Source: Fictibacillus arsenicus (lineage in GTDB: Bacteria; Bacillota; Bacilli; Bacillales; Fictibacillaceae). From it: DNA of 64,000 bases. The position numbers and the translations under genes were made by a program. Shown piece after piece: positions 1 to 64,000 of this stretch (the stretch's first letter is position 1; each line of letters opens with the position of its first letter). The DNA lies in the NCBI RefSeq assembly GCF_001642935.1, contig NZ_CP016761.1:1612001-1676000 (forward strand). The letters run 5' to 3'. The notes beneath the pieces are model-generated. The model was not told the origin of the DNA. It made no database searches and worked only from the letters and a program-made list of their open reading frames with translations.

Positions 1-894
1 AAAAAGGCATTTGTTACTGGAGCAGCAGGGTTTATCGGTTTTCATTTGTGCAGCCGTTTGTTGGATGAAGAAGTTGATGTTGTCGGAATTGATATGGCAG
101 AGTCACCAGACCGCATCGATTATATTGCACGCCATGCTGGTTTTCAATATCTGCCTTATGATATAAACGATACAGATCTGCAGCCATACACAAAAGACTG
201 TGATGTTATCTTTCATCTTGCCTGCTCTATTAAACCTGCTGCACCGTGGGCAAATATTGAAGATGAAGTTCAAAGACATGTTTCCGTTCTTAAAAAAGTC
301 GCTTCGTTTGCCAACCCGCAAACAAAGCTCATATATGTTTCTTCATATGATGTCTATGGAAAGAGGCAAGGAGAAGTAATCGAAAATTCTCCAAAGAATC
401 CTGAAACACTTTTTGGTCTTATTAAATTAACAGAAGAAAATATGATAAAACAATTGGCAGAACAAAATGATTTTCCATTTGTCATTATGCGTTTGCCAAC
501 CGTATATGGACCAGGACAACCGGAGCATCACACCTATCAGCAAGTGATAGCCAAAGATGATAATAGACAAGAGCAAATATCAAAAGATACAGTTACTGAA
601 GATGTTTTATTTGTAGAGGACGCTGCAGAAGCATTATTTTTAGCTGGTAAAGCTCCCGCCAAAAATGAAATTTACAATATTTCAAGCGGAAAACCAAACC
701 ATTGGCTCGAGGGCCTTACAGAATTAAAAGCCGAAAAGCTGACTTTCACAGAGAAAAGGAAAATGCGCATTAAGGGAGAGAAAGCTGAGCTTGAGCTCGG
801 CTTTCGAGCAAAGACAAGGATCAAAGAAGGCATACAAAAACAGATCATGCATTTTAAAAACAAGAAGTCAAAGCCAAAATCAAATGAAATCTAA
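1..894 (+). CDS. NAD(P)-dependent epimerase/dehydratase family protein, 5' truncated by window edge
   Basis: The reading frame is open from base 1 (KKAFVTGAAGFIGFH...), so the true start lies upstream. The Rossmann nucleotide-binding motif GAAGFIG is at the very start, followed by an acidic residue after beta-2 (VVGIDM) and the family signature VIFHLACS. This is an extended-SDR sugar-nucleotide-type enzyme. The usual catalytic YxxxK reads FGLIK (about base 412), so the general-base tyrosine appears to be phenylalanine, while the upstream serine (YVSSYD) is kept. It may therefore bind NAD(P) without normal epimerase chemistry. A hairpin terminator follows directly. Its position before comZ resembles that of conserved SDR genes in relatives. 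Substrate is unknown. Confidence 0.85.
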   Translation, partial: KKAFVTGAAGFIGFHLCSRLLDEEVDVVGIDMAESPDRIDYIARHAGFQYLPYDINDTDLQPYTKDCDVIFHLACSIKPAAPWANIEDEVQRHVSVLKKVASFANPQTKLIYVSSYDVYGKRQGEVIENSPKNPETLFGLIKLTEENMIKQLAEQNDFPFVIMRLPTVYGPGQPEHHTYQQVIAKDDNRQEQISKDTVTEDVLFVEDAAEALFLAGKAPAKNEIYNISSGKPNHWLEGLTELKAEKLTFTEKRKMRIKGEKAELELGFRAKTRIKEGIQKQIMHFKNKKSKPKSNEI

Positions 895-900
895 ATTATG

Positions 901-942
901 AAGATGGTTCCAGACAGTTTGATAAGTCTGGGACCATCTTTT
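901..942 (+). terminator. Rho-independent terminator after the epimerase gene
   Basis: A 15-bp perfect inverted repeat, AAGATGGTTCCAGAC / GTCTGGGACCATCTT, with a 10-nt loop is followed by TTTT. It lies 7 bases behind the stop codon. Confidence 0.85.
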
Positions 943-1057
943 AGTTCAACTGCAAAAAACTCATTGTCATAATAAAGTGTTTCTTGAATTCCTTTTTTTC
1001 TTTATAATATGAAGGGGCTAAATTATTGCCCATTTACATAAAGAGGAGGCAACTTTA

Positions 1058-1240
1058 ATGATGAACAACGAACTTAACATGAAATTTATGCAGATTGCGA
1101 TGTCTCATATGCCAGAGGCAAAAGCATTTTTAGAGCAAAAAGGCATTGAGCTGGGAATGGAAGATATTCAGCCGATGCTTCAGCTTTTAATGAACGTAAT
1201 GAATGACGCATATGAACTCGGAAAAGAAGAAAACATATAA
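1058..1240 (+). CDS. comZ: ComZ family small protein
   Basis: This 60-residue protein resembles B. subtilis ComZ throughout (MQIAMSHMPEAKAFLEQKGI, then MEDIQPMLQLLM and a DAYELGK tail). In B. subtilis ComZ is a negative modulator of comG late-competence expression; the molecular mechanism is unclear. A strong ribosome binding site, AAGAGGAGGCAAC, precedes an ATG-ATG start. It precedes fabHA-fabF as in B. subtilis, but the upstream med gene found there is not seen here. A bidirectional terminator follows. Confidence 0.85.
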   Translation: MMNNELNMKFMQIAMSHMPEAKAFLEQKGIELGMEDIQPMLQLLMNVMNDAYELGKEENI

Positions 1241-1251
1241 GATATGTAAAC

Positions 1252-1282
1252 AAAAAGCCAACCTGAGCGGGTTGGCTTTTTT
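1252..1282. terminator. Bidirectional terminator between comZ and the YppG-like gene
   Basis: The inverted repeat AAAAAGCCAACC / GGTTGGCTTTTTT with a 6-nt loop has T-runs on both strands. It serves comZ on the plus strand and the convergent small gene on the minus strand. Confidence 0.85.
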
Positions 1283-1590
1283 TACTTCTTTTTAAACGCA
1301 GAGAAAATTGGGGATATCTGCTGTGCAACTTTTACAGATTGATCAATCACGGCAAAAATTTTATTGTAGTCCAGAGATCCTTCCTGCGTTCTGAAAGAAT
1401 GTAAAAATGGACGCGGTGGAAACGGCTGCTGAAACGGTGCAGGCATTCCTCTAAATCCAGGCCCTCCAAAGGATTGAGGAGGAATTCCCTGTCTCATATG
1501 AAGGGGCTGCTGCTGGCCGTGGCCGATTGGATAACGTCCAGGAAACTGCGGAGGATACATTGGCTGTTGTTGATGCAGAGGATTGTGCAT
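1282..1590 (-). CDS. Small Pro/Gln/Gly-rich protein, YppG-like
   Basis: The 102-residue product has a long N-terminal region rich in Pro, Gln, Gly, His and Phe (FPGRYPIGHGQQQ, PFQQPFPPRPF). A more ordinary C-terminal segment of about 30 residues (DYNKIFAVIDQSVKVAQQI) ends in a lysine cluster. This layout matches the YppG-like family of small Bacillus proteins, some of which are sporulation-associated; the assignment rests on composition and tail pattern only. The binding site AGGAGTGG precedes the ATG. It is convergent with comZ and shares its terminator, while its 5' end faces the fabH promoter. Confidence 0.6.
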   Translation of the reverse strand: MHNPLHQQQPMYPPQFPGRYPIGHGQQQPLHMRQGIPPQSFGGPGFRGMPAPFQQPFPPRPFLHSFRTQEGSLDYNKIFAVIDQSVKVAQQISPIFSAFKKK

Positions 1591-1688
1591 TTTGAACCAC
1601 TCCTAATATCAATTTCACCAAACTTACATTTTTCTTCTTTACAGGATATGCCCTAAGCCCTTTATTGGTGAAAGAAAACAACTTTAAC

Positions 1689-1717
1689 TAGACAAAATAA
1701 CGAAATTGGCATAAAAT
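1689..1717 (+). promoter_or_regulatory. Sigma-A-type promoter of fabH-fabF
   Basis: TAGACA at 1689-1694 and TAAAAT at 1712-1717 are separated by 17 bp. The -10 element abuts the FapR-like box, so repressor binding would occlude polymerase. Start codon is about 60 bp downstream. Confidence 0.7.
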
Positions 1718-1733
1718 TAGTACCAGGTCATAA
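1717..1733 (+). promoter_or_regulatory. FapR-type operator upstream of fabH
   Basis: TTAGTACCAGGTCATAA closely matches the FapR operator (TTAGTACC core plus imperfect inverted half). FapR represses fatty-acid and phospholipid genes in Bacillus and is released by malonyl-CoA. A second, inverted-orientation match lies before fabI at 34397, which supports the call. Confidence 0.8.
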
Positions 1734-1779
1734 TATTTGATATTAATTTATTTAAAACTATAGGCAAAGGGGTAATGGT

Positions 1780-2712
1780 ATGAATGCAGGAATCATAGGG
1801 ATGGGAAGTTATATCCCGGAAAAAATTCTGGCGAACTCCGACCTTGAAAAAATGGTAGATACGAATGACGAGTGGATTAGAACTCGTACCGGAATCGTAG
1901 AACGCAGAATTGCAGCAGAAACTGTAACAACTTCACATATGGCAAGACATGCTGCTGAAGAAGCATTGAAAGATGCAGGCATAAAAGCTGAAGACCTCGA
2001 CATGATTGTTGTAGCAACCGTAACACCTGATAATCCTTTTCCTTCTGTAGCGTGTCAGCTTCAAGATTATTTAGGAGCAAAGAATGCAGTTGCAATGGAT
2101 GTCAGTGCAGCATGTGCAGGTTTTATTTATGGGATAGTGGTTGCAAAACAATTTATTGAAACAGGCACTTATAAAAACGTACTAGTAGTAGGGGCTGAAA
2201 AGCTATCCAAAATTACAGATTGGAATGACCGCAATACAGCTGTATTGTTTGGTGACGGTGCAGGTGCAGCAATCCTTTCACCAGTAAGTGAAGGAAGAGG
2301 GATCCTTTCTTTTGAACTAGGTTCTGATGGGACAGGTGCTAAACATCTTTACCAGAATGAATTTATTCATATGAACGGACGGGAAGTTTTTAAGTTCGCT
2401 GTAAGACAGATGGGAGAAACATCGTTGAGTGTTGTTCATAAAGCAGGACTTACTAAAGAAGATGTAGACTTTTTGATTCCCCATCAGGCGAATATTAGAA
2501 TTATGGAAGCGTCCAGAGAAAGATTGGAACTTCCGAAAGAAAAAATGATCGTAACCATTGATAAATTTGGAAATACATCATCAGCGTCAATTCCAATGGC
2601 ATTAAAAGAAGCACTAAAAGATGGTAAAATAAAAGAAGATCATACAATCGTACTTGTCGGATTCGGCGGGGGCTTAACATGGGGTGCACTTGCACTTCGA
2701 TGGGGCAGATAA
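1780..2712 (+). CDS. fabHA: Beta-ketoacyl-ACP synthase III (FabH)
   Basis: This enzyme starts type II fatty-acid synthesis by condensing acyl-CoA with malonyl-ACP in the cytoplasm. The 310-residue length is normal (B. subtilis FabHA is 312). The Cys-His-Asn triad is visible: Cys112 in [10 protein letters not shown], His in [10 protein letters not shown] and Asn in KFGNTSSAS. The C-terminal glycine-rich [11 protein letters not shown] is also typical. The ATG is preceded by AAAGGGG. It forms an operon with fabF 41 bp downstream and is controlled by the FapR-type box overlapping its promoter. In Bacillus such enzymes prefer branched primers; that specificity is not readable here. Confidence 0.96.
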
Positions 2713-2753
2713 GCTGAATTTAACAAACCTGATAAAGGAGAGTAGGTTTTACA

Positions 2754-3992
2754 ATGAAAAAAAGAGTAGTCGTAACTGGTTTGGGAGCCGTAACTCCTCT
2801 TGGAAATAGTGTTGAAGAAACATGGAAAAAGATTTTAGAAGGACAAAGCGGGGTAGGACCGCTAACGAGAAGAAACGCTGAAAAGTTTCCGGTAAAAGTT
2901 GCTGCAGAAGCCACTGAATTTGATCCAACTGATTTCATGGATAAACGTGATGCACGCAGAATGGATCGTTTTACACAATTTGCAGTAGCTGCATCACTGA
3001 TGGCAGTTAAAGATGCCAACCTGGAGATCACAGAAGACATTGCACCTCGCGTTGGCGTATGGATCGGTTCAGGTATTGGCGGAATGGATACACATGAAGA
3101 ACAGTTCAGGATTTTTGAAGAAAAAGGCGTAAGACGTGTTAGTCCATTCTTTGTTCCAATGATGATACCTGACATGGCTTCAGGCCAGGTTTCAATTGCA
3201 ATTGGTGCGCAAGGAATGAACTCTTGTACAGTAACCGCATGTGCTTCAGGTGCAAACTCGATCGGAGATGCATTCAAAGTTATTCAGCGCGGAGATGCTG
3301 ATGTTATGGTTACTGGCGGTACTGAAGCACCTATTACAGATATGGCATTAGCAGGATTCTGCCAGGCAGGTGCTCTATCAACAAATCCGGACCCGAACAC
3401 AGCAAGCCGCCCTTTCGATAAGAACCGCAGCGGTTTTATTATCGGAGAAGGAGCAGGAATTCTTATCCTTGAAGAATATGAATTTGCTAAAAAGCGCGGA
3501 GCTAAAATTTATGCCGAAATCGTTGGGTATGGAGCAACTGGTGATGCCTATCACATTACCCAGCCAGCTCCTGGCGGAGAAGGCGGTGCACGTGCAATGA
3601 AGCAGGCTGTTGAGGACAGCGGTCTTGCTTTAGAAGACATTTCATATATTAACGCACATGGCACAAGTACTGATTTTAACGATAAATTTGAAACAGCAGC
3701 GATTAAAGCTGTCTTTAATGAGCAAGCATACAAGATTCCTGTAAGTTCAACTAAATCAATGACAGGACATCTGCTTGGTGCTGCAGGTGGTATTGAAGCT
3801 ATTTTCTCAGTAAAAGCGATTCAAGAAAACATTCTGCCTCCAACAATCAACTATGAAACACCTGACGAAGAATGCGATCTTGATTATGTACCGAACAAAG
3901 CAAGACAAGCAGAAGTGAAAGCTGTACTAAGCAACTCGCTAGGTTTTGGCGGGCATAATGCGTCACTTGTATTTAAAAAAATAGAAGAATAA
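2754..3992 (+). CDS. fabF: Beta-ketoacyl-ACP synthase II (FabF)
   Basis: This is the elongating condensing enzyme of type II fatty-acid synthesis. The 412 residues carry the Cys-His-His triad: Cys near 163 in [13 protein letters not shown], His in [11 protein letters not shown] and His in [13 protein letters not shown]. The N terminus [16 protein letters not shown] is canonical. A good ribosome binding site (AAGGAGAG) lies ahead of the ATG. It is the second gene of the fabH-fabF operon, which ends at a strong terminator 7 bp past the stop. Confidence 0.97.
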
Positions 3993-3998
3993 TGAATA

Positions 3999-4037
3999 AG
4001 AACCCCGTTTTCTTTGAGGAAACGGGGTTCTATTTTT
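3999..4037 (+). terminator. Terminator of the fabH-fabF operon
   Basis: AGAACCCCGTTT / AAACGGGGTTCT stem with a 9-nt loop, followed by ATTTTTC. Confidence 0.9.
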
Positions 4038-4129
4038 CGATTTGCTAATTGCCTTATTTTAGAATAAAAAGGACAACCTCTGACTATACTGATTTTAAAT
4101 ACAAATCGGTAAAAAAGTGAGGGGTACAA

Positions 4130-4876
4130 ATGTTATACTTACGTGATGTTTGGGTCAACTGGTTTGAAGGAGAAGAGAATGGCTATAACGTTTGTGAGTT
4201 CCATGAATGGAGAAAAGACGACTATATTGAGCTGCTGGATCAAGTACCCATTATCAAGATTGAATCAACACTTTTTCATTACATCGAAAATGATTTAAAC
4301 GATCTTCCAGATGCATTATTAGAAGAAGTGCATCAAAAAGCGTATGTCAGAAAGAACAACCAGCGCGTACAGCTAGAACATTGCTTTATCATAACGGATG
4401 AGAAAAAATCGTTGATTGTAGATACAATGGGTTATAGAATACCAATACGAAAGAGCAGACTCATTCCAAGACAAGAACAGCTCGTTTTTGAGATGGCGGA
4501 GCAAACAGAAACAAAAGTTTACACATTCAGCGCAAAGCAGATGAGCAAAGAATATCACATATTGTCACCAAATCCAGACAGCATGAGAGGGCTGACAAGA
4601 AAGGAAAGACAGTTAAAACAACTGCTTTTTATGGCTCTTGATCAATTGCATTCGACAAAAAATGTAGCTGAAATGAGATATTGGTGCACAGAGTGGATGC
4701 CTGAACAATACGGGAAAATTCAACGAATGGATTTTGACGAAGCATGGGACGCACTTTATTGCGAATTAAAGAGCGGCTGGTCGAAGCAGCATTTAGATAT
4801 GTGCGAAAGACTTGTAAAAGGACAGCCGTACTTTGAAAAGATTTGGGAACTTGAAAATGGAACTCACGTTAATTAA
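4130..4876 (+). CDS. yjbA: YjbA family protein (UPF0736/DUF3603)
   Basis: The 248-residue product has the conserved opening [20 protein letters not shown] and matches the YjbA family of Bacillaceae, whose function is unknown. It is rich in charged and aromatic residues, with no signal peptide or membrane segment. A ribosome binding site GAGGGG precedes the ATG. It lies between fabF and trpS as in B. subtilis, but app genes present there are absent. It is a single-gene unit with its own terminator. Confidence 0.85.
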
Positions 4877-4877
4877 T

Positions 4878-4912
4878 AAAACCAGCGGATTTTAGATTCC
4901 GCTGGTTTTTTG
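4878..4912 (+). terminator. Terminator of yjbA
   Basis: AAACCAGCGGA / TCCGCTGGTTT stem followed by TTTTTG. It lies immediately behind the yjbA stop. Confidence 0.88.
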
Positions 4913-5010
4913 TATTTATTTTGGCTTTATAGAAGCAGATCTCCGCTTCAGATGCTCGTTTCTTGAGGAGAAAAGCCTTTTTACGGTACGTGTTCTTAAA
5001 TCTATTTCAC

Positions 5011-5136
5011 GTTCGCGCAAAAACCATGTACTTTCACGCAAAAGGATCTCAGTTTCACGCGGGATTACATGAGTTCCACGCCGAATCTCGCTGCTACCAC
5101 GCAAAATAGAACTAGTTTCACGCAACAGACACAGCT
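5011..5136. repeat. Six-unit 21-bp tandem array between yjbA and trpS
   Basis: The pentamer CACGC (CGCGC in the first unit) recurs at 5014, 5035, 5056, 5077, 5098 and 5119, exactly every 21 bp. Each unit has a conserved core near TTTCACGCAAA and about 12 variable bases. The period is a multiple of three, so a spurious minus-strand frame reads as heptads of the type LRETSSI, LRGSSEI, LRESTWF. There is no ribosome binding site and codon use is unlike a gene, so it is read as a DNA repeat and not a protein. The array is downstream of both convergent neighbours. Confidence 0.85.
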
Positions 5137-5146
5137 TCAAGTAATC

Positions 5147-6139
<993 letters not shown>

Positions 6140-6164
6140 TCATCTCTCCTTTTTTTTAAAAATC

Positions 6165-6457
6165 AATATAAAAAGGCCCACTCGTCGCCTTATGCAAGGG
6201 ACGAATGGACCGCGGTGCCACCCTTATAATTCTCACGTAATATGAAAATCACTCGAATACGTACAGGAAATACCGATACGCTGTCCATTTATATCGTGCG
6301 GACATATACACGTCTGAGCCTACTAAAAGGTTCGGTCAGAATGCTCCAAAGCCCATTCCATCATGATCCACTGCCTGTTTTCACCTGCCACAGGCTCTCT
6401 GAGAGCTTCTCATCATGTACTCTTCTTCATCATCACATTAGTCATTTATTTTTTAGT
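6165..6457 (-). ncRNA. T-box leader of trpS
   Basis: Read on the minus strand, the leader contains the T-box AAGGGTGGCACCGCG (6211-6225). A terminator stem follows (GGTCCATTCGTC ... GACGAGTGGGCC, then TTTTT) and can compete with the antiterminator. An AGTA-like segment is near 6320, and an AGAGAG-GGTG stem I region near 6385-6400. A plausible specifier codon TGG sits in GGAATGGGC (6351-6359), which fits tryptophan. The leader begins just downstream of a good promoter. Confidence 0.9.
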
Positions 6458-6486
6458 AGTATACACAAATTACAATACATATGCAA
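6458..6486 (-). promoter_or_regulatory. Promoter of the trpS T-box transcript
   Basis: On the minus strand TTGCAT (6481-6486) and TATACT (6458-6463) are spaced by 17 bp. The promoter overlaps the 3' end of the DUF3899 gene. Confidence 0.75.
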
Positions 6487-6841
6487 CGGCAATTGAAAGA
6501 AATGTTAAAAATAATCCGCTATATAAAAAAGATTTCATATAAGAAACATTTACTCTTTCTGATAAATGAAAGTTGGTTTTAAAAGATACTTCATTATGAA
6601 CATCAGGCGTTCTCGTTAATGCTTTCGCTACTTTTTTAAAACTGTATGAAAAAAAGTCAAAAAATCCACCTTTCACTACATATAAAGCAATACCGATCAA
6701 TGCAATAGAAAGTGCAAAGTAAAAAAGAGTGTTTACGTATTTTTCAAGGGTAAATGGTCCAGAAGATAAGAGAGCAATGATCAAAGCAATGATCACAGGG
6801 AATGCAGAAATAACAAGAATTCTTCTTATGTGTACGTTCAT
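6470..6841 (-). CDS. Small membrane protein, DUF3899 family
   Basis: The 123-residue protein has hydrophobic segments at about residues 8-27, 38-60 and 105-122, with a polar, basic linker (SYSFKKVAKALTRTPD). It resembles the DUF3899 group of small Bacillaceae membrane proteins, often found next to trpS; function unknown. The ribosome binding site TTGGAGGC precedes the ATG. Its stop codon overlaps the promoter of the trpS leader. Confidence 0.7.
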   Translation of the reverse strand: MNVHIRRILVISAFPVIIALIIALLSSGPFTLEKYVNTLFYFALSIALIGIALYVVKGGFFDFFSYSFKKVAKALTRTPDVHNEVSFKTNFHLSERVNVSYMKSFLYSGLFLTFLSIAVAYVL

Positions 6842-7053
6842 TGATTAAGCCTCCAAGTAGTAAAAAATACACCATTAACATCTAAAAATGTACCACGAAT
6901 TTCAAAATATGCCGTCAGACTATACTCCCATTGTAACAAATGAAATATAAAATTGACGAATTATAATTCAAAATGAGGCATTGTCTATCTGCACAGGAAA
7001 TCGAGAATGTAATATTCATGCTAGTTTACATATAATTTTGGTAAAATTTGTAG

Positions 7054-7068
7054 AATAATCAGAAAATA
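7054..7068. promoter_or_regulatory. CodY-like box, distal
   Basis: AATAATCAGAAAATA differs from the CodY consensus AATTTTCWGAAAATT at three positions. It lies about 90 bp upstream of the predicted oppA promoter. Weak on its own; a second match is close by. Confidence 0.35.
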
Positions 7069-7158
7069 CACACTCACACATTATAGGTCTTTGTACCTAT
7101 TTTTTGTTAAGGAAAAGTAAATATCATGGGCTTTTTGTAAAACTCTTAAAAAAAATAA

Positions 7159-7187
7159 TTCCACAATTGTTTGAAAACTTGTATAAT
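7159..7187 (+). promoter_or_regulatory. oppA promoter with overlapping CodY-like box
   Basis: A consensus -10, TATAAT (7182-7187), has a weak -35, TTCCAC (7159-7164), 17 bp upstream. Between them AATTGTTTGAAAACT (7165-7179) matches the CodY motif with three mismatches, a position suited to repression. The rest of the roughly 430-bp region upstream of oppA is AT-rich, with no other feature seen. Confidence 0.55.
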
Positions 7188-7270
7188 CGAACTTGTAGAT
7201 GAAATGTCTGATAATTCTTGAGACTTTCGTCTGCTAACAAATTAACAGGATAAAAAGGGGAGGTCGACTC

Positions 7271-8959
7271 ATGAAGAAGTCAAAATGGTCATTGCTTCTT
7301 ACGCTAGTTCTTGTTCTTAGCATGTTCTTAGCTGCTTGTAGTGGCGGAGAAAAGAAAGAGACTGGCGAAAAGAAAGGCGGCAACGAAGGCGATAAAACTG
7401 AAAAGCCAGCTGAGCCGCAAGTACTTAACATCCTTGATGGAGAAGAAATTCCTTCAATGGACTCTTCACAAGCAACAGACTCAGTTTCATTCGAAGTAAT
7501 GAACAACGTTATGGAAGGTTTATATCGTCTTGATAAAGAAAATAAACCAACTCCAGGTGTGGCATTAAGCCATGACACAAACGAAGATGGAACAGTTTAT
7601 ACGTTCAAACTAAACCCTGAAGCAAAATGGAGTGACGGATCTAAAGTAACTGCTAACGATTTCGTTTACTCTTGGAGAAAAGCTTTACACCCAGATACTC
7701 TTTCTGAGTATGCTTACATCATGGGACCTGTAAAGAACGCTAACGCGATCCAAACTGATGGTGACCCATTATTCGGTAAAGTAGAAGAGCTAGGTGTTAA
7801 AGCTGTTGATGAATCAACTCTTGAAGTAACTCTTGAAGCTCCAGCTCCTTATTTCTTAGGATTAACTGGATTCGCAACTTTCTATCCGCAAAAAGAAGAA
7901 TTTGTTAAGGCTCAAGGCGACAAGTACGCTTTAGAAGCTAACACTCTATTATACAACGGTCCTTTCGTGCTTAACGAGTGGAAACACAACGAAGGATGGC
8001 AGTACAAGAAAAACGATAACTACTGGGATAAAGACAGCGTTAAGTTAGACGAAATTAACGTAAAAATCGTTAAGGACGTTGCTACAAGCGTAAACCTATA
8101 TGAAACTGGTCAAACAGATATCACTGGTCTAAGCATGGAATATGTTGACCAATACAAAGATCACGAAGATCTTTACACTCGCGGAGAAGCTACAGTATTC
8201 TTCTTGCGTTTAAACCAAAACTCTAAGAATTCTGATGCTCTTAAGAACGCTAACATCCGTAAAGCGATCGACATGGCTTATGACAAGCAATCTATGGTAG
8301 ATGTACTTCTTAACAACGGATCTACTCCTGCTTACTACCTAGTACCAGGTGAGTTCACTCCAGGTCCAGACGGAGAAGACTTCCGTAAAACAAACGGCAA
8401 CTTCGGTGGCTATGATTTAGAAAAAGCTAAAGAACTTTGGGCTGCTGGTCTAAAAGAACTTGGCAAAGAGTCTGTAGAACTTGAACTATTGAACTACGAT
8501 TCTGATGGTGCTAAGAAGATGGGTGAGTTCTTCAAGAACCAACTTGAAAAGAACCTTCCTGGAATCAAAGTTTCTATTAAAGCACAACCATTTAAGCAAA
8601 AGCTAGAACTAGAATCTAAAGGTGAGTATGACTTCTCTTATGCTGGTTGGGGTCCTGACTACCAAGATCCAATGACGTTCCTAGATATGTTCGTAACTGA
8701 TGGGGCTCATAACCAAATGGGTTATTCAAATCCTGCATATGACAAGTTAATCAACGATGCGAAAAAAGAAATGGATCAAGAGAAGCGTTGGGAAATGATG
8801 CTTGAAGCTGAGAAAGTTCTTTTCGAAGATCAAGCGATCTCTCCACTATACCAACGTGGTGTAACTGGCCTTCAAAAGCCATACGTAAAAGACTTAGCTC
8901 ATCACTTATTCGGAGCTGATGTTTCTTACAAGTGGGCTTACATTGAAGGAAAACAATAA
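7271..8959 (+). CDS. oppA: Oligopeptide ABC transporter substrate-binding lipoprotein OppA
   Basis: The 562-residue protein has a lipoprotein signal peptide with lipobox LAAC and Cys23 as the lipidated residue. A Lys/Glu/Gly-rich linker and an SBP_bac_5 peptide-binding domain follow (for example KWSDGSKVTANDFVYSWRKA and NIRKAIDMAYDKQSM). It should capture oligopeptides at the outer face of the membrane for OppBCDF; in Bacillus these include signalling peptides for competence and sporulation. Ribosome binding site AAAAGGGGAGGTCG. It heads the five-gene opp operon and is followed by a partial terminator, usual where the binding protein is needed in excess. Confidence 0.96.
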   Translation: MKKSKWSLLLTLVLVLSMFLAACSGGEKKETGEKKGGNEGDKTEKPAEPQVLNILDGEEIPSMDSSQATDSVSFEVMNNVMEGLYRLDKENKPTPGVALSHDTNEDGTVYTFKLNPEAKWSDGSKVTANDFVYSWRKALHPDTLSEYAYIMGPVKNANAIQTDGDPLFGKVEELGVKAVDESTLEVTLEAPAPYFLGLTGFATFYPQKEEFVKAQGDKYALEANTLLYNGPFVLNEWKHNEGWQYKKNDNYWDKDSVKLDEINVKIVKDVATSVNLYETGQTDITGLSMEYVDQYKDHEDLYTRGEATVFFLRLNQNSKNSDALKNANIRKAIDMAYDKQSMVDVLLNNGSTPAYYLVPGEFTPGPDGEDFRKTNGNFGGYDLEKAKELWAAGLKELGKESVELELLNYDSDGAKKMGEFFKNQLEKNLPGIKVSIKAQPFKQKLELESKGEYDFSYAGWGPDYQDPMTFLDMFVTDGAHNQMGYSNPAYDKLINDAKKEMDQEKRWEMMLEAEKVLFEDQAISPLYQRGVTGLQKPYVKDLAHHLFGADVSYKWAYIEGKQ

Positions 8960-8992
8960 GCTCTATTGAAAAATAGTAAATAGTTTTTCTCA

Positions 8993-9029
8993 GGAGAGTA
9001 CATGTGTTCCTGACATGTACTCTCTTTTT
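8993..9029 (+). terminator. Attenuating hairpin between oppA and oppB
   Basis: GGAGAGTACATGT / ACATGTACTCTC stem with a 7-nt loop and TTTTT. About 160 bp separates it from oppB. No second clear promoter is seen, so partial read-through is inferred. Confidence 0.85.
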
Positions 9030-9193
9030 GCCTTGTAAACAAGGATGGAATATATTGTGTGATGAAGAAAGAAATCAGAAAATGTCGAAAAAAAAATATT
9101 TTCTATTGATATAAAATATTTTGTCCCTTAAGATAGATATTACAGAAAGATTTCAGAACATTAAGTTTGAAACATTTGGGGGAGGTGTTTGTA

Positions 9194-10123
9194 ATGTTGC
9201 GCTATATAACGAAGCGAGTGTTTGCGATGTTTTTAACACTGCTGATCATTGCAACGATTACATTCTTTTTAATGAAATTATTACCTGGTTCTCCTTTTAA
9301 CAATCAAGAGAAGTTAACTGAGTCCCAGCGCTATGCACTTAACGAAAAATACGGGTTAAATGACCCGGTGCCTGTTCAATACATTAATTATCTAGGGAAA
9401 TTGGCACAGGGTGATTTAGGATATACGTTCCAGTTTGATGGACGTACCGTTAATTCTATGATTGCAAACGGTATGGGCCCATCTGCAACAGTCGGGTTTG
9501 AAGCACTGGTGTTCGGAACATTAGTTGGCTTGGTATTAGGGATCGCAGCAGCATTAAAGCATAACTCGTTTATTGATTACGGGGCTATGGTCATGGCTGT
9601 ATTTGGAATAGCAATACCGTCCTTCGTATTTGCAGGACTTTTGCAATACTACGTTGGGGTTAAGCTTGGATGGCTTCCAGTAGCATTCTGGAATGGTCCT
9701 GAGTATCACATCATGCCAGCATTCTCTCTATCCGTAGGAGTAATTGCTACAGTGGCACGTTTCATGCGTACAGAAATGCTTGAAATTTTAGGGACAGATT
9801 ATATTTTAATGGCTAGATCTAAAGGGATTAGCAAACAAGCAGTTATTATTAAACACTGTGTACGAAACAGTATGATTCCAATCATTACAATCCTTGGACC
9901 TATGGCAATCGGCCTAATTACTGGGTCACTTGTAATTGAAAACATTTTTGCAATACCTGGTATAGGTGAACAGTTCGTAAAAAGTATCAACCTAAATGAC
10001 TATCCAGTTATTATGGGAACTACTTTGTTCTATAGTTTCTTAATTATAGTAATCATCTTAGTTGTCGATATCCTTTATGGAATCATCGATCCTCGTATTC
10101 GTGTTGCGGGAGGTAAATCATAA
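9194..10123 (+). CDS. oppB: Oligopeptide ABC transporter permease OppB
   Basis: 309 residues when started at the ATG behind GGGGGAGGTGTTTGTA; an in-frame upstream extension lacks a binding site. The start MLRYITKRVFAMFLTLLIIA leads into the first membrane segment, and about six segments follow. The permease EAA loop is seen near MARSKGISKQAVIIKHCVRN. It forms the membrane channel with OppC. The stop overlaps the start of oppC by one base (TAATG), indicating translational coupling. Confidence 0.96.
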   Translation: MLRYITKRVFAMFLTLLIIATITFFLMKLLPGSPFNNQEKLTESQRYALNEKYGLNDPVPVQYINYLGKLAQGDLGYTFQFDGRTVNSMIANGMGPSATVGFEALVFGTLVGLVLGIAAALKHNSFIDYGAMVMAVFGIAIPSFVFAGLLQYYVGVKLGWLPVAFWNGPEYHIMPAFSLSVGVIATVARFMRTEMLEILGTDYILMARSKGISKQAVIIKHCVRNSMIPIITILGPMAIGLITGSLVIENIFAIPGIGEQFVKSINLNDYPVIMGTTLFYSFLIIVIILVVDILYGIIDPRIRVAGGKS

Positions 10124-11145
10124 TGAGCATGTCTGAAAGAAAACTAACACCTGATTTATTTCGCCCTGCAAATTTAGGTACAGGTAAAGGCGATGAAATT
10201 ACGAAGCCAAGCTTAAGCTTTTGGCAGGATGCTTTTAGACGATTAAAAAAGAATAGAGCAGCGATGCTTGGACTTTTTGCAATCGTATTCATTATTGTGT
10301 TTTCACTTATTGCACCAACGTTAAGTAAGTATGGCATGGACGATCAAGAACTAATGCGTGCAAACTTACCTCCTAAAATTCCAGGATTAGAGAAGATTGG
10401 ATTCCTTGGAGTGGACGGAGTAGATATTCGCGGCGTAGATCAGTATGAAATGAAGAATGTACCAGCTGAAGATAAATTCTGGTTTGGTACTGACCCGCTT
10501 GGGCGTGACCAATGGGTTCGTGTTTGGAAAGGTACACAAATTTCACTTTATATCGCATTTTTAGCAGCAACAATCGATTTGATCGTCGGTGTTGCATACG
10601 GTGGAGTTTCTGCCTTTTATGGCGGCAGAGTAGATGACGCGATGCAGCGTGTAGTAGAAGTATTAGTAGGTATTCCGAATCTGGTTGTAATTATCTTGTT
10701 TATTATCATACTTGATCCAGGGATACTCTCAATCACACTAGCTCTCGTTATAACCGGCTGGATAGGAATGTCGCGTATCGTACGAGCGCAGATCCTATCA
10801 TTAAAAAACAGAGAATTTGTATTAGCATCAAAAACACTCGGCTCAACAAACGGCCGATTAATTACAAAACACTTATTGCCAAATACACTTGGTGCAATCA
10901 TTGTTACAAGTACATTTACAATTCCAGGAGCTATTTTCTTCGAAGCATTCCTAAGCTTTATCGGCCTCGGTATTCAACCACCGACCGCTTCACTAGGGGC
11001 TTTGATTGCAGACGGATTTAGATCATTGCGTATCTATCCTCACTTAGCTATCTATCCTGCATCCATCATGTGTATCCTGATGATCAGCTTTAACTTGCTA
11101 GGGGACGGATTGCGTGATGCACTTGATCCGAAAATGAGAAAATAG
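10123..11145 (+). CDS. oppC: Oligopeptide ABC transporter permease OppC
   Basis: The 340-residue permease has an N-terminal cytoplasmic tail (residues 1-45, including FWQDAFRRLKKNRAAM, as in OppC/DppC) and a first membrane segment. An extracytoplasmic insert follows with FGTDPLGRDQWVRV, the family signature, and then the transport core with the EAA loop (ASKTLGSTNGRLITKHLLPN). It pairs with OppB. It is coupled to oppB by a one-base overlap and followed 21 bp later by oppD with a strong ribosome binding site. Confidence 0.96.
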   Translation: MSMSERKLTPDLFRPANLGTGKGDEITKPSLSFWQDAFRRLKKNRAAMLGLFAIVFIIVFSLIAPTLSKYGMDDQELMRANLPPKIPGLEKIGFLGVDGVDIRGVDQYEMKNVPAEDKFWFGTDPLGRDQWVRVWKGTQISLYIAFLAATIDLIVGVAYGGVSAFYGGRVDDAMQRVVEVLVGIPNLVVIILFIIILDPGILSITLALVITGWIGMSRIVRAQILSLKNREFVLASKTLGSTNGRLITKHLLPNTLGAIIVTSTFTIPGAIFFEAFLSFIGLGIQPPTASLGALIADGFRSLRIYPHLAIYPASIMCILMISFNLLGDGLRDALDPKMRK

Positions 11146-11166
11146 TACAGGAAGGAGATTTTATAA

Positions 11167-12186
11167 ATGGAAAAACTTTTAGAACTAGAAAACCTTCATG
11201 TCTCCTTCCAGACGTATGGGGGAGAAGTAAAAGCAGTTCGAGGTGTAAGCCTATCTTTAGATAAAGGGGAATCACTTGCAATCGTAGGTGAATCCGGATC
11301 TGGTAAGTCTGTTACTTCAAAAGCAGTAATGCGTCTCTTGCCAAACAAAATTGGTTCAATTAAAGAAGGAGCGATTCGCTTCCAAGGCAAAGACCTCGCG
11401 AAAGCTTCTGAGCGAGAGATGGAAAAAATTCGCGGTGCTGAAATCTCAATGATCTTCCAAGATCCGATGACATCATTGAATCCAACGATGACAATCGGGA
11501 AGCAGATCATGGAAGGACTGCGTAAGCACCAGAACATGAGCAAGAGCGAAGCAAAAGAGCGTTCAATTAACCTATTAAAGCTTGTAGGTATTCCAAATCC
11601 TGAACTTCGTGTAGATGAATATCCTCACCAATTTTCAGGCGGAATGCGTCAGCGTGTTGTTATCGCGATTGCATTAGCTTGTAATCCGAAGGTATTGATT
11701 GCGGATGAACCGACAACAGCACTTGATGTAACGATTCAAGCTCAGATCTTGGACTTGATGCGTGATCTTCAAGACAAGACAGGAACTGCAATTATCCTTA
11801 TTACGCATGATTTAGGAGTAGTTGCAAACCTCGCTCAGCGTGTAGCCGTAATGTACGGTGGTATGATCGTTGAGACAGGTACTGTTGATGAAATCTTTTA
11901 CAAGCCGAAACATCCATATACATGGGGTCTGTTAGCTTCCATGCCAAAATTAAATGCAGATTCAAAAGAACTATTAGCAATTCCAGGAACGCCGCCTGAC
12001 CTAATGAATCCTCCGAAAGGATGTCCGTTTGCAGCGCGTTGTCCTTATGCGATGGAAGTATGTTTGGAACATATGCCTGAGGCTACTAACGTTTCTTCAT
12101 CGCACAAAGCTGCTTGCTGGTTGTTAGATGAGCGAGCGCCAAAAGTTGAACCGCCTGAAGCGGCAGTAGTTGGGGGTGCTCGATAA
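11167..12186 (+). CDS. oppD: Oligopeptide ABC transporter ATPase OppD
   Basis: The 339-residue ATPase has Walker A GESGSGKS, signature motif SGGMRQR, Walker B VLIADEP and the switch histidine in LITHDLG. The oligopeptide-type C-terminal cysteine cluster [14 protein letters not shown] is present. It hydrolyses ATP to power OppBC. Ribosome binding site AGGAAGGAGAT. The TAA stop overlaps the ATG of oppF by one base (TAATG). Confidence 0.96.
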
Positions 12187-13184
12187 TGGCAGTTGTAGAG
12201 AGAGAAAAGTTACTAGAAGTTAAAAATCTTAAAAAGTATTTCCCAGCTGGAAAAAAGGGCGTTTTACAAGCAGTAGACGATGTATCTTTTGATATTTATA
12301 AAGGTGAAACACTTGGTCTAGTAGGAGAGTCCGGATGCGGTAAATCTACTACAGGTCGTACAATCATCAGACTATATGATGCAACAGATGGAGAAGTATT
12401 CTATGAAGGTGAAGACGTTCACGGAAGAAAATCCCGTTCTGATCTAAAGAAATTCAACCGTAAGATGCAGATGATCTTCCAAGATCCATATGCATCATTA
12501 AATCCTAGAATGACAGTTAAAGATATCATTGCTGAAGGCATCGATATTCATGGCTTGGCAAAAACAAAGAAAGATCGTGACAACCGTGTTTACGAACTTC
12601 TTGAAACAGTAGGTTTGAACAGAGAGCATGCTAACCGTTATCCGCATGAGTTCTCAGGCGGTCAGCGTCAGCGTATCGGGATTGCTCGTGCACTTGCTGT
12701 AGATCCTGACTTTATCATTGCCGATGAGCCTATCTCGGCACTTGACGTATCCATTCAAGCACAAGTAGTAAACCTAATGATGGAACTTCAAAAAGAACGC
12801 GGTCTTACTTATCTATTTATTGCCCATGATCTATCTATGGTTAAACATATTTCTGATCGTGTAGGTGTAATGTATTTAGGAAATATCGTGGAACTTACAA
12901 CAAGTGATGAGCTTTATGAAGAGCCTCTGCATCCTTATACACAAGCTCTTTTATCAGCGATTCCTGTTCCTGATCCTGAATTAGAAAGAAGCCGTGAACG
13001 AATCATCCTTGAAGGTGATGTTCCGAGCCCGATCAATCCTCCAAGCGGATGCCGTTTCCGTACTCGCTGTCCACATGCAATGGATGTATGTGCAGCTGTT
13101 AAGCCAAAATGGCAGGAAGCAAGAGAAGGACACTGGGTAGCTTGTCATCTTTATGATGAGGAAGCTGTTAAACAAAATAATTAA
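12186..13184 (+). CDS. oppF: Oligopeptide ABC transporter ATPase OppF
   Basis: The second ATPase of the importer is 332 residues long with Walker [10 protein letters not shown], signature SGGQRQR, Walker B FIIADEP, switch histidine FIAHDLS and cysteine cluster [14 protein letters not shown]. It is expected to form a heterodimer with OppD. It is the last gene of the operon, and a terminator follows within 10 bp. Confidence 0.96.
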
Positions 13185-13193
13185 CACATTTAA

Positions 13194-13226
13194 AACGGTC
13201 TCCGTCATTTCAGGAGGTCGTTTTTT
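13194..13226 (+). terminator. Terminator of the opp operon
   Basis: AACGGTCTCC pairs with GGAGGTCGTT using two G-U wobbles, and TTTTTT follows. Confidence 0.75.
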
Positions 13227-13316
13227 ATGTTAAACTAAATTGAGTGTGTAAAGCGTATACAAAATTATCGTTACACATCCCTACTATTGATTGAGAAGCA
13301 GAAAAGGGGTAAATTC

Positions 13317-14168
13317 ATGAAACTAAGTTTTATCGTTGATAGCGCGAGTGATTTAAAAATAAATTCTGAAATAACGGATATTCCATTAACAATTGTCCCT
13401 CTAAATGTACAGTTTGGAGAAGATCACTATTTAGATGGGGTTAATATAAGAGAAGATGAATTCTATAAAAGAATGTCAAATGAACCGGATCTGCCTAAAA
13501 CAAGCCAGCCATCACCACAATCATTTTTTGAGGCATTTCAAAAAGAATTGAACAAAGGCAATGAGGTTTTATATATCGGAATTTCTTCTAATTTAAGCGG
13601 TACTGTCCAAAGCGCAACAATAGGCAAAAGTATGCTTACAGAAGAGGAACAAAGACGAGTTACGATTATCGATTCTGGAATTGCTTCTGGCGGTGTACAG
13701 ATTTTATTAAATGAAGCGATCGAGATGTCTAAAAAAGAAGTTTCTTTAAGCGAGATTGTAACGCGGATTGAAAAAACAAAAGCAGGAATTAAAGCGTATG
13801 TACTACTTGAAACACTAGAAAACCTAAAAAAGGGCGGTAGAATTTCAGCCGTACAAGGCGCTATTGCTGGTATGCTTAATATAAAACCTATGATTTCAAT
13901 TATAGATGGAGTAGTTGCAACAATCGGCAAGTACCGAGGCAGTAAAAAAGGGTTAACGAAAATGAAAGAAATCATTTTAGAGTGGAAATCAGAAAACCCG
14001 GAGAAAACACTTTATTTAATTCATAGTTTTTCTTCTACAGAAGAAGTTAAAAAAGAATTTGATGAATTGTTTGCACTTGATAGCTTCCCTAAAGTAATCT
14101 ATACCCGATTCGGAAGTACAATTGGAACGTATTCCAGTGAAAGAGCTATCGGTTTTGTAGCATATTAA
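13317..14168 (+). CDS. DegV family fatty-acid-binding protein
   Basis: The 283-residue DegV/EDD-fold protein opens FIVDSASDLK and carries the lipid-binding signature TSQPSP. Typical features LYIGISSNLSGT, VTIIDSGIASGG and GGRISAVQGAI follow. DegV proteins bind a fatty acid; some (FakB) present it to the kinase FakA for phosphorylation. The chosen ATG lies behind AAAAGGGG; an upstream in-frame TTG has no binding site. It stands alone and converges on the HD-domain gene, sharing a bidirectional hairpin. Confidence 0.88.
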   Translation: MKLSFIVDSASDLKINSEITDIPLTIVPLNVQFGEDHYLDGVNIREDEFYKRMSNEPDLPKTSQPSPQSFFEAFQKELNKGNEVLYIGISSNLSGTVQSATIGKSMLTEEEQRRVTIIDSGIASGGVQILLNEAIEMSKKEVSLSEIVTRIEKTKAGIKAYVLLETLENLKKGGRISAVQGAIAGMLNIKPMISIIDGVVATIGKYRGSKKGLTKMKEIILEWKSENPEKTLYLIHSFSSTEEVKKEFDELFALDSFPKVIYTRFGSTIGTYSSERAIGFVAY

Positions 14169-14183
14169 TATGTAAGGATGTTA

Positions 14184-14220
14184 AAAACACTCTTTTCCAT
14201 TTTAGGAAACAGAGTGTTTT
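14184..14220. terminator. Bidirectional terminator between degV and the HD-domain gene
   Basis: AAAACACTCT / AGAGTGTTTT outer stem plus inner TTCC/GGAA. It overlaps the last codons of the minus-strand HD gene, whose stop is at 14202-14204. Confidence 0.8.
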
Positions 14221-14741
14221 ACTTTTTCTTCTTCATTATACTCATCTACCATTTCATCTAATTTTTTGATCATGGTTAATGCTTTTATATCACTGACTGT
14301 GCGATAGTGATGTGATCCGCCTGGTTCTTCGTCTGCTTCATCAGCAAGAGCAACAACCTGCTGCAGCGGATTTAAATTCAATGAGCCTGCCGGCAGATAA
14401 GAATCTGTATGAAGTAAAATAGCCAGGGCAATCTCTTTCGCTTTTTTGCGGTCTTCTCCCAACGAAACTAAAATACGGTGTGCGCGTTCGGCACCCTTAA
14501 TGGCATGAATATCATTCTCTTTATACATGTCATAGTCCCAGTGGCCATTTTTATACCATGTATAATGTCCGATATCGTGAAGAAAAGCTGCCTTAGTTGC
14601 CATATCTGGATCCACACCATGTTTCACTGCTAAACGATAAGCATGATAAGCTGTAGAAATGGCATGTACCATACCTGAACGTTTAACGTATTTTTGTACA
14701 TGAGGATGTTTATAAAGATCTAATAAGGTGATTTTTCTCAT
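14202..14741 (-). CDS. HD-domain metal-dependent phosphohydrolase
   Basis: The 179-residue protein shows the HD motif FLHDIGHYTWYKNGHW (about residues 52-67). An upstream His (MVHAISTAYHAYRLA) and a downstream LLHTDSYLP complete the metal-binding set. HD proteins hydrolyse phosphate esters of nucleotides or other small molecules; the substrate is not readable here. The ribosome binding site AAGGAAAGGAG precedes the ATG. It lies between degV and a UbiD-type gene and is transcribed in the same direction as the latter. Confidence 0.85.
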   Translation of the reverse strand: MRKITLLDLYKHPHVQKYVKRSGMVHAISTAYHAYRLAVKHGVDPDMATKAAFLHDIGHYTWYKNGHWDYDMYKENDIHAIKGAERAHRILVSLGEDRKKAKEIALAILLHTDSYLPAGSLNLNPLQQVVALADEADEEPGGSHHYRTVSDIKALTMIKKLDEMVDEYNEEEKVKHSVS

Positions 14742-14821
14742 AAGTTTTTCTCCTTTCCTTAAAAATGTATATTGTTAAATACTTTACCACCGTTTGGACA
14801 ATATATCAACTTATAAAATGC

Positions 14822-14848
14822 AAAAAGAAGCGTGAAAACGCTTCTTTT
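14822..14848 (-). terminator. Terminator of the UbiD-family gene
   Basis: On the minus strand AAAAGAAGCG / CGCTTCTTTTT with a 6-nt loop and a T tail. The stop codon of the gene is the first part of the stem. Confidence 0.85.
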
Positions 14849-16607
14849 ACTGTTTAAAATATTCATTCCATCTTTCAGTAACCTTTTGATCAATATCGGG
14901 ACGAGTTTCAACAACATCCGGATAGAAAGGCTTCATCCTTGCATCAATGATTATCGTTCCTTCATATTTAATACGGTTCCGGTCAATCGTACTCTTAGCA
15001 TAAACATCATATGCCGGATCGAAGCGGGTAAATGTTGTCCATAAAAACTCAGCTTGAGTTGCTGCGATGGAAGCATCATCTACTAAAAAGACGAGCGGCC
15101 AATCCTTAAAAGATTCATGACTGTTCGACAAAAGATGTTCAGCAAAATCTGGAGCTTCATCAAAGGATGGTCCGCTCACAGTTAAACAGCCTCCGCAGAA
15201 AACACCAACATCATTAATCCCTGATATCGTTCCGCCTTCATATGTTCTTTTTAATTCACGGACAGGTTCACCAAGGCCCGTCATGATTGCTTTAGAGCCT
15301 GTATTAAACTTACGTCCCGTATAATCCAATGTATCCATGGATGTATCATGAATAATCAGCAAATCGCGCTCAGGAAGGAATCTTTCTAAAACTCCTTCAG
15401 CTAATTCCGCGAAGTTTTGCAGGTTAACAGGTTTGTTGGTTACCATCAAAAACTTAGTTAATGTGAGCTGTCCTTCTCCCATAATTCGGAATGCATGAGC
15501 TAGACCTTCTTTATAATATGATTCACGAACTACAGCACCTGCTAATGCATGGAATCCAGTTTCTGCGTACGTCCATAAATCCCGCACACCATTCATGACT
15601 ACCGGGAATAAAGGACTCATTAAACGCTGCAGATATTCTCCGATAAAATAGTCTTCTTGCTTTGGCTTTCCTACTACTGTAGCTGGATAGATCGCATCTT
15701 TTCGTTTCCACATTTTATCAATGTTGAAGACAGGAAAGTCATGCGCCCAAGAGTAATATCCATAATGATCTCCAAATGGTCCTTCAGGCTCGCGAACATG
15801 AGGGGGAACCACACCGCCAAAAGCAAATTCTGCCTCGGCAATTAACGGATGAGGGTGGCCATCAACATGAGCAAGACTTAATTTTTCTCCCATAAGCATA
15901 GATGAAAACATTAGTTCAGGAACTGCTTCTGGAAGAGGAGCTATCGCACTGATCATTAAAGAAGGAGGTCCACCTAAGAATAATGTAACAGGCAGTGATT
16001 GGTTCTTTTGTTCTGCTTCATAATGATGGAAACCGCCGCCTTTATGAATTTGCCAGTGAATTCCGGTTTTATTTTCTTCTTTAATCTCAATCCGATACAT
16101 TCCAAGGTTGTGTTCGTGTTTATCTGGATGCTCAGTATAAACGAGCGGAAGGGTAACGAATGGATTACTGTCTAGGTGCCACCCAGTAAGAGCCGGAAGC
16201 TCCTTCATATTGACGTTCGTCGTAAATGTTTCGAGTACAGGAGATTTATTCTTGCCGACTTTTTTTGTTCCTAGAGATAAAACATCCTTGATCATCCCTT
16301 TTTTCTTCCATAGAACAGAAGGGGAAGGTGGCATAAGTGCATCAATAGATGAGACAAGATCTTTAACTAATTGTTCAGGTTTTGGACCAAAGGCCATATC
16401 TACACGTTTTATCGTTCCAAACAGATTCGTCACTACGGGTATGTTTTTACCTTTTACATTTGTAAAAAGCAGAGCAGGACCTTCTTCTGCAATTACACGT
16501 CTGTGAATTTCAGGGATTTCTAAATATGGATCGACTTCAGCATGTATCTCAAAAATTTCTTTTTCTTCTCTTAATTGACTAATAAACGTTCTAAGGTTTC
16601 TATGCAT
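14847..16607 (-). CDS. UbiD family (prenylated-FMN) decarboxylase
   Basis: The 586-residue protein has UbiD family signatures: the metal/cofactor region LGMYRIEIKEENKTGIHWQ (about 167-185) and the acidic-proton-donor segment REPEGPFGDHYGYYS (about 281-295). UbiD enzymes carry out reversible non-oxidative (de)carboxylation of aromatic or unsaturated acids with prenylated FMN made by UbiX; no ubiX is in the window. It is longer than the roughly 475-residue YclC/BsdC type, resembling a second UbiD group of Gram-positive bacteria. Its role (quinone-related or aromatic-acid decarboxylation) is undetermined. Confidence 0.88.
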   Translation of the reverse strand: MHRNLRTFISQLREEKEIFEIHAEVDPYLEIPEIHRRVIAEEGPALLFTNVKGKNIPVVTNLFGTIKRVDMAFGPKPEQLVKDLVSSIDALMPPSPSVLWKKKGMIKDVLSLGTKKVGKNKSPVLETFTTNVNMKELPALTGWHLDSNPFVTLPLVYTEHPDKHEHNLGMYRIEIKEENKTGIHWQIHKGGGFHHYEAEQKNQSLPVTLFLGGPPSLMISAIAPLPEAVPELMFSSMLMGEKLSLAHVDGHPHPLIAEAEFAFGGVVPPHVREPEGPFGDHYGYYSWAHDFPVFNIDKMWKRKDAIYPATVVGKPKQEDYFIGEYLQRLMSPLFPVVMNGVRDLWTYAETGFHALAGAVVRESYYKEGLAHAFRIMGEGQLTLTKFLMVTNKPVNLQNFAELAEGVLERFLPERDLLIIHDTSMDTLDYTGRKFNTGSKAIMTGLGEPVRELKRTYEGGTISGINDVGVFCGGCLTVSGPSFDEAPDFAEHLLSNSHESFKDWPLVFLVDDASIAATQAEFLWTTFTRFDPAYDVYAKSTIDRNRIKYEGTIIIDARMKPFYPDVVETRPDIDQKVTERWNEYFKQ

Positions 16608-16668
16608 TTGTACACCTCTATTATGTATGTTACCCTTGTATTATAAAGCAGTTCGGGTAAAAAATGTG

Positions 16669-16697
16669 AAAAAACAACCCGAAAGTTCCGGGTTGTT
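16669..16697 (-). terminator. Terminator of the small membrane-protein gene
   Basis: On the minus strand AACAACCCGG / CGGGTTGTT with a short loop is followed by TTTTTC. Confidence 0.8.
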
Positions 16698-16701
16698 CCG
16701 T

Positions 16702-16884
16702 TTAATTTCTTCTTTTTACAGGACTCCAGTTTTGCTGAAAAGACTTCGATTTATCCACGAAATGTGATACTTTCTTGCCGCCGAACAATTTTACCGCGAT
16801 GACTTGGGAAATCGTTCCCATCAATGCTGTAATACCAACCACACATAAAGCTAACAACGTTAAATCGGTAAAGAATGATACCAA
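16702..16884 (-). CDS. Small single-pass membrane protein, unknown
   Basis: This 60-residue product has an N-terminal hydrophobic span (VSFFTDLTLLALCVVGITAL) and a basic C terminus ending in SPVKRRN. A TTG start is used, 8 bases behind AAAGGAGGA. The terminator just behind the stop supports a real gene. Not recognised beyond this. Confidence 0.6.
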   Translation of the reverse strand: MVSFFTDLTLLALCVVGITALMGTISQVIAVKLFGGKKVSHFVDKSKSFQQNWSPVKRRN

Positions 16885-17011
16885 AGAGGATTCCTCCTTT
16901 TTTTACAACCTGTTCACCACGTACTTCTTTCTCTATTGTATCCCATGATAACAAAGGAAGAAAGAGGGAAAACTATATAATATAAAAACTTAAGGAGCTG
17001 ATGGGGAAACA

Positions 17012-17626
17012 ATGAATTGGTATGAGAAGTTAAATCAATATTTTCCGATTGAAGAGATGAAATCAAAAGAGCATATGGAACTTCTGCTGGATGAAAAGAG
17101 TGATATTTATCATAAAGATGAAGGGAAGCACCATGTTCTAATGTACGTTGAACTTCCAGACTTTGTTTTTATTGATTACTTATTTGTATCTAAAGATGCC
17201 AGAGGACAAGGACTTGGTCATAAGCTTATCGAGAAATTAAAAGCCAAAGGCAAACCGATTATATTAGAAGTTGAGCCGGTTGATTATGAAGATACAGACA
17301 CTGAAAAACGTCTGCGGTTTTATACACGAGAGGGATTTGAACACGCATCAAGTATCGGGTATAGAAGGCGTTCCCTTGCAACGAATGAAGTGAATGAGAT
17401 GGAGATCTTATTCTGGTCACCAACAGAAGAATCTGAAGAAACTATTTATGAAAACATGAAAAAGACGTATAATGAAATACACACGTACAAAGATAGTGAA
17501 TTGTACGGAAAGTCTTATCAGCCAGCAAGTGAAGTGCTCACCTTGGATACAGAACCAGCGGCTCCTAAACCCGAAATGGTTAAAAATGAGTCTTCAGATA
17601 CGCCAAGGGAATCCGCTTCGGAATAA
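17012..17626 (+). CDS. yjbC: GNAT-family acetyltransferase YjbC
   Basis: The 204-residue protein matches B. subtilis YjbC along its length (MNWYEKLNQYFPIEEMKSK, KDEGKHH, then SKDARGQGLGHKLIEKL). The latter is the acetyl-CoA-binding R/QxxGxG/A loop of GNAT enzymes (about residues 66-78). A Glu/Pro-rich tail follows (after about residue 170). In B. subtilis yjbC and spx are linked and stress-induced; substrate unknown. Ribosome binding site AAGGAGCTGATGG. A small basic gene follows 37 bp later. Confidence 0.9.
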   Translation: MNWYEKLNQYFPIEEMKSKEHMELLLDEKSDIYHKDEGKHHVLMYVELPDFVFIDYLFVSKDARGQGLGHKLIEKLKAKGKPIILEVEPVDYEDTDTEKRLRFYTREGFEHASSIGYRRRSLATNEVNEMEILFWSPTEESEETIYENMKKTYNEIHTYKDSELYGKSYQPASEVLTLDTEPAAPKPEMVKNESSDTPRESASE

Positions 17627-17663
17627 TTTTACTATTTTCCTTGTTAAAGGAGGAGCAGGCGCT

Positions 17664-17798
17664 ATGAAACAAAAAGACAAAAAAAAGAAAACAAAGCGTG
17701 AATTATGGAAAGAGATGCTGAAGAAAAACCTGAAGAATCTTAAACCAAGTATTCCGCGAAAAGGTCCTGCATCACAAGTAAATAAAACCATAGCTTAA
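17664..17798 (+). CDS. Small highly basic protein (44 aa), unknown
   Basis: An ATG preceded by AAAGGAGGAGCAGGCGCT (a near-perfect binding site) opens a 44-residue frame. It is dominated by lysine: KQKDKKKKTKRELWKEMLKK and then PSIPRKGPASQVN. It ends two bases before a strong terminator, so it is probably co-transcribed with yjbC. Its charge suggests nucleic-acid or ribosome contact, but that is only inference. Not recognised. Confidence 0.7.
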   Translation: MKQKDKKKKTKRELWKEMLKKNLKNLKPSIPRKGPASQVNKTIA

Positions 17799-17799
17799 C

Positions 17800-17832
17800 A
17801 AAAGAGTGGTTATTCCACTCTTTTATTTTTTT
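17800..17832 (+). terminator. Terminator of yjbC and the small basic gene
   Basis: AAAAGAGTGG / CCACTCTTTT stem with a 5-nt loop and ATTTTTTT. Confidence 0.9.
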
Positions 17833-18068
17833 ATGTTTTATGAAACTTATCTTCGGGTAATACGTCTATATATATGTATGGAAAAATGACGGATAAGTTG
17901 TGTAAGACATGCTGTATATGTATTACATTTGTATGACAAATTCGTAAAAATGTACAAAAGTCTGTATAACCTCTACCGAAAATGTAAAATGTGTAGTATA
18001 CTATGAATGATGATTTAATAACTTTTTTAAAGTACCTAAATCAGAGAGAGGGGAAGGAGAGTTCCAAT

Positions 18069-18467
18069 ATGGTCACACTATTTACTTCGCCGAGCTGTAC
18101 ATCATGCCGAAAAGCAAAAGCATGGTTAAAAGAGAATGAAATTCCTTATCAAGAGAGAAATATTTTTTCGGAACCTTTATCAATAGAAGAAGTTAAGCAA
18201 ATCTTGAGGATGACTGAGGACGGTACTGACGAGATTATTTCTACTCGTTCAAAAACGTTCCAGGAACTTAACATTAATCTTGAATCCATGCCATTGCAAG
18301 ATCTATATCAATTGATTGCAGATCACCCTGGATTATTGAGAAGACCAATCATCCTGGATGAAAAGCGTCTGCAAGTTGGCTATAACGAAGATGAAATTCG
18401 CCGTTTCTTGCCAAGAAGAGTACGGACTTTTCAGCTTATGGAAGCACAGCGTCTTGTAAATGAATAA
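18069..18467 (+). CDS. spx: Transcriptional regulator Spx
   Basis: The 132-residue ArsC-fold protein has the redox switch C10-T-S-C13 in [14 protein letters not shown]. The [10 protein letters not shown] region and conserved C terminus [19 protein letters not shown] are also present. Spx binds the RNA polymerase alpha C-terminal domain and activates thiol-stress genes when its disulfide forms; it is degraded by ClpXP with the adaptor SpxH, encoded at 24309. The ATG behind GGGGAAGGAGAG gives the normal length; an upstream in-frame start would add 22 residues with no family support. Confidence 0.96.
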
Positions 18468-18472
18468 AAGAA

Positions 18473-18507
18473 AAACTTCCGCTGCTAAAAGTGCGGGAGT
18501 TTTTTTA
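18473..18507 (+). terminator. Terminator of spx
   Basis: AAACTTCCGC pairs with GCGGGAGTTT (one G-U) and is followed by a T run. Confidence 0.8.
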
Positions 18508-18600
18508 TGTTTTATAACTAACTAATTAACTAAAAGAATGTTGTTATCGCTTTTTTTCATTTCTCTTCATTGAAAGGTTGATTACAGCGAAGATCTAAAT

Positions 18601-18815
18601 GGCGATTTTCTAAAAGATTGTTGCATTTTGCTCGTAACGTCATCATTTGCAAGTTGATTGGAGCGCAAGGTTGCCGACTCCTACGGGACGAGCGGTCAGG
18701 TGGAGACTCCTAATGGCGCAAAGCGGCAGGAGGCTCACCGCACGCCCCGTGGAAAGCGGCAGCCTGGAGCGGAAATCAACTACTTCCAAAGCAAACAATG
18801 TATGCGAAAATGGCC
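18601..18815. repeat. Interspersed intergenic repeat, copy 1 (MITE-like)
   Basis: This 215-bp element shares most of its sequence with the copy at 23772. Shared blocks are TCTAAAAGATTGTTGC, GGAGCG..AAGGT, GAGGCTCACCGCACGCCCCG, and CCTGGAGCGGAAATCAAC followed by ACTTCC. The ends are an imperfect inverted repeat, GGCGATTTTC / GAAAATGGCC. ATCTAAAT on the left and ATCTTAAT on the right could be a decayed target duplication. GC content is well above the surroundings, and internal GGAGNCTC segments can fold. It occupies the spx-yjbE gap. It makes spurious short open frames; none looks real. Confidence 0.8.
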
Positions 18816-18823
18816 ATCTTAAT

Positions 18824-18855
18824 AAAAAGTCCTGCCAGCATGTGCCGGCAGGATT
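18824..18855 (-). terminator. Terminator of yjbE
   Basis: On the minus strand TCCTGCC / GGCAGGA with an inner GG/CC loop is followed by CTTTTTATT. It abuts repeat copy 1. Confidence 0.8.
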
Positions 18856-18863
18856 CTTATTCT

Positions 18864-19529
18864 TTACTTTGCTTTTCTTTTAATGGAGTTAGTCAATATA
18901 CCTGCAAATAAGACACCGATGATTAAGAATAAATATAAACCATATTCAAGCATAGTGTTATCAGCAAATACTGTATGAAGCATTTTTTCTTCAATGATCA
19001 TACCTGCTGCGGTAAAAGCGAGTACGCCTGAACCAATATAAATTAATACAGGAAACCGTTCCATGAAGTGCAATATTATTTTACTTCCCCATATAATGAT
19101 TGGTACAGATACTAATAATCCAATTACAACAAGAATAATATTTCCGTGTGCAGCTCCTGCTATCGCTAAAACATTATCCAGACCCATAGCAATGTCTGCG
19201 AATACAATCGTTTTAACCGCATCAGATAAATTCTTCCCTGCTTTTACATCAAGCTCTTCATCTTCTTCAAGAATAAGCTTGTACGCAATGATTAGAAGTA
19301 AAATACCTCCTGCAAGGTATAGGAATGGAATATTTAATAAATAAACAGCTACAATGGTTAATACTACACGTACTACTATAGCCAGTCCTGTTCCTAAGAA
19401 AATCGCTTTATTTCTCTGTTTCTCAGGTAAGTTTCTGCTGGCAAGGGCTATAACAATAGCGTTATCGCCGCCAAGTAGAATATCAATTGCTATAATTTGC
19501 AAAAGGGATATCAGAAAATCCGTTTCCAA
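18864..19529 (-). CDS. yjbE: TerC-family integral membrane protein YjbE
   Basis: The 221-residue protein has seven hydrophobic segments and TerC family signatures IDILLGGDNAIVIALASRNL and FADIAMGLDNVLAIAGAAHG, with the two conserved GDN/LDN acidic motifs in membrane helices. YjbE-type TerC proteins are linked to manganese export or metallation of secreted proteins in B. subtilis. The start chosen is TTG (LETDFLIS...) behind GGGGG, giving the B. subtilis length. An upstream in-frame extension runs into the promoter and is rejected. It carries its own promoter and terminator. Confidence 0.88.
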   Translation of the reverse strand: METDFLISLLQIIAIDILLGGDNAIVIALASRNLPEKQRNKAIFLGTGLAIVVRVVLTIVAVYLLNIPFLYLAGGILLLIIAYKLILEEDEELDVKAGKNLSDAVKTIVFADIAMGLDNVLAIAGAAHGNIILVVIGLLVSVPIIIWGSKIILHFMERFPVLIYIGSGVLAFTAAGMIIEEKMLHTVFADNTMLEYGLYLFLIIGVLFAGILTNSIKRKAK

Positions 19530-19601
19530 AAGTAAAACCCCCGTATGTAATGAAATTTCAAGTGAGTTATGGTACAATATGTTAACCTTAAAGACCATTG
19601 A

Positions 19602-19631
19602 ATTATAGTCTAGCTTGACCACTTGCGTCAA
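19602..19631 (-). promoter_or_regulatory. Promoter of yjbE
   Basis: On the minus strand TTGACG (19626-19631) and a consensus TATAAT (19602-19607) are 18 bp apart. The start codon is about 70 bp further on. No yybP-ykoY-type riboswitch was recognised between them. The rest of the 19530-19852 gap holds no other clear feature. Confidence 0.75.
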
Positions 19632-19852
19632 GCAGCAGCAGTTTTTTCATCATGAATCTAGGCGTAAAAAAGGGCAGTAAATACGGGCCTTTTTTATTTC
19701 CAGATTAGCTGTTTTGTCATAGAATAAGGTACAAGAGGTTTAATTGTGATTGATGTATTTTTAGTTAGGGAATAAAAGGTAGTAAGTATTGCTTTTTTCT
19801 AGGGGTATTTATCCCTTCACGAACAAACCGGAGAGAAGGGAGAGAAGCAGAA

Positions 19853-20524
19853 ATGGAAATTGAAAGAGTGAATGAGTTCACCATTAAATTTTTCATAACC
19901 TACAGAGATATTGAAGATCGCGGATTCGACCGTGAAGAAATATGGGCTGACCGGGAAAGAGGAGAAGAACTCTTCTGGGAGATGATGGACGAAGCACACC
20001 AGCAAGAACAGTTTCCATTAGAAGGTCCTCTTTGGATTCAAGTGCAGGCTCTGGATAAAGGTCTTGAAATTATAGTTACACGCGCACAAATGTCTAAGGA
20101 CGGTAAAAAGATTGAACTTCCAATAGGTGACGATAAGTTAGACTTGCCTGTTGATCAAAATATTGAGAAATTGCTGGATCAGCAATTTCAATCAGAAGAA
20201 GAAGAGTTCGATGAACTGGAAGAAGCTGAAGATGATTACTTATCTTTCTTAATTTCATTTGGAGATTTTGAAGATGTCATACTTCTCAGCCATACAATTG
20301 ATTCTTCCTCATTTGAGAATTCGCTGTATCACTTCGCAGGCAAGTATTATCTGTATGTAACATTCAACCCAGATGCGCCTGACAGAGAACAAGATGATCT
20401 ATTAGCTCAACTGCTGGAGTATGGCAATGACTCAGATTTGTCAGTATACCGTATTCAGGAATATGGCAAAACAATTGTTGCTGAGGCTGCTTTGGAACAT
20501 GTACAAAAATATTTCAAATTATAA
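19853..20524 (+). CDS. mecA: Adaptor protein MecA
   Basis: The 223-residue protein has the MecA layout. An N-terminal substrate-binding domain (MEIERVNEFTIKFFITYRDI, DREEIW, LFWEMMDEA) is joined by an acidic linker (about residues 120-138, rich in E and D) to a C-terminal ClpC-binding domain. The end VQKYFKL is typical. MecA delivers ComK and Spx to ClpCP in B. subtilis. A good ribosome binding site (GAAGGGAGAGAAG) precedes the ATG. It is followed by a terminator and then coiA, the usual competence-linked order. Confidence 0.95.
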   Translation: MEIERVNEFTIKFFITYRDIEDRGFDREEIWADRERGEELFWEMMDEAHQQEQFPLEGPLWIQVQALDKGLEIIVTRAQMSKDGKKIELPIGDDKLDLPVDQNIEKLLDQQFQSEEEEFDELEEAEDDYLSFLISFGDFEDVILLSHTIDSSSFENSLYHFAGKYYLYVTFNPDAPDREQDDLLAQLLEYGNDSDLSVYRIQEYGKTIVAEAALEHVQKYFKL

Positions 20525-20529
20525 GTTAT

Positions 20530-20570
20530 AACCGATTTCAGTAACATTTGAAATCGGTTTTTATTTTTTT
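20530..20570 (+). terminator. Terminator of mecA
   Basis: AACCGATTTCA / TGAAATCGGTT stem, then TTTATTTTTTT. Confidence 0.88.
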
Positions 20571-20690
20571 GTTCAAAGGAAATTCTCGATATCTAGTTTA
20601 TTGAAAATTAATTTTAAGAAAAGGTCCAAATGTTTCTTATGCTCCTTTCATACATGATTAATTTAGAAGCTGAGGGGAGTGGTGACAGAA

Positions 20691-21869
20691 ATGCTTGTTG
20701 CGCTTTATGAAAATCAATTTGTTGATATGACTGGAGAATCTTCAAAGGAACAGTGGTACTCAAAAATGAGAACAGGTATGCTTTTATGTCCCGTTTGCAA
20801 GAATAAAGTAATACCCAAGTGCGGTTCAAAAAAAGTATGGCATTTCGCACATCAGTCTCAAGGTGCTTGTGCTGGTTTACATGAAGCAGAAACGAACTAT
20901 CACTTAATGGGAAAAAAGAGCCTGTTTCACTGGCTTATGAAAAAAGAAGAAAACCTATACCTCGAACATTATTTGCGCGACATAGCTCAAAGGCCGGATA
21001 TTTACCTTGGTGAGAAAAATCATGCGATCGAATATCAATGTGCAACATTGAATGTTGATATGTTTACAAGCAGAATTTATGGCTATCAATCAATTGGAGT
21101 AGAATCTGACTGGATTTTTGGTATGAAAAGAATTAAGAAGAAGAGAGAGAATTTATATTCCCTGCAAATGACTGATCTTACCGCTGCCAAAAGAGACAAA
21201 ACAGGTAAACTTTATTTAAATTATTTTTGTCCTTTGCAGCAGCAGTTCCTCCTTCTAAGAAATATTCTTCCGATCTCACAAAGAAAAGTAATAGCTGAGG
21301 GATATACGTTTGCTGCAAAAAACCTGGAACTGAGCATGATGTTTGATTCATTCAATAGTAAAAGTTACAAATATCAAAACCTATTGTGGAATAATCAGAA
21401 AAAGACATGGAGAATGACCGCTTATAAAAATGTTTCTCCTTCTATTATGTATGTAAAGAAAGTTATGTATTTTAATCACAGGTCAATCACTTTATTTTCT
21501 CCTTTAGCAGGAATGCCTTCTTATAACTATTACTTCATTGAAACTTCACCTTATATTTGGCAATCATATCTTTTGTTTATTATTGATAAATTATCTTCAC
21601 CCTTTACTTTGCAGCAGCTTGAAAATGAGTGTAAGAGATTAATGGTAAAACGAATCTTTCAGGAAAGAAAACTTCCTTATTTAAATGGAAATTATCAATG
21701 TGCCATAAAAGGATATTTGAACTATCTGGAATCTGAAAACATTATTGAGCAGATAAATGACATCCATTATAAAAAGAAGAGACCCGTTCCCTATCCAAAA
21801 ACGCTTGATGAGGCGTTCGAACAAGACAAAATTTTCAGTAAAAAAGCCGTAATTTTTGACTTTGTATAA
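20691..21869 (+). CDS. coiA: Competence protein CoiA
   Basis: The 392-residue protein has an N-terminal zinc-finger-like segment (LLCPVCKNKVIPKCG followed by VWHFAH). A nuclease-like domain with RPDIYLGEKNHAIEYQC follows, the D-E-x-Q pattern of restriction-like folds in this family. CoiA is needed for processing DNA taken up during transformation. The ATG at 20691 sits behind GAGGGGAG; a GTG 12 bases upstream is too close to that site. With comZ, mecA and spx in the window it supports a competence-capable ancestry. Confidence 0.9.
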   Translation: MLVALYENQFVDMTGESSKEQWYSKMRTGMLLCPVCKNKVIPKCGSKKVWHFAHQSQGACAGLHEAETNYHLMGKKSLFHWLMKKEENLYLEHYLRDIAQRPDIYLGEKNHAIEYQCATLNVDMFTSRIYGYQSIGVESDWIFGMKRIKKKRENLYSLQMTDLTAAKRDKTGKLYLNYFCPLQQQFLLLRNILPISQRKVIAEGYTFAAKNLELSMMFDSFNSKSYKYQNLLWNNQKKTWRMTAYKNVSPSIMYVKKVMYFNHRSITLFSPLAGMPSYNYYFIETSPYIWQSYLLFIIDKLSSPFTLQQLENECKRLMVKRIFQERKLPYLNGNYQCAIKGYLNYLESENIIEQINDIHYKKKRPVPYPKTLDEAFEQDKIFSKKAVIFDFV

Positions 21870-21945
21870 GCATTTTCTGGTAATATGTAGATATACATAA
21901 GGAGAATGTTATGCATTTTCTTTAATTTCATATGGAGGTGTTTGT

Positions 21946-23763
21946 ATGTCTCAAACAAAAACAAAATCATTGCCTAAACGTAATGAAGTTGCTGTTGAAG
22001 ATACGTGGGATTTAGAAGCGATTTACGCTTCGGATGAAGTTTGGGAAAAAGAATTTGAGGAAACGAAGCAGATGCTTCCTGAACTTAAATCCTTTCAGGG
22101 AAAATTAGGTGAATCAGCCGAAACACTTTATACTTATCTGCAAAAACAAGATGAAGTAACTAAAAAGCTTGGTAAGCTTTATACATATGCTCATATGAGA
22201 TATGACCAGGACACAACTAACTCCTTCTATCAAGGATTGAACGATCGTGCTTCCAATCTTGCAACACAAGTAAGCAGCACTGTTTCTTTTGCTGTGCCTG
22301 AAATTTTATCTCTTTCTGAAGACGCACTCAGTCAGTTCCTTCAAAGCTATGAGCCGCTTGCGCTTTATAAACATGCACTAGACGAGATCAACCGTCAGCG
22401 TCCTCATGTGCTTTCAAAGGAAGAAGAAGCACTTTTAGCTGATGTCAGAGAAGTGGCTAATACATCAAGCAATACTTTTGGTATGCTTAATAACGCTGAT
22501 TTGAAGTTCCCTGTTATTAAAGACGAGAATGGAGAAGATATTGAAGTTACCCATGGCCGCTATATCCGTTTTCTTGAAAGCTCCGACCGCCGTGTAAGGG
22601 AGGATGCGTTTAAAGCGGTTTATGGAACGTATGATTCGTATAAAAACACATTTGCAAGCACACTTGCGGGTACTGTAAAACGCGATAATTTCTTTGCGAA
22701 AACTCGGCATTTTGAGTCGGCTCGCCAAGCAGCTTTAAATAACAATAATATTCCTGAAGCGGTATATGATAACCTAGTGAAAACCGTCAATGACAACCTT
22801 CACTTGCTACATCGTTATGTTCGTCTTCGTAAAAAAGCTCTAGGTCTTGATGAGCTCCATATGTACGACTTGTACACGCCGCTTGTAAAAGATGCAAAGA
22901 TGGAAGTGAGCTTTAAGGAAGCACAGCAGCTTGTGTTGGACAGCTTGGATCCTATGGGTGAAGAGTATAAAACAATCGTTAAAGAAGGCTATGAAAAGCG
23001 CTGGATTGATGTTCATGAGAATGCTGGAAAGCGCAGTGGAGCTTATTCTTCGGGTGCTTATGGAACAATGCCATACATCTTGATGAACTGGCAAGACAAT
23101 GTAAATAATTTGTTCACACTTACTCATGAGATCGGTCATTCCGTGCATAGCTACTATACACGTGAAAACCAGCCGTATCCGTATGCTGATTATTCTATCT
23201 TTGTTGCAGAAGTGGCATCGACATGTAATGAAGCCCTTCTAAACCACTACATGCTGCAAAAAACTACGGATAAGAAAGAAAAGCTTTACCTATTAAATCA
23301 CCACTTAGAAGGATTTAGAGGTACTGTTTTCCGTCAGACGATGTTTGCTGAGTTTGAACAGGAAATTCATGTTCGCGCAGCAAAAGGAGAGCCTTTAACT
23401 CCAGAACTATTAACAAAGATCTATTATGATCTGAATGTTAAGTACTTTGGTGAAGATCTTGCAATTGATAAAGAAATTGGATTAGAATGGGCAAGAATTC
23501 CTCATTTCTATTACAATTTCTATGTGTATCAATATGCTACAGGTTTCTCTGCAGCCGCTTCCTTATCCAAACAGATCCTGGAAGAAGGAAAACCTGCAGT
23601 AGACAGATATCTGGAATTCTTAAAAGCCGGAAGCTCAGATTATCCGATCGAAGTATTGAAAAAAGCTGGTGTTGATATGACAACTCCAAAACCGGTTGAA
23701 GATGCTCTTAAAGTATTTGAGTCTATTTTAGACGAGATGGAAGAGCTGCTATTCGAGAAATAA
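21946..23763 (+). CDS. pepF: Oligoendopeptidase F
   Basis: The 605-residue M3B metallopeptidase has the zinc site HEIGH (His near 394) in FTLTHEIGHSVHSYY and a downstream glutamate in FVAEVASTCNE. The family tail FEQEIHVRAAKGE and the YYNFYVYQYATG block are present. It degrades peptides of about 7-17 residues in the cytoplasm and would process peptides imported by Opp. Ribosome binding site ATGGAGGTG. Repeat copy 2 and a terminator follow. Confidence 0.95.
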   Translation: MSQTKTKSLPKRNEVAVEDTWDLEAIYASDEVWEKEFEETKQMLPELKSFQGKLGESAETLYTYLQKQDEVTKKLGKLYTYAHMRYDQDTTNSFYQGLNDRASNLATQVSSTVSFAVPEILSLSEDALSQFLQSYEPLALYKHALDEINRQRPHVLSKEEEALLADVREVANTSSNTFGMLNNADLKFPVIKDENGEDIEVTHGRYIRFLESSDRRVREDAFKAVYGTYDSYKNTFASTLAGTVKRDNFFAKTRHFESARQAALNNNNIPEAVYDNLVKTVNDNLHLLHRYVRLRKKALGLDELHMYDLYTPLVKDAKMEVSFKEAQQLVLDSLDPMGEEYKTIVKEGYEKRWIDVHENAGKRSGAYSSGAYGTMPYILMNWQDNVNNLFTLTHEIGHSVHSYYTRENQPYPYADYSIFVAEVASTCNEALLNHYMLQKTTDKKEKLYLLNHHLEGFRGTVFRQTMFAEFEQEIHVRAAKGEPLTPELLTKIYYDLNVKYFGEDLAIDKEIGLEWARIPHFYYNFYVYQYATGFSAAASLSKQILEEGKPAVDRYLEFLKAGSSDYPIEVLKKAGVDMTTPKPVEDALKVFESILDEMEELLFEK

Positions 23764-23771
23764 AAAATAAA

Positions 23772-23996
23772 GGCTCTTTTCTAAAAGATTGTTGCTTATG
23801 ACTCTTTTTTGCGAAGTCACTTCGTTGACCAGTTGTTTGGAGCGTAAGGTGCGAGACTCCAGCGGGATAAGAGGGACAGGTGAGACTCCTAAGGGCGCAC
23901 GGTGCCGAGGAGGCTCACCGCACGCCCCGCGGAAAGCTAGCATCCTGGAGCGGAAATCAACCACTTCCACTAGCAACTAAATAAGCGAAAACAGCC
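23772..23996. repeat. Interspersed intergenic repeat, copy 2 (MITE-like)
   Basis: A 225-bp copy of the element at 18601. Long shared blocks include CTAAAAGATTGTTGC, GAGGCTCACCGCACGCCCCG and CCTGGAGCGGAAATCAAC. Its ends, GGCTCTTTTC / GAAAACAGCC, form an imperfect inverted repeat that differs from copy 1 but keeps most pairs. It lies between the pepF stop and a terminator, the same relation to neighbouring genes as copy 1. Short open frames inside it on both strands are not genes. Confidence 0.8.
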
Positions 23997-24032
23997 AAAA
24001 AAAATCCTGTCCGGAATACCGGGCAGGATTTT
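23997..24032. terminator. Bidirectional terminator after pepF
   Basis: AAAATCCTGTCCGG / CCGGGCAGGATTTT with a 4-nt loop. T-runs are available on both strands, so it can also end the minus-strand small membrane gene. Confidence 0.85.
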
Positions 24033-24038
24033 CTAATG

Positions 24039-24215
24039 CTATAAAATTCTTTTAAGTTTTGAACGATAATTGTAGCATAGCATCGTAATTAATATTGCGA
24101 TGAACAGACTTGGTACTGCAACAATTTTTGGGGCCATATTTAATAGAGAGAGTACAAAATAATAGAAACTCCCTGCTAATGAAATCAGACTAACAATGAT
24201 CATTACGAAATACAT
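24039..24215 (-). CDS. Small two-span membrane protein (58 aa), unknown
   Basis: A minus-strand ATG follows an excellent binding site, AAGGAGGGAGATTAA. The 58-residue frame starts MYFVMIIVSLISLAGSFYYF and ends in a basic NYRSKLKRIL. Two hydrophobic spans (about 2-24 and 31-48) are separated by NMAPK. A terminator lies just behind it. It is not recognised, but the binding site and terminator argue for a real gene. Confidence 0.7.
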   Translation of the reverse strand: MYFVMIIVSLISLAGSFYYFVLSLLNMAPKIVAVPSLFIAILITMLCYNYRSKLKRIL

Positions 24216-24290
24216 TTAATCTCCCTCCTTAGTACATGTTTATTCTGTTTTATGGAGGATATGCAAGCATGTCCTGAAAGAAAACGAAAC

Positions 24291-24315
24291 AAAAAAACCG
24301 CTGATTTCTCAGCGG
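24291..24315 (-). terminator. Terminator of the yjbI-spxH operon
   Basis: On the minus strand CCGCTGA-GAAA-TCAGCGG followed by TTTTTTT. It overlaps the last codons of spxH. Confidence 0.85.
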
Positions 24316-25211
24316 GATTGAATATATCTCCAGAACGTTCCGTATTTTACGGGAACTCGTTCAACTTTTTGCTGTAATACAAGTCTCTTTAATTGTTTTT
24401 CAGCTTCTTCACAGCTGATTTGATAAACAACAGAGACTTCTTTTGTAGCGACAAAAGAGTAATTAGCAAGAAATTCTTCTAAGGCAGGAAGCGGTGCTGG
24501 TTCAATCTTCACACCAGACATTTCCCTTAGGATTTCAACATACACATCATAAGAATAACAGCCGGAAATTTTAATTCCGTCATCATCTGTTTTATCATTA
24601 AAGACAATGAGAGTTGGGATTTGAGTTATATCCATCTCTTGTGAAAACTTTAAATCGCATCGCAGCGCATTAATGGCAGCTTCTGAAGATAAATCATTTA
24701 AGAATTCTTCATCATCCAGTCCTACAGAACGGGCAATCTCCAAAAGAACTTCCTCGTTGCCAATGTTTTGTTTGTTTAAGAAAAGGTTTTCTCTTAGTTT
24801 TCTAAGAAACTTGATCCCTTGCTGTTTGCCTTGAAGTTCAGCTGCTTTGATAGCCAGAGTAGCTTTATGAGGTGACGATATCGGGTTCTCCAGCCATAGA
24901 TCGCCATCACAGCTCATCCCTGATAATGATGCTGTTTTTTCCCATTTTTCAGCAATTTGTTCTGCGGTTTTTAATCCTTTTCTTTTAGGGACATAGGTAT
25001 TTAAAGATTCAAGACTTCCACTAACAAAATGACGAAGTCTGAAATAGTGTCCATATTCAACTTGCAGTTTTTTTAGAACAGGTTCCAATGACCAGCATTC
25101 TGGACAAAGCGGATCGATGACAGAATAGATTTCCAATGGCTTTTGACATGCTTGACTTTTATTGTTCTCTTGATCGTCATAAAAGGAATTGGAATTATAC
25201 AGTGTCAGCAT
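24309..25211 (-). CDS. spxH: ClpXP adaptor protein SpxH (YjbH), DsbA-like
   Basis: The 300-residue protein has a thioredoxin/DsbA-like fold with C36-P-E-C39 in VIDPLCPECWSLEPV and an alpha-helical insert. The cis-proline-type segment is DITQIPTLIVFND. SpxH binds Spx and delivers it to ClpXP; disulfide or thiol stress makes it aggregate and stabilises Spx. Ribosome binding site GAAAGGGGCG lies within the end of yjbI, and the two genes overlap by 17 bases, implying coupling. Confidence 0.93.
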   Translation of the reverse strand: MLTLYNSNSFYDDQENNKSQACQKPLEIYSVIDPLCPECWSLEPVLKKLQVEYGHYFRLRHFVSGSLESLNTYVPKRKGLKTAEQIAEKWEKTASLSGMSCDGDLWLENPISSPHKATLAIKAAELQGKQQGIKFLRKLRENLFLNKQNIGNEEVLLEIARSVGLDDEEFLNDLSSEAAINALRCDLKFSQEMDITQIPTLIVFNDKTDDDGIKISGCYSYDVYVEILREMSGVKIEPAPLPALEEFLANYSFVATKEVSVVYQISCEEAEKQLKRLVLQQKVERVPVKYGTFWRYIQSR

Positions 25212-25611
25212 TCTCGCCCCTTTCTGAATCTTCGTTCGTATTTACCATATGATAAGCTGTCATTTTTAGGCGGCTTAGTAAAAACTCTTGTAGTTCGGGT
25301 TCCAGTTTTTGAATAGTCATTGCTCGCTCCATACAGTTTATCCAAGCTTTTGCATGAGTATTAGTTATTGGGAACGGCATGTGACGGGCTCTAAGCATAG
25401 GATGTCCGAATTCCTCTGTATATAAAGGCGGTCCGCCAAAGAACTGACTTAAAAAACGGGTCTGTTTATAAGCAGTCTCGGTTAAATCATCTGGAAACAG
25501 AGGTGACAGCAAAGGATCTTTACTTACCAAACTATAAAAAGTAGTTACAAGTTTTTCGATTCCCTGCTTTTCTCCTAATAGGTAATATGGTGATTTCGTT
25601 TCATCAAACAT
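25195..25611 (-). CDS. yjbI: Truncated (group II) hemoglobin YjbI
   Basis: The 138-residue protein is a 2-on-2 globin. It has LVTTFYSLVSKDPLLSPLFP (B-helix Phe-Tyr distal pair), the family block FFGGPPLYTEEFGHPMLRAR and RHMPFPI with the proximal-side histidine region, then a helical end. YjbI is the usual partner gene of spxH, and in B. subtilis it has been linked to protection of a surface protein from oxidation. The ATG chosen lies behind AAGGAGC; longer starts are unsupported. Confidence 0.92.
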   Translation of the reverse strand: MFDETKSPYYLLGEKQGIEKLVTTFYSLVSKDPLLSPLFPDDLTETAYKQTRFLSQFFGGPPLYTEEFGHPMLRARHMPFPITNTHAKAWINCMERAMTIQKLEPELQEFLLSRLKMTAYHMVNTNEDSERGENADTV

Positions 25612-25750
25612 GGTGCAAAAGCTCCTTGCGTTAATTTGTAAGTTTATTGTAGCAAGGTTCATGAATTGTAAGCAAACAATATGAACTCTTAGCAAAGTAT
25701 TCTATCCGCTATTAACATTCCTTTAGCGCGTGTATTTATGTAATTTAGAC

Positions 25751-25779
25751 AAAAAGAAAACCCTCCTAAAAGGAGGGTT
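25751..25779 (-). terminator. Terminator of yjbJ
   Basis: On the minus strand AACCCTCC / GGAGGGTT then TTCTTTTT. The stop codon overlaps the stem. Confidence 0.85.
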
Positions 25780-26446
25780 AAGTCATCGTCTTATATGTAT
25801 TCATGACCTTTTTAACATAGGCAATGGTTTCCTTAAATGGAGGGATGCCATTATATTTATCTACGTTTCCGGGTCCTGCGTTATAAGCAGCAAGAGCGAG
25901 CTGCTCGTTGCCATTATACTTTTCGAGCATCATTTTCAAATACTTAGTTCCTGCCTCAACATTTTGAACGGGGTCAAAAGAATTGGTGACTCCAAGACTT
26001 TTAGCAGTGGCAGGCATTAACTGCATGAGTCCTTGTGCACCTGCATGGCTTTGCGCTGTACTTTTGAAATTAGACTCATGCTTAATGACAGAGCGGATTA
26101 AATTTGCGTTCACACCATATTTCTCGGCAGTACGTTCAATCAAATCATCAAGACTCTTGGAAGGTATGTTCATCTTGCCTGAGGCTTGGAAAATAGGATC
26201 CACTGTAATACTATTCGATAGGTCAGGAGCAAAAGGTAATCTAACAGAAAGGGGACTGCTCATTGACTCAAACTGATTCATGCTCAATGTTGAATTTGAG
26301 TTTACCCCCGCTTTCGAGTAAGCTTCATTCAGCAATGCAGCAAAGGGGCTGGACCCTGAACCACTGTTATCAGATGAAATTGGATTTATATTGAGCTGCT
26401 GCAGAGCTTGGATTTCCATAAGTGCTTTAAAAGATTGGATATTCAA
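25778..26446 (-). CDS. yjbJ: Lytic transglycosylase YjbJ (SLT domain)
   Basis: The 222-residue protein has a disordered N-terminal half (Ser/Asn-rich, residues 1-100) and a Slt70-type domain. The catalytic Glu is in [37 protein letters not shown] and [13 protein letters not shown] complete the motif set. It cleaves peptidoglycan glycan strands with 1,6-anhydro products. No classic signal peptide is visible, as in B. subtilis YjbJ. A TTG start is chosen behind AGGAGGAAACATC. Confidence 0.9.
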
Positions 26447-26508
26447 GATGTTTCCTCCTAATAGGAATACGATAAGAAACTCGTTGTAGTATTTGATTCC
26501 TTCAACGG

Positions 26509-27090
26509 TTATATTTTTGCTGCTTTTTCTGCAAAGAACCGATGGATCTTACTTTTTGTTTCACGTACTGGAATGTTTTTTGATTCTAACAACTCCAGAA
26601 AATTTTGCTGTCCTTTCTTATAATCGGCAGATTCGTATTCTAATTCATAGTCGATTTTACCTAAATAATGATTTTCATCTAGGACGAGTAAACCCTCTCG
26701 GTAAGGAAGTTCGACCCTGTTCGTTGTTAATTCTCCTAAAAATTTTATTTCAGAAGTATCAATTTTCAGTTTGCGGATTTCTTCTGTCACTTCACCTTCC
26801 GGGAGCGGCATTCCACTAAGCACTTTGGGAAAAATGTCATTATCAATTGTTTGATGGGTTTCAAGTATGTGTTTGTCAAACTGCTGTTTTAAAGTAAGAG
26901 TGTATGTATTCTTTTTATAACGAATTCTTAATGCGCTTTTATGATTCTTTAATTGAAAATCTTCTGTATCAAAATAATAGTTTGTCTGTTCATTAAAATC
27001 GGATTTTTGGACCTCGAATGCACTAATGAGCTGTAAAAATTCTTCATATGTTAATAAGTTTTTAAACTCGATCTCTATTTCTTGTGACAC
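26509..27090 (-). CDS. yjbK: CYTH-domain protein YjbK
   Basis: The 193-residue CYTH domain has the signature ExExK as EIEIEFK at residues 4-10. Alternating charged strands ([19 protein letters not shown]) and a YELEYES repeat line the tunnel. CYTH proteins bind triphosphorylated or polyphosphate substrates using metal; specific activity here is unknown. The start is GTG behind AGGGGGGAA. It is divergent from yjbL-yjbM. Confidence 0.9.
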
Positions 27091-27217
27091 AGCCGGATTC
27101 CCCCCTGTTGCAAAATTAAGTTAAACACATTATCTCATAGCAATACCCGCTTCTCAATTTCTTAATAAATTCCTATTTTGTGTTACACTATTAGTGAAGA
27201 AACAGGAGGTTTTTAAG

Positions 27218-27616
27218 ATGATGCCACTACGATTGAATGTGCAGTCAACTGCATGGGAAGAAAACAAACTTTACTTAAATGTATCAGATGAAGTGAGCCA
27301 GCAGCTTTCCGAGTGGAAAGACAGTGAGAGAATGCTTGTTGATTCTGATGGTTTAGCATTTATTTATGTACTCGAAAACAATGAAGGCTTTATCCATATC
27401 GCGATAGGCAGCAGCCATTGGGCCGATGCAAAAAAAGCATTGTTAGAAAGGGCTGCTGTTGTCATTCGAAATGTAAAAGGAGAAGAGCTTGAATTAACTG
27501 CTTTCTCTAGCGAAATGGATTATTTGACTGAGAATATTCAAGGTAACGCAAACTATGGTCAGCAAATGGAAGAAGAAGTGATTAGGATTTTTGGTACAGA
27601 GGAAAAAGCTCAATGA
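27218..27616 (+). CDS. yjbL: YjbL family protein
   Basis: The 132-residue protein matches the position and size of B. subtilis YjbL (function unknown). It is a soluble alpha/beta protein with no recognised domain, though it shows EDNEGFIHIAIGS-like sheets. The ATG-ATG start follows ACAGGAGG. Its stop overlaps the ATG of yjbM by four bases (ATGA), so it is translationally coupled to the alarmone synthetase. Confidence 0.8.
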   Translation: MMPLRLNVQSTAWEENKLYLNVSDEVSQQLSEWKDSERMLVDSDGLAFIYVLENNEGFIHIAIGSSHWADAKKALLERAAVVIRNVKGEELELTAFSSEMDYLTENIQGNANYGQQMEEEVIRIFGTEEKAQ

Positions 27617-28260
27617 GTATGGACTGGGAAGCTCTATTAATTCCGTATAAGCAAGCTGTTGATGAACTGAAAATTAAGTTTCGCGGGATTCGTGAACAAT
27701 TTGAAAGATCAAACCAGCATTGTCCTATAGAATTTGTAACAGGAAGAGTGAAGCCAGTTAAATCGATTGTTAATAAAGCGTATCAAAAAAATATTCCAGA
27801 TAACTGTTTGGAGCAGGAAATACAGGATTTAGCCGGTTTAAGAATCATGTGTCAATTTACTGATGATATTACGACCGTAATTAATCTGCTCAGACAGCGC
27901 AACGATTTTAAGATTGTTGAAGAAAGAGATTATATTACACATAAAAAGCCAAGCGGCTATAGGTCTTACCATCTAGTTATTGAGTATCCTGTACAAGTTT
28001 TAGACGGTGAGAAAAAGATATTAGTAGAAGTTCAAGTAAGAACCCTTGCGATGAATTTTTGGGCGACGATAGAACACTCGATGAACTATAAGTATCACGG
28101 ACAGATCCCGGAAGATATTCGTCAGCGTCTGCAAAGAGCGGCTGAAGCGGCAAACCGACTGGACGAGGAGATGTCTCAGATCAAAGGTGAAATCCAAGAA
28201 GCACAGCTTGTGTTTTTGGAACGCAACGATAAATCCAGTGAAACCAATCTAGGATCATAA
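27613..28260 (+). CDS. yjbM: Small alarmone synthetase YjbM (RelQ)
   Basis: The 215-residue single-domain (p)ppGpp synthetase has RelA/SpoT synthetase motifs: [47 protein letters not shown] and [22 protein letters not shown]. There is no hydrolase domain. It makes (p)ppGpp from GTP/GDP and ATP; RelQ is a tetramer activated by pppGpp. It belongs to the yjbL-yjbM-nadK-yjbO operon, with nadK 14 bp downstream. Confidence 0.95.
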
Positions 28261-28274
28261 AGGATGGAGAGAGA

Positions 28275-29069
28275 ATGAAATTTGCCATCATTTCAAAAGG
28301 CGATAGCAAATCAAATATCTTAACGGAAAAAATCCGTTCGTATTTGGAAGAATTCGAATTAGTTTATGAAGAAAAAGAACCCGAAATCGTGATTACTGTT
28401 GGCGGTGACGGAACATTGCTTCATGCTTTCCATCATTATGTACACCGTATTGATCAGACAGCGTTTGTTGGTGTTCATACCGGCCATCTTGGATTTTTTG
28501 CAGACTGGCTGCCTGAAGAGGTGGAGAAACTCGTAATACATATTGCAAAGACACCTTTTCAAATTGTGGAATATCCTCTATTGGAAGTAACCGTTCGGTA
28601 CATTGATGGAATTGACGAGAAAAGATATTTGGCAGTCAACGAATGTACGGTGAAAAGTGTAGAAGGTTCACTTGTTATGGATGTAGAGATCAAGGGTGAA
28701 AAGTTCGAAACATTCCGCGGGGACGGCTTATGTATCTCTACACCTTCAGGGAGTACTGCTTACAATAAGGCTCTTGGCGGTGCGATTATCCATCCGTCTC
28801 TTGCTTCGATCCAGCTATCAGAGATGGCATCTATCAACAACCGTGTATTCCGTACAATAGGTTCGCCGCTTGTATTGCCACAGCACCATACATGTATTTT
28901 AAAGCCAGTAAACGATGTGGATTTTCATATCACGATAGACCATCTGTTTTTAGTTCAGAAAAAAGTCAAGTCAATTCAATATAGAGTTGCTGAAGAAAAA
29001 ATAAGATTTGCCCGATTCCGACCGTTTCCATTCTGGAAGAGGGTAAAAGAATCGTTTGTCAGTGAATAG
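28275..29069 (+). CDS. ppnK: NAD kinase
   Basis: The 264-residue enzyme phosphorylates NAD to NADP in the cytoplasm. The catalytic GGDGT motif (Asp45 in [13 protein letters not shown]) is present. The downstream glycine-rich [21 protein letters not shown] is the NAD site. Position between yjbM and yjbO equals B. subtilis yjbN/ppnKA (nadF). Ribosome binding site GGATGGAGAG. Confidence 0.95.
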
Positions 29070-29070
29070 C

Positions 29071-29967
29071 ATGAATAAGTTTTTTGAAATTTCATGGGTT
29101 GTAACTGAAGCTGAAGCACCTGTCTTATTGAGAGAGTTTTTGAAAAGTAAACAAATATCTAAAGCAGCGCTGACCGATATAAAGTTTCACGGCGGCGCTC
29201 TTTTTGTGAACGAAAAAGAAGTAACGGTAAGGACCTTTCTATCAAAAGGGGATGTCGTTAAAGTTTACTTTCCGCCTGAAAAACAAAGTGAATCTATGGA
29301 AGCAGAGAATACTACACTCGATATCGTATATGAAGATGAGCATTTTCTGGCAGTAAATAAACCACCAGGAATGCCTACTATACCTTCCCTTTATCAGCCG
29401 AAAGGTTCGCTTGCAGCAGGAGTTTTGTTCTATTATCAGCAAAATGATATTCCGGGTACTTTTCATGCAGTTAACAGGCTGGACAAAGATACATCAGGCA
29501 TCGTGCTGGTTGCTAAACACCGGTTTGCTCATTCACTGATGTCCAAGCAGCAAAGAGAGAAGACAATCAAACGTGAATACATTGCACTCGTTCACGGAAA
29601 ATTGGAGCAAGATAATGGGACAATCACAAGTCCGATTGGAAGAAAACCAGACAGTATTATTGAACGAATGGTAAGAGAAGATGGGCAGCCTTCGATCACT
29701 CACTATGAAAAATTAAATTACCTTTCTATTTATCATATTTCAGTCGTCAGACTTAAACTTGAAACAGGAAGAACACATCAAATCAGAGTGCATATGGCCT
29801 CAATTGGTCATCCTTTAATTGGAGACGACCTATATGGGGGAAGTAGGGACATAATTAAACGCCAGGCGCTTCATAGCGAGACTGCAAGATTTGTACATCC
29901 ATTCAGTGATAAAGAGGTTTTGATCAAAGTTGATTTGCCATATGATATGAGGAAGTTATTAAAATAA
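29071..29967 (+). CDS. yjbO: RluD-family pseudouridine synthase YjbO
   Basis: The 298-residue RsuA/RluA-family enzyme has an N-terminal S4-like region (LREFLKSKQISKAALTDIKF). The catalytic Asp is in AVNRLDKDTSGIVL, and LETGRTHQIRVHMASIGHPL is present. It isomerises uridine in RNA; target unknown. The ATG start has a poor binding site, so an in-frame TTG at 29056 that overlaps the end of nadK is an alternative; either way it is coupled to the gene before. Confidence 0.9.
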   Translation: MNKFFEISWVVTEAEAPVLLREFLKSKQISKAALTDIKFHGGALFVNEKEVTVRTFLSKGDVVKVYFPPEKQSESMEAENTTLDIVYEDEHFLAVNKPPGMPTIPSLYQPKGSLAAGVLFYYQQNDIPGTFHAVNRLDKDTSGIVLVAKHRFAHSLMSKQQREKTIKREYIALVHGKLEQDNGTITSPIGRKPDSIIERMVREDGQPSITHYEKLNYLSIYHISVVRLKLETGRTHQIRVHMASIGHPLIGDDLYGGSRDIIKRQALHSETARFVHPFSDKEVLIKVDLPYDMRKLLK

Positions 29968-29985
29968 ATTTAACTTTTTGCTGAT

Positions 29986-30126
29986 GTGAATTTATATACA
30001 TTAATTCGAAACTGTACGCTGCCACCTTATCAAAATTTCTATGATGCGGAAACGAAAAGGTTAGTGTTCGAAATTTATGAACAAGATTTAATCATGCTAG
30101 GTTTTGATCCAGATCAGTTAATGTAA
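29986..30126 (+). pseudogene. Possible gene remnant (46-codon open frame)
   Basis: A GTG-initiated frame encodes VNLYTLIRNC, then PPYQNFYDAETKRLVFEIYE and a tail LMLGF-like end, closing with TAA at 30124. Its composition looks protein-like (balanced, acidic, aromatic), yet there is no ribosome binding site and no upstream continuation. It is most likely the tail of a decayed gene or a very small unrecognised gene. A terminator follows immediately. Confidence 0.35.
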
Positions 30127-30128
30127 AC

Positions 30129-30166
30129 AAAAGGAGTGTAGTTTATTAAAAACTAACACTCCTTTC
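30129..30166. terminator. Terminator between the yjbO side and prpE
   Basis: AAAGGAGTGT / ACACTCCTTT outer stem with inner AGTTT/AAACT. On the minus strand TTTTGTTT follows, serving prpE. On the plus strand CGTATTAATC follows, which is weaker. Confidence 0.75.
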
Positions 30167-30169
30167 GTA

Positions 30170-30910
30170 TTAATCATCAAATGAACGAAATTTCTCAGGT
30201 ACAAACGGCATCGTGGAAGGTACACTAACTGATTTCATCTCAGGGTACCTTAGTGCACTTAACTTACCGCCAAATACACATCCGGTATCAATATTCCATG
30301 TGTTTTTTATATGGCGGACGTTTTCTACAGGGGTATGACCATAAACGATAGTTAACTCACCATGGTGTTCCTTCGCCCAATCTCTCCTTACAGGTGAACC
30401 ATCTGGATTGGTTTCACCCGTTATGTCCCCATACAATACAAATGTTTTTACTTTTTTGCTTGTCTGTCCTACATAATCGGCTCGGATGCCAGCGTGAGCC
30501 ACTACCAAATTACCTTCATCAAGCTCTAAATAAAGAGGAGCATTTTCATACAAGGTGCAAAAATGTTCACTCACAGCTTTTCGCTTAGCAGCATCGAGCT
30601 CTTCAAGTTCAGCAACAGTAGTTTCTAATCCGTGCTTAACCTGAACATTTCTTCCCAACAAATACCGGTAAAGTTTATTACAGTGATTGCCTGGTGTGTA
30701 TAGTGCAAGATTCTGATCAACAAGTTCATAGACATGTTCCATCACTTTTATAGATTCAGGGCCTCTGTCAGTTAGATCTCCTAGGAAGACGAGTTTTCTG
30801 TTTTCTTTGTGTTTAGGCAATCCGTCAGCCCAATTATAGCCTAATACTTCTGTTAGTTCCCGGTATTCATTAAAACAGCCATGGATGTCGCCGATGATAT
30901 CATACTTCAT
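30170..30910 (-). CDS. prpE: Bis(5'-nucleosyl)-tetraphosphatase PrpE
   Basis: The 246-residue calcineurin-like phosphoesterase has metal motifs DIHGCFNEY (Asp8, His10), [19 protein letters not shown] and VVAHAG, in the PPP-type order. PrpE hydrolyses diadenosine tetraphosphate asymmetrically and acts as a protein tyrosine phosphatase affecting spore germination in B. subtilis. Ribosome binding site GAGGTG. A terminator from the SEDS gene lies just upstream. Confidence 0.92.
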
Positions 30911-30952
30911 ATTTTCACCTCATTCTATCTTAGGATACTTCAATGACATAAG

Positions 30953-30977
30953 AAAAACACCTGAAAAATCAGGTGTT
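30953..30977 (-). terminator. Terminator of the SEDS-family gene
   Basis: On the minus strand AACACCTG / CAGGTGTT with a 6-nt loop, then TTTCTT. The last codons of the gene overlap it. Confidence 0.8.
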
Positions 30978-32133
30978 ATTCAAACATATATTTGGTTGTT
31001 CTCGACCTTACGTTTAACACGAGTCCAAAGGCGATCATGTAAGCAAGTATCGAGCTGCCTCCATAACTGATAAACGGAAGCGGAATACCGGTGATCGGCA
31101 TTACTTGTATGTTCATACCGATGTTTTGGAACACTTGGAATGTAAGCATTCCGATTACTCCAGCACATAAATAGCTGCCGAAAGCTTCGTTGCTCTCAAG
31201 TGCAGTGTTAATCATTCTGTATACCATTAGGAAGAATAATGAAATCACGATACTCGTTCCTAAAAATCCAAATTCCTCACCAATAATCGAGAAAATAAAG
31301 TCAGTCTGGGCTTCTGGAAGATAAACGGAACCTTCCGTAAAGCCTTTACCGAAAAGCATACCGCTCCCAATTGCCAGCAACGCGTTACGGGTATGATATC
31401 CAGCATCTTTATGTTCATAAGGTTCCAGCCAAGCATAGAAACGATTCAGCTGATATTGATCAAGGATATGATCTACGAAAAACTGCGGAAAGGTAAAATA
31501 TATCCAAACTAGGATTGATATGAACAGAATAAAGGAAAGAATAAGGAATAGAATAATTCTCCATCTCACACCCGATACGAGTAATAGACTGCCTGTGATC
31601 GCCATAAAGACGAGACTTGTTCCAAGATCGGGCTGCATGAGAACCAAAAGGGTAGGGAAGCCGGCAATTAGGGCTATTTTCCCAAGCAATAAAAGGTCTT
31701 CATGCATGGTACGGATAATATACTTTTCATTATGTGTAGCTATTGTATTTGCAATAGCAATAACAAGTGAAACTTTTACAAGTTCTGACGGCTGCAAGGC
31801 AAAGGGACCAAATCTGTACCAGCTCTGTGCACCGTTAATGTTAGGAACAATGCTCTCTGGTGCAGCGAGTATGCCGAGAAGCAGTAATATTCCAAGTCCG
31901 TACAAATACCAGGAAAGCTTTCTGAACTGATCGAAATCTAATACCATTACTCCTACAACAGCGATACCGCCAATGAAGTACCAAACTAGCTGTTTGATTA
32001 CAAAGTTGCTTCCATACTGATCCATCATTTGAGCACTGTAGATGGCAATACAACTTGTAATGACCATGAGGAACAAAATGAACAAAAGATTGTAATCAAG
32101 CTGCTGCCATGGAGATTTATGGTTATTATGCAT
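30976..32133 (-). CDS. RodA/FtsW/SpoVE family (SEDS) peptidoglycan glycosyltransferase
   Basis: The 385-residue polytopic protein has about ten membrane segments. SEDS signatures include NGAQSWYRFGPFALQPSEL (the conserved W-loop and catalytic-region segment) and the C-terminal GIPLPFISYGGSS. SEDS proteins polymerise lipid II with a partner class B PBP. Sequence alone does not separate RodA from SpoVE-like duty; it is closer to RodA by the QPDLGTSLVF block. Ribosome binding site AAGGAGTCG. B. subtilis lacks a gene of this type at this exact spot. Confidence 0.88.
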   Translation of the reverse strand: MHNNHKSPWQQLDYNLLFILFLMVITSCIAIYSAQMMDQYGSNFVIKQLVWYFIGGIAVVGVMVLDFDQFRKLSWYLYGLGILLLLGILAAPESIVPNINGAQSWYRFGPFALQPSELVKVSLVIAIANTIATHNEKYIIRTMHEDLLLLGKIALIAGFPTLLVLMQPDLGTSLVFMAITGSLLLVSGVRWRIILFLILSFILFISILVWIYFTFPQFFVDHILDQYQLNRFYAWLEPYEHKDAGYHTRNALLAIGSGMLFGKGFTEGSVYLPEAQTDFIFSIIGEEFGFLGTSIVISLFFLMVYRMINTALESNEAFGSYLCAGVIGMLTFQVFQNIGMNIQVMPITGIPLPFISYGGSSILAYMIAFGLVLNVRSRTTKYMFE

Positions 32134-32284
32134 GTGGGATCGACTCCTTAAAGTAAAACAATAACATGTATTATCTTACCTAAAAACACAAGCTTTGCAA
32201 ATCATTTTGAGCACAATCGTTTGACTTTTCTTTTTGGGGTTTAATATAGTAAACCAATAATATCATGGAATTTACGGAGGTCCT

Positions 32285-34129
32285 ATGGAAGAACATGCTT
32301 CTTTTACTTCATTAGTATTAGTTATTCTTACCGCATTTTTTATACCGATATTGTTAACCAAATTCCGATTACGCGTTATTCCTGTTGTTGTAGCAGAAAT
32401 CATTGCGGGGATTATTCTTGGAAAAAGCGGCTTTGATATTGTCCATCCTGACGCGTGGCTAGAGATTCTATCAGTCCTTGGCTTTATCTTTTTAATGTTT
32501 TTAAGCGGTCTTGAGATTGATTTTAGTATCTTTGCTGGCGGAAATAATCAAAAGAAGAATAAAGTAGAAAATAAAGAACCGAATCGGATATTTGTTTCAT
32601 CAGTGATTTTTCTTTTCATTCTAATCCTTTCATACGGTTTATCTCTTCTATTCGTATGGGGAGGATTTGCGGAAAGTGCGTTCTTTATGACTCTTGTTAT
32701 ATCTACAATATCATTAGGTGTTGTGGTACCAACACTAAAAGAAGAAAAGTTATCTAAAACGACAATCGGACAGATCATACTATTAGTCGCTGTCATTGCT
32801 GATCTTGTTACAATGATCCTTCTGGCTCTTTTTGTTTCGATGCAATCAGGAGATCCAGGCAGAATGTGGCTGCTGCTCATTTTATTTGCAGCAGGGGTAA
32901 TCTTATACTTTGTTGGCAAACAGATGAGGCATCGATCTTTTCTTGAGACTATGTCTAAAGGAACCATACAGCTTGATACAAGAGCAGTATTTACTCTGAT
33001 TATAGTATTAGTCGGTTTATCTGAAACTGTTGGGGCAGAAAATATCCTTGGTGCATTCTTAGCCGGGGTACTTGTTTCACTTCTGTCACCTAATAAGCAT
33101 CTTGTACACAAGCTTGATTCATTTGGTTATGGATTCTTAATACCTATCTTTTTCGTAATGGTAGGGGTAGAGCTTGATATCCGATCCATTTTCTCAGATC
33201 CTAAAGCACTGGCACTTATACCCTTGCTGCTCGTTGCATTGTTAATTTCTAAGTTCCTTCCAATTCTGTACTTAAGAAAATGGTATGACTGGAAAACGGT
33301 AACTGCAGCTGGTTTCCTATTAACTTCCACGCTGTCACTCGTTATTGCAGCAGCAAAAATTGGTGAACGAATTGAGATTATAGATGCCAGAACATCTTCC
33401 GCACTAATATTAACAGCAGTTATCAGTGCAATCATCACACCGATTTTTTTTAAAAAGTTTTTCCCACGGAAAGAAGAGGAGGAAGCAGCCAAAGAACAGC
33501 TTGTTATTGTCGGTGCTAATCAATTCACCTTGCCTTTAACAACAGAGCTCGATACAACAAGATTTGAACAAAGGATCTACCACACAAAGCAAGAAGAAAA
33601 AGACCAAAAGCAATTAGAAAGCTTCAATATAAAAGAACTTGAAAATTATGAAGGAAACACACTAAAGGAAGCAGATGTATTTAACACAGACGTCATCATT
33701 TGTGCAACTGGTCAGGATGAAACAAACGAAAAACTTGCTCTCCTAGCAAAGGAAGAAGGAGTAAAAAGAATTATTGCTCGCATAGAAGATCCATCAAAAC
33801 GTGATGGATTAAAAGATGAGGGGATAGAAGTTTACTCAGTTTATTTCTCATCACAGGTTTTATTAAAAGCGTTAATAGAAAATCCTGCTGTTGTTGATAT
33901 TCTTACTACTCAAGACAACAGCTTGAATGAAATCATTGTAAGAAACAGTTCGTATCACCGCACGGCATTAAGAAATTTCCCATTCCTGGGAGACAGTATT
34001 ATTGTTAGGATCTATAGAGGAAAAGAGTCCATTAATCCTCACGGTGACACTGAAATCATGCTGGGAGATAAAATGGTTGTTACAGGAAGCAAACAACAAG
34101 TTCATCAGATGAGAGAGATTCTTTCATAA
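32285..34129 (+). CDS. yjbQ: CPA2-family cation:proton antiporter YjbQ with TrkA domains
   Basis: The 614-residue protein equals B. subtilis YjbQ in length. Residues 1-390 form about 12 membrane spans of the Na+/H+ exchanger fold (FLMFLSGLEIDFSIF, NILGAFLAGVLVSLL). Residues about 400-520 form a TrkA-N-like nucleotide-binding domain (LVIVGANQFTLPLTTELD, DVIICATGQDETN), and residues 535-614 form a TrkA-C domain (MLGDKMVVTGS). It probably exchanges K+ or Na+ for protons under nucleotide control. Ribosome binding site ACGGAGGTCCT. Confidence 0.92.
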   Translation: MEEHASFTSLVLVILTAFFIPILLTKFRLRVIPVVVAEIIAGIILGKSGFDIVHPDAWLEILSVLGFIFLMFLSGLEIDFSIFAGGNNQKKNKVENKEPNRIFVSSVIFLFILILSYGLSLLFVWGGFAESAFFMTLVISTISLGVVVPTLKEEKLSKTTIGQIILLVAVIADLVTMILLALFVSMQSGDPGRMWLLLILFAAGVILYFVGKQMRHRSFLETMSKGTIQLDTRAVFTLIIVLVGLSETVGAENILGAFLAGVLVSLLSPNKHLVHKLDSFGYGFLIPIFFVMVGVELDIRSIFSDPKALALIPLLLVALLISKFLPILYLRKWYDWKTVTAAGFLLTSTLSLVIAAAKIGERIEIIDARTSSALILTAVISAIITPIFFKKFFPRKEEEEAAKEQLVIVGANQFTLPLTTELDTTRFEQRIYHTKQEEKDQKQLESFNIKELENYEGNTLKEADVFNTDVIICATGQDETNEKLALLAKEEGVKRIIARIEDPSKRDGLKDEGIEVYSVYFSSQVLLKALIENPAVVDILTTQDNSLNEIIVRNSSYHRTALRNFPFLGDSIIVRIYRGKESINPHGDTEIMLGDKMVVTGSKQQVHQMREILS

Positions 34130-34130
34130 T

Positions 34131-34162
34131 AAAAGTGCTGGCTTATGTCGGCGCTTTTTTAT
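34131..34162 (+). terminator. Terminator of yjbQ
   Basis: AAAAGTGCTG pairs with CGGCGCTTTT (two G-U pairs), followed by TT-rich sequence. Confidence 0.7.
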
Positions 34163-34215
34163 TTTTGGAAAAATGGAGCATGCTAGTAATAAAACAATAG
34201 AAAGGTGAAATTTAT

Positions 34216-34362
34216 ATGATTCCAACTGTTTATTGCCCAAATTGTGAGGCGCAGCATAACCTTAACGATGAGATTTTAATCGCCCAATCGAACCAGAATG
34301 TCATTTACCGCTGTCATTCATGCGGTTTTGAAGTGAAAAATATTGAGACAAGCAAAGGTTAA
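34216..34362 (+). CDS. Small zinc-ribbon protein (48 aa)
   Basis: An ATG 10 bases behind AGAAAGGTG opens a 48-residue frame with two CxxC pairs: VYCPNCEAQHNL and YRCHSCGFEV, 28 residues apart. This is the classic zinc-ribbon spacing of small Bacillus proteins that may bind nucleic acid or protein partners. It stands alone between yjbQ and fabI, just ahead of the fabI promoter. Function unknown. Confidence 0.75.
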   Translation: MIPTVYCPNCEAQHNLNDEILIAQSNQNVIYRCHSCGFEVKNIETSKG

Positions 34363-34388
34363 CTAGTGAATTCTCTCTTTTTATCTGT

Positions 34389-34413
34389 TATACTAATTAG
34401 GACTTGGTACTAA
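34389..34413 (+). promoter_or_regulatory. fabI promoter -10 and FapR-type operator
   Basis: TATACT (34389-34394) is a good -10; the -35 is weak. TTAGGACTTGGTACTAA (34397-34413), read on the minus strand as TTAGTACCAAGTCCTAA, matches the FapR operator and directly follows the -10. This places fabI in the same regulon as fabH-fabF in this window. Confidence 0.75.
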
Positions 34414-34477
34414 TAACAAATACTAATTACTAATTATTAATTTTAATGAAACATAGTCCATGGGGAGGAGATTTTTT

Positions 34478-35257
34478 ATGTATCAACTATCATTACAAGA
34501 TAAAACGTTTGTTGTTATGGGTGTTGCAAACAAAAGAAGCATTGCCTGGGGAATCGCTCAATCTCTATCAAAAGCAGGAGCGCGCTTAGTCTTTACATAT
34601 GCGGGTGAAAGGCTTGAAAAGAACGTACGTGATCTTGCGGAATCGTTAGAAAGAAACGATTCTATCGTTTTGCCTTGTGATATTACAAATGATGAAGAAA
34701 TCAAAAAGACGTTTGCTCAATTAAAAGAAGAAGTTGGAGTAATCCACGGTTTAGCACACTGTATTGCATTTGCAAATACGGAAGAGTTAAAAGGTGAATA
34801 TTTGAATACAACACGTGAAGGGTTCCTTCTAGCTCATAATATCTCTTCTTACTCACTTACGGCTGTTGTAAAAGAAGCCCGCTCATTAATGACAGAAGGC
34901 GGAAGTGTCGTTACATTAACCTACCTTGGTGGTGAAAGAGTCGTATCCAACTACAATGTTATGGGTGTTGCGAAAGCTTCTCTTGATGCTAGCGTGAAAT
35001 ATCTAGCTTCAGATGTAGGGAAGGATGGAATTCGTGTGAATGCGATCTCAGCAGGACCAATCAGAACACTTGCTGCAAAAGGAATTGGAGACTTCAACTC
35101 TGTATTAAAAGAGATTGAAGAAAGATCTCCGCTTAGAAAAGCAAATACACAAGAAGAGGTAGGAGATGCCGCCCTTTTCTTAATGAGTGACTTAGCACGC
35201 GGAATTACAGGTGAGATTCTTCACGTGGATAGCGGCTATAACACAATTGCTCGATAA
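34478..35257 (+). CDS. fabI: Enoyl-ACP reductase FabI
   Basis: The 259-residue SDR has the FabI-specific cofactor loop GVANKRSIAWGIA and the catalytic pair in YNVMGVAK (Tyr-x6-Lys). The preceding TLTYLGGERVV and the C-terminal GITGEILHVDSGYN fit. It reduces trans-2-enoyl-ACP with NAD(P)H as the last step of each elongation cycle and is the triclosan target class. The ATG at 34478 follows GGGGAGGAGA. A FapR-type box controls it. It marks the end of the conserved block; the spore-glycan region starts after its terminator. Confidence 0.95.
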   Translation: MYQLSLQDKTFVVMGVANKRSIAWGIAQSLSKAGARLVFTYAGERLEKNVRDLAESLERNDSIVLPCDITNDEEIKKTFAQLKEEVGVIHGLAHCIAFANTEELKGEYLNTTREGFLLAHNISSYSLTAVVKEARSLMTEGGSVVTLTYLGGERVVSNYNVMGVAKASLDASVKYLASDVGKDGIRVNAISAGPIRTLAAKGIGDFNSVLKEIEERSPLRKANTQEEVGDAALFLMSDLARGITGEILHVDSGYNTIAR

Positions 35258-35270
35258 TTAATTTCATGCA

Positions 35271-35308
35271 AAAACCCCGAATGCTCACGATGGGATTCGG
35301 GGTTTTTT
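35271..35308. terminator. Terminator of fabI
   Basis: AAAACCCCGAAT / ATTCGGGGTTTT stem with a 12-nt loop and TTTTTT; the A-run on the other side allows bidirectional use by the convergent coat gene. Confidence 0.9.
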
Positions 35309-35368
35309 ATTTGCATCTGGCTGCCGCTCACATTGGGGGCATGTCCTGGAAAAGAGGATTTGTACTAA

Positions 35369-35710
35369 TTAAGCTACGCAGACAATACCGCAGATACAAC
35401 GAGAATCTGTAACATACGTTCTAGTAATTGCTGCACCAGTTCCATCAACATCAGCATACGTGAACACAGCACAACTTGTTGCTACGTCAAAACGTATTAG
35501 TGTAAATTCGGTTGGAGTTGTTGCTCCTCCTAAGTCTAATGGAGATACTGCTCCTCTAGGAATAATTAGAACACGATTGTTTTGTCCAAGGGAACAAAAG
35601 TTATTGTTACCGTTCGCCAACTGATTTAAAAGTTCGCTAACACAACCATTTAGTCTTTGAGTTCCTGCTGCTTGACCATTACCGCAACAAGAGTTTTTGA
35701 TTAGGCTCAT
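35369..35710 (-). CDS. CotY/CotZ/ExsY-like spore coat (crust) protein
   Basis: The 113-residue cysteine-rich protein starts NSCCGNGQAAG and contains GCVSELLNQLANGNNNFCS. This is the CotZ/CotY arrangement of a CC pair, a CV helix and later cysteines, ending DSRCICGIVCVA. B. subtilis CotY and CotZ polymerise into the crust, and ExsY forms the basal layer of the exosporium in the B. cereus group. The location next to fabI equals cotZ in B. subtilis. It is shorter than B. subtilis CotZ (about 148). It may be the scaffold on which the glycan made by the following genes is displayed. Confidence 0.8.
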   Translation of the reverse strand: MSLIKNSCCGNGQAAGTQRLNGCVSELLNQLANGNNNFCSLGQNNRVLIIPRGAVSPLDLGGATTPTEFTLIRFDVATSCAVFTYADVDGTGAAITRTYVTDSRCICGIVCVA

Positions 35711-35905
35711 TAAAATGTTGCCTCCTTTATTGAATGAGATACATGTACCTGATTCCTCGATCAGGGTTAATATACTATATACAATAATTGGTAATATTGG
35801 AATGAGAAATAAACCTATTTCTATGAAAATATGTAAATGCCTAAAGGTTGTCCATGTGTTCGTACATTATTAAAAATATTTTTAAGTTATACGTTATTCG
35901 TCCAA

Positions 35906-35933
35906 ACAACCTGTCCACCTTTTACATATACAA
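35906..35933 (+). promoter_or_regulatory. Candidate sigma-K promoter of the 80-aa protein gene
   Basis: AC at 35906, 17-bp spacer, then CATATACAA, one or two bases off the CATAnnnTA consensus. Start codon lies 53 bp further on behind AAAGGGG. The rest of the 275-bp gap between the coat gene and this gene is AT-rich, with no other feature. Confidence 0.4.
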
Positions 35934-35985
35934 TAAGGACTAGTATTTATTGCTAGTTTTTTAAAATGAAAGGGGATAATTTAGT

Positions 35986-36228
35986 ATGCCAATTGTAGAT
36001 CGTTTAGCACTTAGAGCACAGTTAGCATTTCTAGCTGCTTCTGGACAAGTTATTAATGAGGTTTTTGTTTTAGGAACACAAATTCCTGGAGAACCAGATT
36101 TAACGGGTGTAACTGTAAAGAAAGTTAGTGGGAACACTGTAACATTTAATCAGGCCGCATCTGGAGCCATCATTGGTGACATCGTGGTTGTTATCGACAA
36201 GATTGTAGCACTTGACTTAGTTACTTAA
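35986..36228 (+). CDS. Small spore-surface candidate protein (80 aa), unknown
   Basis: The 80-residue product has an alpha-helical start (DRLALRAQLAFLAASGQVIN). A beta-rich part follows (VFVLGTQIPGEPDLTGVTVK, FNQAASGAIIGDIVVVIDK). No cysteine, no signal peptide. Ribosome binding site AAAGGGGATAA, and a tight terminator directly after. It lies between a coat gene and glycosyltransferases, which makes it a candidate structural or glycosylated spore-surface protein; that is inference. Confidence 0.7.
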   Translation: MPIVDRLALRAQLAFLAASGQVINEVFVLGTQIPGEPDLTGVTVKKVSGNTVTFNQAASGAIIGDIVVVIDKIVALDLVT

Positions 36229-36239
36229 TGTGCGACAAT

Positions 36240-36265
36240 AAGGCTCCTTTGAAAGGAGCCTTTTC
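36240..36265 (+). terminator. Terminator after the 80-aa protein gene
   Basis: AAGGCTCC / GGAGCCTT stem with a 6-nt loop followed by TTCATTT. Confidence 0.8.
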
Positions 36266-36298
36266 ATTTAAATACAAATAAATATTAGGTGACAATTA

Positions 36299-37216
36299 AT
36301 GAAAAAAATAAATCTATTATTCATAACAAAAGATAGGTCAAAATATCTGGAAAGAAGCAGTTGCTATTTGATAGAAGAATTATCAAAAAGAACAAATTTG
36401 ATGATTTGGTCAACTGAAGGATCGATTCTTGATATATTAGCAAACTTACCATTTAAACCAGACTTCATATTGTTAAATGATTACCATCCGGATTATTCCC
36501 CTAGGATTTTCGGACTGAACTTAACATCAATCCCGAAAGGCATTATCATGCATGAGATACATTACAGAAAATTTCATAGGAAGAAATTTATCGAACAAGG
36601 AAATATTCAGTTGGTATTTACACATTACCGGGATGCTTTTCTTAAATGGTACCCAAAACTTGCTCCAAAAATGGTTTGGCTTCCTCATTTTATTAACCAC
36701 AGTATTTTTAAAGATTATAAAATTCCAAAATCAATTAACTATTTAATGATGGGCGCAGTTTTCCCACACTTATATCCAGTCCGAAACAGTTTTTTACATC
36801 AATTGAAAAAAGAACCTGGCTTTATTACTCACCAGCACCCTGGCTATAAGATGCTTCCAACTAGAGCGGGAATTAAAGGTCATGAATATGCGATGGAATT
36901 AAATCGAGCTAAGATGTTTTTTACGTGTGATTCAACCTATCACTATCCGGTAATGAAGTATTTTGAAGCTTTAGCCTGTAACACTTTACTAATAGCTTCC
37001 GCATCAAAAGAATTAACTGATCTTGGATTTATTGATGGTGTTACATTCATAGCAGCAAATCCTTCTAATGTATTAGAAAAAGCAAGATATTTAAATGAAA
37101 ATGAAAATCTGCGTAAAAAAATTTCATTACAAGGTTATGAAATGGTAATGAAACGTCACACGGTAGAGATTAGAGTTGGAGAACTTTTGCATTGCATTAA
37201 GAGAGTTATCTTGTAA
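36299..37216 (+). CDS. Glycosyltransferase, CgeB-like (GT-B fold)
   Basis: The 305-residue protein carries a C-terminal donor-binding region like CgeB-type glycosyltransferases: HYPVMKYFEALACNTLLIAS (about residues 220-239), then VLEKARYLNENENLRKKISL. The N-terminal half has ILLNDYHPD and LPHFINHSIF segments. CgeB in B. subtilis belongs to the sigma-K cge cluster that glycosylates the spore crust. Ribosome binding site AGGTG is modest. It forms a unit with the GT2 gene 15 bp downstream. Sugar and acceptor are unknown. Confidence 0.8.
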   Translation: MKKINLLFITKDRSKYLERSSCYLIEELSKRTNLMIWSTEGSILDILANLPFKPDFILLNDYHPDYSPRIFGLNLTSIPKGIIMHEIHYRKFHRKKFIEQGNIQLVFTHYRDAFLKWYPKLAPKMVWLPHFINHSIFKDYKIPKSINYLMMGAVFPHLYPVRNSFLHQLKKEPGFITHQHPGYKMLPTRAGIKGHEYAMELNRAKMFFTCDSTYHYPVMKYFEALACNTLLIASASKELTDLGFIDGVTFIAANPSNVLEKARYLNENENLRKKISLQGYEMVMKRHTVEIRVGELLHCIKRVIL

Positions 37217-37231
37217 GGAGAGGTCAGGGAA

Positions 37232-37939
37232 ATGAAGGTTAGCATCATCATACCATTTTACAATTGTGCATACATTGACCAAGCAATAAAGAGTGCCTTG
37301 AGTCAAACTTATAAGAATATAGAAATTATAGTCGTTAACGATGGCTCGACGAAACATGTGGAAAAAATCAAACCATTTCTGAACCAAATAAAATATTTGG
37401 AAAAACCAAATGGAGGAACTGGCTCAGCTTTAAATCTAGGGATACGTCATGCAACGGGTAGCTATTTTGCATGGTTAAGTTCTGATGATATCTATTATCC
37501 TCAAAAAATAGAAAAACAGCTGCAATTTATGCACACAACGGGTGCTATGGTTAGTTATACAAATTATTTTGTAATCAATGAACTGGGAAAAAAAATATCT
37601 AGCCCTATGGGGGTTTATTTTCATGATAATAAACAATTTTTAAGAATCTTAAGAAGACGTTGTTTCATAAATGGTTGCACGGTGATGATGAAAATGGAGA
37701 TATTTAAAGAATTTGGATTATTTGATGAATCTTTAAAGTTTACACAAGACTATGATTATTGGCTTCGAATAGTACCAAGGTATAAATTCCATTACTTTTC
37801 CGAACCATTAATTCATTATAGAATGCATGTAAATATGGGTACAAAAAAGTACAAAAAAGAACAGCGGGTTGAGATTCAAGAAACAATTAGACGACATAAA
37901 GATGCTATTAATCATACATTAAAGATGCTTTATCGGTAA
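37232..37939 (+). CDS. Family 2 glycosyltransferase (paralogue A)
   Basis: The 235-residue GT-A enzyme has VSIIIPFYNC, IIVVNDGST and the metal-binding AWLSSDDI; the acceptor loop FTQDYDYWLR is also present. It is closely similar to the GT2 proteins at 49105 and 61634, including the shared NGCTVMM segment. No membrane span, so it is cytoplasmic and uses nucleotide sugars. Ribosome binding site AAGGAGAGGTC. Confidence 0.92.
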   Translation: MKVSIIIPFYNCAYIDQAIKSALSQTYKNIEIIVVNDGSTKHVEKIKPFLNQIKYLEKPNGGTGSALNLGIRHATGSYFAWLSSDDIYYPQKIEKQLQFMHTTGAMVSYTNYFVINELGKKISSPMGVYFHDNKQFLRILRRRCFINGCTVMMKMEIFKEFGLFDESLKFTQDYDYWLRIVPRYKFHYFSEPLIHYRMHVNMGTKKYKKEQRVEIQETIRRHKDAINHTLKMLYR

Positions 37940-38086
37940 TTCAAATAGTAAAACGCTTTATATACTAAAAAAAGGTGTAGTTATATGCCGTTTTTTATTA
38001 ATAAGTACATGTGTCCCTTTCAAAAAGTTGAAAAATTCATATTTTAGTATATCTAGTTTTTGTTGAGTTGGAGGTAATAAAAATAT

Positions 38087-39178
38087 ATGAAAATACTGAC
38101 TGTGCTAGGTACTCGACCAGAAATTATCAGACTAAGTCTGGTCATTCAGAAATTAGATGATTTAGCAGATAAGCACATTCTCGTTCATACCGGGCAAAAC
38201 TTCACTTATACATTAAGCGAAGTCTTCTTTAAGGAAATGAATGTACGTCTTCCTGATTATACGCTTACTGTAAAACATCCATCTTTAGGTAATCAATTAT
38301 CAAATATGTTTTTGGAACTGGAAAAAATTTTGCTTAATGAAAAGCCAGATAAAATGCTGGTATTGGGAGATACAAATAGTGCAATGGCAGCTATATTAGC
38401 TGAGAGAATGAATATTCCAGTCGTTCACATGGAAGCAGGTAACCGGTGTTATGATCTGAGGGTACCAGAAGAGAAAAATAGAAAAATTATCGATAGTATA
38501 TCTTCCTTTAATCTGCCCTACACTCCTCAAAGTAAACAGAATCTCCTAAAAGAAGGAGTCCCTGTAAACCGCATTATGCTATCAGGCAATCCTATATTTG
38601 AAGTGTTACGATCTTTCGAAAATCAGATCGACCAAAGTTCTATTTTAAATGAACTTGCTTTAATAAAAAACGAATATTTTCTCGTTACTACACACCGTGC
38701 AGAAAATGTGGATGATCCTTACTCGTTGAACCAAATTTTAGAAGGATTAAACCTTGTTGCACAAACTTATAAAAAACGGGTTATTTGTTCCATTCACCCT
38801 CGTACAAAATCAAGAATTGAGAATTTAACAAACACTAAAATGAACACCTTAGTAGAGTTCTATGAACCTTTTGGTTTTTTTGATTTTGTACATTTAGAAA
38901 AGAACGCTTACTGTGTATTAACAGATAGTGGAACAGTCCAAGAGGAATGCTGTATTTTTCGCGTGCCTACAGTAACTATTAGAGATAGTACAGAGAGACC
39001 AGAGACTATAGATTGTGGCAGTAATACTGTCTCAGGTGTTAACGCGCATCAGATCTTGAAAGCAGTTAAGGTAATGGTTATGCAATCCAACCAATGGCAG
39101 CTTCCAGCCGGATACGATGATCTTGATGTATCAAGTAAAGTCGTGAAATTTATTTTAGGAGGAAATAGTTTTGTTTAA
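38087..39178 (+). CDS. UDP-N-acetylhexosamine 2-epimerase, FnlC/CapG type
   Basis: The 363-residue protein has the WecB fold: VLGTRPEIIRLSLVIQKL, VLGDTNSAMAA, HMEAGNRCYDLRVPEEKNRK, TTHRAENVDD and DSGTVQEECC. The EAGNRC..RVPEE pattern is that of the L-FucNAc/L-QuiNAc 2-epimerases (FnlC, CapG, WbvD), not MnaA, where EAGLRTGD is usual. It should invert C2 of a UDP-2-acetamido-2,6-dideoxy-L-sugar. It is the first gene of a four-gene coupled set. A CATATTTTA -10-like element lies 40 bp upstream. Confidence 0.88.
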   Translation: MKILTVLGTRPEIIRLSLVIQKLDDLADKHILVHTGQNFTYTLSEVFFKEMNVRLPDYTLTVKHPSLGNQLSNMFLELEKILLNEKPDKMLVLGDTNSAMAAILAERMNIPVVHMEAGNRCYDLRVPEEKNRKIIDSISSFNLPYTPQSKQNLLKEGVPVNRIMLSGNPIFEVLRSFENQIDQSSILNELALIKNEYFLVTTHRAENVDDPYSLNQILEGLNLVAQTYKKRVICSIHPRTKSRIENLTNTKMNTLVEFYEPFGFFDFVHLEKNAYCVLTDSGTVQEECCIFRVPTVTIRDSTERPETIDCGSNTVSGVNAHQILKAVKVMVMQSNQWQLPAGYDDLDVSSKVVKFILGGNSFV

Positions 39179-40157
39179 TAGCATTATTTTAATCACAGGT
39201 GGGACAGGCTCATGGGGACATGAGCTCGTAAATCAACTGTTACCAAAAAACCCGAAAGAAATTCGGATTTTATCAAGGAATGAAGCAAGTCAAGTAGCCA
39301 TGCAGAGACAGTTTGATAACAACAATAAATTAAAATTTATAATTGGCGATATTCGTGATAAACAAGCCATAGTTAAGGCAAGCGAGAATGTAGATTATGT
39401 CTATCATTTAGCAGCTCTTAAACACGTTCCTATTTGTGAACATCAACCTTATGAAGCATTAAAAACAAATATCATTGGAACACAATGTGTAATTGAAGCA
39501 GCCATTCTGAATAAAGTGAAGAAGGTCATTTATATTTCTACAGACAAATCTGCTAATCCTTCAAATTTTTACGGGATGACTAAAGCGATCGGAGAAAAAT
39601 TAATCATACATGCCAATCTATTAGATTCCGGTACAAAATTTGTATGTGTCAGAGGAGGGAATGTTTTAGGAACGAATGGAAGTGTAATACATGTTTTTAA
39701 AGATCAAATAAACAAAAAGGGAGAAGTAGGAATTACCGATAAAAGGATGACACGCTTCTTTTTAACCCTTCAAGATGCCATCCAGCTCCTTTTTAAAGCT
39801 ACCTATGAGAGCCGTGGGGGAGAAATATTTGTAATGAAGATGCCGACATGTAAAATTACTGATCTAGCAGAAGTTCTTATCGAAGAATCTGGTAAAACCA
39901 ACATTAAAATGGTTGAGTTAGGAATCAGGCCTGGTGAAAAGCTGCATGAACTTTTACTATCTGAATATGAGAGTACAACCACAGTCTATTATGATGAAGA
40001 ATACTTTGTTATTTTGCCTGCAATCGATATTAAAGACCTTAAAGAATACTACGCCTCTTTTAAAAAGGTAGAATTGGATAGCTATAGTTCTGCAGAAAAT
40101 TTAATGTCGAAGGATGAGATTAGAAATATGCTCATCAAGGGCGGTTTTTTATCGTGA
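39171..40157 (+). CDS. UDP-GlcNAc 4,6-dehydratase/5-epimerase family (FlaA1/CapE-like)
   Basis: The 328-residue SDR has TGGTGSWGHELV, HLAALKHVPICEHQPYEA and STDKSANPSNFYGMTKAIGE. The Asp-Lys pair and a Tyr-xxx-Lys are typical of PseB/FlaA1 dehydratases; as far as I recall, FnlA/CapE proteins carry Met in place of that Tyr. It should turn UDP-GlcNAc into a UDP-4-keto-6-deoxy-hexosamine, with C5 inversion likely. A TTG start behind TTTAGGAGG overlaps the end of the 2-epimerase gene by 8 bases; the next gene overlaps by 4. Confidence 0.88.
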   Translation: MFNSIILITGGTGSWGHELVNQLLPKNPKEIRILSRNEASQVAMQRQFDNNNKLKFIIGDIRDKQAIVKASENVDYVYHLAALKHVPICEHQPYEALKTNIIGTQCVIEAAILNKVKKVIYISTDKSANPSNFYGMTKAIGEKLIIHANLLDSGTKFVCVRGGNVLGTNGSVIHVFKDQINKKGEVGITDKRMTRFFLTLQDAIQLLFKATYESRGGEIFVMKMPTCKITDLAEVLIEESGKTNIKMVELGIRPGEKLHELLLSEYESTTTVYYDEEYFVILPAIDIKDLKEYYASFKKVELDSYSSAENLMSKDEIRNMLIKGGFLS

Positions 40158-40978
40158 GGGTACTCGTTCTTGGAGGAAAAGGAATGGCCGGACATATGGT
40201 TACTTCTTTTTTAAAGAAAAACACACCCTATCATATCTCTCACACTTCGAGAGATCTTGAAGATGCAGAAGGGTATTTTTTAGATGTTATGAACTTAGAA
40301 AGAGTAAGAGAATTACTATTAAGTACGAAACCTGACATCGTGATTAACTGTGTGGGAATATTAAATGAATTTGCTGAAAAAAACAAGAATCAGGCAATAC
40401 TTATAAATAGCTATTTACCCCATTTTATCTCCTCATTGCTAGATTTGTATGGAGGCAAACTAATAGCGATCAGTACAGATTGTTTATTTAGTGGATCTAA
40501 AGGAAACTATACAGAAACATCAATTCCAGATGGTACTTCAATCTATGCCAGAACTAAAACACTTGGAGAGGTAACAACAGGTCGGCACTTGACTCTTCGT
40601 ACCTCTATTGTGGGTCCTGAACAAAAAAATGGTATAGGACTTTTTCAATGGTTCATGAAGCAAAAAGGAGATATAAAGGGATATACGAATGTGTTCTGGA
40701 ATGGGGTTACTACTTTAGAGCTTTCCAAAGCGATAGCAGCAAGTATTGAACAGGATCTTATAGGTCTTTATCAATTAACTGCACCAAAAATTATTTCTAA
40801 ATACGAATTACTAAAACTTTTCCAATCTGTATTTAAAAAGAACGATGTAAATATTTATCCCTATCAGACTGAATTCTGTAATAAAACGCTTCAATGTACC
40901 CGGAATGATTTTCAATATACTGTTCCATCATACAATCAGATGCTGGATGAGCTAAAGGAATGGATGGAGTGTGAGTAA
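40154..40978 (+). CDS. RmlD-like sugar-nucleotide 4-reductase
   Basis: The 274-residue SDR has GGKGMAGHMV as the nucleotide-binding loop, PDIVINCVGI, AISTDCLFSG and YARTKTLGE with the catalytic YxxxK. This is the dTDP-4-dehydrorhamnose reductase layout, which also covers WbvR-type reductases. It would reduce the 4-keto group from the previous enzyme, giving UDP-L-RhaNAc or its C4 epimer for the 2-epimerase. It lacks the cupin domain of CapF/FnlB. Start GTG in a GTGA overlap with the upstream gene. Confidence 0.85.
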   Translation: MRVLVLGGKGMAGHMVTSFLKKNTPYHISHTSRDLEDAEGYFLDVMNLERVRELLLSTKPDIVINCVGILNEFAEKNKNQAILINSYLPHFISSLLDLYGGKLIAISTDCLFSGSKGNYTETSIPDGTSIYARTKTLGEVTTGRHLTLRTSIVGPEQKNGIGLFQWFMKQKGDIKGYTNVFWNGVTTLELSKAIAASIEQDLIGLYQLTAPKIISKYELLKLFQSVFKKNDVNIYPYQTEFCNKTLQCTRNDFQYTVPSYNQMLDELKEWMECE

Positions 40979-41879
40979 ACCAAAGCCCGTTATTTTAATT
41001 ACAGGTGCGGGAGGATTTACAGGTATTCATGCATGCTCCTATTTTTATAAAAACAACTATGAGGTTACTGGTATCTATAGAAATTTAATAAACGTAAATA
41101 ACGGACAATGGAATAAATTACAGATAGATTTGCAATGTTATCAAAGTATTTTAAACGCGGTAAAAAAAATCAGACCAGATTATGTCCTCCATTTAGCTGG
41201 GAGTAATTCTGTTACAGAATCATGGGAAGATCCATTTTCTTATTTTAATTCGAATGTTATAAATACACTTCATTTACTGGAAGCAGTTCGAAGTGTTTCC
41301 CCTCGAACCAAAATAGTCATAACCACATCCTTACTGCAGTTTTCTCCCCAAGAAAAAGAACTACCTAATCATCCATATGGAGTTACTAAATTAATCCAAA
41401 AATTATTAGCTGAATATTGGTCTGCTCTTTTTTCGTTAAATGTAGTAATAGCCAAACCTTCTAATCTTATTGGTCCAGGTCCCTCTAAAGGAATATGCAG
41501 GATATTGGTAGAGAAGATCGTTTCTGCAGAAAAAGGAAAAGGCAAACCGATCATTGAAGTAACAAACCTTCAGAATACACGGGATTTCCTTGATGTTCGA
41601 GATGCAGTCAGAGCTTACGAAATATTGCTTCAAAAAGGATTACATGGAGAAGAATATGAAATTACTTCAGGTTATCCTCGTACACTTGAAAATGTTATTT
41701 CGTTAATTAACGGACATACAAAACATGATTTAATCATTCAACAACAAGAAAATACCAAACCTGATATTTATAAATCTTCAAATGGAGAGGCAATTGTTGC
41801 ATTAGGGTGGAAACCTATTATTTCTTTTGAAGACTCCATTGAAGATATTTTCTTATATGTAAGAGAAGAAGCTGAATAG
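40971..41879 (+). CDS. NAD-dependent epimerase/dehydratase (GDP-mannose 4,6-dehydratase-like SDR)
   Basis: The 302-residue extended SDR has ITGAGGFTGIHACSYF, YVLHLAGSNSVTESWEDP and HPYGVTKLIQKL (YxxxK). NTRDFLDVRDAVRAYE near residue 205 is the usual sugar-nucleotide signature. Similarity is highest to GMD/RMD-like reductases; exact reaction is open (a second deoxysugar or a 4-keto reduction). The GTG start overlaps the previous gene by 8 bases. It ends the four-gene coupled set; sat begins 60 bp later. Confidence 0.82.
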   Translation: MSKPKPVILITGAGGFTGIHACSYFYKNNYEVTGIYRNLINVNNGQWNKLQIDLQCYQSILNAVKKIRPDYVLHLAGSNSVTESWEDPFSYFNSNVINTLHLLEAVRSVSPRTKIVITTSLLQFSPQEKELPNHPYGVTKLIQKLLAEYWSALFSLNVVIAKPSNLIGPGPSKGICRILVEKIVSAEKGKGKPIIEVTNLQNTRDFLDVRDAVRAYEILLQKGLHGEEYEITSGYPRTLENVISLINGHTKHDLIIQQQENTKPDIYKSSNGEAIVALGWKPIISFEDSIEDIFLYVREEAE

Positions 41880-41938
41880 CAAATCCTCTTCGTAAATTCT
41901 GTGGTAAGCCAATAATAATAGGGAACAGGTGGAAAAAT

Positions 41939-43042
41939 TTGAAAGAACAAAAAGGTGAAAACTTTACAAAAAAAATAGAATTGGATGAAGTCGCTTTTTC
42001 AGATCTTTACATGATTCATATAGGAGCTTATGACCCTCTAAAGGGTTTTATGGTAGAGAGTGATTATAAAAGCTGCTTAGATAATATGCGTCTAAGTAAT
42101 GGGGAAGTATGGAGTCTTCCAATCGTACTCCCAGCGTCTAGAGAAGAAGTGCAAAATTTGTTAATCGGTGACAAGGTTCAGCTCTCTTTTAATCAATTCA
42201 TCTATGGAGAGATTGAGGTTGCGGATATCTACAAAACGGATCAGGTTGAAGAAGTAAAAAAAGTTTTCTTAACCGATGATCTGAATCATCCAGGAGTCAG
42301 AATGGTGTTTGATCGTAAATCTTACTATGTAGGCGGAAAAATTTTTATGAAACAGAATGTTAGAACCCCATTTCATGAATACCCCCATACTCCAAAAGAA
42401 ATACGTAAGTTTTTTGAAAAAAAAGGCTGGAAAACAATTGTAGGTTTTCAGACTCGTAATCCCATTCATCGTGCACATGAATATCTACAAAAATGTGCAC
42501 TCGAAACCGTTGATGGTCTTTTTATACATCCGCTTGTAGGCAAAACAAAAGCTGATGATATTCCACCTGAAGTAAGAATGAAGAGTTATGAAATTCTAAT
42601 AGATCAGTATTATCCAAAAGACCGTGTGTTACTTGGTGTCTTTCCAGCAAGCATGAGATATGCCGGACCAAGAGAAGCCTTGTTCCATGCAATCGTTAGG
42701 AGGAATTATGGATGTACCCATTTTGTTGTGGGAAGAGATCATGCAGGGGTTGGAAACTTTTATGGAACATATGATGCACAGCGAATCTTTCAAAAATTCA
42801 CTTTAGAAGAATTAGGAATAACTCCCTTATATTTTGAACACAGTTTCTATTGCAAAGAATGTCAGCAAGTAGCCTCTTTAAAGACTTGTCCGCATAATTC
42901 TGATTCTCACATTATTTTTTCTGGTACAAAAGTAAGAGAATTACTTAGGAAAGGAATAATTCCGCCAAAAGAGTTTACTAGGAAAGAAGTTGCTGAAGTA
43001 CTTATTGCCGGCATGAAAAAATACAAGTCAAATGAAAGGTGA
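41939..43042 (+). CDS. sat: ATP sulfurylase (sulfate adenylyltransferase)
   Basis: The 367-residue enzyme makes adenosine 5'-phosphosulfate from ATP and sulfate. Active-site motifs are VGFQTRNPIHRAHEYLQK (about 170) and VVGRDHAGVGNFYG (about 265). The C-terminal metal-type cysteines (FYCKECQQVASLKTCPHN) are those of prokaryotic Sat. A TTG start lies behind ACAGGTGG. It is followed after 3 bp by cysC. No cysH, sulfite reductase or sulfate permease is nearby, and the setting is a glycan locus. This suggests PAPS for sulfation and not assimilation. Confidence 0.93.
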   Translation: MKEQKGENFTKKIELDEVAFSDLYMIHIGAYDPLKGFMVESDYKSCLDNMRLSNGEVWSLPIVLPASREEVQNLLIGDKVQLSFNQFIYGEIEVADIYKTDQVEEVKKVFLTDDLNHPGVRMVFDRKSYYVGGKIFMKQNVRTPFHEYPHTPKEIRKFFEKKGWKTIVGFQTRNPIHRAHEYLQKCALETVDGLFIHPLVGKTKADDIPPEVRMKSYEILIDQYYPKDRVLLGVFPASMRYAGPREALFHAIVRRNYGCTHFVVGRDHAGVGNFYGTYDAQRIFQKFTLEELGITPLYFEHSFYCKECQQVASLKTCPHNSDSHIIFSGTKVRELLRKGIIPPKEFTRKEVAEVLIAGMKKYKSNER

Positions 43043-43045
43043 AAT

Positions 43046-43648
43046 ATGGAGAAAAATATTTTTTGGTATAAAACGAATATTACTAAAGCAGACCGCCAAA
43101 TCAAACATGGTCACAAAAGTGCAGTTTTTTGGTTTACAGGTCTATCCGGATCTGGAAAATCTACATTAGCCAACAGAATAGAACAAGAACTATACCACTT
43201 AAATTATTCTACCTACCTACTTGATGGAGATAACGTACGGCATGGCTTAAATGCAGACCTTAGTTTTACAAATGAAGACCGAAAAGAAAATATAAGAAGG
43301 ATAGGAGAAGTTTCTAAACTTTTTGTAGATGCTGGACTCGTGGTCTTATCTGCATTTGTTTCTCCGTTTGAAGCAGATAGAAAATTTGTTCGAGACCTAT
43401 TTGAGGAATTTGAGTTTTATGAAATATATGTTGAATGTCCAATAGAAGAATGTGAAAAAAGAGACCCAAAAGGATTGTACAAAAAATCTCGCGAAGGAAA
43501 GTTAAATGAATTTACAGGGATTGGGGCCCCATACGAAGTCCCAGAATATCCGGATCTCATAATTAATACCATGGAAAATAATTTAGAGGAATGTACTACT
43601 AAACTCATTAATTTTATACATGAAAAGCTGCTAATAACAAATAAATAA
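43046..43648 (+). CDS. cysC: Adenylylsulfate kinase (APS kinase)
   Basis: The 200-residue kinase turns APS into PAPS, the sulfuryl donor. Walker A WFTGLSGSGKSTLANRI (about 29-45) and YLLDGDNVRHGLNADLSF are diagnostic. Others are NIRRIGEVSKLF, SAFVSPFEADRK and FTGIGAPYEVPE. It forms a two-gene unit with sat and ends at a strong hairpin terminator, into whose downstream side a group II intron has inserted. The PAPS-using sulfotransferase at 60104 is the likely consumer. Confidence 0.94.
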   Translation: MEKNIFWYKTNITKADRQIKHGHKSAVFWFTGLSGSGKSTLANRIEQELYHLNYSTYLLDGDNVRHGLNADLSFTNEDRKENIRRIGEVSKLFVDAGLVVLSAFVSPFEADRKFVRDLFEEFEFYEIYVECPIEECEKRDPKGLYKKSREGKLNEFTGIGAPYEVPEYPDLIINTMENNLEECTTKLINFIHEKLLITNK

Positions 43649-43675
43649 CATGAAAGGGTATCATAACGATGCACG

Positions 43676-43706
43676 AAAGCCGGAACCTATTTTGTTCCGG
43701 CTTTTT
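43676..43706 (+). terminator. Terminator of sat-cysC and intron target
   Basis: AAAGCCGGAAC / GTTCCGGCTTT stem with a 7-nt loop and TTTT. The intron 5' end (GTGTG) begins 5 bases later, the placement typical of class C group II introns. Confidence 0.9.
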
Positions 43707-43710
43707 GAAT

Positions 43711-45580
43711 GTGTGCCCGGCATGGGTACAGGCTATAGGGTGCAAGTCCCGAACTGTGAAGGCAGTAGTAGCAGTAGCTTAAGACAAGGCGATGTGAGGC
43801 GACTCGCATAGCTGAAGGAAGTCGGCGGCAAACTTCCGCCCCAAGGAACACGAACTTCATACGAGGCTAGGTGACATTGGATGAGACTGCATTACAAGTC
43901 AAAGTCCTTACTGCCAAAGGTGTCACAAAGTAAATGAAGTGGGGACATGGAAGGAAAGTCTGTATCCTTACCCGGGGAGAGCCTGCCGGCACGCCATGCA
44001 CTCATGGTAAGCGTCGTTGTGAGATGACGTTGAACGGCAGGAAGTCAGCAGAAGCCATAGTACTTTGCATCTCGCGAAGGAAGGGCTGAACTTGTTAGGA
44101 AGAATGGCACCTGCACGTACATCTCATTTGATGAAACAGAAAAGAAATGCCTACTTGAAGGAGGAGACGGTGAGTCCCGTCGGGGACTTCAAGAGGGTGG
44201 AGAATGAAGATGACGCAAACAGGAAGAACATTCACGCAGGAGGAATATCTAATGATGGAACGAATCGTGTCACGCGAGAACACTTTGCGTGCACTAAAAC
44301 GTGTAGAAAAGAATAAAGGGAGCCACGGAGTCGACCAAATGCCTGTACAAAACCTACGAGCGCATATGGTGGAGAACTGGAACGACCTGAAAAGTTCTCT
44401 TCTGTCAGGAACCTATATCCCTTCTCCCGTACGTCGAGTCGAAATCCCGAAACCAGACGGTGGAGTAAGGAAACTAGGTATCCCGACCGTGACCGATCGT
44501 TTTCATCCAACAAGCGATTACCCAAGCTTTAACTCCGATGTACGACCCGACATTCTCACCGTGCAGCTTCGGATTTCGACCAGGAAAACGTGCACATGAC
44601 GCGGTCAAGCTCGCTCAATCTTATATCCGAGAAGGATATCGTTGGGTTGTAGATATTGACTTAGAAAAGTTCTTCGACAAGGTCAACCATGACCGGCTGA
44701 TGACAACATTGGCGCGAACCATAACAGACGTTTCTCTCATTAAAGTTATCCGAAGGTACTTACAAGCAGGGATTATGGAGAACGGGCTAACGACGATGAA
44801 CGTCGAAGGAACACCTCGAGGTGGTCCCCTGAGTCCTCTTCTCTCAAACATCGTGCTAGACGAATTGGATAAAGAATTGGAACGTAGAGGTCATCGCTTT
44901 GTAAGGTATGCGGATGATTGCAATATCTATGTGAAATCAAGAAGAGCTGGCGAACGGGTTATGAACGCCATAACGTCATTCATCGAAAAGAAACTGAAGC
45001 TAAAAGTTAACCGTACCAAAAGTGCCGTGACCGCCCTTGGAGAAGAAAGTTCCTGGGCTTCAGTTTCACGAACCATAAAGAACCTAAAGTGCGAATATCA
45101 CCTTCCTCTATCAAACGGTTCAAGAAGAAAATTCGAGAACTAACGAGTAGAAGATGCTCGATAACTATGGAGCGTAGAATCAGAGAGCTAAACAAATATC
45201 TGGTGGGCTGGATGAGTTATTACTCTCTAGCCGAAACACGCTCTATAATAGTGAGACTCGAGGCATGGCTAAGTCGAAGACTTCGAATGATACGCTGGAA
45301 AGAATGGAAGAACCCGAGAACTAGGGTAAGAAATCTGAGCAGTTTAGGAGTTCGCAACGATAAAGCTTATGAATGGGGAAACTCGAGGAAGGGTTATTGG
45401 CGTATTGCAAAAAGCCCAATCCTACACAAAACCCTCGGGAAAGCCTATTGGCTCTCCCGAGGGCTAAAGAGTTTAACCGCGAGATACGATTCTCTACGTC
45501 AGACTTAACAGGAACCGCCGTATACGGAACCGTACGTACGGTGGTGTGAGGGGATGTGGAGGCTAGGCGCCTCCCCCTAT
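43711..45580 (+). mobile_element. Group II intron (class C-like) with degenerate IEP
   Basis: The 5' end GTGTGCCCGGCATGGGTACA is a standard group II start. A structured ribozyme part (43711-44200) has the GGGTGCAAGTCCCGAAC and GGCGGCAAACTTCCGCC segments, followed by an open reading frame for an RT/maturase. The 3' end has a domain V-like hairpin (GAACCGCCGTATAC ... GTACGTACGGTGGT) and a domain VI-like hairpin ending CCCCCTAT at 45580. Insertion right behind a terminator hairpin, and an IEP with no endonuclease domain, indicate class C. The 3' end is placed by pattern (AY end) and may be off by a few bases. Confidence 0.9.
44204..45508 (+). pseudogene. Group II intron reverse transcriptase/maturase, two frameshifts
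   Basis: The product is split over three segments. Codons to about 44500 run in one frame (MKMTQTGRTFTQEEY ... VRKLGIPTVTDR). The run TTTT at 44500-44503 has one base too many; in the next frame the protein continues FIQQAITQALTPMYDPTFSP through the catalytic YADD (RYADDCNIY). Near 45027 one base is missing (AVTAL instead of the usual AVDRPW), and the original frame resumes with RKFLGFSFT, the maturase domain and the end ARYDSLRQT. Repaired length is about 434 residues. Unless these are sequencing errors or frameshifting occurs, the intron cannot make its own maturase. Confidence 0.88.
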
Positions 45581-45585
45581 CTCAA

Positions 45586-46659
45586 TTATTTTATTCCTAA
45601 AGATCTGAGCATAGTAATGAAACTTCTCCCATATTGCTCTGGGCTAAAATGACTTTTTACATGTTCAACGCCACAGGAACGAATATATTCTCTTAGTTGC
45701 TGGTTTTTCATTAATGCTGTTCCTTCTTCTACAGCATGCTGTATGTTTCCGATTACGTAATATTTACCCGTTTTATTATGAATGATGGAACTTCTGACCC
45801 CACCAGAATCCGTTGTTAGAATAGGGCATCTGCAACTCAATGCTTCAAGCACAGAATAGGGAGCACCTTCTGATTTGGATGTTAAACAGAAAAAACCTCC
45901 AGAGTCTCCAATAATTGAAAAATACTCTGCCATTTTATGATTTGGGACATTATGAAGGATGAAAAGATTTTTTTGTAAATTCAGCTCGACGATTAGTCGT
46001 TTAAATTCAATACGATCTTTCGCATCAGCAAGTGTAGGGTCTTCAAACATATACAGCTTTATATTAGGATTTACTTGTTGAATAAGTTGATGCCCAATGT
46101 ATAAAAATTCTTTCCAATTTTTATTATCTACAATGCGCCCAATCCATGCGATGATCGGGTGAGGGGATATAGGTAATTTTTTATAATTAAAATATTTTGT
46201 ATCGAAACAATTATTGTAACTGAATTTTGGAATGGTTGGAAATAGCTCATTATATAATTGTTCAATAATCGGAGTTTTAGGGTTTAACAATGCATCAGCA
46301 TGATTTTTAATGGCGGATACACCGTCGGTTAGAAAATTTCTTGCTCTATCTTTTGAACCAAGTCCTTGAATTTCAATAATTAGTCTCCCTTTATAACCTA
46401 ATTTTCTAAACAAAGGTAGAATTGTGTAATCAGAGACAATAATAATTGCACTATATTGCCATTTGTCCAAAATTTGTTTTATCATGTTTGGATCTTTTCC
46501 TATAAAAATATTACCGTTAAACGAGTTTATTTGATCTCTTAGTTTTTGGTAGTAAAGGCAATGGCACTCGATATTGTATTTTTTTAATGCAGCACTTCTC
46601 TGACGGTTTAAGGTCTCTACTCCGCCACTAGGTACATAAAAAACAAATAATATTCTCAT
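45586..46659 (-). CDS. Family 4 glycosyltransferase
   Basis: The 357-residue GT-B enzyme opens ILFVFYVPSGGVETLNRQR (acceptor-domain GG loop). The donor domain starts PIIAWIGRIVDNKNWKEF, and the EX7E-type region is KSEGAPYSVLEALSCRCPIL. The window's last gene (63958) begins with nearly the same sequence, so a paralogue exists there. It is the third gene of a three-gene minus-strand unit. Its stop is 6 bases from the intron 3' end. Ribosome binding site AAGGGAGGAAC. Confidence 0.9.
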   Translation of the reverse strand: MRILFVFYVPSGGVETLNRQRSAALKKYNIECHCLYYQKLRDQINSFNGNIFIGKDPNMIKQILDKWQYSAIIIVSDYTILPLFRKLGYKGRLIIEIQGLGSKDRARNFLTDGVSAIKNHADALLNPKTPIIEQLYNELFPTIPKFSYNNCFDTKYFNYKKLPISPHPIIAWIGRIVDNKNWKEFLYIGHQLIQQVNPNIKLYMFEDPTLADAKDRIEFKRLIVELNLQKNLFILHNVPNHKMAEYFSIIGDSGGFFCLTSKSEGAPYSVLEALSCRCPILTTDSGGVRSSIIHNKTGKYYVIGNIQHAVEEGTALMKNQQLREYIRSCGVEHVKSHFSPEQYGRSFITMLRSLGIK

Positions 46660-46693
46660 TCAGTTCCTCCCTTATCGGAGTTACCTCCAAATT

Positions 46694-47755
46694 TTAAACT
46701 GTCTTCATTTGATTAATGATGTTTGATAAGGAGTGAACATTAGTGAGATTGATATTTTTAGAATAAACAAGCTTTAAAGGAGTCATAGGTTTGTATGTTT
46801 TATCTAAATTACTAAATTCTGCATCAGACACTTCTATCACTGTTATCCTCGGATCTTTTACTCCCGTGTTTTTTAGCTTAGGTTGTATTTGTTTTGTTTT
46901 ATCAATAAAAATTAGTTGGTAATTATGGTATTGCTGTTCTAGAATATTTTCAATCTCTTTAATCGTAACATCATTATTTTGAACAGGAAAAATGATTGTG
47001 GTTTCATAAGCAATTTTTCTTCGTTTACGGGCCATATGTCTTGCTATATTAAACTGATTTCGCCACCAACGATGTTTATCTATATTAAATAAAATCTCTT
47101 TTGACAGGCTTAATCTGGAATTCAATCGATAGCCCATTAGTTCTTCAGGTATAAATTCAATGTTACAAATCTCAGTGAGTCTAAGCCAATAATCATAAGT
47201 TTGAACTGGGTCTAAATAGTAGCCTCCTATTCTTTCAGCAAATGCTTTTTTATACATAAAGGATGTTCCGATAAAACTGCTATCCAGCAGATCATTTATT
47301 ACTTTGTTCTGTTGCCATTTTCGGATATTTAATTGCTGTATGTTGTTATGCATAATTTTTCCTCTGGCGTTTATATGGTGAAAGGAACTATAAACAAGTC
47401 CAACGTCAGGTGGAGCATCTTTAAGTTTTTTTCTTAGTTTTTCAATAAAATGAGGGTAAACGATATTATCACTCGAACCCCATGTTAAAAATTGAACTTC
47501 ATTAAGTTGAGATAAATAATCAAATCCTTTGTTCAAGGCATTTGAGATTCCTTGGTTTACTTTATTGTCAATAATGATAATTCTCGGGTCATTTTTAAAT
47601 TGGTAGATTATATTTCTGGTTAGAGCGTTTGCACCATCGATAACAATGACTAGATAAAAATTTTTATATGTTTGTTGAAGAACAGAAATTATCGATAATC
47701 TTAAATATTTAGGTTCTTGATTATAAACTGGCATTACCATACCAACATCATTCAT
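46694..47755 (-). CDS. Family 2 glycosyltransferase with C-terminal extension
   Basis: The 353-residue protein has a GT-A domain to about residue 220: MVMPVYNQEPKYLRLSI, VIVIDGAN, LTWGSSDN as metal-binding region and VQTYDYWLRLTEI. A further 130 residues include a second GT2-like start (YETTIIFPVQNNDVTIKEIE, YQLIFIDKTKQ) without its catalytic acidic motifs, so it may be a degenerate tandem domain. Ribosome binding site ATGGAGG. It is the middle gene of the unit. Confidence 0.88.
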   Translation of the reverse strand: MNDVGMVMPVYNQEPKYLRLSIISVLQQTYKNFYLVIVIDGANALTRNIIYQFKNDPRIIIIDNKVNQGISNALNKGFDYLSQLNEVQFLTWGSSDNIVYPHFIEKLRKKLKDAPPDVGLVYSSFHHINARGKIMHNNIQQLNIRKWQQNKVINDLLDSSFIGTSFMYKKAFAERIGGYYLDPVQTYDYWLRLTEICNIEFIPEELMGYRLNSRLSLSKEILFNIDKHRWWRNQFNIARHMARKRRKIAYETTIIFPVQNNDVTIKEIENILEQQYHNYQLIFIDKTKQIQPKLKNTGVKDPRITVIEVSDAEFSNLDKTYKPMTPLKLVYSKNINLTNVHSLSNIINQMKTV

Positions 47756-47798
47756 TGTAATACCTCCATTGATCGTGAGAATTTCTTAAAATAGATCA

Positions 47799-48767
47799 CT
47801 ACTCATCCTCACTGTGAATTGAGAAGACTGCATTCAAGTTGTATTGTTCAAGTTCGTGTTCCCAAAGTAATTTTCCATGCTTTAAGTCATAACAGGCAAT
47901 TCTAGTTGGTAAAACGGCATCTAACTGATTAAATTTTTGTTGATCCTCTAAAGGATATTTAGATGGTCTTATTCGTGTGAAGCCTACTATTACAGTGTCG
48001 TCACCAAGCACCTTAATCCCTCTGCACCAACCTAATGGACTATTATGATTGCTAAAAAGACTAAGGTAATAATGGTTTTTCACTTGAAGAGTTTGAACAT
48101 CAACCGTTACTACTTGTCCATCAACCTTTGTAAAATAAAGTGTATCTCCAGCTAATACACCATCATGAATGTAAGAACCACCAATATTTATTATTTGGTC
48201 AGGTTTTGTTAAACAAATAGCATCTTGTTGCAAACAACGTGTTGCCCATATATCATTTCCGATTTGAAAAACAAAATTTGGGTGAGATTGATGAGGTTTT
48301 GTAGTAGCGATTTTCCGATAATCAACATTAGGAGAAAAACGATCCCATGGAGGTTGGTTAAGCACATTCCAAGAACGTAGAACATTCCCAGAACTATTAA
48401 TTTCTAAGACCATATCCAACCCTGTATTGACTACCAATAAATTTCCGTTGTGATTTGGCCGCACATGGTGAAGATCATTAAAGCAGGGTAATGATAAATA
48501 GTCTATCTGTTTCATATTAGGAAGGGAAAAAATTATTACTTCTGTTTCAGTACAAACATATAACTTTTTTTTACTAATTGTTCCTGCTTTAAACACGATC
48601 GAGGGATCGTTATCAGGACAAACGTTTGGAGGAGATGTATATTCCGTGCGTTTTATTAATTCATATCTATCTATATCTATTTGCAAGACAACACCTTTTT
48701 CGTACTGGTGCCAATCCTCAGTAATTCTATCTTTTTGTTGACCTCCGATAACATAAATTTTTCTCAA
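47799..48767 (-). CDS. Beta-propeller-like protein of the glycan locus
   Basis: The 322-residue product has repeated strand-turn blocks of the type KLYVCTETEVIIFSLPN, NLLVVNTGLDMVLEINSSG, DTLYFTKVDGQVVTVDVQTL and TRIACYDLKHGKLLWEHEL, spaced about 40-55 residues. This suggests a PQQ/NHL-type beta-propeller. There is no signal peptide. A TTG start is used behind GAAGGTG. It is first in an operon with two glycosyltransferases, so it may bind the glycan or act as a scaffold. Function unknown. Confidence 0.75.
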   Translation of the reverse strand: MRKIYVIGGQQKDRITEDWHQYEKGVVLQIDIDRYELIKRTEYTSPPNVCPDNDPSIVFKAGTISKKKLYVCTETEVIIFSLPNMKQIDYLSLPCFNDLHHVRPNHNGNLLVVNTGLDMVLEINSSGNVLRSWNVLNQPPWDRFSPNVDYRKIATTKPHQSHPNFVFQIGNDIWATRCLQQDAICLTKPDQIINIGGSYIHDGVLAGDTLYFTKVDGQVVTVDVQTLQVKNHYYLSLFSNHNSPLGWCRGIKVLGDDTVIVGFTRIRPSKYPLEDQQKFNQLDAVLPTRIACYDLKHGKLLWEHELEQYNLNAVFSIHSEDE

Positions 48768-49049
48768 ACACCTTCACTTCCTTACTATACTTTCTATACC
48801 CATTAAATTAGTTAAATCTAGTTTTATACTATTTTCATTTGAAATTCTGAATGAAAAAATCTGTATAAAAGATTAAATCAGGATATTATCGAGAAAATAT
48901 GACAAATGATAAATATCTGCCTTCTTATAGTATATGTAGTTATACAAGTTTCGGTATGGTTCATACACATAATTTATATAGTAAAATGCAAGTGATTATT
49001 AACTATTAATATTTTAAAAAAAAAACGAACAACTAATTATATCGTCTAT

Positions 49050-49076
49050 ACCAAGATAGAAAACGAACATAGCTTA
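49050..49076 (+). promoter_or_regulatory. Candidate sigma-K promoter of GT2 paralogue B
   Basis: AC at 49050-49051, a 16-bp spacer and CATAGCTTA at 49068-49076, an exact CATAnnnTA match. It lies in a 337-bp AT-rich divergent gap (48768-49104). A second exact CATAATTTA (48968) has no well-placed -35. No other feature is seen in this gap. Confidence 0.5.
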
Positions 49077-49104
49077 ATAATAAAAGTAGAAAGGGAGTGG
49101 TTCT

Positions 49105-49830
49105 TTGACAGTTACCGATCCATTAGTAAGCGTTATTATACCTTTTTATAACTGTCGTTATATTGGACAATCTATAGAAAGTGTATTAAAGCAAACCTAC
49201 TCTAATATCGAGCTAATCGTTGTTAATGACGGTTCTACTGAGCACCAACATTTAATTACTCCCTATCTTTCTCGTGTTGTATATATAGAAAAAGCAAACA
49301 AAGGAGCTGCCTCTGCATTAAATGAAGGAATTAAAAAAGCAAAAGGAGAATACCTTGTTTGGTTAAGTTCAGATGATATTATTAACCCTTTTAAGATTGA
49401 ATACCAGTTAAAATTTATGAAATCACGAAATTCTTTTATTTGTTTTACAAATTTTAATAAGGTTGATAAGGATAATCAAATAATTAAGTACAATTCGGGT
49501 ATACACTATAAAAGTAATTTGGAAATTATAATAGCATTCAAGACTTACAACCCAATCAATGGTTGTACGGTCATGATGTCTAAAAAAGTTGTTGATACCA
49601 TTGGTTACTTTAATGAAGCGTTAAGGTATACCCAAGATTATGAATTTTGGATGAGAGTAGCATTTCATTTTCCGATTGATTACTATCATATAACGCTGAC
49701 AAATCAAAGGATTCATGAAGAAATGGGTACGAAACGACACCTTTCTGAAATACTGAATGAATTTAAAATAGTAAATAATAATTATAAAAAAAGTTTAGAA
49801 GAATTAATTAGAAAAATGCAGGGGGCATAA
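49105..49830 (+). CDS. Family 2 glycosyltransferase (paralogue B)
   Basis: The 241-residue GT-A enzyme has VSVIIPFYNCRYIGQSIESV, LIVVNDGST, VWLSSDDIINP, INGCTVMMSKK and RYTQDYEFWMRVAF. It is clearly homologous to the proteins at 37232 and 61634. A TTG start behind AAAGGGAGTGG gives the family start. Monocistronic, ending at a strong bidirectional terminator. Confidence 0.9.
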   Translation: MTVTDPLVSVIIPFYNCRYIGQSIESVLKQTYSNIELIVVNDGSTEHQHLITPYLSRVVYIEKANKGAASALNEGIKKAKGEYLVWLSSDDIINPFKIEYQLKFMKSRNSFICFTNFNKVDKDNQIIKYNSGIHYKSNLEIIIAFKTYNPINGCTVMMSKKVVDTIGYFNEALRYTQDYEFWMRVAFHFPIDYYHITLTNQRIHEEMGTKRHLSEILNEFKIVNNNYKKSLEELIRKMQGA

Positions 49831-49874
49831 ACAGGTTAAGGTTGCAAAGAACCACAATTTTTGTTATTTCATAC

Positions 49875-49914
49875 AAAAAGGCTTAACAACTTGGTTAGTT
49901 TGTTAAGCCTTTTT
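49875..49914. terminator. Bidirectional terminator after GT2 paralogue B
   Basis: AAAAGGCTTAACAA / TTGTTAAGCCTTTT, 14-bp perfect stem with a 10-nt loop. The flanking T and A runs let it also end the convergent epimerase gene. Confidence 0.9.
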
Positions 49915-49967
49915 AGATATTTTTAAATCATAATCCTGTCGTCCAGAACAAAGATATAATAGATTAC

Positions 49968-50888
49968 TTAATTGTTAGATTTCATATAATACTTGTATGT
50001 TTCTTCTAATGCTTCTTGAATGTTCATCTTAGGTTCCCAATTTAGCAAGGTATAAGCTTTTCTATTGTTAAGACAACTGTGTTTGATATCGCCTTTCCTA
50101 GCTTGAACATATATAGTCTCAATTTTTTTGGTATGAATTTGGGAAAAAATTTTTATTAAACTTTTAATTGTCGTTCTTTCTGAAGTACTAACATTGATCG
50201 TTTGTTGATTCCCTTTGTCAATAGCCGCTAAATTTGCTCTAACGATATCTTTTACATAAACAAAATCTCGAGTCTGTTTGCCGTCACCATGAATATTTAA
50301 TGGTAATCCTTTTCTTATTTGTTCTAAGAAGACGGATACAACACCTCCTTCTCCTTTTGGTTTTTGTCTTGGTCCGTATACGTTTCCATAACGAAGTATG
50401 GTGTAAGGCAAATGATAAACCTCATAAAACAGACGGATGTATAATTCTGCAGTTAATTTAGATAATCCGTAATAGGAGGTAGGCACTGACAAGTCGTTTT
50501 CTGAAATCAAGTCTTTTTGTAAATTTCCATAAACTGCAGAGGTAGAGGCAAAGATTATTTTTTTAACTTTTGAATCTCTGCAAGCTTGAAGAATATTTAT
50601 CGTTCCATTAATATTTACATTCGCATCATAGTTAGGTTCTTTGATGGATCGTTCGACATCTGCTTGGGCAGCTAAATGAAACACAATATCAGGTTTTTCA
50701 TGGTATATTATTTTTCTGACATTTAAACTACAAATGTCTTCATGATGAAAAACTGCTCTGGGGTGTAAATTCTGTACAGTTCCAGTTACCAAGTTATCTA
50801 ATACATGAACATCGACTTTATCCGATATAAGTTCTTCTACCAGATGAGAACCTATAAATCCTGCTCCACCTGTTACAAAAATTTTCAT
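49968..50888 (-). CDS. UDP-glucose/UDP-GlcNAc 4-epimerase-type SDR
   Basis: The 306-residue extended SDR has VTGGAGFIGSHLVEELI, HLAAQADVERSIKEP, STSAVYG, SYYGLSKLTAE (YxxxK) and HGDGKQTRDFVYVKDIVRA. This is the GalE/WbpP group. It probably makes UDP-galactose or UDP-GalNAc type donors for the glycosyltransferases around it. Ribosome binding site AGAGAGG. Single gene. Confidence 0.88.
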   Translation of the reverse strand: MKIFVTGGAGFIGSHLVEELISDKVDVHVLDNLVTGTVQNLHPRAVFHHEDICSLNVRKIIYHEKPDIVFHLAAQADVERSIKEPNYDANVNINGTINILQACRDSKVKKIIFASTSAVYGNLQKDLISENDLSVPTSYYGLSKLTAELYIRLFYEVYHLPYTILRYGNVYGPRQKPKGEGGVVSVFLEQIRKGLPLNIHGDGKQTRDFVYVKDIVRANLAAIDKGNQQTINVSTSERTTIKSLIKIFSQIHTKKIETIYVQARKGDIKHSCLNNRKAYTLLNWEPKMNIQEALEETYKYYMKSNN

Positions 50889-51003
50889 GGATTTTTAACC
50901 TCTCTTTACTGAAATTAGTATAGTACATTCCTTTTCTATAAATAGAACACCCCCTTCATCAATATTTGAATGAAAAGGGGGCGAAAAAAATTAAGCTTTA
51001 TCA

Positions 51004-51153
51004 TTATGTTTTATTTGGTTTCCAAGTTACCTTCCCGCATGATCCGCATCCCTTTTTTGTTGTAGGGTTAATAAGGCTGGGGTCGTTATGAATTCCTTTT
51101 GCTTTATTTGCTTTTATTTCAGTATATAACTTTTGCAATTCATCCTTGTTCAC
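51004..51153 (-). CDS. Small CGSCG-containing protein (49 aa), coupled to the upstream gene
   Basis: A GTG start in a GTGA overlap with the stop of the preceding minus-strand gene has its own binding site (AGAGGAGAG). The frame encodes VNKDELQKLYTEIKANKAKG, then KKGCGSCGKVTWKPNKT. The lone CxxC could bind metal or form a disulfide. Coupling suggests a stoichiometric partner of the 339-residue protein. Unknown family. Confidence 0.65.
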   Translation of the reverse strand: MNKDELQKLYTEIKANKAKGIHNDPSLINPTTKKGCGSCGKVTWKPNKT

Positions 51154-52169
51154 TTTCCATCTCTCCTCTGTCTAAATATCCTGGATGCTTTGTCATTATA
51201 TTCTCGGTTGATGGACGGGGTGTTTTGATTTGACTGAAATGGACGGATGACGGATTTTTGGTTTTTATTTTGGTTTCCGTTAAAAGGCTGAATAGGCTGT
51301 TTCTTTAATGGACTTGATTTAAAAGGATTAATTGGCTGAGCATTTTGAGAAATGAAATCACCTTGTTCAAATGGTTTTGGTATATGATTTGTTATTAATG
51401 ATCCTGAAGCCGAAAACGGCCGGATTGGAGGTACAGTCACTTTTTGATCAGGATGTTTAGAAGGAATAACAGCTTGCTTTGTTTCTTCCTTATTATTCAT
51501 TACCTCTTTATGGGCGGACGGTGCTGTTTGTTCATTATTATTTGATTTGAAACCCTCGCCAAAGGAATTATGGCTTTTTGGAATCTGAACATCTGCAAAA
51601 TTACTGTTCACGTGATTCAGAATTTTATTGGCACATGAGGTAAAGGTTGGTTCTGAGATTGAAGCCAGTGATTCAAACGAAAAGCGTAAGAAGGATTGAA
51701 TGACCAGGTAACTGATCCATTCGGCAACTTGTTTCTCAAATTCAGGCTTAACTGCTAAAAATAACGGTCCGTCTTTTCTCTTTAATGTAATTCTTTTATG
51801 AATGGCAGCTTGAACGGGCAAGCGGAATGAAGTAGCGGGATTTAAGTAATACAGCTGTTTTTCAGGTGTATTTAATGCTAATGGCATGGGGTGACCTTCA
51901 TGAAAATCTACGTAAAACCTTTGGTCACATTTTTTACTATCGTCTGTTGTGATGGCTATGCCAGTATGGTGTAACAGTTGGTCTAATTCTTTTACCTTTT
52001 GTTGTGTTAGTCCTTGAATGCCTATCACAAACTTGGAAAGAGCTCCTGAGATGGTCTCACCATCTGGATTGAGCTGTAAGCCCCAATATGGCAATAGAAG
52101 ACAAAGAGCGTCGTATTCTATAGGTGTTAAGTCACACACTTTATGATTGTTATGCCAAACAGATTTCAT
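51150..52169 (-). CDS. Uncharacterised protein with C-terminal P/V-I-x-P-F repeats
   Basis: The 339-residue protein has a folded N-terminal part of about 185 residues (CDLTPIEYDALCLLLPYWGL, KLYYLNPATSFRLPVQAAI-like stretches). A low-complexity Asn/Gln/Lys/Pro-rich tail follows. Four spaced copies of a short motif, PIRPF, PINPF, PIQPF and VIRPF, lie in the tail. This looks like a spore coat or crust morphogenetic-type protein with docking motifs; B. subtilis cotO sits in the same neighbourhood, but I see no convincing CotO match. Ribosome binding site AAAGGAGGAAC. Translationally coupled to the CGSCG protein. Confidence 0.7.
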   Translation of the reverse strand: MKSVWHNNHKVCDLTPIEYDALCLLLPYWGLQLNPDGETISGALSKFVIGIQGLTQQKVKELDQLLHHTGIAITTDDSKKCDQRFYVDFHEGHPMPLALNTPEKQLYYLNPATSFRLPVQAAIHKRITLKRKDGPLFLAVKPEFEKQVAEWISYLVIQSFLRFSFESLASISEPTFTSCANKILNHVNSNFADVQIPKSHNSFGEGFKSNNNEQTAPSAHKEVMNNKEETKQAVIPSKHPDQKVTVPPIRPFSASGSLITNHIPKPFEQGDFISQNAQPINPFKSSPLKKQPIQPFNGNQNKNQKSVIRPFQSNQNTPSINREYNDKASRIFRQRRDGK

Positions 52170-52291
52170 ATTGTTCCTCCTTTAGCTTTTCTTAACGTGA
52201 AAAATAGGCTTTCGTTCTTGTGTCATTACCTACTCTATTCCCATAGTATGTATGGAATCTTTAGAACATGATGAGGAAAGGAAGGGAAACG

Positions 52292-53413
52292 ATGGGAACA
52301 AATCATAATCACTTGCAAGACGAGTGTATCCGCGTCCAGAAAGTTTACGACTGGGTGACTGCAAGGCTTGATGTAAGAAAAACAGTTTCTTTAACAGATG
52401 AACAACTCACCGCAATAGAAGCAGCACTAGATGATCCTTCACGTCGTCCATTAAGGTTCTTAGCAAAGGTACCTAAAACTTCACCATCGACTGAAAATGC
52501 AGAAGCTGCTGAACTTTATCTTTGCGAACAAGTAGGAGATAAAAGAGATGTAACAGCTTTGCTTAACGGAGGTCAGCATACAGAAGCACAGCTCGTTGAG
52601 CTTTTGTTTACAACAGAAATAAAGGTGCAAGTTGTCGATAGAGAAGGGACAGTTGTGACAGAAATAATGGCAAATGCTTCAGTATTTGAACCTTTTGTCT
52701 TGTGTTATCCAGACGGAACAGAGCTTTATGCTCAAATTTCTAAAATTATTGCTCGTATTCCATCTGGTACTGTTTTGTTAAATAGTCCAGCACCTGCTTC
52801 GTTTGCTTTGGATATTTCATTCTGTGTCGATATCCAAGTAGAGGCGGAAGTGAGGCTTGAGGTTCTTGCGAAATTCTGTGCCCCTCGTGAGAATGATTTA
52901 GCTGCAGCAGAAGGCGAGGGAGAACTATGTCCAGTACAGTCGTATCCACAACGATGTCCTGACATATATCCCAGGCCAGGCTGCATGTGTAGAGCCAGTG
53001 GAGACGCCAGCGGACTAACAGTTAATGGTGTGGAAGGAGCAACCGAAAGTGGCCGTGCAACTGTTTCGATTAACATTTGCCCGAATTATCATATAGCAAA
53101 CAGTTCATTTAAGTTAAACTTTATAGAAACGGGTTCTACAGAAAAACCAAGAGAGTTTAACTTTACAGCCACGGAATTTACTCAAGATTCACTTTGCTGT
53201 ATTGAACACAATGGCGCGCCTAAAATCATCATTTCTGGAAAGGGAACTGTTGATACCACAGGGGAACAACTAGACTTTAATCTGGCTATCGTACAAAATG
53301 GAGAAAGCAATCTTTTTGAAGTCGAATTAATTAATTCCGAAACATTTTCAACAGGAATCGTTTCTGTGGATCAAGGAAGTATCGTTGTAGACAATTGTAT
53401 GCAGCATAATTAA
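52292..53413 (+). CDS. Cysteine-containing putative spore-surface protein
   Basis: The 373-residue protein opens with a conserved-looking block DECIRVQKVYDWVTARLDVR. Beta-rich repeats follow, then a central Cys/Pro cluster (CPVQSYPQRCPDIYPRPGCM) and a C-terminal beta domain with FTQDSLCCIEHN and VDNCMQHN. The CIRVQKVYDWV opening recalls small structural proteins seen in Bacillaceae sporulation loci, but I cannot name the family. The chosen ATG follows GGAAAGGAAGGG; an upstream in-frame ATG pair lacks a site. Likely disulfide-linked or metal-binding surface protein. Confidence 0.7.
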   Translation: MGTNHNHLQDECIRVQKVYDWVTARLDVRKTVSLTDEQLTAIEAALDDPSRRPLRFLAKVPKTSPSTENAEAAELYLCEQVGDKRDVTALLNGGQHTEAQLVELLFTTEIKVQVVDREGTVVTEIMANASVFEPFVLCYPDGTELYAQISKIIARIPSGTVLLNSPAPASFALDISFCVDIQVEAEVRLEVLAKFCAPRENDLAAAEGEGELCPVQSYPQRCPDIYPRPGCMCRASGDASGLTVNGVEGATESGRATVSINICPNYHIANSSFKLNFIETGSTEKPREFNFTATEFTQDSLCCIEHNGAPKIIISGKGTVDTTGEQLDFNLAIVQNGESNLFEVELINSETFSTGIVSVDQGSIVVDNCMQHN

Positions 53414-53420
53414 TATATGA

Positions 53421-53450
53421 AACCAATTGGCCAATAGCCAGTTGGTTTTT
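53421..53450 (+). terminator. Terminator after the cysteine-containing protein gene
   Basis: AACCAATTGGC pairs with GCCAGTTGGTT (one G-U) with a 5-nt loop, followed by TTTT. Confidence 0.8.
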
Positions 53451-53470
53451 TATGTTGTAAAAAATAGTGA

Positions 53471-53497
53471 ACGAATAGAAACAGGTTACATACAATA
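53471..53497 (+). promoter_or_regulatory. Candidate sigma-K promoter of the coiled-coil protein gene
   Basis: AC at 53471, 16-bp spacer, CATACAATA at 53489-53497, an exact CATAnnnTA match placed 36 bp before the start codon. Confidence 0.55.
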
Positions 53498-53532
53498 AAG
53501 AAAAGAGCCTATTTTTACAAGGGGGAAGAAGC

Positions 53533-54411
53533 ATGGGGACTAAAGATAAACTTAGCTATGATCGGCTCATTTCGAGAGTTGAATATTATAAAGAAAAGGC
53601 ACTTGATTTGGAAAAAAAACTAGTATTTGCCGAAGAAACAATTGAAAAGTTAGAAATGAATAATTCTTTACAGGTGATAGAAAAACAAGAAGAAGAAATC
53701 ATCCAGTTACGAAAACAAGTTGAAGAGCTCACAAAAAAACTAAATCGTTTAGATGTTCAAGAAATGGAAAAAAGATTGCAAAGCTATGAAGACTTATTGA
53801 AAACAATCCAAGATGAATTAAACGATAAAGATCAGCAAATTGATCAATACCAGCAGCGAATTAAAAGCATGGAAAAAAGACTTAACATAAATCGTACTTC
53901 AGAACCTGTTATAGAAGGCTCAGAAAGTTCAAGTAATACAAAGGAATCAAGAATCCTTGAAGGAACAAGCTGCATCAGTTATTTTGATTACTCTGTGATT
54001 CTTACTAAAGATAAAACAGGCTTTGTCAGAGGATCATTTTATATAGAAAATACAGGAACTGATGCTCTAGATAATCCATATATCTGTTTTCGTTTTCAAC
54101 CTGCAGAATCAGCTGCTTTAAAAGGAAAAATCGTTTCATTAATTTCAGGACCAACTCAAGATGAACTTACTCAATTCACATGGATGTTTATGGATAATGA
54201 ATGGGCAGAACAAGCAAAAGACAGAGGTGAGATTTGGGTTTGTCCGCTTCGGGAAACAAAACTCAGCAGTGGTGAACGTCTATCTCTCAATGATTTTCAG
54301 ATCCCAATTAAAAGTAAAATAGATAATAATATTATGGTAGAAGCATTTGTTTATTTTCATAAACAAAACTACAACGCAAAAGCAGTTAACCATATAGCAA
54401 TTAATTTTTAG
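53533..54411 (+). CDS. Coiled-coil protein with C-terminal beta domain, unknown
   Basis: Residues about 10-120 of 292 form a heptad-rich, highly charged coiled coil (KEKALDLEKKLVFAEETIEK, QYQQRIKSMEKRL). A Ser-rich linker (about 125-140) and a folded domain follow, with GFVRGSFYIENTGTDALDNP, FTWMFMDNEWAEQAKDRGE and a tail FVYFHKQNY. The second part could be an immunoglobulin-like domain (IENTGTDALDNP type edges). Binding site AAGGGGGAAG. A sigma-K-like promoter suggests mother-cell expression, so a rod-like coat component is possible. Not recognised. Confidence 0.7.
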   Translation: MGTKDKLSYDRLISRVEYYKEKALDLEKKLVFAEETIEKLEMNNSLQVIEKQEEEIIQLRKQVEELTKKLNRLDVQEMEKRLQSYEDLLKTIQDELNDKDQQIDQYQQRIKSMEKRLNINRTSEPVIEGSESSSNTKESRILEGTSCISYFDYSVILTKDKTGFVRGSFYIENTGTDALDNPYICFRFQPAESAALKGKIVSLISGPTQDELTQFTWMFMDNEWAEQAKDRGEIWVCPLRETKLSSGERLSLNDFQIPIKSKIDNNIMVEAFVYFHKQNYNAKAVNHIAINF

Positions 54412-54474
54412 GTAGAGAGTCTATAACCAACTCGTTAGACATGCATAAAATGTACTATACGAGGAGGTTGAAAC

Positions 54475-54813
54475 ATGGAAGATTGTTTTTTCTGTAGTCA
54501 GGAAAAGAAGAGACAGAAGAAAATTTATGCAAATAAAGTAATTATCAAGGCTGGCAAGGTTATCATCCACGATGATGAAGATCATGAAGAATCTTCAAGC
54601 TCAAGCTGTTGTTGTTGTTGTTGTTCCAGCTCCAGCTCCAGCTCAGGCCATTGTAAGTTTGAATCCAGCAGCCATAAAAAGCATGAATCTTCTTCGTCCA
54701 AACATGAATCAAGTCATAAGAAAGATGATTCTAGTCATAAGAATCAAACGTCAGGTCATAAGAAGCATGAATCTTCTTCCAGCTCCAGCAATTTTTACGA
54801 CCCTTGGGAGTAA
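54475..54813 (+). CDS. Ser/His/Lys-rich protein with polycysteine run
   Basis: The 112-residue protein has an N-terminal FFCSQEKKRQKK part, an acidic patch (HDDEDHEE) and a serine run interrupted by six consecutive cysteines. Repeated S-x-H-K-K-H-E-S units follow to the end (FYDPWE). The low-complexity Ser/His/Lys pattern resembles CotB/CotG-type coat proteins that the CotH kinase phosphorylates, though no CotH is in view. The Cys6 tract could bind metal or cross-link. Ribosome binding site ACGAGGAGG. A near-match sigma-K promoter (AC-16-CATAAAATG) ends near 54457. Confidence 0.75.
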   Translation: MEDCFFCSQEKKRQKKIYANKVIIKAGKVIIHDDEDHEESSSSSCCCCCCSSSSSSSGHCKFESSSHKKHESSSSKHESSHKKDDSSHKNQTSGHKKHESSSSSSNFYDPWE

Positions 54814-54830
54814 GCAATTAACATGTTTTT

Positions 54831-54864
54831 AAAGAGTGCCCAAAATAAGGGTGCTCTTTCTTTA
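54831..54864 (+). terminator. Terminator after the Ser/His/Cys protein gene
   Basis: AAAGAGTGCCC pairs with GGGTGCTCTTT (two G-U), followed by CTTTAATT. Confidence 0.7.
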
Positions 54865-54935
54865 ATTAAATGCTTTAAGATAGGAGGAAAAGGGAAAAGA
54901 ATAAAGAAATACATAAAAAAAGGAGATGAAAGCAG

Positions 54936-55166
54936 ATGGGTTATATTTTACCGTATGTCCCAATCCAAAATATCCAATATGCGGTTCGGATGGAAAAGCC
55001 ACAACGAGGTCTTCCGGTCGTCTCTGCTGTTCCTCCAATTCAAAACGAAACGGTGCCTACACCATCCAGCCAGAAGAATCATGATCCTTCAGGAGTAAAA
55101 AAGAGATTTCATCAAGTCTTGAGTGAAATAGAAGGAAAAGGATTGATTATTAACGAAACCATTTAA
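54936..55166 (+). CDS. Small protein (76 aa), MGYILP-type, unknown
   Basis: An ATG behind AAAAGGAGATGAAAGCAG opens a 76-residue frame. It has an aromatic N terminus (MGYILPYVPIQNIQYAVRM), a Pro/Gln middle and a helical end (VKKRFHQVLSEIEGKGLIIN). Starts of the MGYILP kind are seen in small Bacillaceae proteins of unknown role. A terminator overlaps the stop. An overlapping longer frame from 54823 has no binding site and is rejected. Confidence 0.65.
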   Translation: MGYILPYVPIQNIQYAVRMEKPQRGLPVVSAVPPIQNETVPTPSSQKNHDPSGVKKRFHQVLSEIEGKGLIINETI

Positions 55167-55183
55167 TAGGTTTCTTTTTTTTT
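55155..55183 (+). terminator. Terminator after the 76-aa protein gene
   Basis: GAAACC / GGTTTC short stem with an 8-nt loop and a run of nine T. Confidence 0.65.
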
Positions 55184-55249
55184 GGTCTTAATCCGAAAAA
55201 GAGTTACCGAGACAGAAAAAACTATTAACTAACATCTGAGGTGATCCCG

Positions 55250-56167
55250 TTGGAATTTATTGAAATTAAAGAGGGTTGCTTTTATATTAAAAGTGCTGTC
55301 AATATAGGTTACATCGTTAGCGAGGATAGAAGTGCAGGTATGCTGATCGACGCAGGTCTTGAGTCATCTGCTGCAAAAAAAGCAATTAAACTGCTGCAGG
55401 ACAAAAAGCTTCCAATTACGCATTTGTTTATTACTCACGCACATGCTGACCATTTTGGAGGCGCGCAATATATACAAAAAAACCATAAAGTTCATACAAT
55501 AGCTCCTTCACTTGAAGAAGCCATTATGAGATATCCTATTCTAGAACCGATGTACTTGTTTCATGGCAATACACCATTAAAAGAGATGCGGAACAAATTT
55601 TTAGAAGCTCCCTCCATACAAATTGATGAAATTTGTGAGTCAGGAATTTGGAGCGATGGTTCGTTTGAAGTTGAATTCATTCATTTGCCTGGTCATAGTC
55701 ATAATCAATTCGGGATTTTATACAATGAGATACTTTTTGCAGCTGATGCGTTTCTCGGCATGGAAGTTATAGAAAAACATAAGATTCCTTTTATCGTTGA
55801 CTCCGCTTCAAATTTCTCAACACTAGATTATCTCCTTCGTGTAAAAGTTGACGGAATGCTCCCGGGACATGGTGCTTTTTCAGATAAGTACAAGGATACG
55901 ATAAGAGGGAATATTGAAGTCCACCAAAGACTATTGAGCCAAATGAATAATTTCTTGATCGCGTGTGGCGATCGCGGTCTTTCGTTGGAAGACCTCATTG
56001 CAAAAATGCTTGTTAAACATGAGATTGAACCTGCAAATTTCGGAATGTATTCTTTATTCAGAACAGCTATAACAGCATACTTAATTCAGCTAATTGAAGA
56101 AGGGAAAGCGGTTTATACCATAAAAGAAGGGCGACCTGTTATTTTTTCGGGTCAGTCATCGGCATGA
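55250..56167 (+). CDS. Metallo-beta-lactamase-fold hydrolase
   Basis: The 305-residue protein has the HxHxDH site in ITHAHADHFGGAQY (about residues 63-76), a second histidine in HLPGHSHNQFGI, the bridging Asp in FAADAFLG and the last His in MLPGHGAF. It is a binuclear-zinc hydrolase of unknown substrate (glyoxalase II/RNase Z-like superfamily). The TTG start is chosen because GAGGTGA lies 5-6 bases ahead; an upstream GTG overlaps that site. It overlaps the convergent DUF421 gene by 29 bases. Confidence 0.85.
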   Translation: MEFIEIKEGCFYIKSAVNIGYIVSEDRSAGMLIDAGLESSAAKKAIKLLQDKKLPITHLFITHAHADHFGGAQYIQKNHKVHTIAPSLEEAIMRYPILEPMYLFHGNTPLKEMRNKFLEAPSIQIDEICESGIWSDGSFEVEFIHLPGHSHNQFGILYNEILFAADAFLGMEVIEKHKIPFIVDSASNFSTLDYLLRVKVDGMLPGHGAFSDKYKDTIRGNIEVHQRLLSQMNNFLIACGDRGLSLEDLIAKMLVKHEIEPANFGMYSLFRTAITAYLIQLIEEGKAVYTIKEGRPVIFSGQSSA

Positions 56168-56834
56168 TTAACAGTTTCCCTTCTGAAAATTCTGCATAAA
56201 GAACCTCTTCAACAGATTTATAACCATGCTCATGAATCTGATTTAATAGTTTCTTTTTTGATATTCCAGCGGTTGAAAGATTATCCGTATTTATTTCTCC
56301 ATCTAGAATTAGAGTAACAGGAAGTTCAGGCTGTTGTCCTGTTTGCATATTCAAGTCTTGTCTATTTGGTGATCCGTATTGATATTTCGGCAATATGCTA
56401 AGTGTGCCGTTTGTTTCTAAGATGGCATATTCGACTTCGCGAAGACTGAAGTATCCTTTTTGCCGGACTAAGTTTTGCAGCTGATTTATATCAAGCTTGC
56501 TCTTCTTAAGCTGATCTCGATCTAACAATCCTTTGCGGATAACAATAGTAGGCGCACCTTCTAGCACTTTACGAGTACCTTTGAATTTTTGTGAGATGAT
56601 CTCTATCAAATATACGAGAGAACCCCATATTAAAATAGCGTACAAAATGACAAAAATAGAAGTCTCGTCATCATACATTGCATTACCCACTAATTCGCCT
56701 AAAAAGATGGACGAAATAAAATCAAATGGAGTAATCTGTGAAATTTGAGTTTTTCCTAAAATTTTTGTAAGGATAAAAAGAGCCAGAAAGCCCACAATCA
56801 GTTCTGTAGTTAGTTGTCCCACATGTATGTCCAT
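56139..56834 (-). CDS. DUF421 membrane protein (YetF/YrbG family)
   Basis: The 231-residue protein has three membrane segments in the first 90 residues (ELIVGFLALFILTKILGKTQ, FVILYAILIWGSLVYLI). A cytoplasmic part has GAPTIVIRKGLLDRDQLKKS, VEYAILETNGTLSILPKYQ and LILDGEINTDNL, the usual DUF421 plus DUF1657-like pattern. Function unknown; some members are spore-related. An in-frame TTG one codon upstream is an alternative start. Confidence 0.88.
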   Translation of the reverse strand: MDIHVGQLTTELIVGFLALFILTKILGKTQISQITPFDFISSIFLGELVGNAMYDDETSIFVILYAILIWGSLVYLIEIISQKFKGTRKVLEGAPTIVIRKGLLDRDQLKKSKLDINQLQNLVRQKGYFSLREVEYAILETNGTLSILPKYQYGSPNRQDLNMQTGQQPELPVTLILDGEINTDNLSTAGISKKKLLNQIHEHGYKSVEEVLYAEFSEGKLLIMPMTDPKK

Positions 56835-56900
56835 CAACCGTATCTCCTCATAATAAACGTATTACTGTTCAGTTTTGACGAGATAGGATGTTTATAAACT

Positions 56901-56945
56901 AAAAAAGTATTGATTCCGTCACTCGGACGAATTCAATACTTTTTT
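56901..56945 (-). terminator. Terminator of the yjcH-yjcG-yjcF operon
   Basis: On the minus strand AAAGTATTGA / TCAATACTTTTTT stem with inner TTC/GAA pairs. It overlaps the last codons of yjcF. Confidence 0.8.
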
Positions 56946-57359
56946 CATGGCTACATGAGGTATGTTGGCATCTAAAAATGGTTCTGAGGATGTGGTTTGA
57001 TACCCCAGTTTTTTATAAAAGTCTTCTGCCTGAATTTGTGCATATAATATAAGGCTCGGAATAGATAGATCTTTAGCTGTCTGTTCCATAGCTATCATCA
57101 ATTCTTCACCTAATCCTTTTTTTCGATGTGATGAAAGGATGCAAACCCGTTCAACTTTACCTTCACCATTAACTTCGCGGAGTCTGGATGCTCCAACAGG
57201 CTTGCTGTTTTCATCGTACAAAACAAAATGAGTAGCGGAATCTTCGTACTCATCGATCTCTTCGCTTTCGTCAATTTGTTGTTCCTGTACGAATACATCT
57301 CTTCTAACTTCTAATGCATCTCTATATCCTTGTTCATCAGATGTATACTTTTTAATCAA
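56919..57359 (-). CDS. yjcF: GNAT acetyltransferase YjcF
   Basis: The 146-residue GNAT protein matches B. subtilis YjcF: YRDALEVRRDVFVQEQQIDE, SRLREVNGEGKVERVCIL, HRKKGLGEELMIAME (acetyl-CoA loop) and FYKKLGYQTTSSEPFLDANI. Substrate unknown. It has a TTG start 5 bases behind the yjcG stop. Gene order yjcH-yjcG-yjcF on one strand equals B. subtilis. Confidence 0.9.
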   Translation of the reverse strand: MIKKYTSDEQGYRDALEVRRDVFVQEQQIDESEEIDEYEDSATHFVLYDENSKPVGASRLREVNGEGKVERVCILSSHRKKGLGEELMIAMEQTAKDLSIPSLILYAQIQAEDFYKKLGYQTTSSEPFLDANIPHVAMKKVLNSSE

Positions 57360-57364
57360 ACTTA

Positions 57365-57880
57365 TTAGACACCCTTTCCAAGACGAAATGTTTCATATAC
57401 TGTCCAGTATCCATTCTCCAGCTGGTAGAGAAGCTGGAAACGATCGATCTGTTCTTCGTGTTCAATGTCAATCATACGAAGGCGCTCCAAAACATCTGAA
57501 TGCTCTTCGTCTGATAGTTTTTGTCCCAATGTTAAATGGGGAACGAAATTATAAGGCTGCTGGTGATCAAGGGGACCTGAATACAGCTGATCGTGCAGTG
57601 ACTTTAATTCTTCAGCTTCGTTTACTTTTAAGTAGATTACATTATTAACAGGATGGAACGAACCAACTTTGTTAATCTTAATTGAAAATGGATTAATGTT
57701 CTGAGCTACAGATGAGATATAGGAAATCTGATCCTGAAGCTCTTCTTCAGTCGCCTCAAATGGTTCCTTTAACGTGATGTGAGGTGCGATAAGGGCATAG
57801 TGTGGATCGTACCTTTTTCGGTATGAATTTACTTTGTCTTGTAGATTTTTTGATGGAAAAATAGCAATACCATATTTCAT
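57365..57880 (-). CDS. yjcG: 2H phosphoesterase family protein YjcG
   Basis: The 171 residues match B. subtilis YjcG exactly in length. The two HxT motifs of 2'-5' RNA ligase-like enzymes are present: [11 protein letters not shown] and FVPHLTLGQ. The ATG behind GGGAGGAAGAATT gives the family N terminus [14 protein letters not shown]; longer starts are unsupported. RNA or cyclic-phosphate substrate is expected but unproven. Confidence 0.92.
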
Positions 57881-57939
57881 AATTCTTCCTCCCTCATCTT
57901 TTGAAATAGTATACCAAATATTCTTTTTATTTCCCACAG

Positions 57940-58671
57940 TTAGCGATTATTGTAAAGAAAAGTTAATGCGGGGACTAAATCTTTTTGCCAGTTTACCCAA
58001 AGATGATTACCCTGAAACTCTGAGTATTCATAATCCAGAGCAAAATTGTTTAGCAGCTTGTTCATTCTGCGGTTTGGTGCAAGGAAATCTTTTGTTATTC
58101 CTTCAGGATTAGTGAAGCTATGTTCTTCATCGCCAATGGAATGATAGATCGTTAATGTTTGCATTTGTTCGATAGATTCAACGGTTTGCAGCAGTTCCTC
58201 TGGAATATAAGGCGATTGCACAATCACTTTTCCAAAGGTATTCGGATATAAAAGACTAAGTTTCATAGCCACATACCCGCCAAGTGAATCTCCGATTAAT
58301 CCCATGCCTGCGCCTAGCTGTAATGTGTTGAATTTCTCATTTAAATAGGCTGTCAATTCATATGCCATAAACCGTATATAATTCTCGTGTTTTTCACCTG
58401 ATGGATCATATTTTGCTTTTCTGTCTTCAATTCCTTTATGGTTCACCCCAATAATTATACAATCTTCTATTTGGTGTTCTTCCATCAAGCGGTCAGCCGT
58501 TTTTGCCAGCTTTCCTAATTGAAAATAATCCCTGCCATCCTGTGCTATTAATATTGGATATTTTACTAGCGGGGTGTACCGTGATGGAAGATAGATTAGT
58601 AAATCTATTGTTTCATCTAAATATTTGCTCTGAATTTTATCGTCTGTAATGGAACCTTTAAGAATGGCCAT
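57940..58671 (-). CDS. yjcH: Esterase D-like alpha/beta hydrolase YjcH
   Basis: The 243-residue enterochelin-esterase-like protein has [15 protein letters not shown], the nucleophile in [17 protein letters not shown] and [12 protein letters not shown]; the catalytic His is in [11 protein letters not shown] near the C terminus. Matches B. subtilis YjcH in order and size. Ribosome binding site AAAGGAGG. First gene of the operon. Confidence 0.9.
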
Positions 58672-58809
58672 AAACGGACCTCCTTTGCTGACATCATATT
58701 AAGTAAAAGCGTTTTCATTCGGCTCGTATAATTGTAACATATAATGCTATAATGAAAGAATCAATACGAATGACGATTAATAGTGAACATGAAGATGAGG
58801 TGAAGTCTG

Positions 58810-59367
58810 TTGAAAAATAGAGTGCACAGTAGGGAAGTCGAAGCGGCAGCTAGAAGGCTGCTGAATGAAAGAGGCGTCACCATACCTGAGATCGCAGAAA
58901 TCGTTTATGAAATGCAAATTCCATTTTCACCAGGACTGACTAAAGAAGAATGTATCGAGAGCGTTGATGCAGTCTTAATGAAAAGAGAAATTCAACACGC
59001 TATTTTAGTAGGTGTAGAACTCGATATATTGGCTGAGCAAAAAAAACTATCAGAACCTTTGCAGAGTATCGTTGAACAGGATGAAGGATTGTTCGGGGTG
59101 GATGAAACGATTGCCCTCGGTGCTGTATTTGGATACGGAAGCATCGCTGTTACGACTTTTGGCCACTTAGATAAATTTAAGATGGGCATCATACAAAAGC
59201 TTGATACAAAGATAGCAAACGGAAAAGTTCATACTTTCTTAGATGACCTGGTTGCAAGTATTGCTGCCAACGCCTCAAGCCGGCTTGCACACAGACTTCG
59301 CGATAAGCAGGAGCGACTGACAGCTGAAGAAATCGCACAGCATGAAAATGAAGAAAAAATAGGTTAA
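58810..59367 (+). CDS. Phosphatidylglycerophosphatase A-like protein
   Basis: The 185-residue protein has the PgpA signature DETIALGAVFGYGSIAVTTF and DKFKMGIIQKLD; the DDLVASIAANA helix follows. PgpA-type enzymes dephosphorylate phosphatidylglycerophosphate, while this soluble Bacillus group (YutG type) has an uncertain reaction. TTG start behind GATGAGGTGAAG. Strong terminator after. Confidence 0.85.
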   Translation: MKNRVHSREVEAAARRLLNERGVTIPEIAEIVYEMQIPFSPGLTKEECIESVDAVLMKREIQHAILVGVELDILAEQKKLSEPLQSIVEQDEGLFGVDETIALGAVFGYGSIAVTTFGHLDKFKMGIIQKLDTKIANGKVHTFLDDLVASIAANASSRLAHRLRDKQERLTAEEIAQHENEEKIG

Positions 59368-59371
59368 TAGA

Positions 59372-59400
59372 GGAGCCTCCGCGCTGGCGGAGGTTTTTTT
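59372..59400 (+). terminator. Terminator of the PgpA-like gene
   Basis: CCTCCGC / GCGGAGG with a short loop and TTTTTTT. Confidence 0.9.
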
Positions 59401-59440
59401 ATGTTTTGAGAGCAGAGTGTTTGTCGAAAAATCTATAAAT

Positions 59441-59559
59441 AAACTTGAAGGACCATAAAATAATTTGAAGGCTCATAAAATCTGTTGAAGGACCATAAAC
59501 TTTTTTGAAGGATCATAAAAATAAATGAAGGCTCATAAATGGTGTGCAGGCTGATAAAG
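59441..59559. repeat. Six-unit 20-bp tandem array before tRNA-Val
   Basis: TTGAAGG(A/C)(C/T)CATAAA recurs with an exact 20-bp period from 59441 for five units; a sixth, diverged unit (TGCAGGCTGATAAA) is set 19 bp on. Cores alternate GGACC, GGCTC, GGACC, GGATC, GGCTC. About 4-6 bases per unit are variable. No open reading frame or dyad explains it. Confidence 0.88.
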
Positions 59560-59622
59560 TCAATTTTTTATTGACAGACCAGCTGCCCTGTCGTATATTT
59601 TTAATTGTTCCGAAAAAATAAA

Positions 59623-59698
59623 GATCCGATAGCTCAGCTGGGAGAGCGCCACCTTGACAGGGTGGAGGTCGGGGGTTCGAACCCCTCTCGGGTCACCA
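59623..59698 (+). tRNA. tRNA-Val (anticodon GAC)
   Basis: The 76-nt cloverleaf has acceptor GATCCGA pairing with TCGGGTC (one G-T), D-stem GCTC/GAGC and anticodon stem CCACC/GGTGG around loop TTGACAG (anticodon GAC). The T-arm is GGGGG-TTCGAAC-CCCTC, and CCA is encoded. It is a lone tRNA with no rRNA genes. Confidence 0.95.
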
Positions 59699-59810
59699 TA
59701 ACAAAGTATATTAAACTCTTTCTACAAAAGGGTTTTTTTCTTTTTATTTTCAAGAAAGTAGTGAACTCTCTTTATTTCACGATTGAAACTGTTATAGTCT
59801 TTCTTTATTA

Positions 59811-59852
59811 GGTACCTTGACAGGGGTTACAACCACTTTCGTGTCACCATAA
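59811..59852 (+). repeat. Decayed partial copy of the tRNA-Val 3' half
   Basis: ACCTTGACAGG, a gap, then GTGTCACCATAA reproduces the tRNA anticodon loop and 3' end (ACCTTGACAGG and GGGTCACCATAA) about 163 bp downstream, with the T-arm degraded to GGTTACAACC. It cannot fold as a tRNA. Such 3'-end duplications are typical footprints of integrase-type recombination; none is encoded nearby. Confidence 0.65.
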
Positions 59853-59955
59853 ACATATATTTGATTTTATGACTGTAATTCTTGTATCAAGGGTTACAGG
59901 CTTTTTGTTTATTAGGTAATCATTTTATTAATGTATTTCTTTTTTCAAGTTCGTA

Positions 59956-59983
59956 ACGAGCAGGAGATATCTAACATAAAATA
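59956..59983 (+). promoter_or_regulatory. Candidate sigma-K promoter of the sulfotransferase gene
   Basis: AC at 59956-59957, a 17-bp spacer, CATAAAATA at 59975-59983, matching the sigma-K consensus AC-17-CATAnnnTA exactly. The leader would be about 110 nt. The region between the tRNA and this point (59699-59955) holds the tRNA fragment, two TTTATTAGGTA repeats (59807 and 59909) and nothing else recognised. Confidence 0.55.
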
Positions 59984-60103
59984 TTATGTATTAAAAAATT
60001 TATAGTTTTAAGTTTCTCGATTGGACGGAAGGGCTGACGAAAAGGAATTAGTTCTTTAAAAATTTTTATATGAAAGTAATCATTTTTAGGAGGAAGTGGA
60101 GCG

Positions 60104-60814
60104 ATGGCAGAAAAATTACTTATTTTTATGCATATCCCTAAATCAGGGGGGACTACACTTAATTCCATATTCAGAAATTGTTATAAAAATAATGAAATTT
60201 TTGATCATGTTGAACAGGCAGAAATGAGGGAACGATTTAATCGTTCAAGCATTCGGAATCAAAAGGCAATTAAGGCGGTGTCGGGTCACCACTATTATGG
60301 CGTTCATGAAATTTTTTCAAAACCTTTTTCTTACTTTACTATGATGCGTGAACCCGTAAATCGTGTAGTTTCTTTATATTATTTTCTTAAAGACTATCCC
60401 GGTTATTATCAAAATAATATGAGAAACATGTCTTTAGAAGAATATATCGAATGGGACCCACAGACAAAAAACGGACAGTCTATCCAAATCTGTGGTTCAC
60501 AAGGAAATCTAACTCTGGAAAAAGCAAAAGAAAATTTAAAAACTTTCGATGTTGTCGGTTTAACAGAGATGTTTAATGAATCTCTCTATCTTTTTAAAAG
60601 AAAATATGGTTGGAAAAATATAAATTACACAAAGAAAAACATTACTAAGACCCGTCCATCAATTCAGGAAGTTCCTGCACATATTGTTAAAAAGATAGAA
60701 CAGCAAAACCAATTAGATTTAGAAGTATACAGGCTTGTGAAATTAAACATTATGAATCAACTTAATTTACTTTCGCCTGCTGAATGGGAAGAAATCAAAA
60801 AAATAAATGCATGA
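60104..60814 (+). CDS. PAPS-dependent carbohydrate sulfotransferase (Sulfotransfer_2 type)
   Basis: The 236-residue protein has the 5'-phosphosulfate loop MHIPKSGGTTLNSIF (Lys13-Ser14) near the N terminus. The 3'-phosphate motif is MMREPVNRVVSLYYF (about residues 79-93). These are the two PAPS-binding elements of heparan-sulfate-type sulfotransferases; bacterial members decorate surface glycans. No membrane segment is seen. Ribosome binding site TTAGGAGGAAG. With sat and cysC in the same glycan region it completes a sulfate-to-glycan route. Acceptor unknown. Confidence 0.9.
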   Translation: MAEKLLIFMHIPKSGGTTLNSIFRNCYKNNEIFDHVEQAEMRERFNRSSIRNQKAIKAVSGHHYYGVHEIFSKPFSYFTMMREPVNRVVSLYYFLKDYPGYYQNNMRNMSLEEYIEWDPQTKNGQSIQICGSQGNLTLEKAKENLKTFDVVGLTEMFNESLYLFKRKYGWKNINYTKKNITKTRPSIQEVPAHIVKKIEQQNQLDLEVYRLVKLNIMNQLNLLSPAEWEEIKKINA

Positions 60815-60826
60815 AAGAAAAACCTT

Positions 60827-60873
60827 CTATATTTCTACTCGTTTTTTTAAAAAAAGGAGTAGAAATATAGTTT
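60827..60873. terminator. Long palindrome behind the sulfotransferase gene
   Basis: CTATATTTCTACTC / GAGTAGAAATATAG with an inner T7/A7 pair makes a nearly complete 44-bp palindrome. It ends in TTT only, so the terminator role is probable but not textbook. Confidence 0.6.
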
Positions 60874-60941
60874 GCTAACCTATCCAGTCTTTCATTCTGA
60901 ACATATAATATATCAATTCCTTAAGGAAGGAGATGTATGAT

Positions 60942-61346
60942 ATGGCTCAAATTGTAAGTTACAATGCTAGCGTACCTACAAATTTTAATGATAGTATATC
61001 TAGAACGGTTCCAACCACTCAAATTATACTAGCTGAATTTGGACTTACTATTCCTACAATCGATACAGATGTAGTTTTATCTGGTAGTGTTGGTTTAAGA
61101 TCGGCTTTAGGTGCACCTGATGTTTTATTCAGAGTTCTTCGAGATAGTAGTGTTATTGCATCAACCATTTCTTCGCCATTAGCTATTTTGGAATTCCGTA
61201 ATATTCCGTTAAGTTTTGTTGATCGAAATGTAACAACAGTATTCCACGTATATAGACTGACTGCTCAATTATCTACCTCATCTATCACGACAAATGCCAC
61301 GGTGGTAGGACCTGTAAGTTTAATTGGAAATGCGATTCAAGACTAA
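60942..61346 (+). CDS. ExsC-like exosporium/spore-surface protein
   Basis: The 134-residue beta-rich protein begins MAQIVSYNAS and has TTQIILAEFGLTIP, VLFRVLRDSSVIAST and TNATVVGPVSLIGNAIQD. The pattern (MAQI start, ILAE, LFRI-RD, TVVGP end) recalls exosporium protein C of the B. cereus group; this is from memory and not a search. Thr/Ser-rich, so a possible glycan acceptor. The ATG follows AAGGAAGGAG. An exact CATATAATA lies at 60902 without a good -35. Confidence 0.65.
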   Translation: MAQIVSYNASVPTNFNDSISRTVPTTQIILAEFGLTIPTIDTDVVLSGSVGLRSALGAPDVLFRVLRDSSVIASTISSPLAILEFRNIPLSFVDRNVTTVFHVYRLTAQLSTSSITTNATVVGPVSLIGNAIQD

Positions 61347-61360
61347 TAAAAGAGACTTCC

Positions 61361-61394
61361 AACCCCATTTTAATTATTTTGAAATGGGGTTTTA
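61361..61394 (+). terminator. Terminator of the ExsC-like gene
   Basis: AACCCCATTT / AAATGGGGTT with an 11-nt loop, followed by TT and AT-rich sequence. Confidence 0.8.
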
Positions 61395-61419
61395 ATTGAA
61401 GAACCTTCGTATAAAATGC

Positions 61420-61446
61420 ACAAAAATTAGAAAGAAGCATACTGTA
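61420..61446 (+). promoter_or_regulatory. Candidate sigma-K promoter of GT2 paralogue C
   Basis: AC at 61420-61421, 16-bp spacer, CATACTGTA at 61438-61446 (exact CATAnnnTA). The leader would be long, about 180 nt, and contains three TTCTAATA copies (61543, 61589, 61604). Confidence 0.4.
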
Positions 61447-61633
61447 TAGAAGGTGGCCAAGCTTAGTTAGCAATTGATCTAACTTTTTATCATTTAACGG
61501 GGTAAAAGCAGTCTGTTTTATAGGAATTGTCTCTAAGAGAAATTCTAATAAATTTGATATTAGAGTTTCAAGAATTGACTCTAATAAATTCTAATATTTA
61601 AAATTCTAATAGTATTTGAAAGAAGAGATTTAG

Positions 61634-62353
61634 ATGTCAAAGGTATCTATTATCATTCCATTTTATAATTGTCCTTTTATTGACCAAGCAATTAAAAGTG
61701 CATTAGACCAAACCTATCATAATGTTGAAATAATTGTCGTGAATGATGGTTCAACAAAATTCATTGAAAAAATAAATCCTTTCCAAAACCAAATTCGTTA
61801 TTTTGAAAAACAAAATGGCGGAACTGCAAGTGCTCTAAATTTAGGGATTAAGAAAGCCACAGGAGATTATTTTGCGTGGCTAAGTTCAGATGATATTTTT
61901 GATAAAAACAAAGTATCTACACAATTAGGCTTTATGAAAGAAAATAATGCTTATATTAGTTATACAAATTATTCGTTAATCAACACTCATAACCAATTAA
62001 CCGTTAAAATGGCAGGAAAGTCTTTCAAGGATAAAATAGATTTATTGACAAATTTAAGATCTGAAAACCATATTAATGGCTGTACTGTTATGATGAAGAG
62101 GCAGGTGTTCTCGAGTATTGGATTTTTTAATGAAAAATTAAAGTGTACACAAGATTACGATTTTTGGTTACGTGCAGTACAAAATTATGAATTGTATTAT
62201 TTGCATGAACCGCTGGTGAAATATAGAGTTCACGACCAAATGGGTACACGCAGGTTTACTGATTTATTACTTAAAGAAGTTCGATTTTTACAACAAAAAT
62301 ACAACCATAAACTAATCCAATTAATTAATCAGGAAAGAAAAGGGCAGATATAA
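61634..62353 (+). CDS. Family 2 glycosyltransferase (paralogue C)
   Basis: The 239-residue GT-A enzyme has VSIIIPFYNCPFIDQAIKSA, EIIVVNDGST, YFAWLSSDDI, INGCTVMMKRQ and CTQDYDFWLRAV. It is closest to paralogue A at 37232 (same FIDQAIKSAL-QTY and GGT-SALNLGI blocks), so a duplication links the two glycan segments. Ribosome binding site AAAGAAGAGA is moderate. Confidence 0.9.
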   Translation: MSKVSIIIPFYNCPFIDQAIKSALDQTYHNVEIIVVNDGSTKFIEKINPFQNQIRYFEKQNGGTASALNLGIKKATGDYFAWLSSDDIFDKNKVSTQLGFMKENNAYISYTNYSLINTHNQLTVKMAGKSFKDKIDLLTNLRSENHINGCTVMMKRQVFSSIGFFNEKLKCTQDYDFWLRAVQNYELYYLHEPLVKYRVHDQMGTRRFTDLLLKEVRFLQQKYNHKLIQLINQERKGQI

Positions 62354-62446
62354 AATATTTTGATAATCGGAAGAATTAAATAAAAATTTCTACTTTTAAG
62401 TTTCCTCTCCACACCAAATTTATATTTTCCCATGAAATCATTAAAG

Positions 62447-62473
62447 CTTAAATTTTGTTGCACAAAATTTAAG
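62447..62473. repeat. Perfect 12-bp inverted repeat upstream of the GT4 gene
   Basis: CTTAAATTTTGT-TGC-ACAAAATTTAAG: a perfect dyad with a 3-nt loop and no T-tract, so it is more operator-like than terminator-like. It sits in a 350-bp gap (62354-62701) with no other recognised feature. Confidence 0.6.
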
Positions 62474-62701
62474 GTATTGTGGGTAAATTAACATGGGTTC
62501 CCCGAAAATACTCTGCACGTTAGTTTATTCAGAGGATTAACCTATCCGACGTACCAGTCTCTCCCTTATTTAATAAACGCAATAAAAATTACTAAAACAC
62601 TTGGTTACTTGAATGAAAAAAATTGAACTCATAAACGGTATCCTTTTATCGATACCAACAAGAGGATGTTAAACAAAGTTAAAAGATTTGGAGAGATTTT
62701 C

Positions 62702-63760
62702 GTGAAAGATAAGAAGATTAAATTTACCTTCCCTATTTTATCCCTAAATAAGGGTGGAGCACAACGAATGCTTGTGGATATTACTAATTACCTTGTGGAT
62801 AGAGGTCATGATGTAACGATTATTATGTTGAAAAACAGTATCAATGAATATAATGTACGAGCTAGAATCATCCATGGAAAAAGTGCAGAAAGACTATCAG
62901 CAAGCGATTATCCAAAGAGTGATATTATTGTTTCTAATTTCTTTACAACAGTTGAATCAGCTCATCAAGCCAGTCTAAATGGAAAAGGACTTCATATCCG
63001 TTTTAGTTTATGTTATGAACCTATATTCTTGCCTGATCAAAACCTTTCTTTTCATTCCTACTACAAGGCACCTTATCTTGTTATATTATCTAAATATCAA
63101 CAAAAGTTAATCTCATTATTAACCGGATTAACCGGGCAAATTATTCCTATATATGTAAATCCGAATTTCAAGAATTTAAAAGTACGCCATCACAACCCTA
63201 CCCTCCAAATCTCTGCGATTGTCAGAATGCCTGAAGGTGGATGGACATGGCATAGAGACCAGGATTATTTACTTCAACAATTAAACCTCGTTAAGAACCG
63301 ATATCCTAACCTTCAATTTAATCTTATATGTCCACCTAATGAGTTCGCCAAATCTCAAATACTCCAAAATATAAAAAATGCAAAATCCTTTCGTTTTTTT
63401 ACTCCAGCAAATGATCAGGAATTGTGTCAGCTTTATAGTCAATCTGATATATTTGTCACTTCATCTATTTATGAGGCTGCTCCCCTGCCAGGTTTAGAAG
63501 CAATGAGATGCGGGGCTGCCCTTGCAACTGTTTATGCTGGGGGAAACACTGAATACTGTAACCATGAAAGTAATTGTTTAATGTCTTATCGACATCAAAA
63601 CAGGTTGGCTTCAGATATTATGCGGCTTATTGACAATCCAGCTTTAAGAATTAAATTAGCTTCACAAGGAGAACTGGACTCACAGCAATGGACATTACAA
63701 CGAACTGCTTCTGCATTTGAACAAATTTGTAAGGCAGCTATTTGTGATATAAGCATATAA
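62702..63760 (+). CDS. Family 4 glycosyltransferase
   Basis: The 352-residue GT-B enzyme has PILSLNKGGAQRMLVDITNY (acceptor-domain GGA loop). The donor domain starts LQISAIVRMPEGGW and the EX7E-type segment is SIYEAAPLPGLEAMRCGAAL. A GTG start at 62702 is preferred because GGAGAG lies six bases before; an in-frame ATG at 62666 would add 12 residues but its AGAGG touches the codon. It probably extends the same glycan as the GT2 upstream. Confidence 0.88.
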   Translation: MKDKKIKFTFPILSLNKGGAQRMLVDITNYLVDRGHDVTIIMLKNSINEYNVRARIIHGKSAERLSASDYPKSDIIVSNFFTTVESAHQASLNGKGLHIRFSLCYEPIFLPDQNLSFHSYYKAPYLVILSKYQQKLISLLTGLTGQIIPIYVNPNFKNLKVRHHNPTLQISAIVRMPEGGWTWHRDQDYLLQQLNLVKNRYPNLQFNLICPPNEFAKSQILQNIKNAKSFRFFTPANDQELCQLYSQSDIFVTSSIYEAAPLPGLEAMRCGAALATVYAGGNTEYCNHESNCLMSYRHQNRLASDIMRLIDNPALRIKLASQGELDSQQWTLQRTASAFEQICKAAICDISI

Positions 63761-63957
63761 AGGATTAAATTATTTTATTAAAATTACCGCTGTGGACTTA
63801 GACCATATTCCAATTTGTAAGAATAGATTAATTTTTTATTATTAGCAGAAAAGTAATTTTGTAATTTGCTGAAAAAAACTTTATTTAAGATTATATATGC
63901 ATGCTTTATTATAAGGTCGATGCATTTAGGAGGGTTTAATCCTTTTTAGGAGATAGA

Positions 63958-64000
63958 ATGAATATATTATTTGTCTTTTATATACCTAGTGGCGGAGTTG
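63958..64000 (+). CDS. Family 4 glycosyltransferase, 3' cut by window edge
   Basis: ATG behind TTTTTAGGAGATAGA opens MNILFVFYIPSGGV, nearly identical to the start of the GT4 protein at 46659 (MRILFVFYVPSGGV). Only 14 codons are visible, so it is called by this match. It shows that the glycan locus continues past the window. Confidence 0.7.
   Translation, partial: MNILFVFYIPSGGV

Follow-up and report, generated by a model that had tools for sequence, protein, structure and literature searches.

In rhizobia, NodP-NodQ and NodH provide dedicated PAPS synthesis and a sulfotransferase for the sulfation of Nod factors. The locus described here lies in a window of 64,000 nucleotides from Fictibacillus arsenicus (NZ_CP016761.1, positions 1,612,001 to 1,676,000), which is the whole stretch of DNA that was analysed. 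Its likeness to the rhizobial system is an analogy of logic, in that a second sulfate-activation set, apart from that of assimilation, would feed a sulfotransferase acting on a secreted amino-sugar oligomer. nodQ was among the plasmid matches to CysC. However, Sat and CysC of the window are monofunctional, the sulfotransferases belong to other families, and the proposed product is a spore-surface glycan. The glycan loci of the B. subtilis crust and the B. cereus group exosporium likewise have glycosyltransferase and sugar-nucleotide genes beside coat genes, next to fabI. Those loci are not known to contain sulfate-activation or sulfotransferase genes. The heparan-sulfate 6-O- and 2-O-sulfotransferases share the PAPS motifs and detectable similarity with the sulfotransferase encoded at 60104, although the latter is a bacterial protein of 236 aa. 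The assimilatory cysH-sat-cysC operon encodes the same two activating enzymes, whereas the glycan locus has no cysH and its Sat falls in a separate clade. Exosporium plasmids of P. megaterium (pBM600, NZ_CP137801.1, NZ_CP059460.1 and NZ_CP085448.1) carry the closest relatives of the window sulfotransferase, and on one plasmid the sugar genes, cysC and coat genes as well, but these genes are plasmid-borne, and the stretches examined had either a broken sat or none.

Besides Sat and CysC, the window encodes a sulfotransferase of the PAPS type, the enzymes of a UDP-aminosugar pathway, several glycosyltransferases and a curated coat protein. In all likelihood the locus makes an outer spore-surface glycan and sulfates it, the PAPS being made during sporulation. 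Late in sporulation Sat and CysC would supply PAPS in the mother cell, apart from cysteine synthesis, while the glycosyltransferases of the locus would build the glycan from a UDP-6-deoxy-L-aminosugar. The sulfotransferase encoded at 60104, or other ones in relatives, would move sulfate onto the glycan hydroxyls, and attachment of the product to coat or exosporium proteins would give a strongly acidic spore surface. Because the locus has its own sulfate-activating enzymes and relatives place sulfotransferases among the sugar genes, the spores are probably covered by sulfated sugars. The analysis supports the reading of the earlier note that the spore crust or exosporium may carry a sulfated glycan. 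Adhesion, wettability and recognition of spores depend on the glycans of their surface. With a sulfated glycan, that surface would gain a strong, fixed negative charge and a kind of modification new to it. Such a glycan would also point to a function of the sulfotransferases encoded on the Priestia exosporium plasmids, and bacteria would become a further source of sulfated amino-sugar glycans. No description of a sulfated spore glycan was found in the open-licence PMC literature searched, PMC4674009 included, and such a coat, if present, would make the surface of these spores one of a new type.

Sulfate-activating genes of the window

The sat gene (41939-43042, forward strand) has a TTG start and encodes an ATP sulfurylase of the glycan-locus type with 367 aa. 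The protein has the ATP-sulfurylase and PUA-like domains (PF01747, 3.9e-100, and PF14306, 3e-41; Pfam), the PUA-like match leaving the first 25 positions of the 159-position profile uncovered, and it exceeded the NCBIfam cut-offs for sulfate adenylyltransferase. The motifs TRNPIHRAHE, GRDHAG and MRYAGP were all intact; (T/Q)xNPxHxxHE and GRDHAG are the catalytic motifs of Sat. After a gap of 3 bp follows cysC (43046-43648, forward strand), encoding an APS kinase (PF01583, 9.8e-65, 217.7 bits against a cut-off of 21.1; NCBIfam apsK, 263.2 against 138.7). Judged by their sequences, the two enzymes can between them convert sulfate to PAPS.

The pair forms the end of the sugar-nucleotide operon at 38087-41879, in which all genes are co-directional and overlap or lie about 60 bp apart, and which adjoins spore-coat genes. 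Profile matches and gene order thus bear out the earlier description of a two-gene unit amid sugar-nucleotide and glycosyltransferase genes. A group II intron (43793-45586) lies after cysC. The pair as a decaying passenger of this intron was considered and rejected, because it keeps its position in relatives and the Sat motifs were intact in all 21 proteins from glycan loci.

Glycan and spore-coat genes

Upstream of the operon lie genes for a Glyco_trans_1_2 glycosyltransferase (36299-37216; PF13524, 9.8e-17), found in the same place in relatives, and a GT2 glycosyltransferase (37232-37939; PF00535, 5.2e-32). The operon itself encodes a UDP-GlcNAc 2-epimerase of the WecB type (38087-39178; PF02350; wecB 289.7 bits against a cut-off of 210.15), an enzyme of the UDP-GlcNAc 4,6-dehydratase type (39171-40157; PF02719, 4e-100), which scored below the PseB and FnlA cut-offs, an RmlD-like reductase (40154-40978; PF04321, 1.3e-22, below the rmlD cut-off) and an NAD-dependent epimerase/dehydratase (40971-41879; PF01370, 7.3e-41). 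All six genes are on the forward strand. Beyond the intron, the reverse strand carries genes for a GT4 glycosyltransferase (45586-46659; PF00534, 4.5e-22), conserved in relatives, a GT2 glycosyltransferase (46694-47755; PF00535, 3.8e-22) and a sugar-nucleotide epimerase/dehydratase (49968-50888; PF16363, PF01370). Three more are encoded on the forward strand, namely two GT2 glycosyltransferases (49105-49830; PF00535, 1.7e-29; and 61634-62353; PF00535, 6.6e-30) and a GT4 glycosyltransferase (62666-63760; PF00534, 5.3e-15). In G001, G006 and six of the seven loci of the sister genus, a relative of the last immediately precedes sat, and it matched the GT2-GT4 fusion of a Priestia plasmid at 61%.

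These genes lie beside one for a morphogenetic spore coat protein of the BMQ_0737 family (52268-53413, forward strand; NF052457, 129.2 bits against a cut-off of 71), as is characteristic of a spore-surface glycan locus. A coiled-coil protein of the coat cluster (53533-54411, forward strand) is conserved beside it. The gene at 51150-52169 (reverse strand) had no profile match and in relatives adjoins sat-cysC or the 52268 gene; by its position it is a putative CotO. Small cysteine-rich proteins are encoded nearby at 35369 and 54475.

SigK-like sites were found before the coiled-coil gene (53470-53497), where 12 of 13 genomes had one, before the GT2 gene at 49105 (49049-49076) and, as weak evidence of a promoter, 121 bp before the sulfotransferase gene (59955-59983, forward strand). 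Ten of 13 genus genomes had such a site before sat (G003 was left out of this count), against a shuffle expectation of 0.43. None was present before sat in the window, in G006, G013 and G001 or in seven sister-genus genomes, nor before the first glycosyltransferase gene, 51150 or 52268. Over the whole window the number of sites (10) was below that expected from shuffles (18.2). The locus was assigned to the spore surface because of the curated coat protein next door and the SigK-like sites that some of the relatives have.

Priestia accounted for 28 of the 33 plasmid records matching the window sulfotransferase (up to 61%), and its closest relatives are on Priestia megaterium plasmids, including pBM600, where the sulfotransferase gene is BMQ_RS26695. 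Some of these plasmids carry cysC with the same sugar genes, and one Priestia plasmid combines wecB, dehydratase, reductase, epimerase, GT2-GT4, cysC, coat genes and the gene for exosporium protein D. In the Priestia plasmid stretches sat was absent or in two pieces. Two other candidates were discarded as relative loci: the cysC genes of a Cytobacillus spongiae plasmid, whose DNA match to the window was limited to the intron stretch, and of P. megaterium CACC119 both sit in ordinary cysH-sat-cysC operons.

The glycan and its sulfation might instead belong to a vegetative capsule or exopolysaccharide, the coat genes being neighbours by accident. The sugar-nucleotide genes are of kinds used for capsules too, the solved relatives of the dehydratase being CapD (6bwc) and CapE (3vvb), and the sat of the window has no SigK-like site of its own. 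However, coat genes flanked every family locus examined, the sites before sat recur in most of the genus, and the Priestia plasmid carries the same set together with coat and exosporium genes. In addition, no flippase, polymerase or exporter was recognised by Pfam among the profiled ORFs of the locus. Such a lack is in keeping with a glycan made in the cytoplasm of the mother cell, the place of spore-surface assembly. A vegetative polysaccharide is therefore an improbable product of these genes.

Sulfotransferase and its distribution

The gene at 60104-60814 (forward strand) encodes a predicted PAPS-dependent sulfotransferase (Sulfotransfer_2; PF03567, 5.8e-11, 43.4 bits against a cut-off of 22), which also matched PF06990 (6.5e-7). 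It has both PAPS motifs, FMHIPKSGGTT and REPVNRVVS, and the nearest solved structures were a heparan-sulfate 6-O-sulfotransferase (E 8e-9) and a 2-O-sulfotransferase (E 0.0081). Motif search and alignments with these structural relatives confirmed that both PAPS-binding motifs are present, as had been claimed. Sulfotransfer_2 enzymes transfer sulfate to carbohydrate hydroxyls. Among the sulfotransferases compared (34 rows, one wrong protein removed), the 5' PAPS motif was present in 33 of 33, and the second motif was recognised by its search pattern in 13 of 33.

The earlier note had placed a complete sulfate-to-glycan route inside one glycan locus. The sat-cysC pair, the sulfotransferase and the glycan genes are indeed all present, but the sulfotransferase gene does not belong to the sat-cysC operon: it lies 17 kb further downstream, and the coat genes, a tRNA-Val gene and six core genes intervene. 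A small ORF (60933-61346, forward strand) does adjoin it, although the label ExsC-like given to this neighbour is not backed by any Pfam or NCBIfam match. Similar ORFs were found beside the PF03567 sulfotransferase of G006, on a Priestia plasmid and in the glycan loci of G018 and G024.

The co-occurrence suggested earlier was found among the family genomes, 22 of 34 of which have sat and cysC in a coat/glycan locus (G003 with a broken sat). A genome-wide search with PF00685 and PF03567 detected a sulfotransferase in all 22 of these, versus 2 of the 12 others. A sulfotransferase gene was found no more than about 17 kb from the locus sat in 15 of the 22, the one in G006 being broken, and G013 has three; in the other seven the sulfotransferases found sit elsewhere on the chromosome. 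The in-locus sulfotransferases occupy several slots and belong to two Pfam families. All seven loci of the sister genus have an anion permease gene between sat and cysC. The sugar set is present in G025, for which no sulfotransferase match was obtained, and was not seen within about 20 kb in G011, G016, G017, G019-G023 and G031. The independent-pairs test of locus sat versus sulfotransferase gave three pairs, of which 2.8 on average had the same direction and none the opposite; the result (median p 0.25) was not significant because of too few independent losses.

The sulfotransferases could also act on a small molecule or on residues of coat proteins such as tyrosine. The acceptor is not readable from sequence, and enzymes of these fold families differ in the type of acceptor that they use. 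Nevertheless, the nearest solved relatives act on heparan, the genes are positioned among those of glycosyltransferases, and in the G018 glycan locus, which has cysC as well, a GT2 that matches the one at 37232 at 55% is fused to Sulfotransfer_1. An acceptor other than the glycan is thus quite unlikely. Returning to sulfation of a spore glycan, we lean towards the view that a sporulation-timed sulfation island (anion permease, sat, cysC, sulfotransferases of two families and the L-aminosugar set) was assembled more than once in several spore-forming genera, in some of them on plasmids. It may give their spores a coat of sulfated glycan that is highly acidic and resembles heparin, and lineages losing sulfate assimilation may have kept it.

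Relation to sulfate assimilation

The possibility that the genome has no other sat and cysC, raised in the earlier note, was dispelled by a cysH-sat-cysC operon 560 kb from the window pair, whose Sat and CysC matched those of the window at 59% and 57%. The sole CysH match of the genome was at C1:2214896, and PF01507 added one weak match at C1:511699. As that note had stated, the window has no PAPS reductase, and no sulfite reductase or sulfate permease was found by Pfam among its gene-like ORFs; its sat-cysC pair is thus without the linked cysH of an assimilatory operon. No cysH was recognised in the glycan loci examined either.

In the tree, the cysH-linked Sat proteins of the family formed one clade with the glycan-locus Sat outside it. 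The Sat proteins at G003 1444420 and G007 294780 are cysH-linked and were counted so in the motif and AU tests. A single origin of the 21 glycan-locus Sat was neither shown nor rejected by the AU test (p 0.343), from which L107 and L108 were left out. Five genomes keep the glycan-locus pair with no cysH found by the CysH and PF01507 searches; PF01507 gave two matches in G031. The pair as spare assimilation genes was rejected because of these five genomes and the separate cysH operon. That it is an extra set which, during sporulation, provides more cysteine for coat proteins rich in this residue is hardly credible: small cysteine-rich proteins are encoded nearby, and one plasmid each of Cytobacillus and Priestia has an ordinary cysH-sat-cysC operon, but no cysH was recognised in the glycan loci examined, none was found at all in the five genomes, and the presence of the pair tracks the sulfotransferase, not cysH, for which the independent-pairs test gave no such link with locus sat. 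A wider scan of genome contigs gave 12 Sat loci with 52-59% identity, 10 of which were in the tree, and 8 of these 10 had cysH in the same stretch.

Organization of the sat-cysC region

The sat and cysC genes (41939-43042 and 43046-43648) are genuine and intact; profile matches, intact motifs and a spacing of 3 bp confirmed the earlier note's description of a two-gene unit amid sugar-nucleotide and glycosyltransferase genes. The pair ends a co-directional run that begins with glycosyltransferases at 36299 and 37232. The sugar genes of this run (38087-41879) encode a UDP-GlcNAc 2-epimerase, an enzyme of the 4,6-dehydratase type, an RmlD-like reductase and, immediately before sat, an epimerase. 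The first scored above the NCBIfam wecB cut-off; the second reached neither the PseB nor the FnlA cut-off, and the reductase fell short of its own. By analogy with the FnlABC and WbvBRD pathways, the predicted product should be some UDP-2-acetamido-2,6-dideoxy-L-sugar.

A group II intron (43793-45586), whose maturase ORF is fragmented (44204, 44538, 45089), lies 3' of cysC and is followed by further glycosyltransferases and the coat cluster. One product of this cluster is a morphogenetic spore coat protein of the BMQ_0737 family (129.2 bits against a cut-off of 71). Between the coat cluster and the sulfotransferase gene (60104-60814) lie six core genes and a tRNA-Val gene. The sulfotransferase gene is followed by genes for a small protein without known family (60933), a GT2 and a GT4 (62666), and then by a glycosyltransferase gene just outside the window. 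Relatives of this GT4 directly precede sat in genomes G001 and G006 and in six of the seven sister-genus loci. This gene order suggests that the right-hand cluster belongs to the sat-cysC system and has been displaced from it. Elsewhere, a T-box leader (6194-6442, minus strand) precedes the gene for a class I tRNA synthetase of the W/Y type (5147-6136).

Separation from sulfate assimilation

The earlier note had made its reading depend on another, cysH-linked sat/cysC set in the genome. On the window chromosome (one contig of 4,055,461 bases), a PAPS reductase gene 560 kb from the locus is followed directly by another sat-cysC pair, whose products match those of the window at 59% (Sat) and 57% (CysC). 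Among 60 Sat proteins placed in one tree, the cysH-linked Sat of the family formed one clade of 29 rows (support 97/89); for five of these cysH was absent from the short locus used, and the CysH search located it at a distance of about 1.2 kb. The Sat proteins of the glycan locus, 21 in all, fell outside this clade as three groups, and a single origin for them was not rejected (p 0.343). By listed coordinates, no cysH-linked sat lay within 100 kb of any listed sulfotransferase on the same contig. Two species carry a second cysH-sat-cysC assimilation operon (G003:C1:1444420-1446389 and G007:C11:293950-296592).

The CysH search of 34 genomes gave no match in seven. Five of these (G001, G006, G026, G028, G032) have exactly one sat, that of the glycan locus, together with sulfotransferases, and the other two (G021, G031) matched neither. 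A PF01507 search of ten genomes, with controls positive in 14 of 14, gave no match in G021, G026, G028 and G032. G001 had a single weak match of a kind also present in the window's own genome, G002, G006 and G013; G006 had an additional match in a 519-aa ORF, a size unlike CysH, and G031 had two matches.

Distribution and position of the sulfotransferases

The survey covered 34 genomes from four genera of the family. Sulfotransferases matching PF00685 were found in 21, PF03567 in 12, and either in 24. Glycan-locus sat and cysC were both intact in 21 genomes, and in G003 cysC is accompanied by a broken sat. The co-occurrence that the earlier note proposed to look for was found: a sulfotransferase was present in all 22 of these genomes versus two of the remaining 12, although such counts are not independent, the coat-protein tree giving only three differing independent pairs (median p 0.25). 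The two others are G018, in which one ORF of the glycan locus (L179:11298-12767) joins a GT2 (residues 5-129) to a Sulfotransfer_1 domain (246-478) and cysC is also present, and G024, with a sulfotransferase near the sugar set, about 20 kb from a coat gene. Ten genomes had neither the locus pair nor a PF00685 or PF03567 sulfotransferase; among these, G025 has the sugar set and G031 a lone cysC within the coat locus (L178:4513-5115), probably a relic. G011 and G016 kept the coat genes with no sugar set within the 20 kb examined, and G017 kept them with only remnants of it.

Fifteen of the 22 genomes have a sulfotransferase gene no more than about 17 kb from the sat of the glycan locus: the window's own, G002, G003 (broken sat), G006 (a broken copy, with others elsewhere), G007, G012, G013, G014 and the seven of the sister genus. 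Its slot varied. It is past the coat genes in the window, between an rluD-like gene and prpE in G002, G007, G012 and G014, and adjoining sat in G003, where G012 has a below-cut-off remnant. The sister-genus genes and the broken G006 copy precede wecB, except in G027, where the gene lies among glycosyltransferases closer to sat. G013 has three copies. In the other seven (G001, G004, G005, G008, G009, G010, G015) the sulfotransferases detected lie elsewhere. Stretches L085-L090 and L092 (from G010, G005, G015, G004, G012, G009 and G008) hold a PF00685 sulfotransferase gene whose surroundings are conserved and contain no recognised glycan genes.

SigK-like sites

Sites were searched for with a SigK consensus. 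A SigK-like site preceded sat in 10 of 13 genomes of the genus, several of them closely related, versus 0.43 expected from shuffles, and one also precedes the broken sat of G003. The remaining three (the window's own genome, G006 and G013) had none before sat, nor had G001 or the seven sister-genus genomes. The coat gene at 53533 had a site in 12 of 13 genomes; the first glycosyltransferase gene, 51150 and 52268 had none in 13 genomes each, and seven housekeeping genes (fabI, prpE, ftsW, nhaP, pgpA, nadK and the 27613 gene) none in 12 or 13 each. The whole window contained ten sites, fewer than the 18.2 in shuffles. Six of the ten lie at most 200 bp upstream of a co-oriented glycan or coat gene, including the sulfotransferase gene (121 bp), a placement assessed by eye that counts as weak evidence.

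Proposed function

From the genes, their motifs and linkage, the GT2-sulfotransferase fusion and the loss patterns, we infer activity, acceptor, timing and location as follows. Sat and CysC would produce PAPS in the mother cell, from which the sulfotransferase would sulfate a glycan of the coat or exosporium; we consider this route likely. The solved enzymes nearest to the window sulfotransferase act in heparan sulfation. Among the ORFs of the locus that were profiled, neither an exporter nor a polymerase was recognised, a result that fits glycan synthesis within the mother cell. NodPQ/NodH is a known example of PAPS synthesis dedicated to a sulfotransferase that modifies a bacterial glycan. 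A sulfated spore-surface glycan in Bacillaceae would be new, none having been found in the open-licence literature searched.

In all seven sister-genus glycan loci a gene for a 587-593-aa protein (L141:15019-16782 in one of them) lies between sat and cysC. The one copy profiled (G028) scored above the cut-offs for CitMHS, TrkA_C and Na_sulph_symp and below that of the DASS model. By these profiles the anion permease is possibly a sulfate transporter; if so, one locus would hold uptake, activation and transfer.

Related genes on Priestia plasmids

Of the 33 records in the plasmid collection that matched the window sulfotransferase, 28 are Priestia plasmids, among them pBM600 of P. megaterium QM B1551, and these hold the closest relatives of the enzyme (up to 61%). 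The exosporium is reported to be lost in strains without pBM600, a contribution of pBM500 not being excluded, and the main text of that paper contains no word beginning with "sulf" (PMC4674009). A single plasmid of P. megaterium Y18-01 combines the sugar genes (wecB, at 69% to the window, and those for the dehydratase, the reductase and the epimerase) with genes for a GT2-GT4 fusion (61% to 62666) and a protein resembling 60933. It also encodes CysC and a PF00685 sulfotransferase, along with exosporium protein D and spore coat proteins; sat was absent from the stretch examined. A second Priestia plasmid carries cysC, a two-piece sat and two sulfotransferases, and on a third cysC adjoins the four sugar genes.
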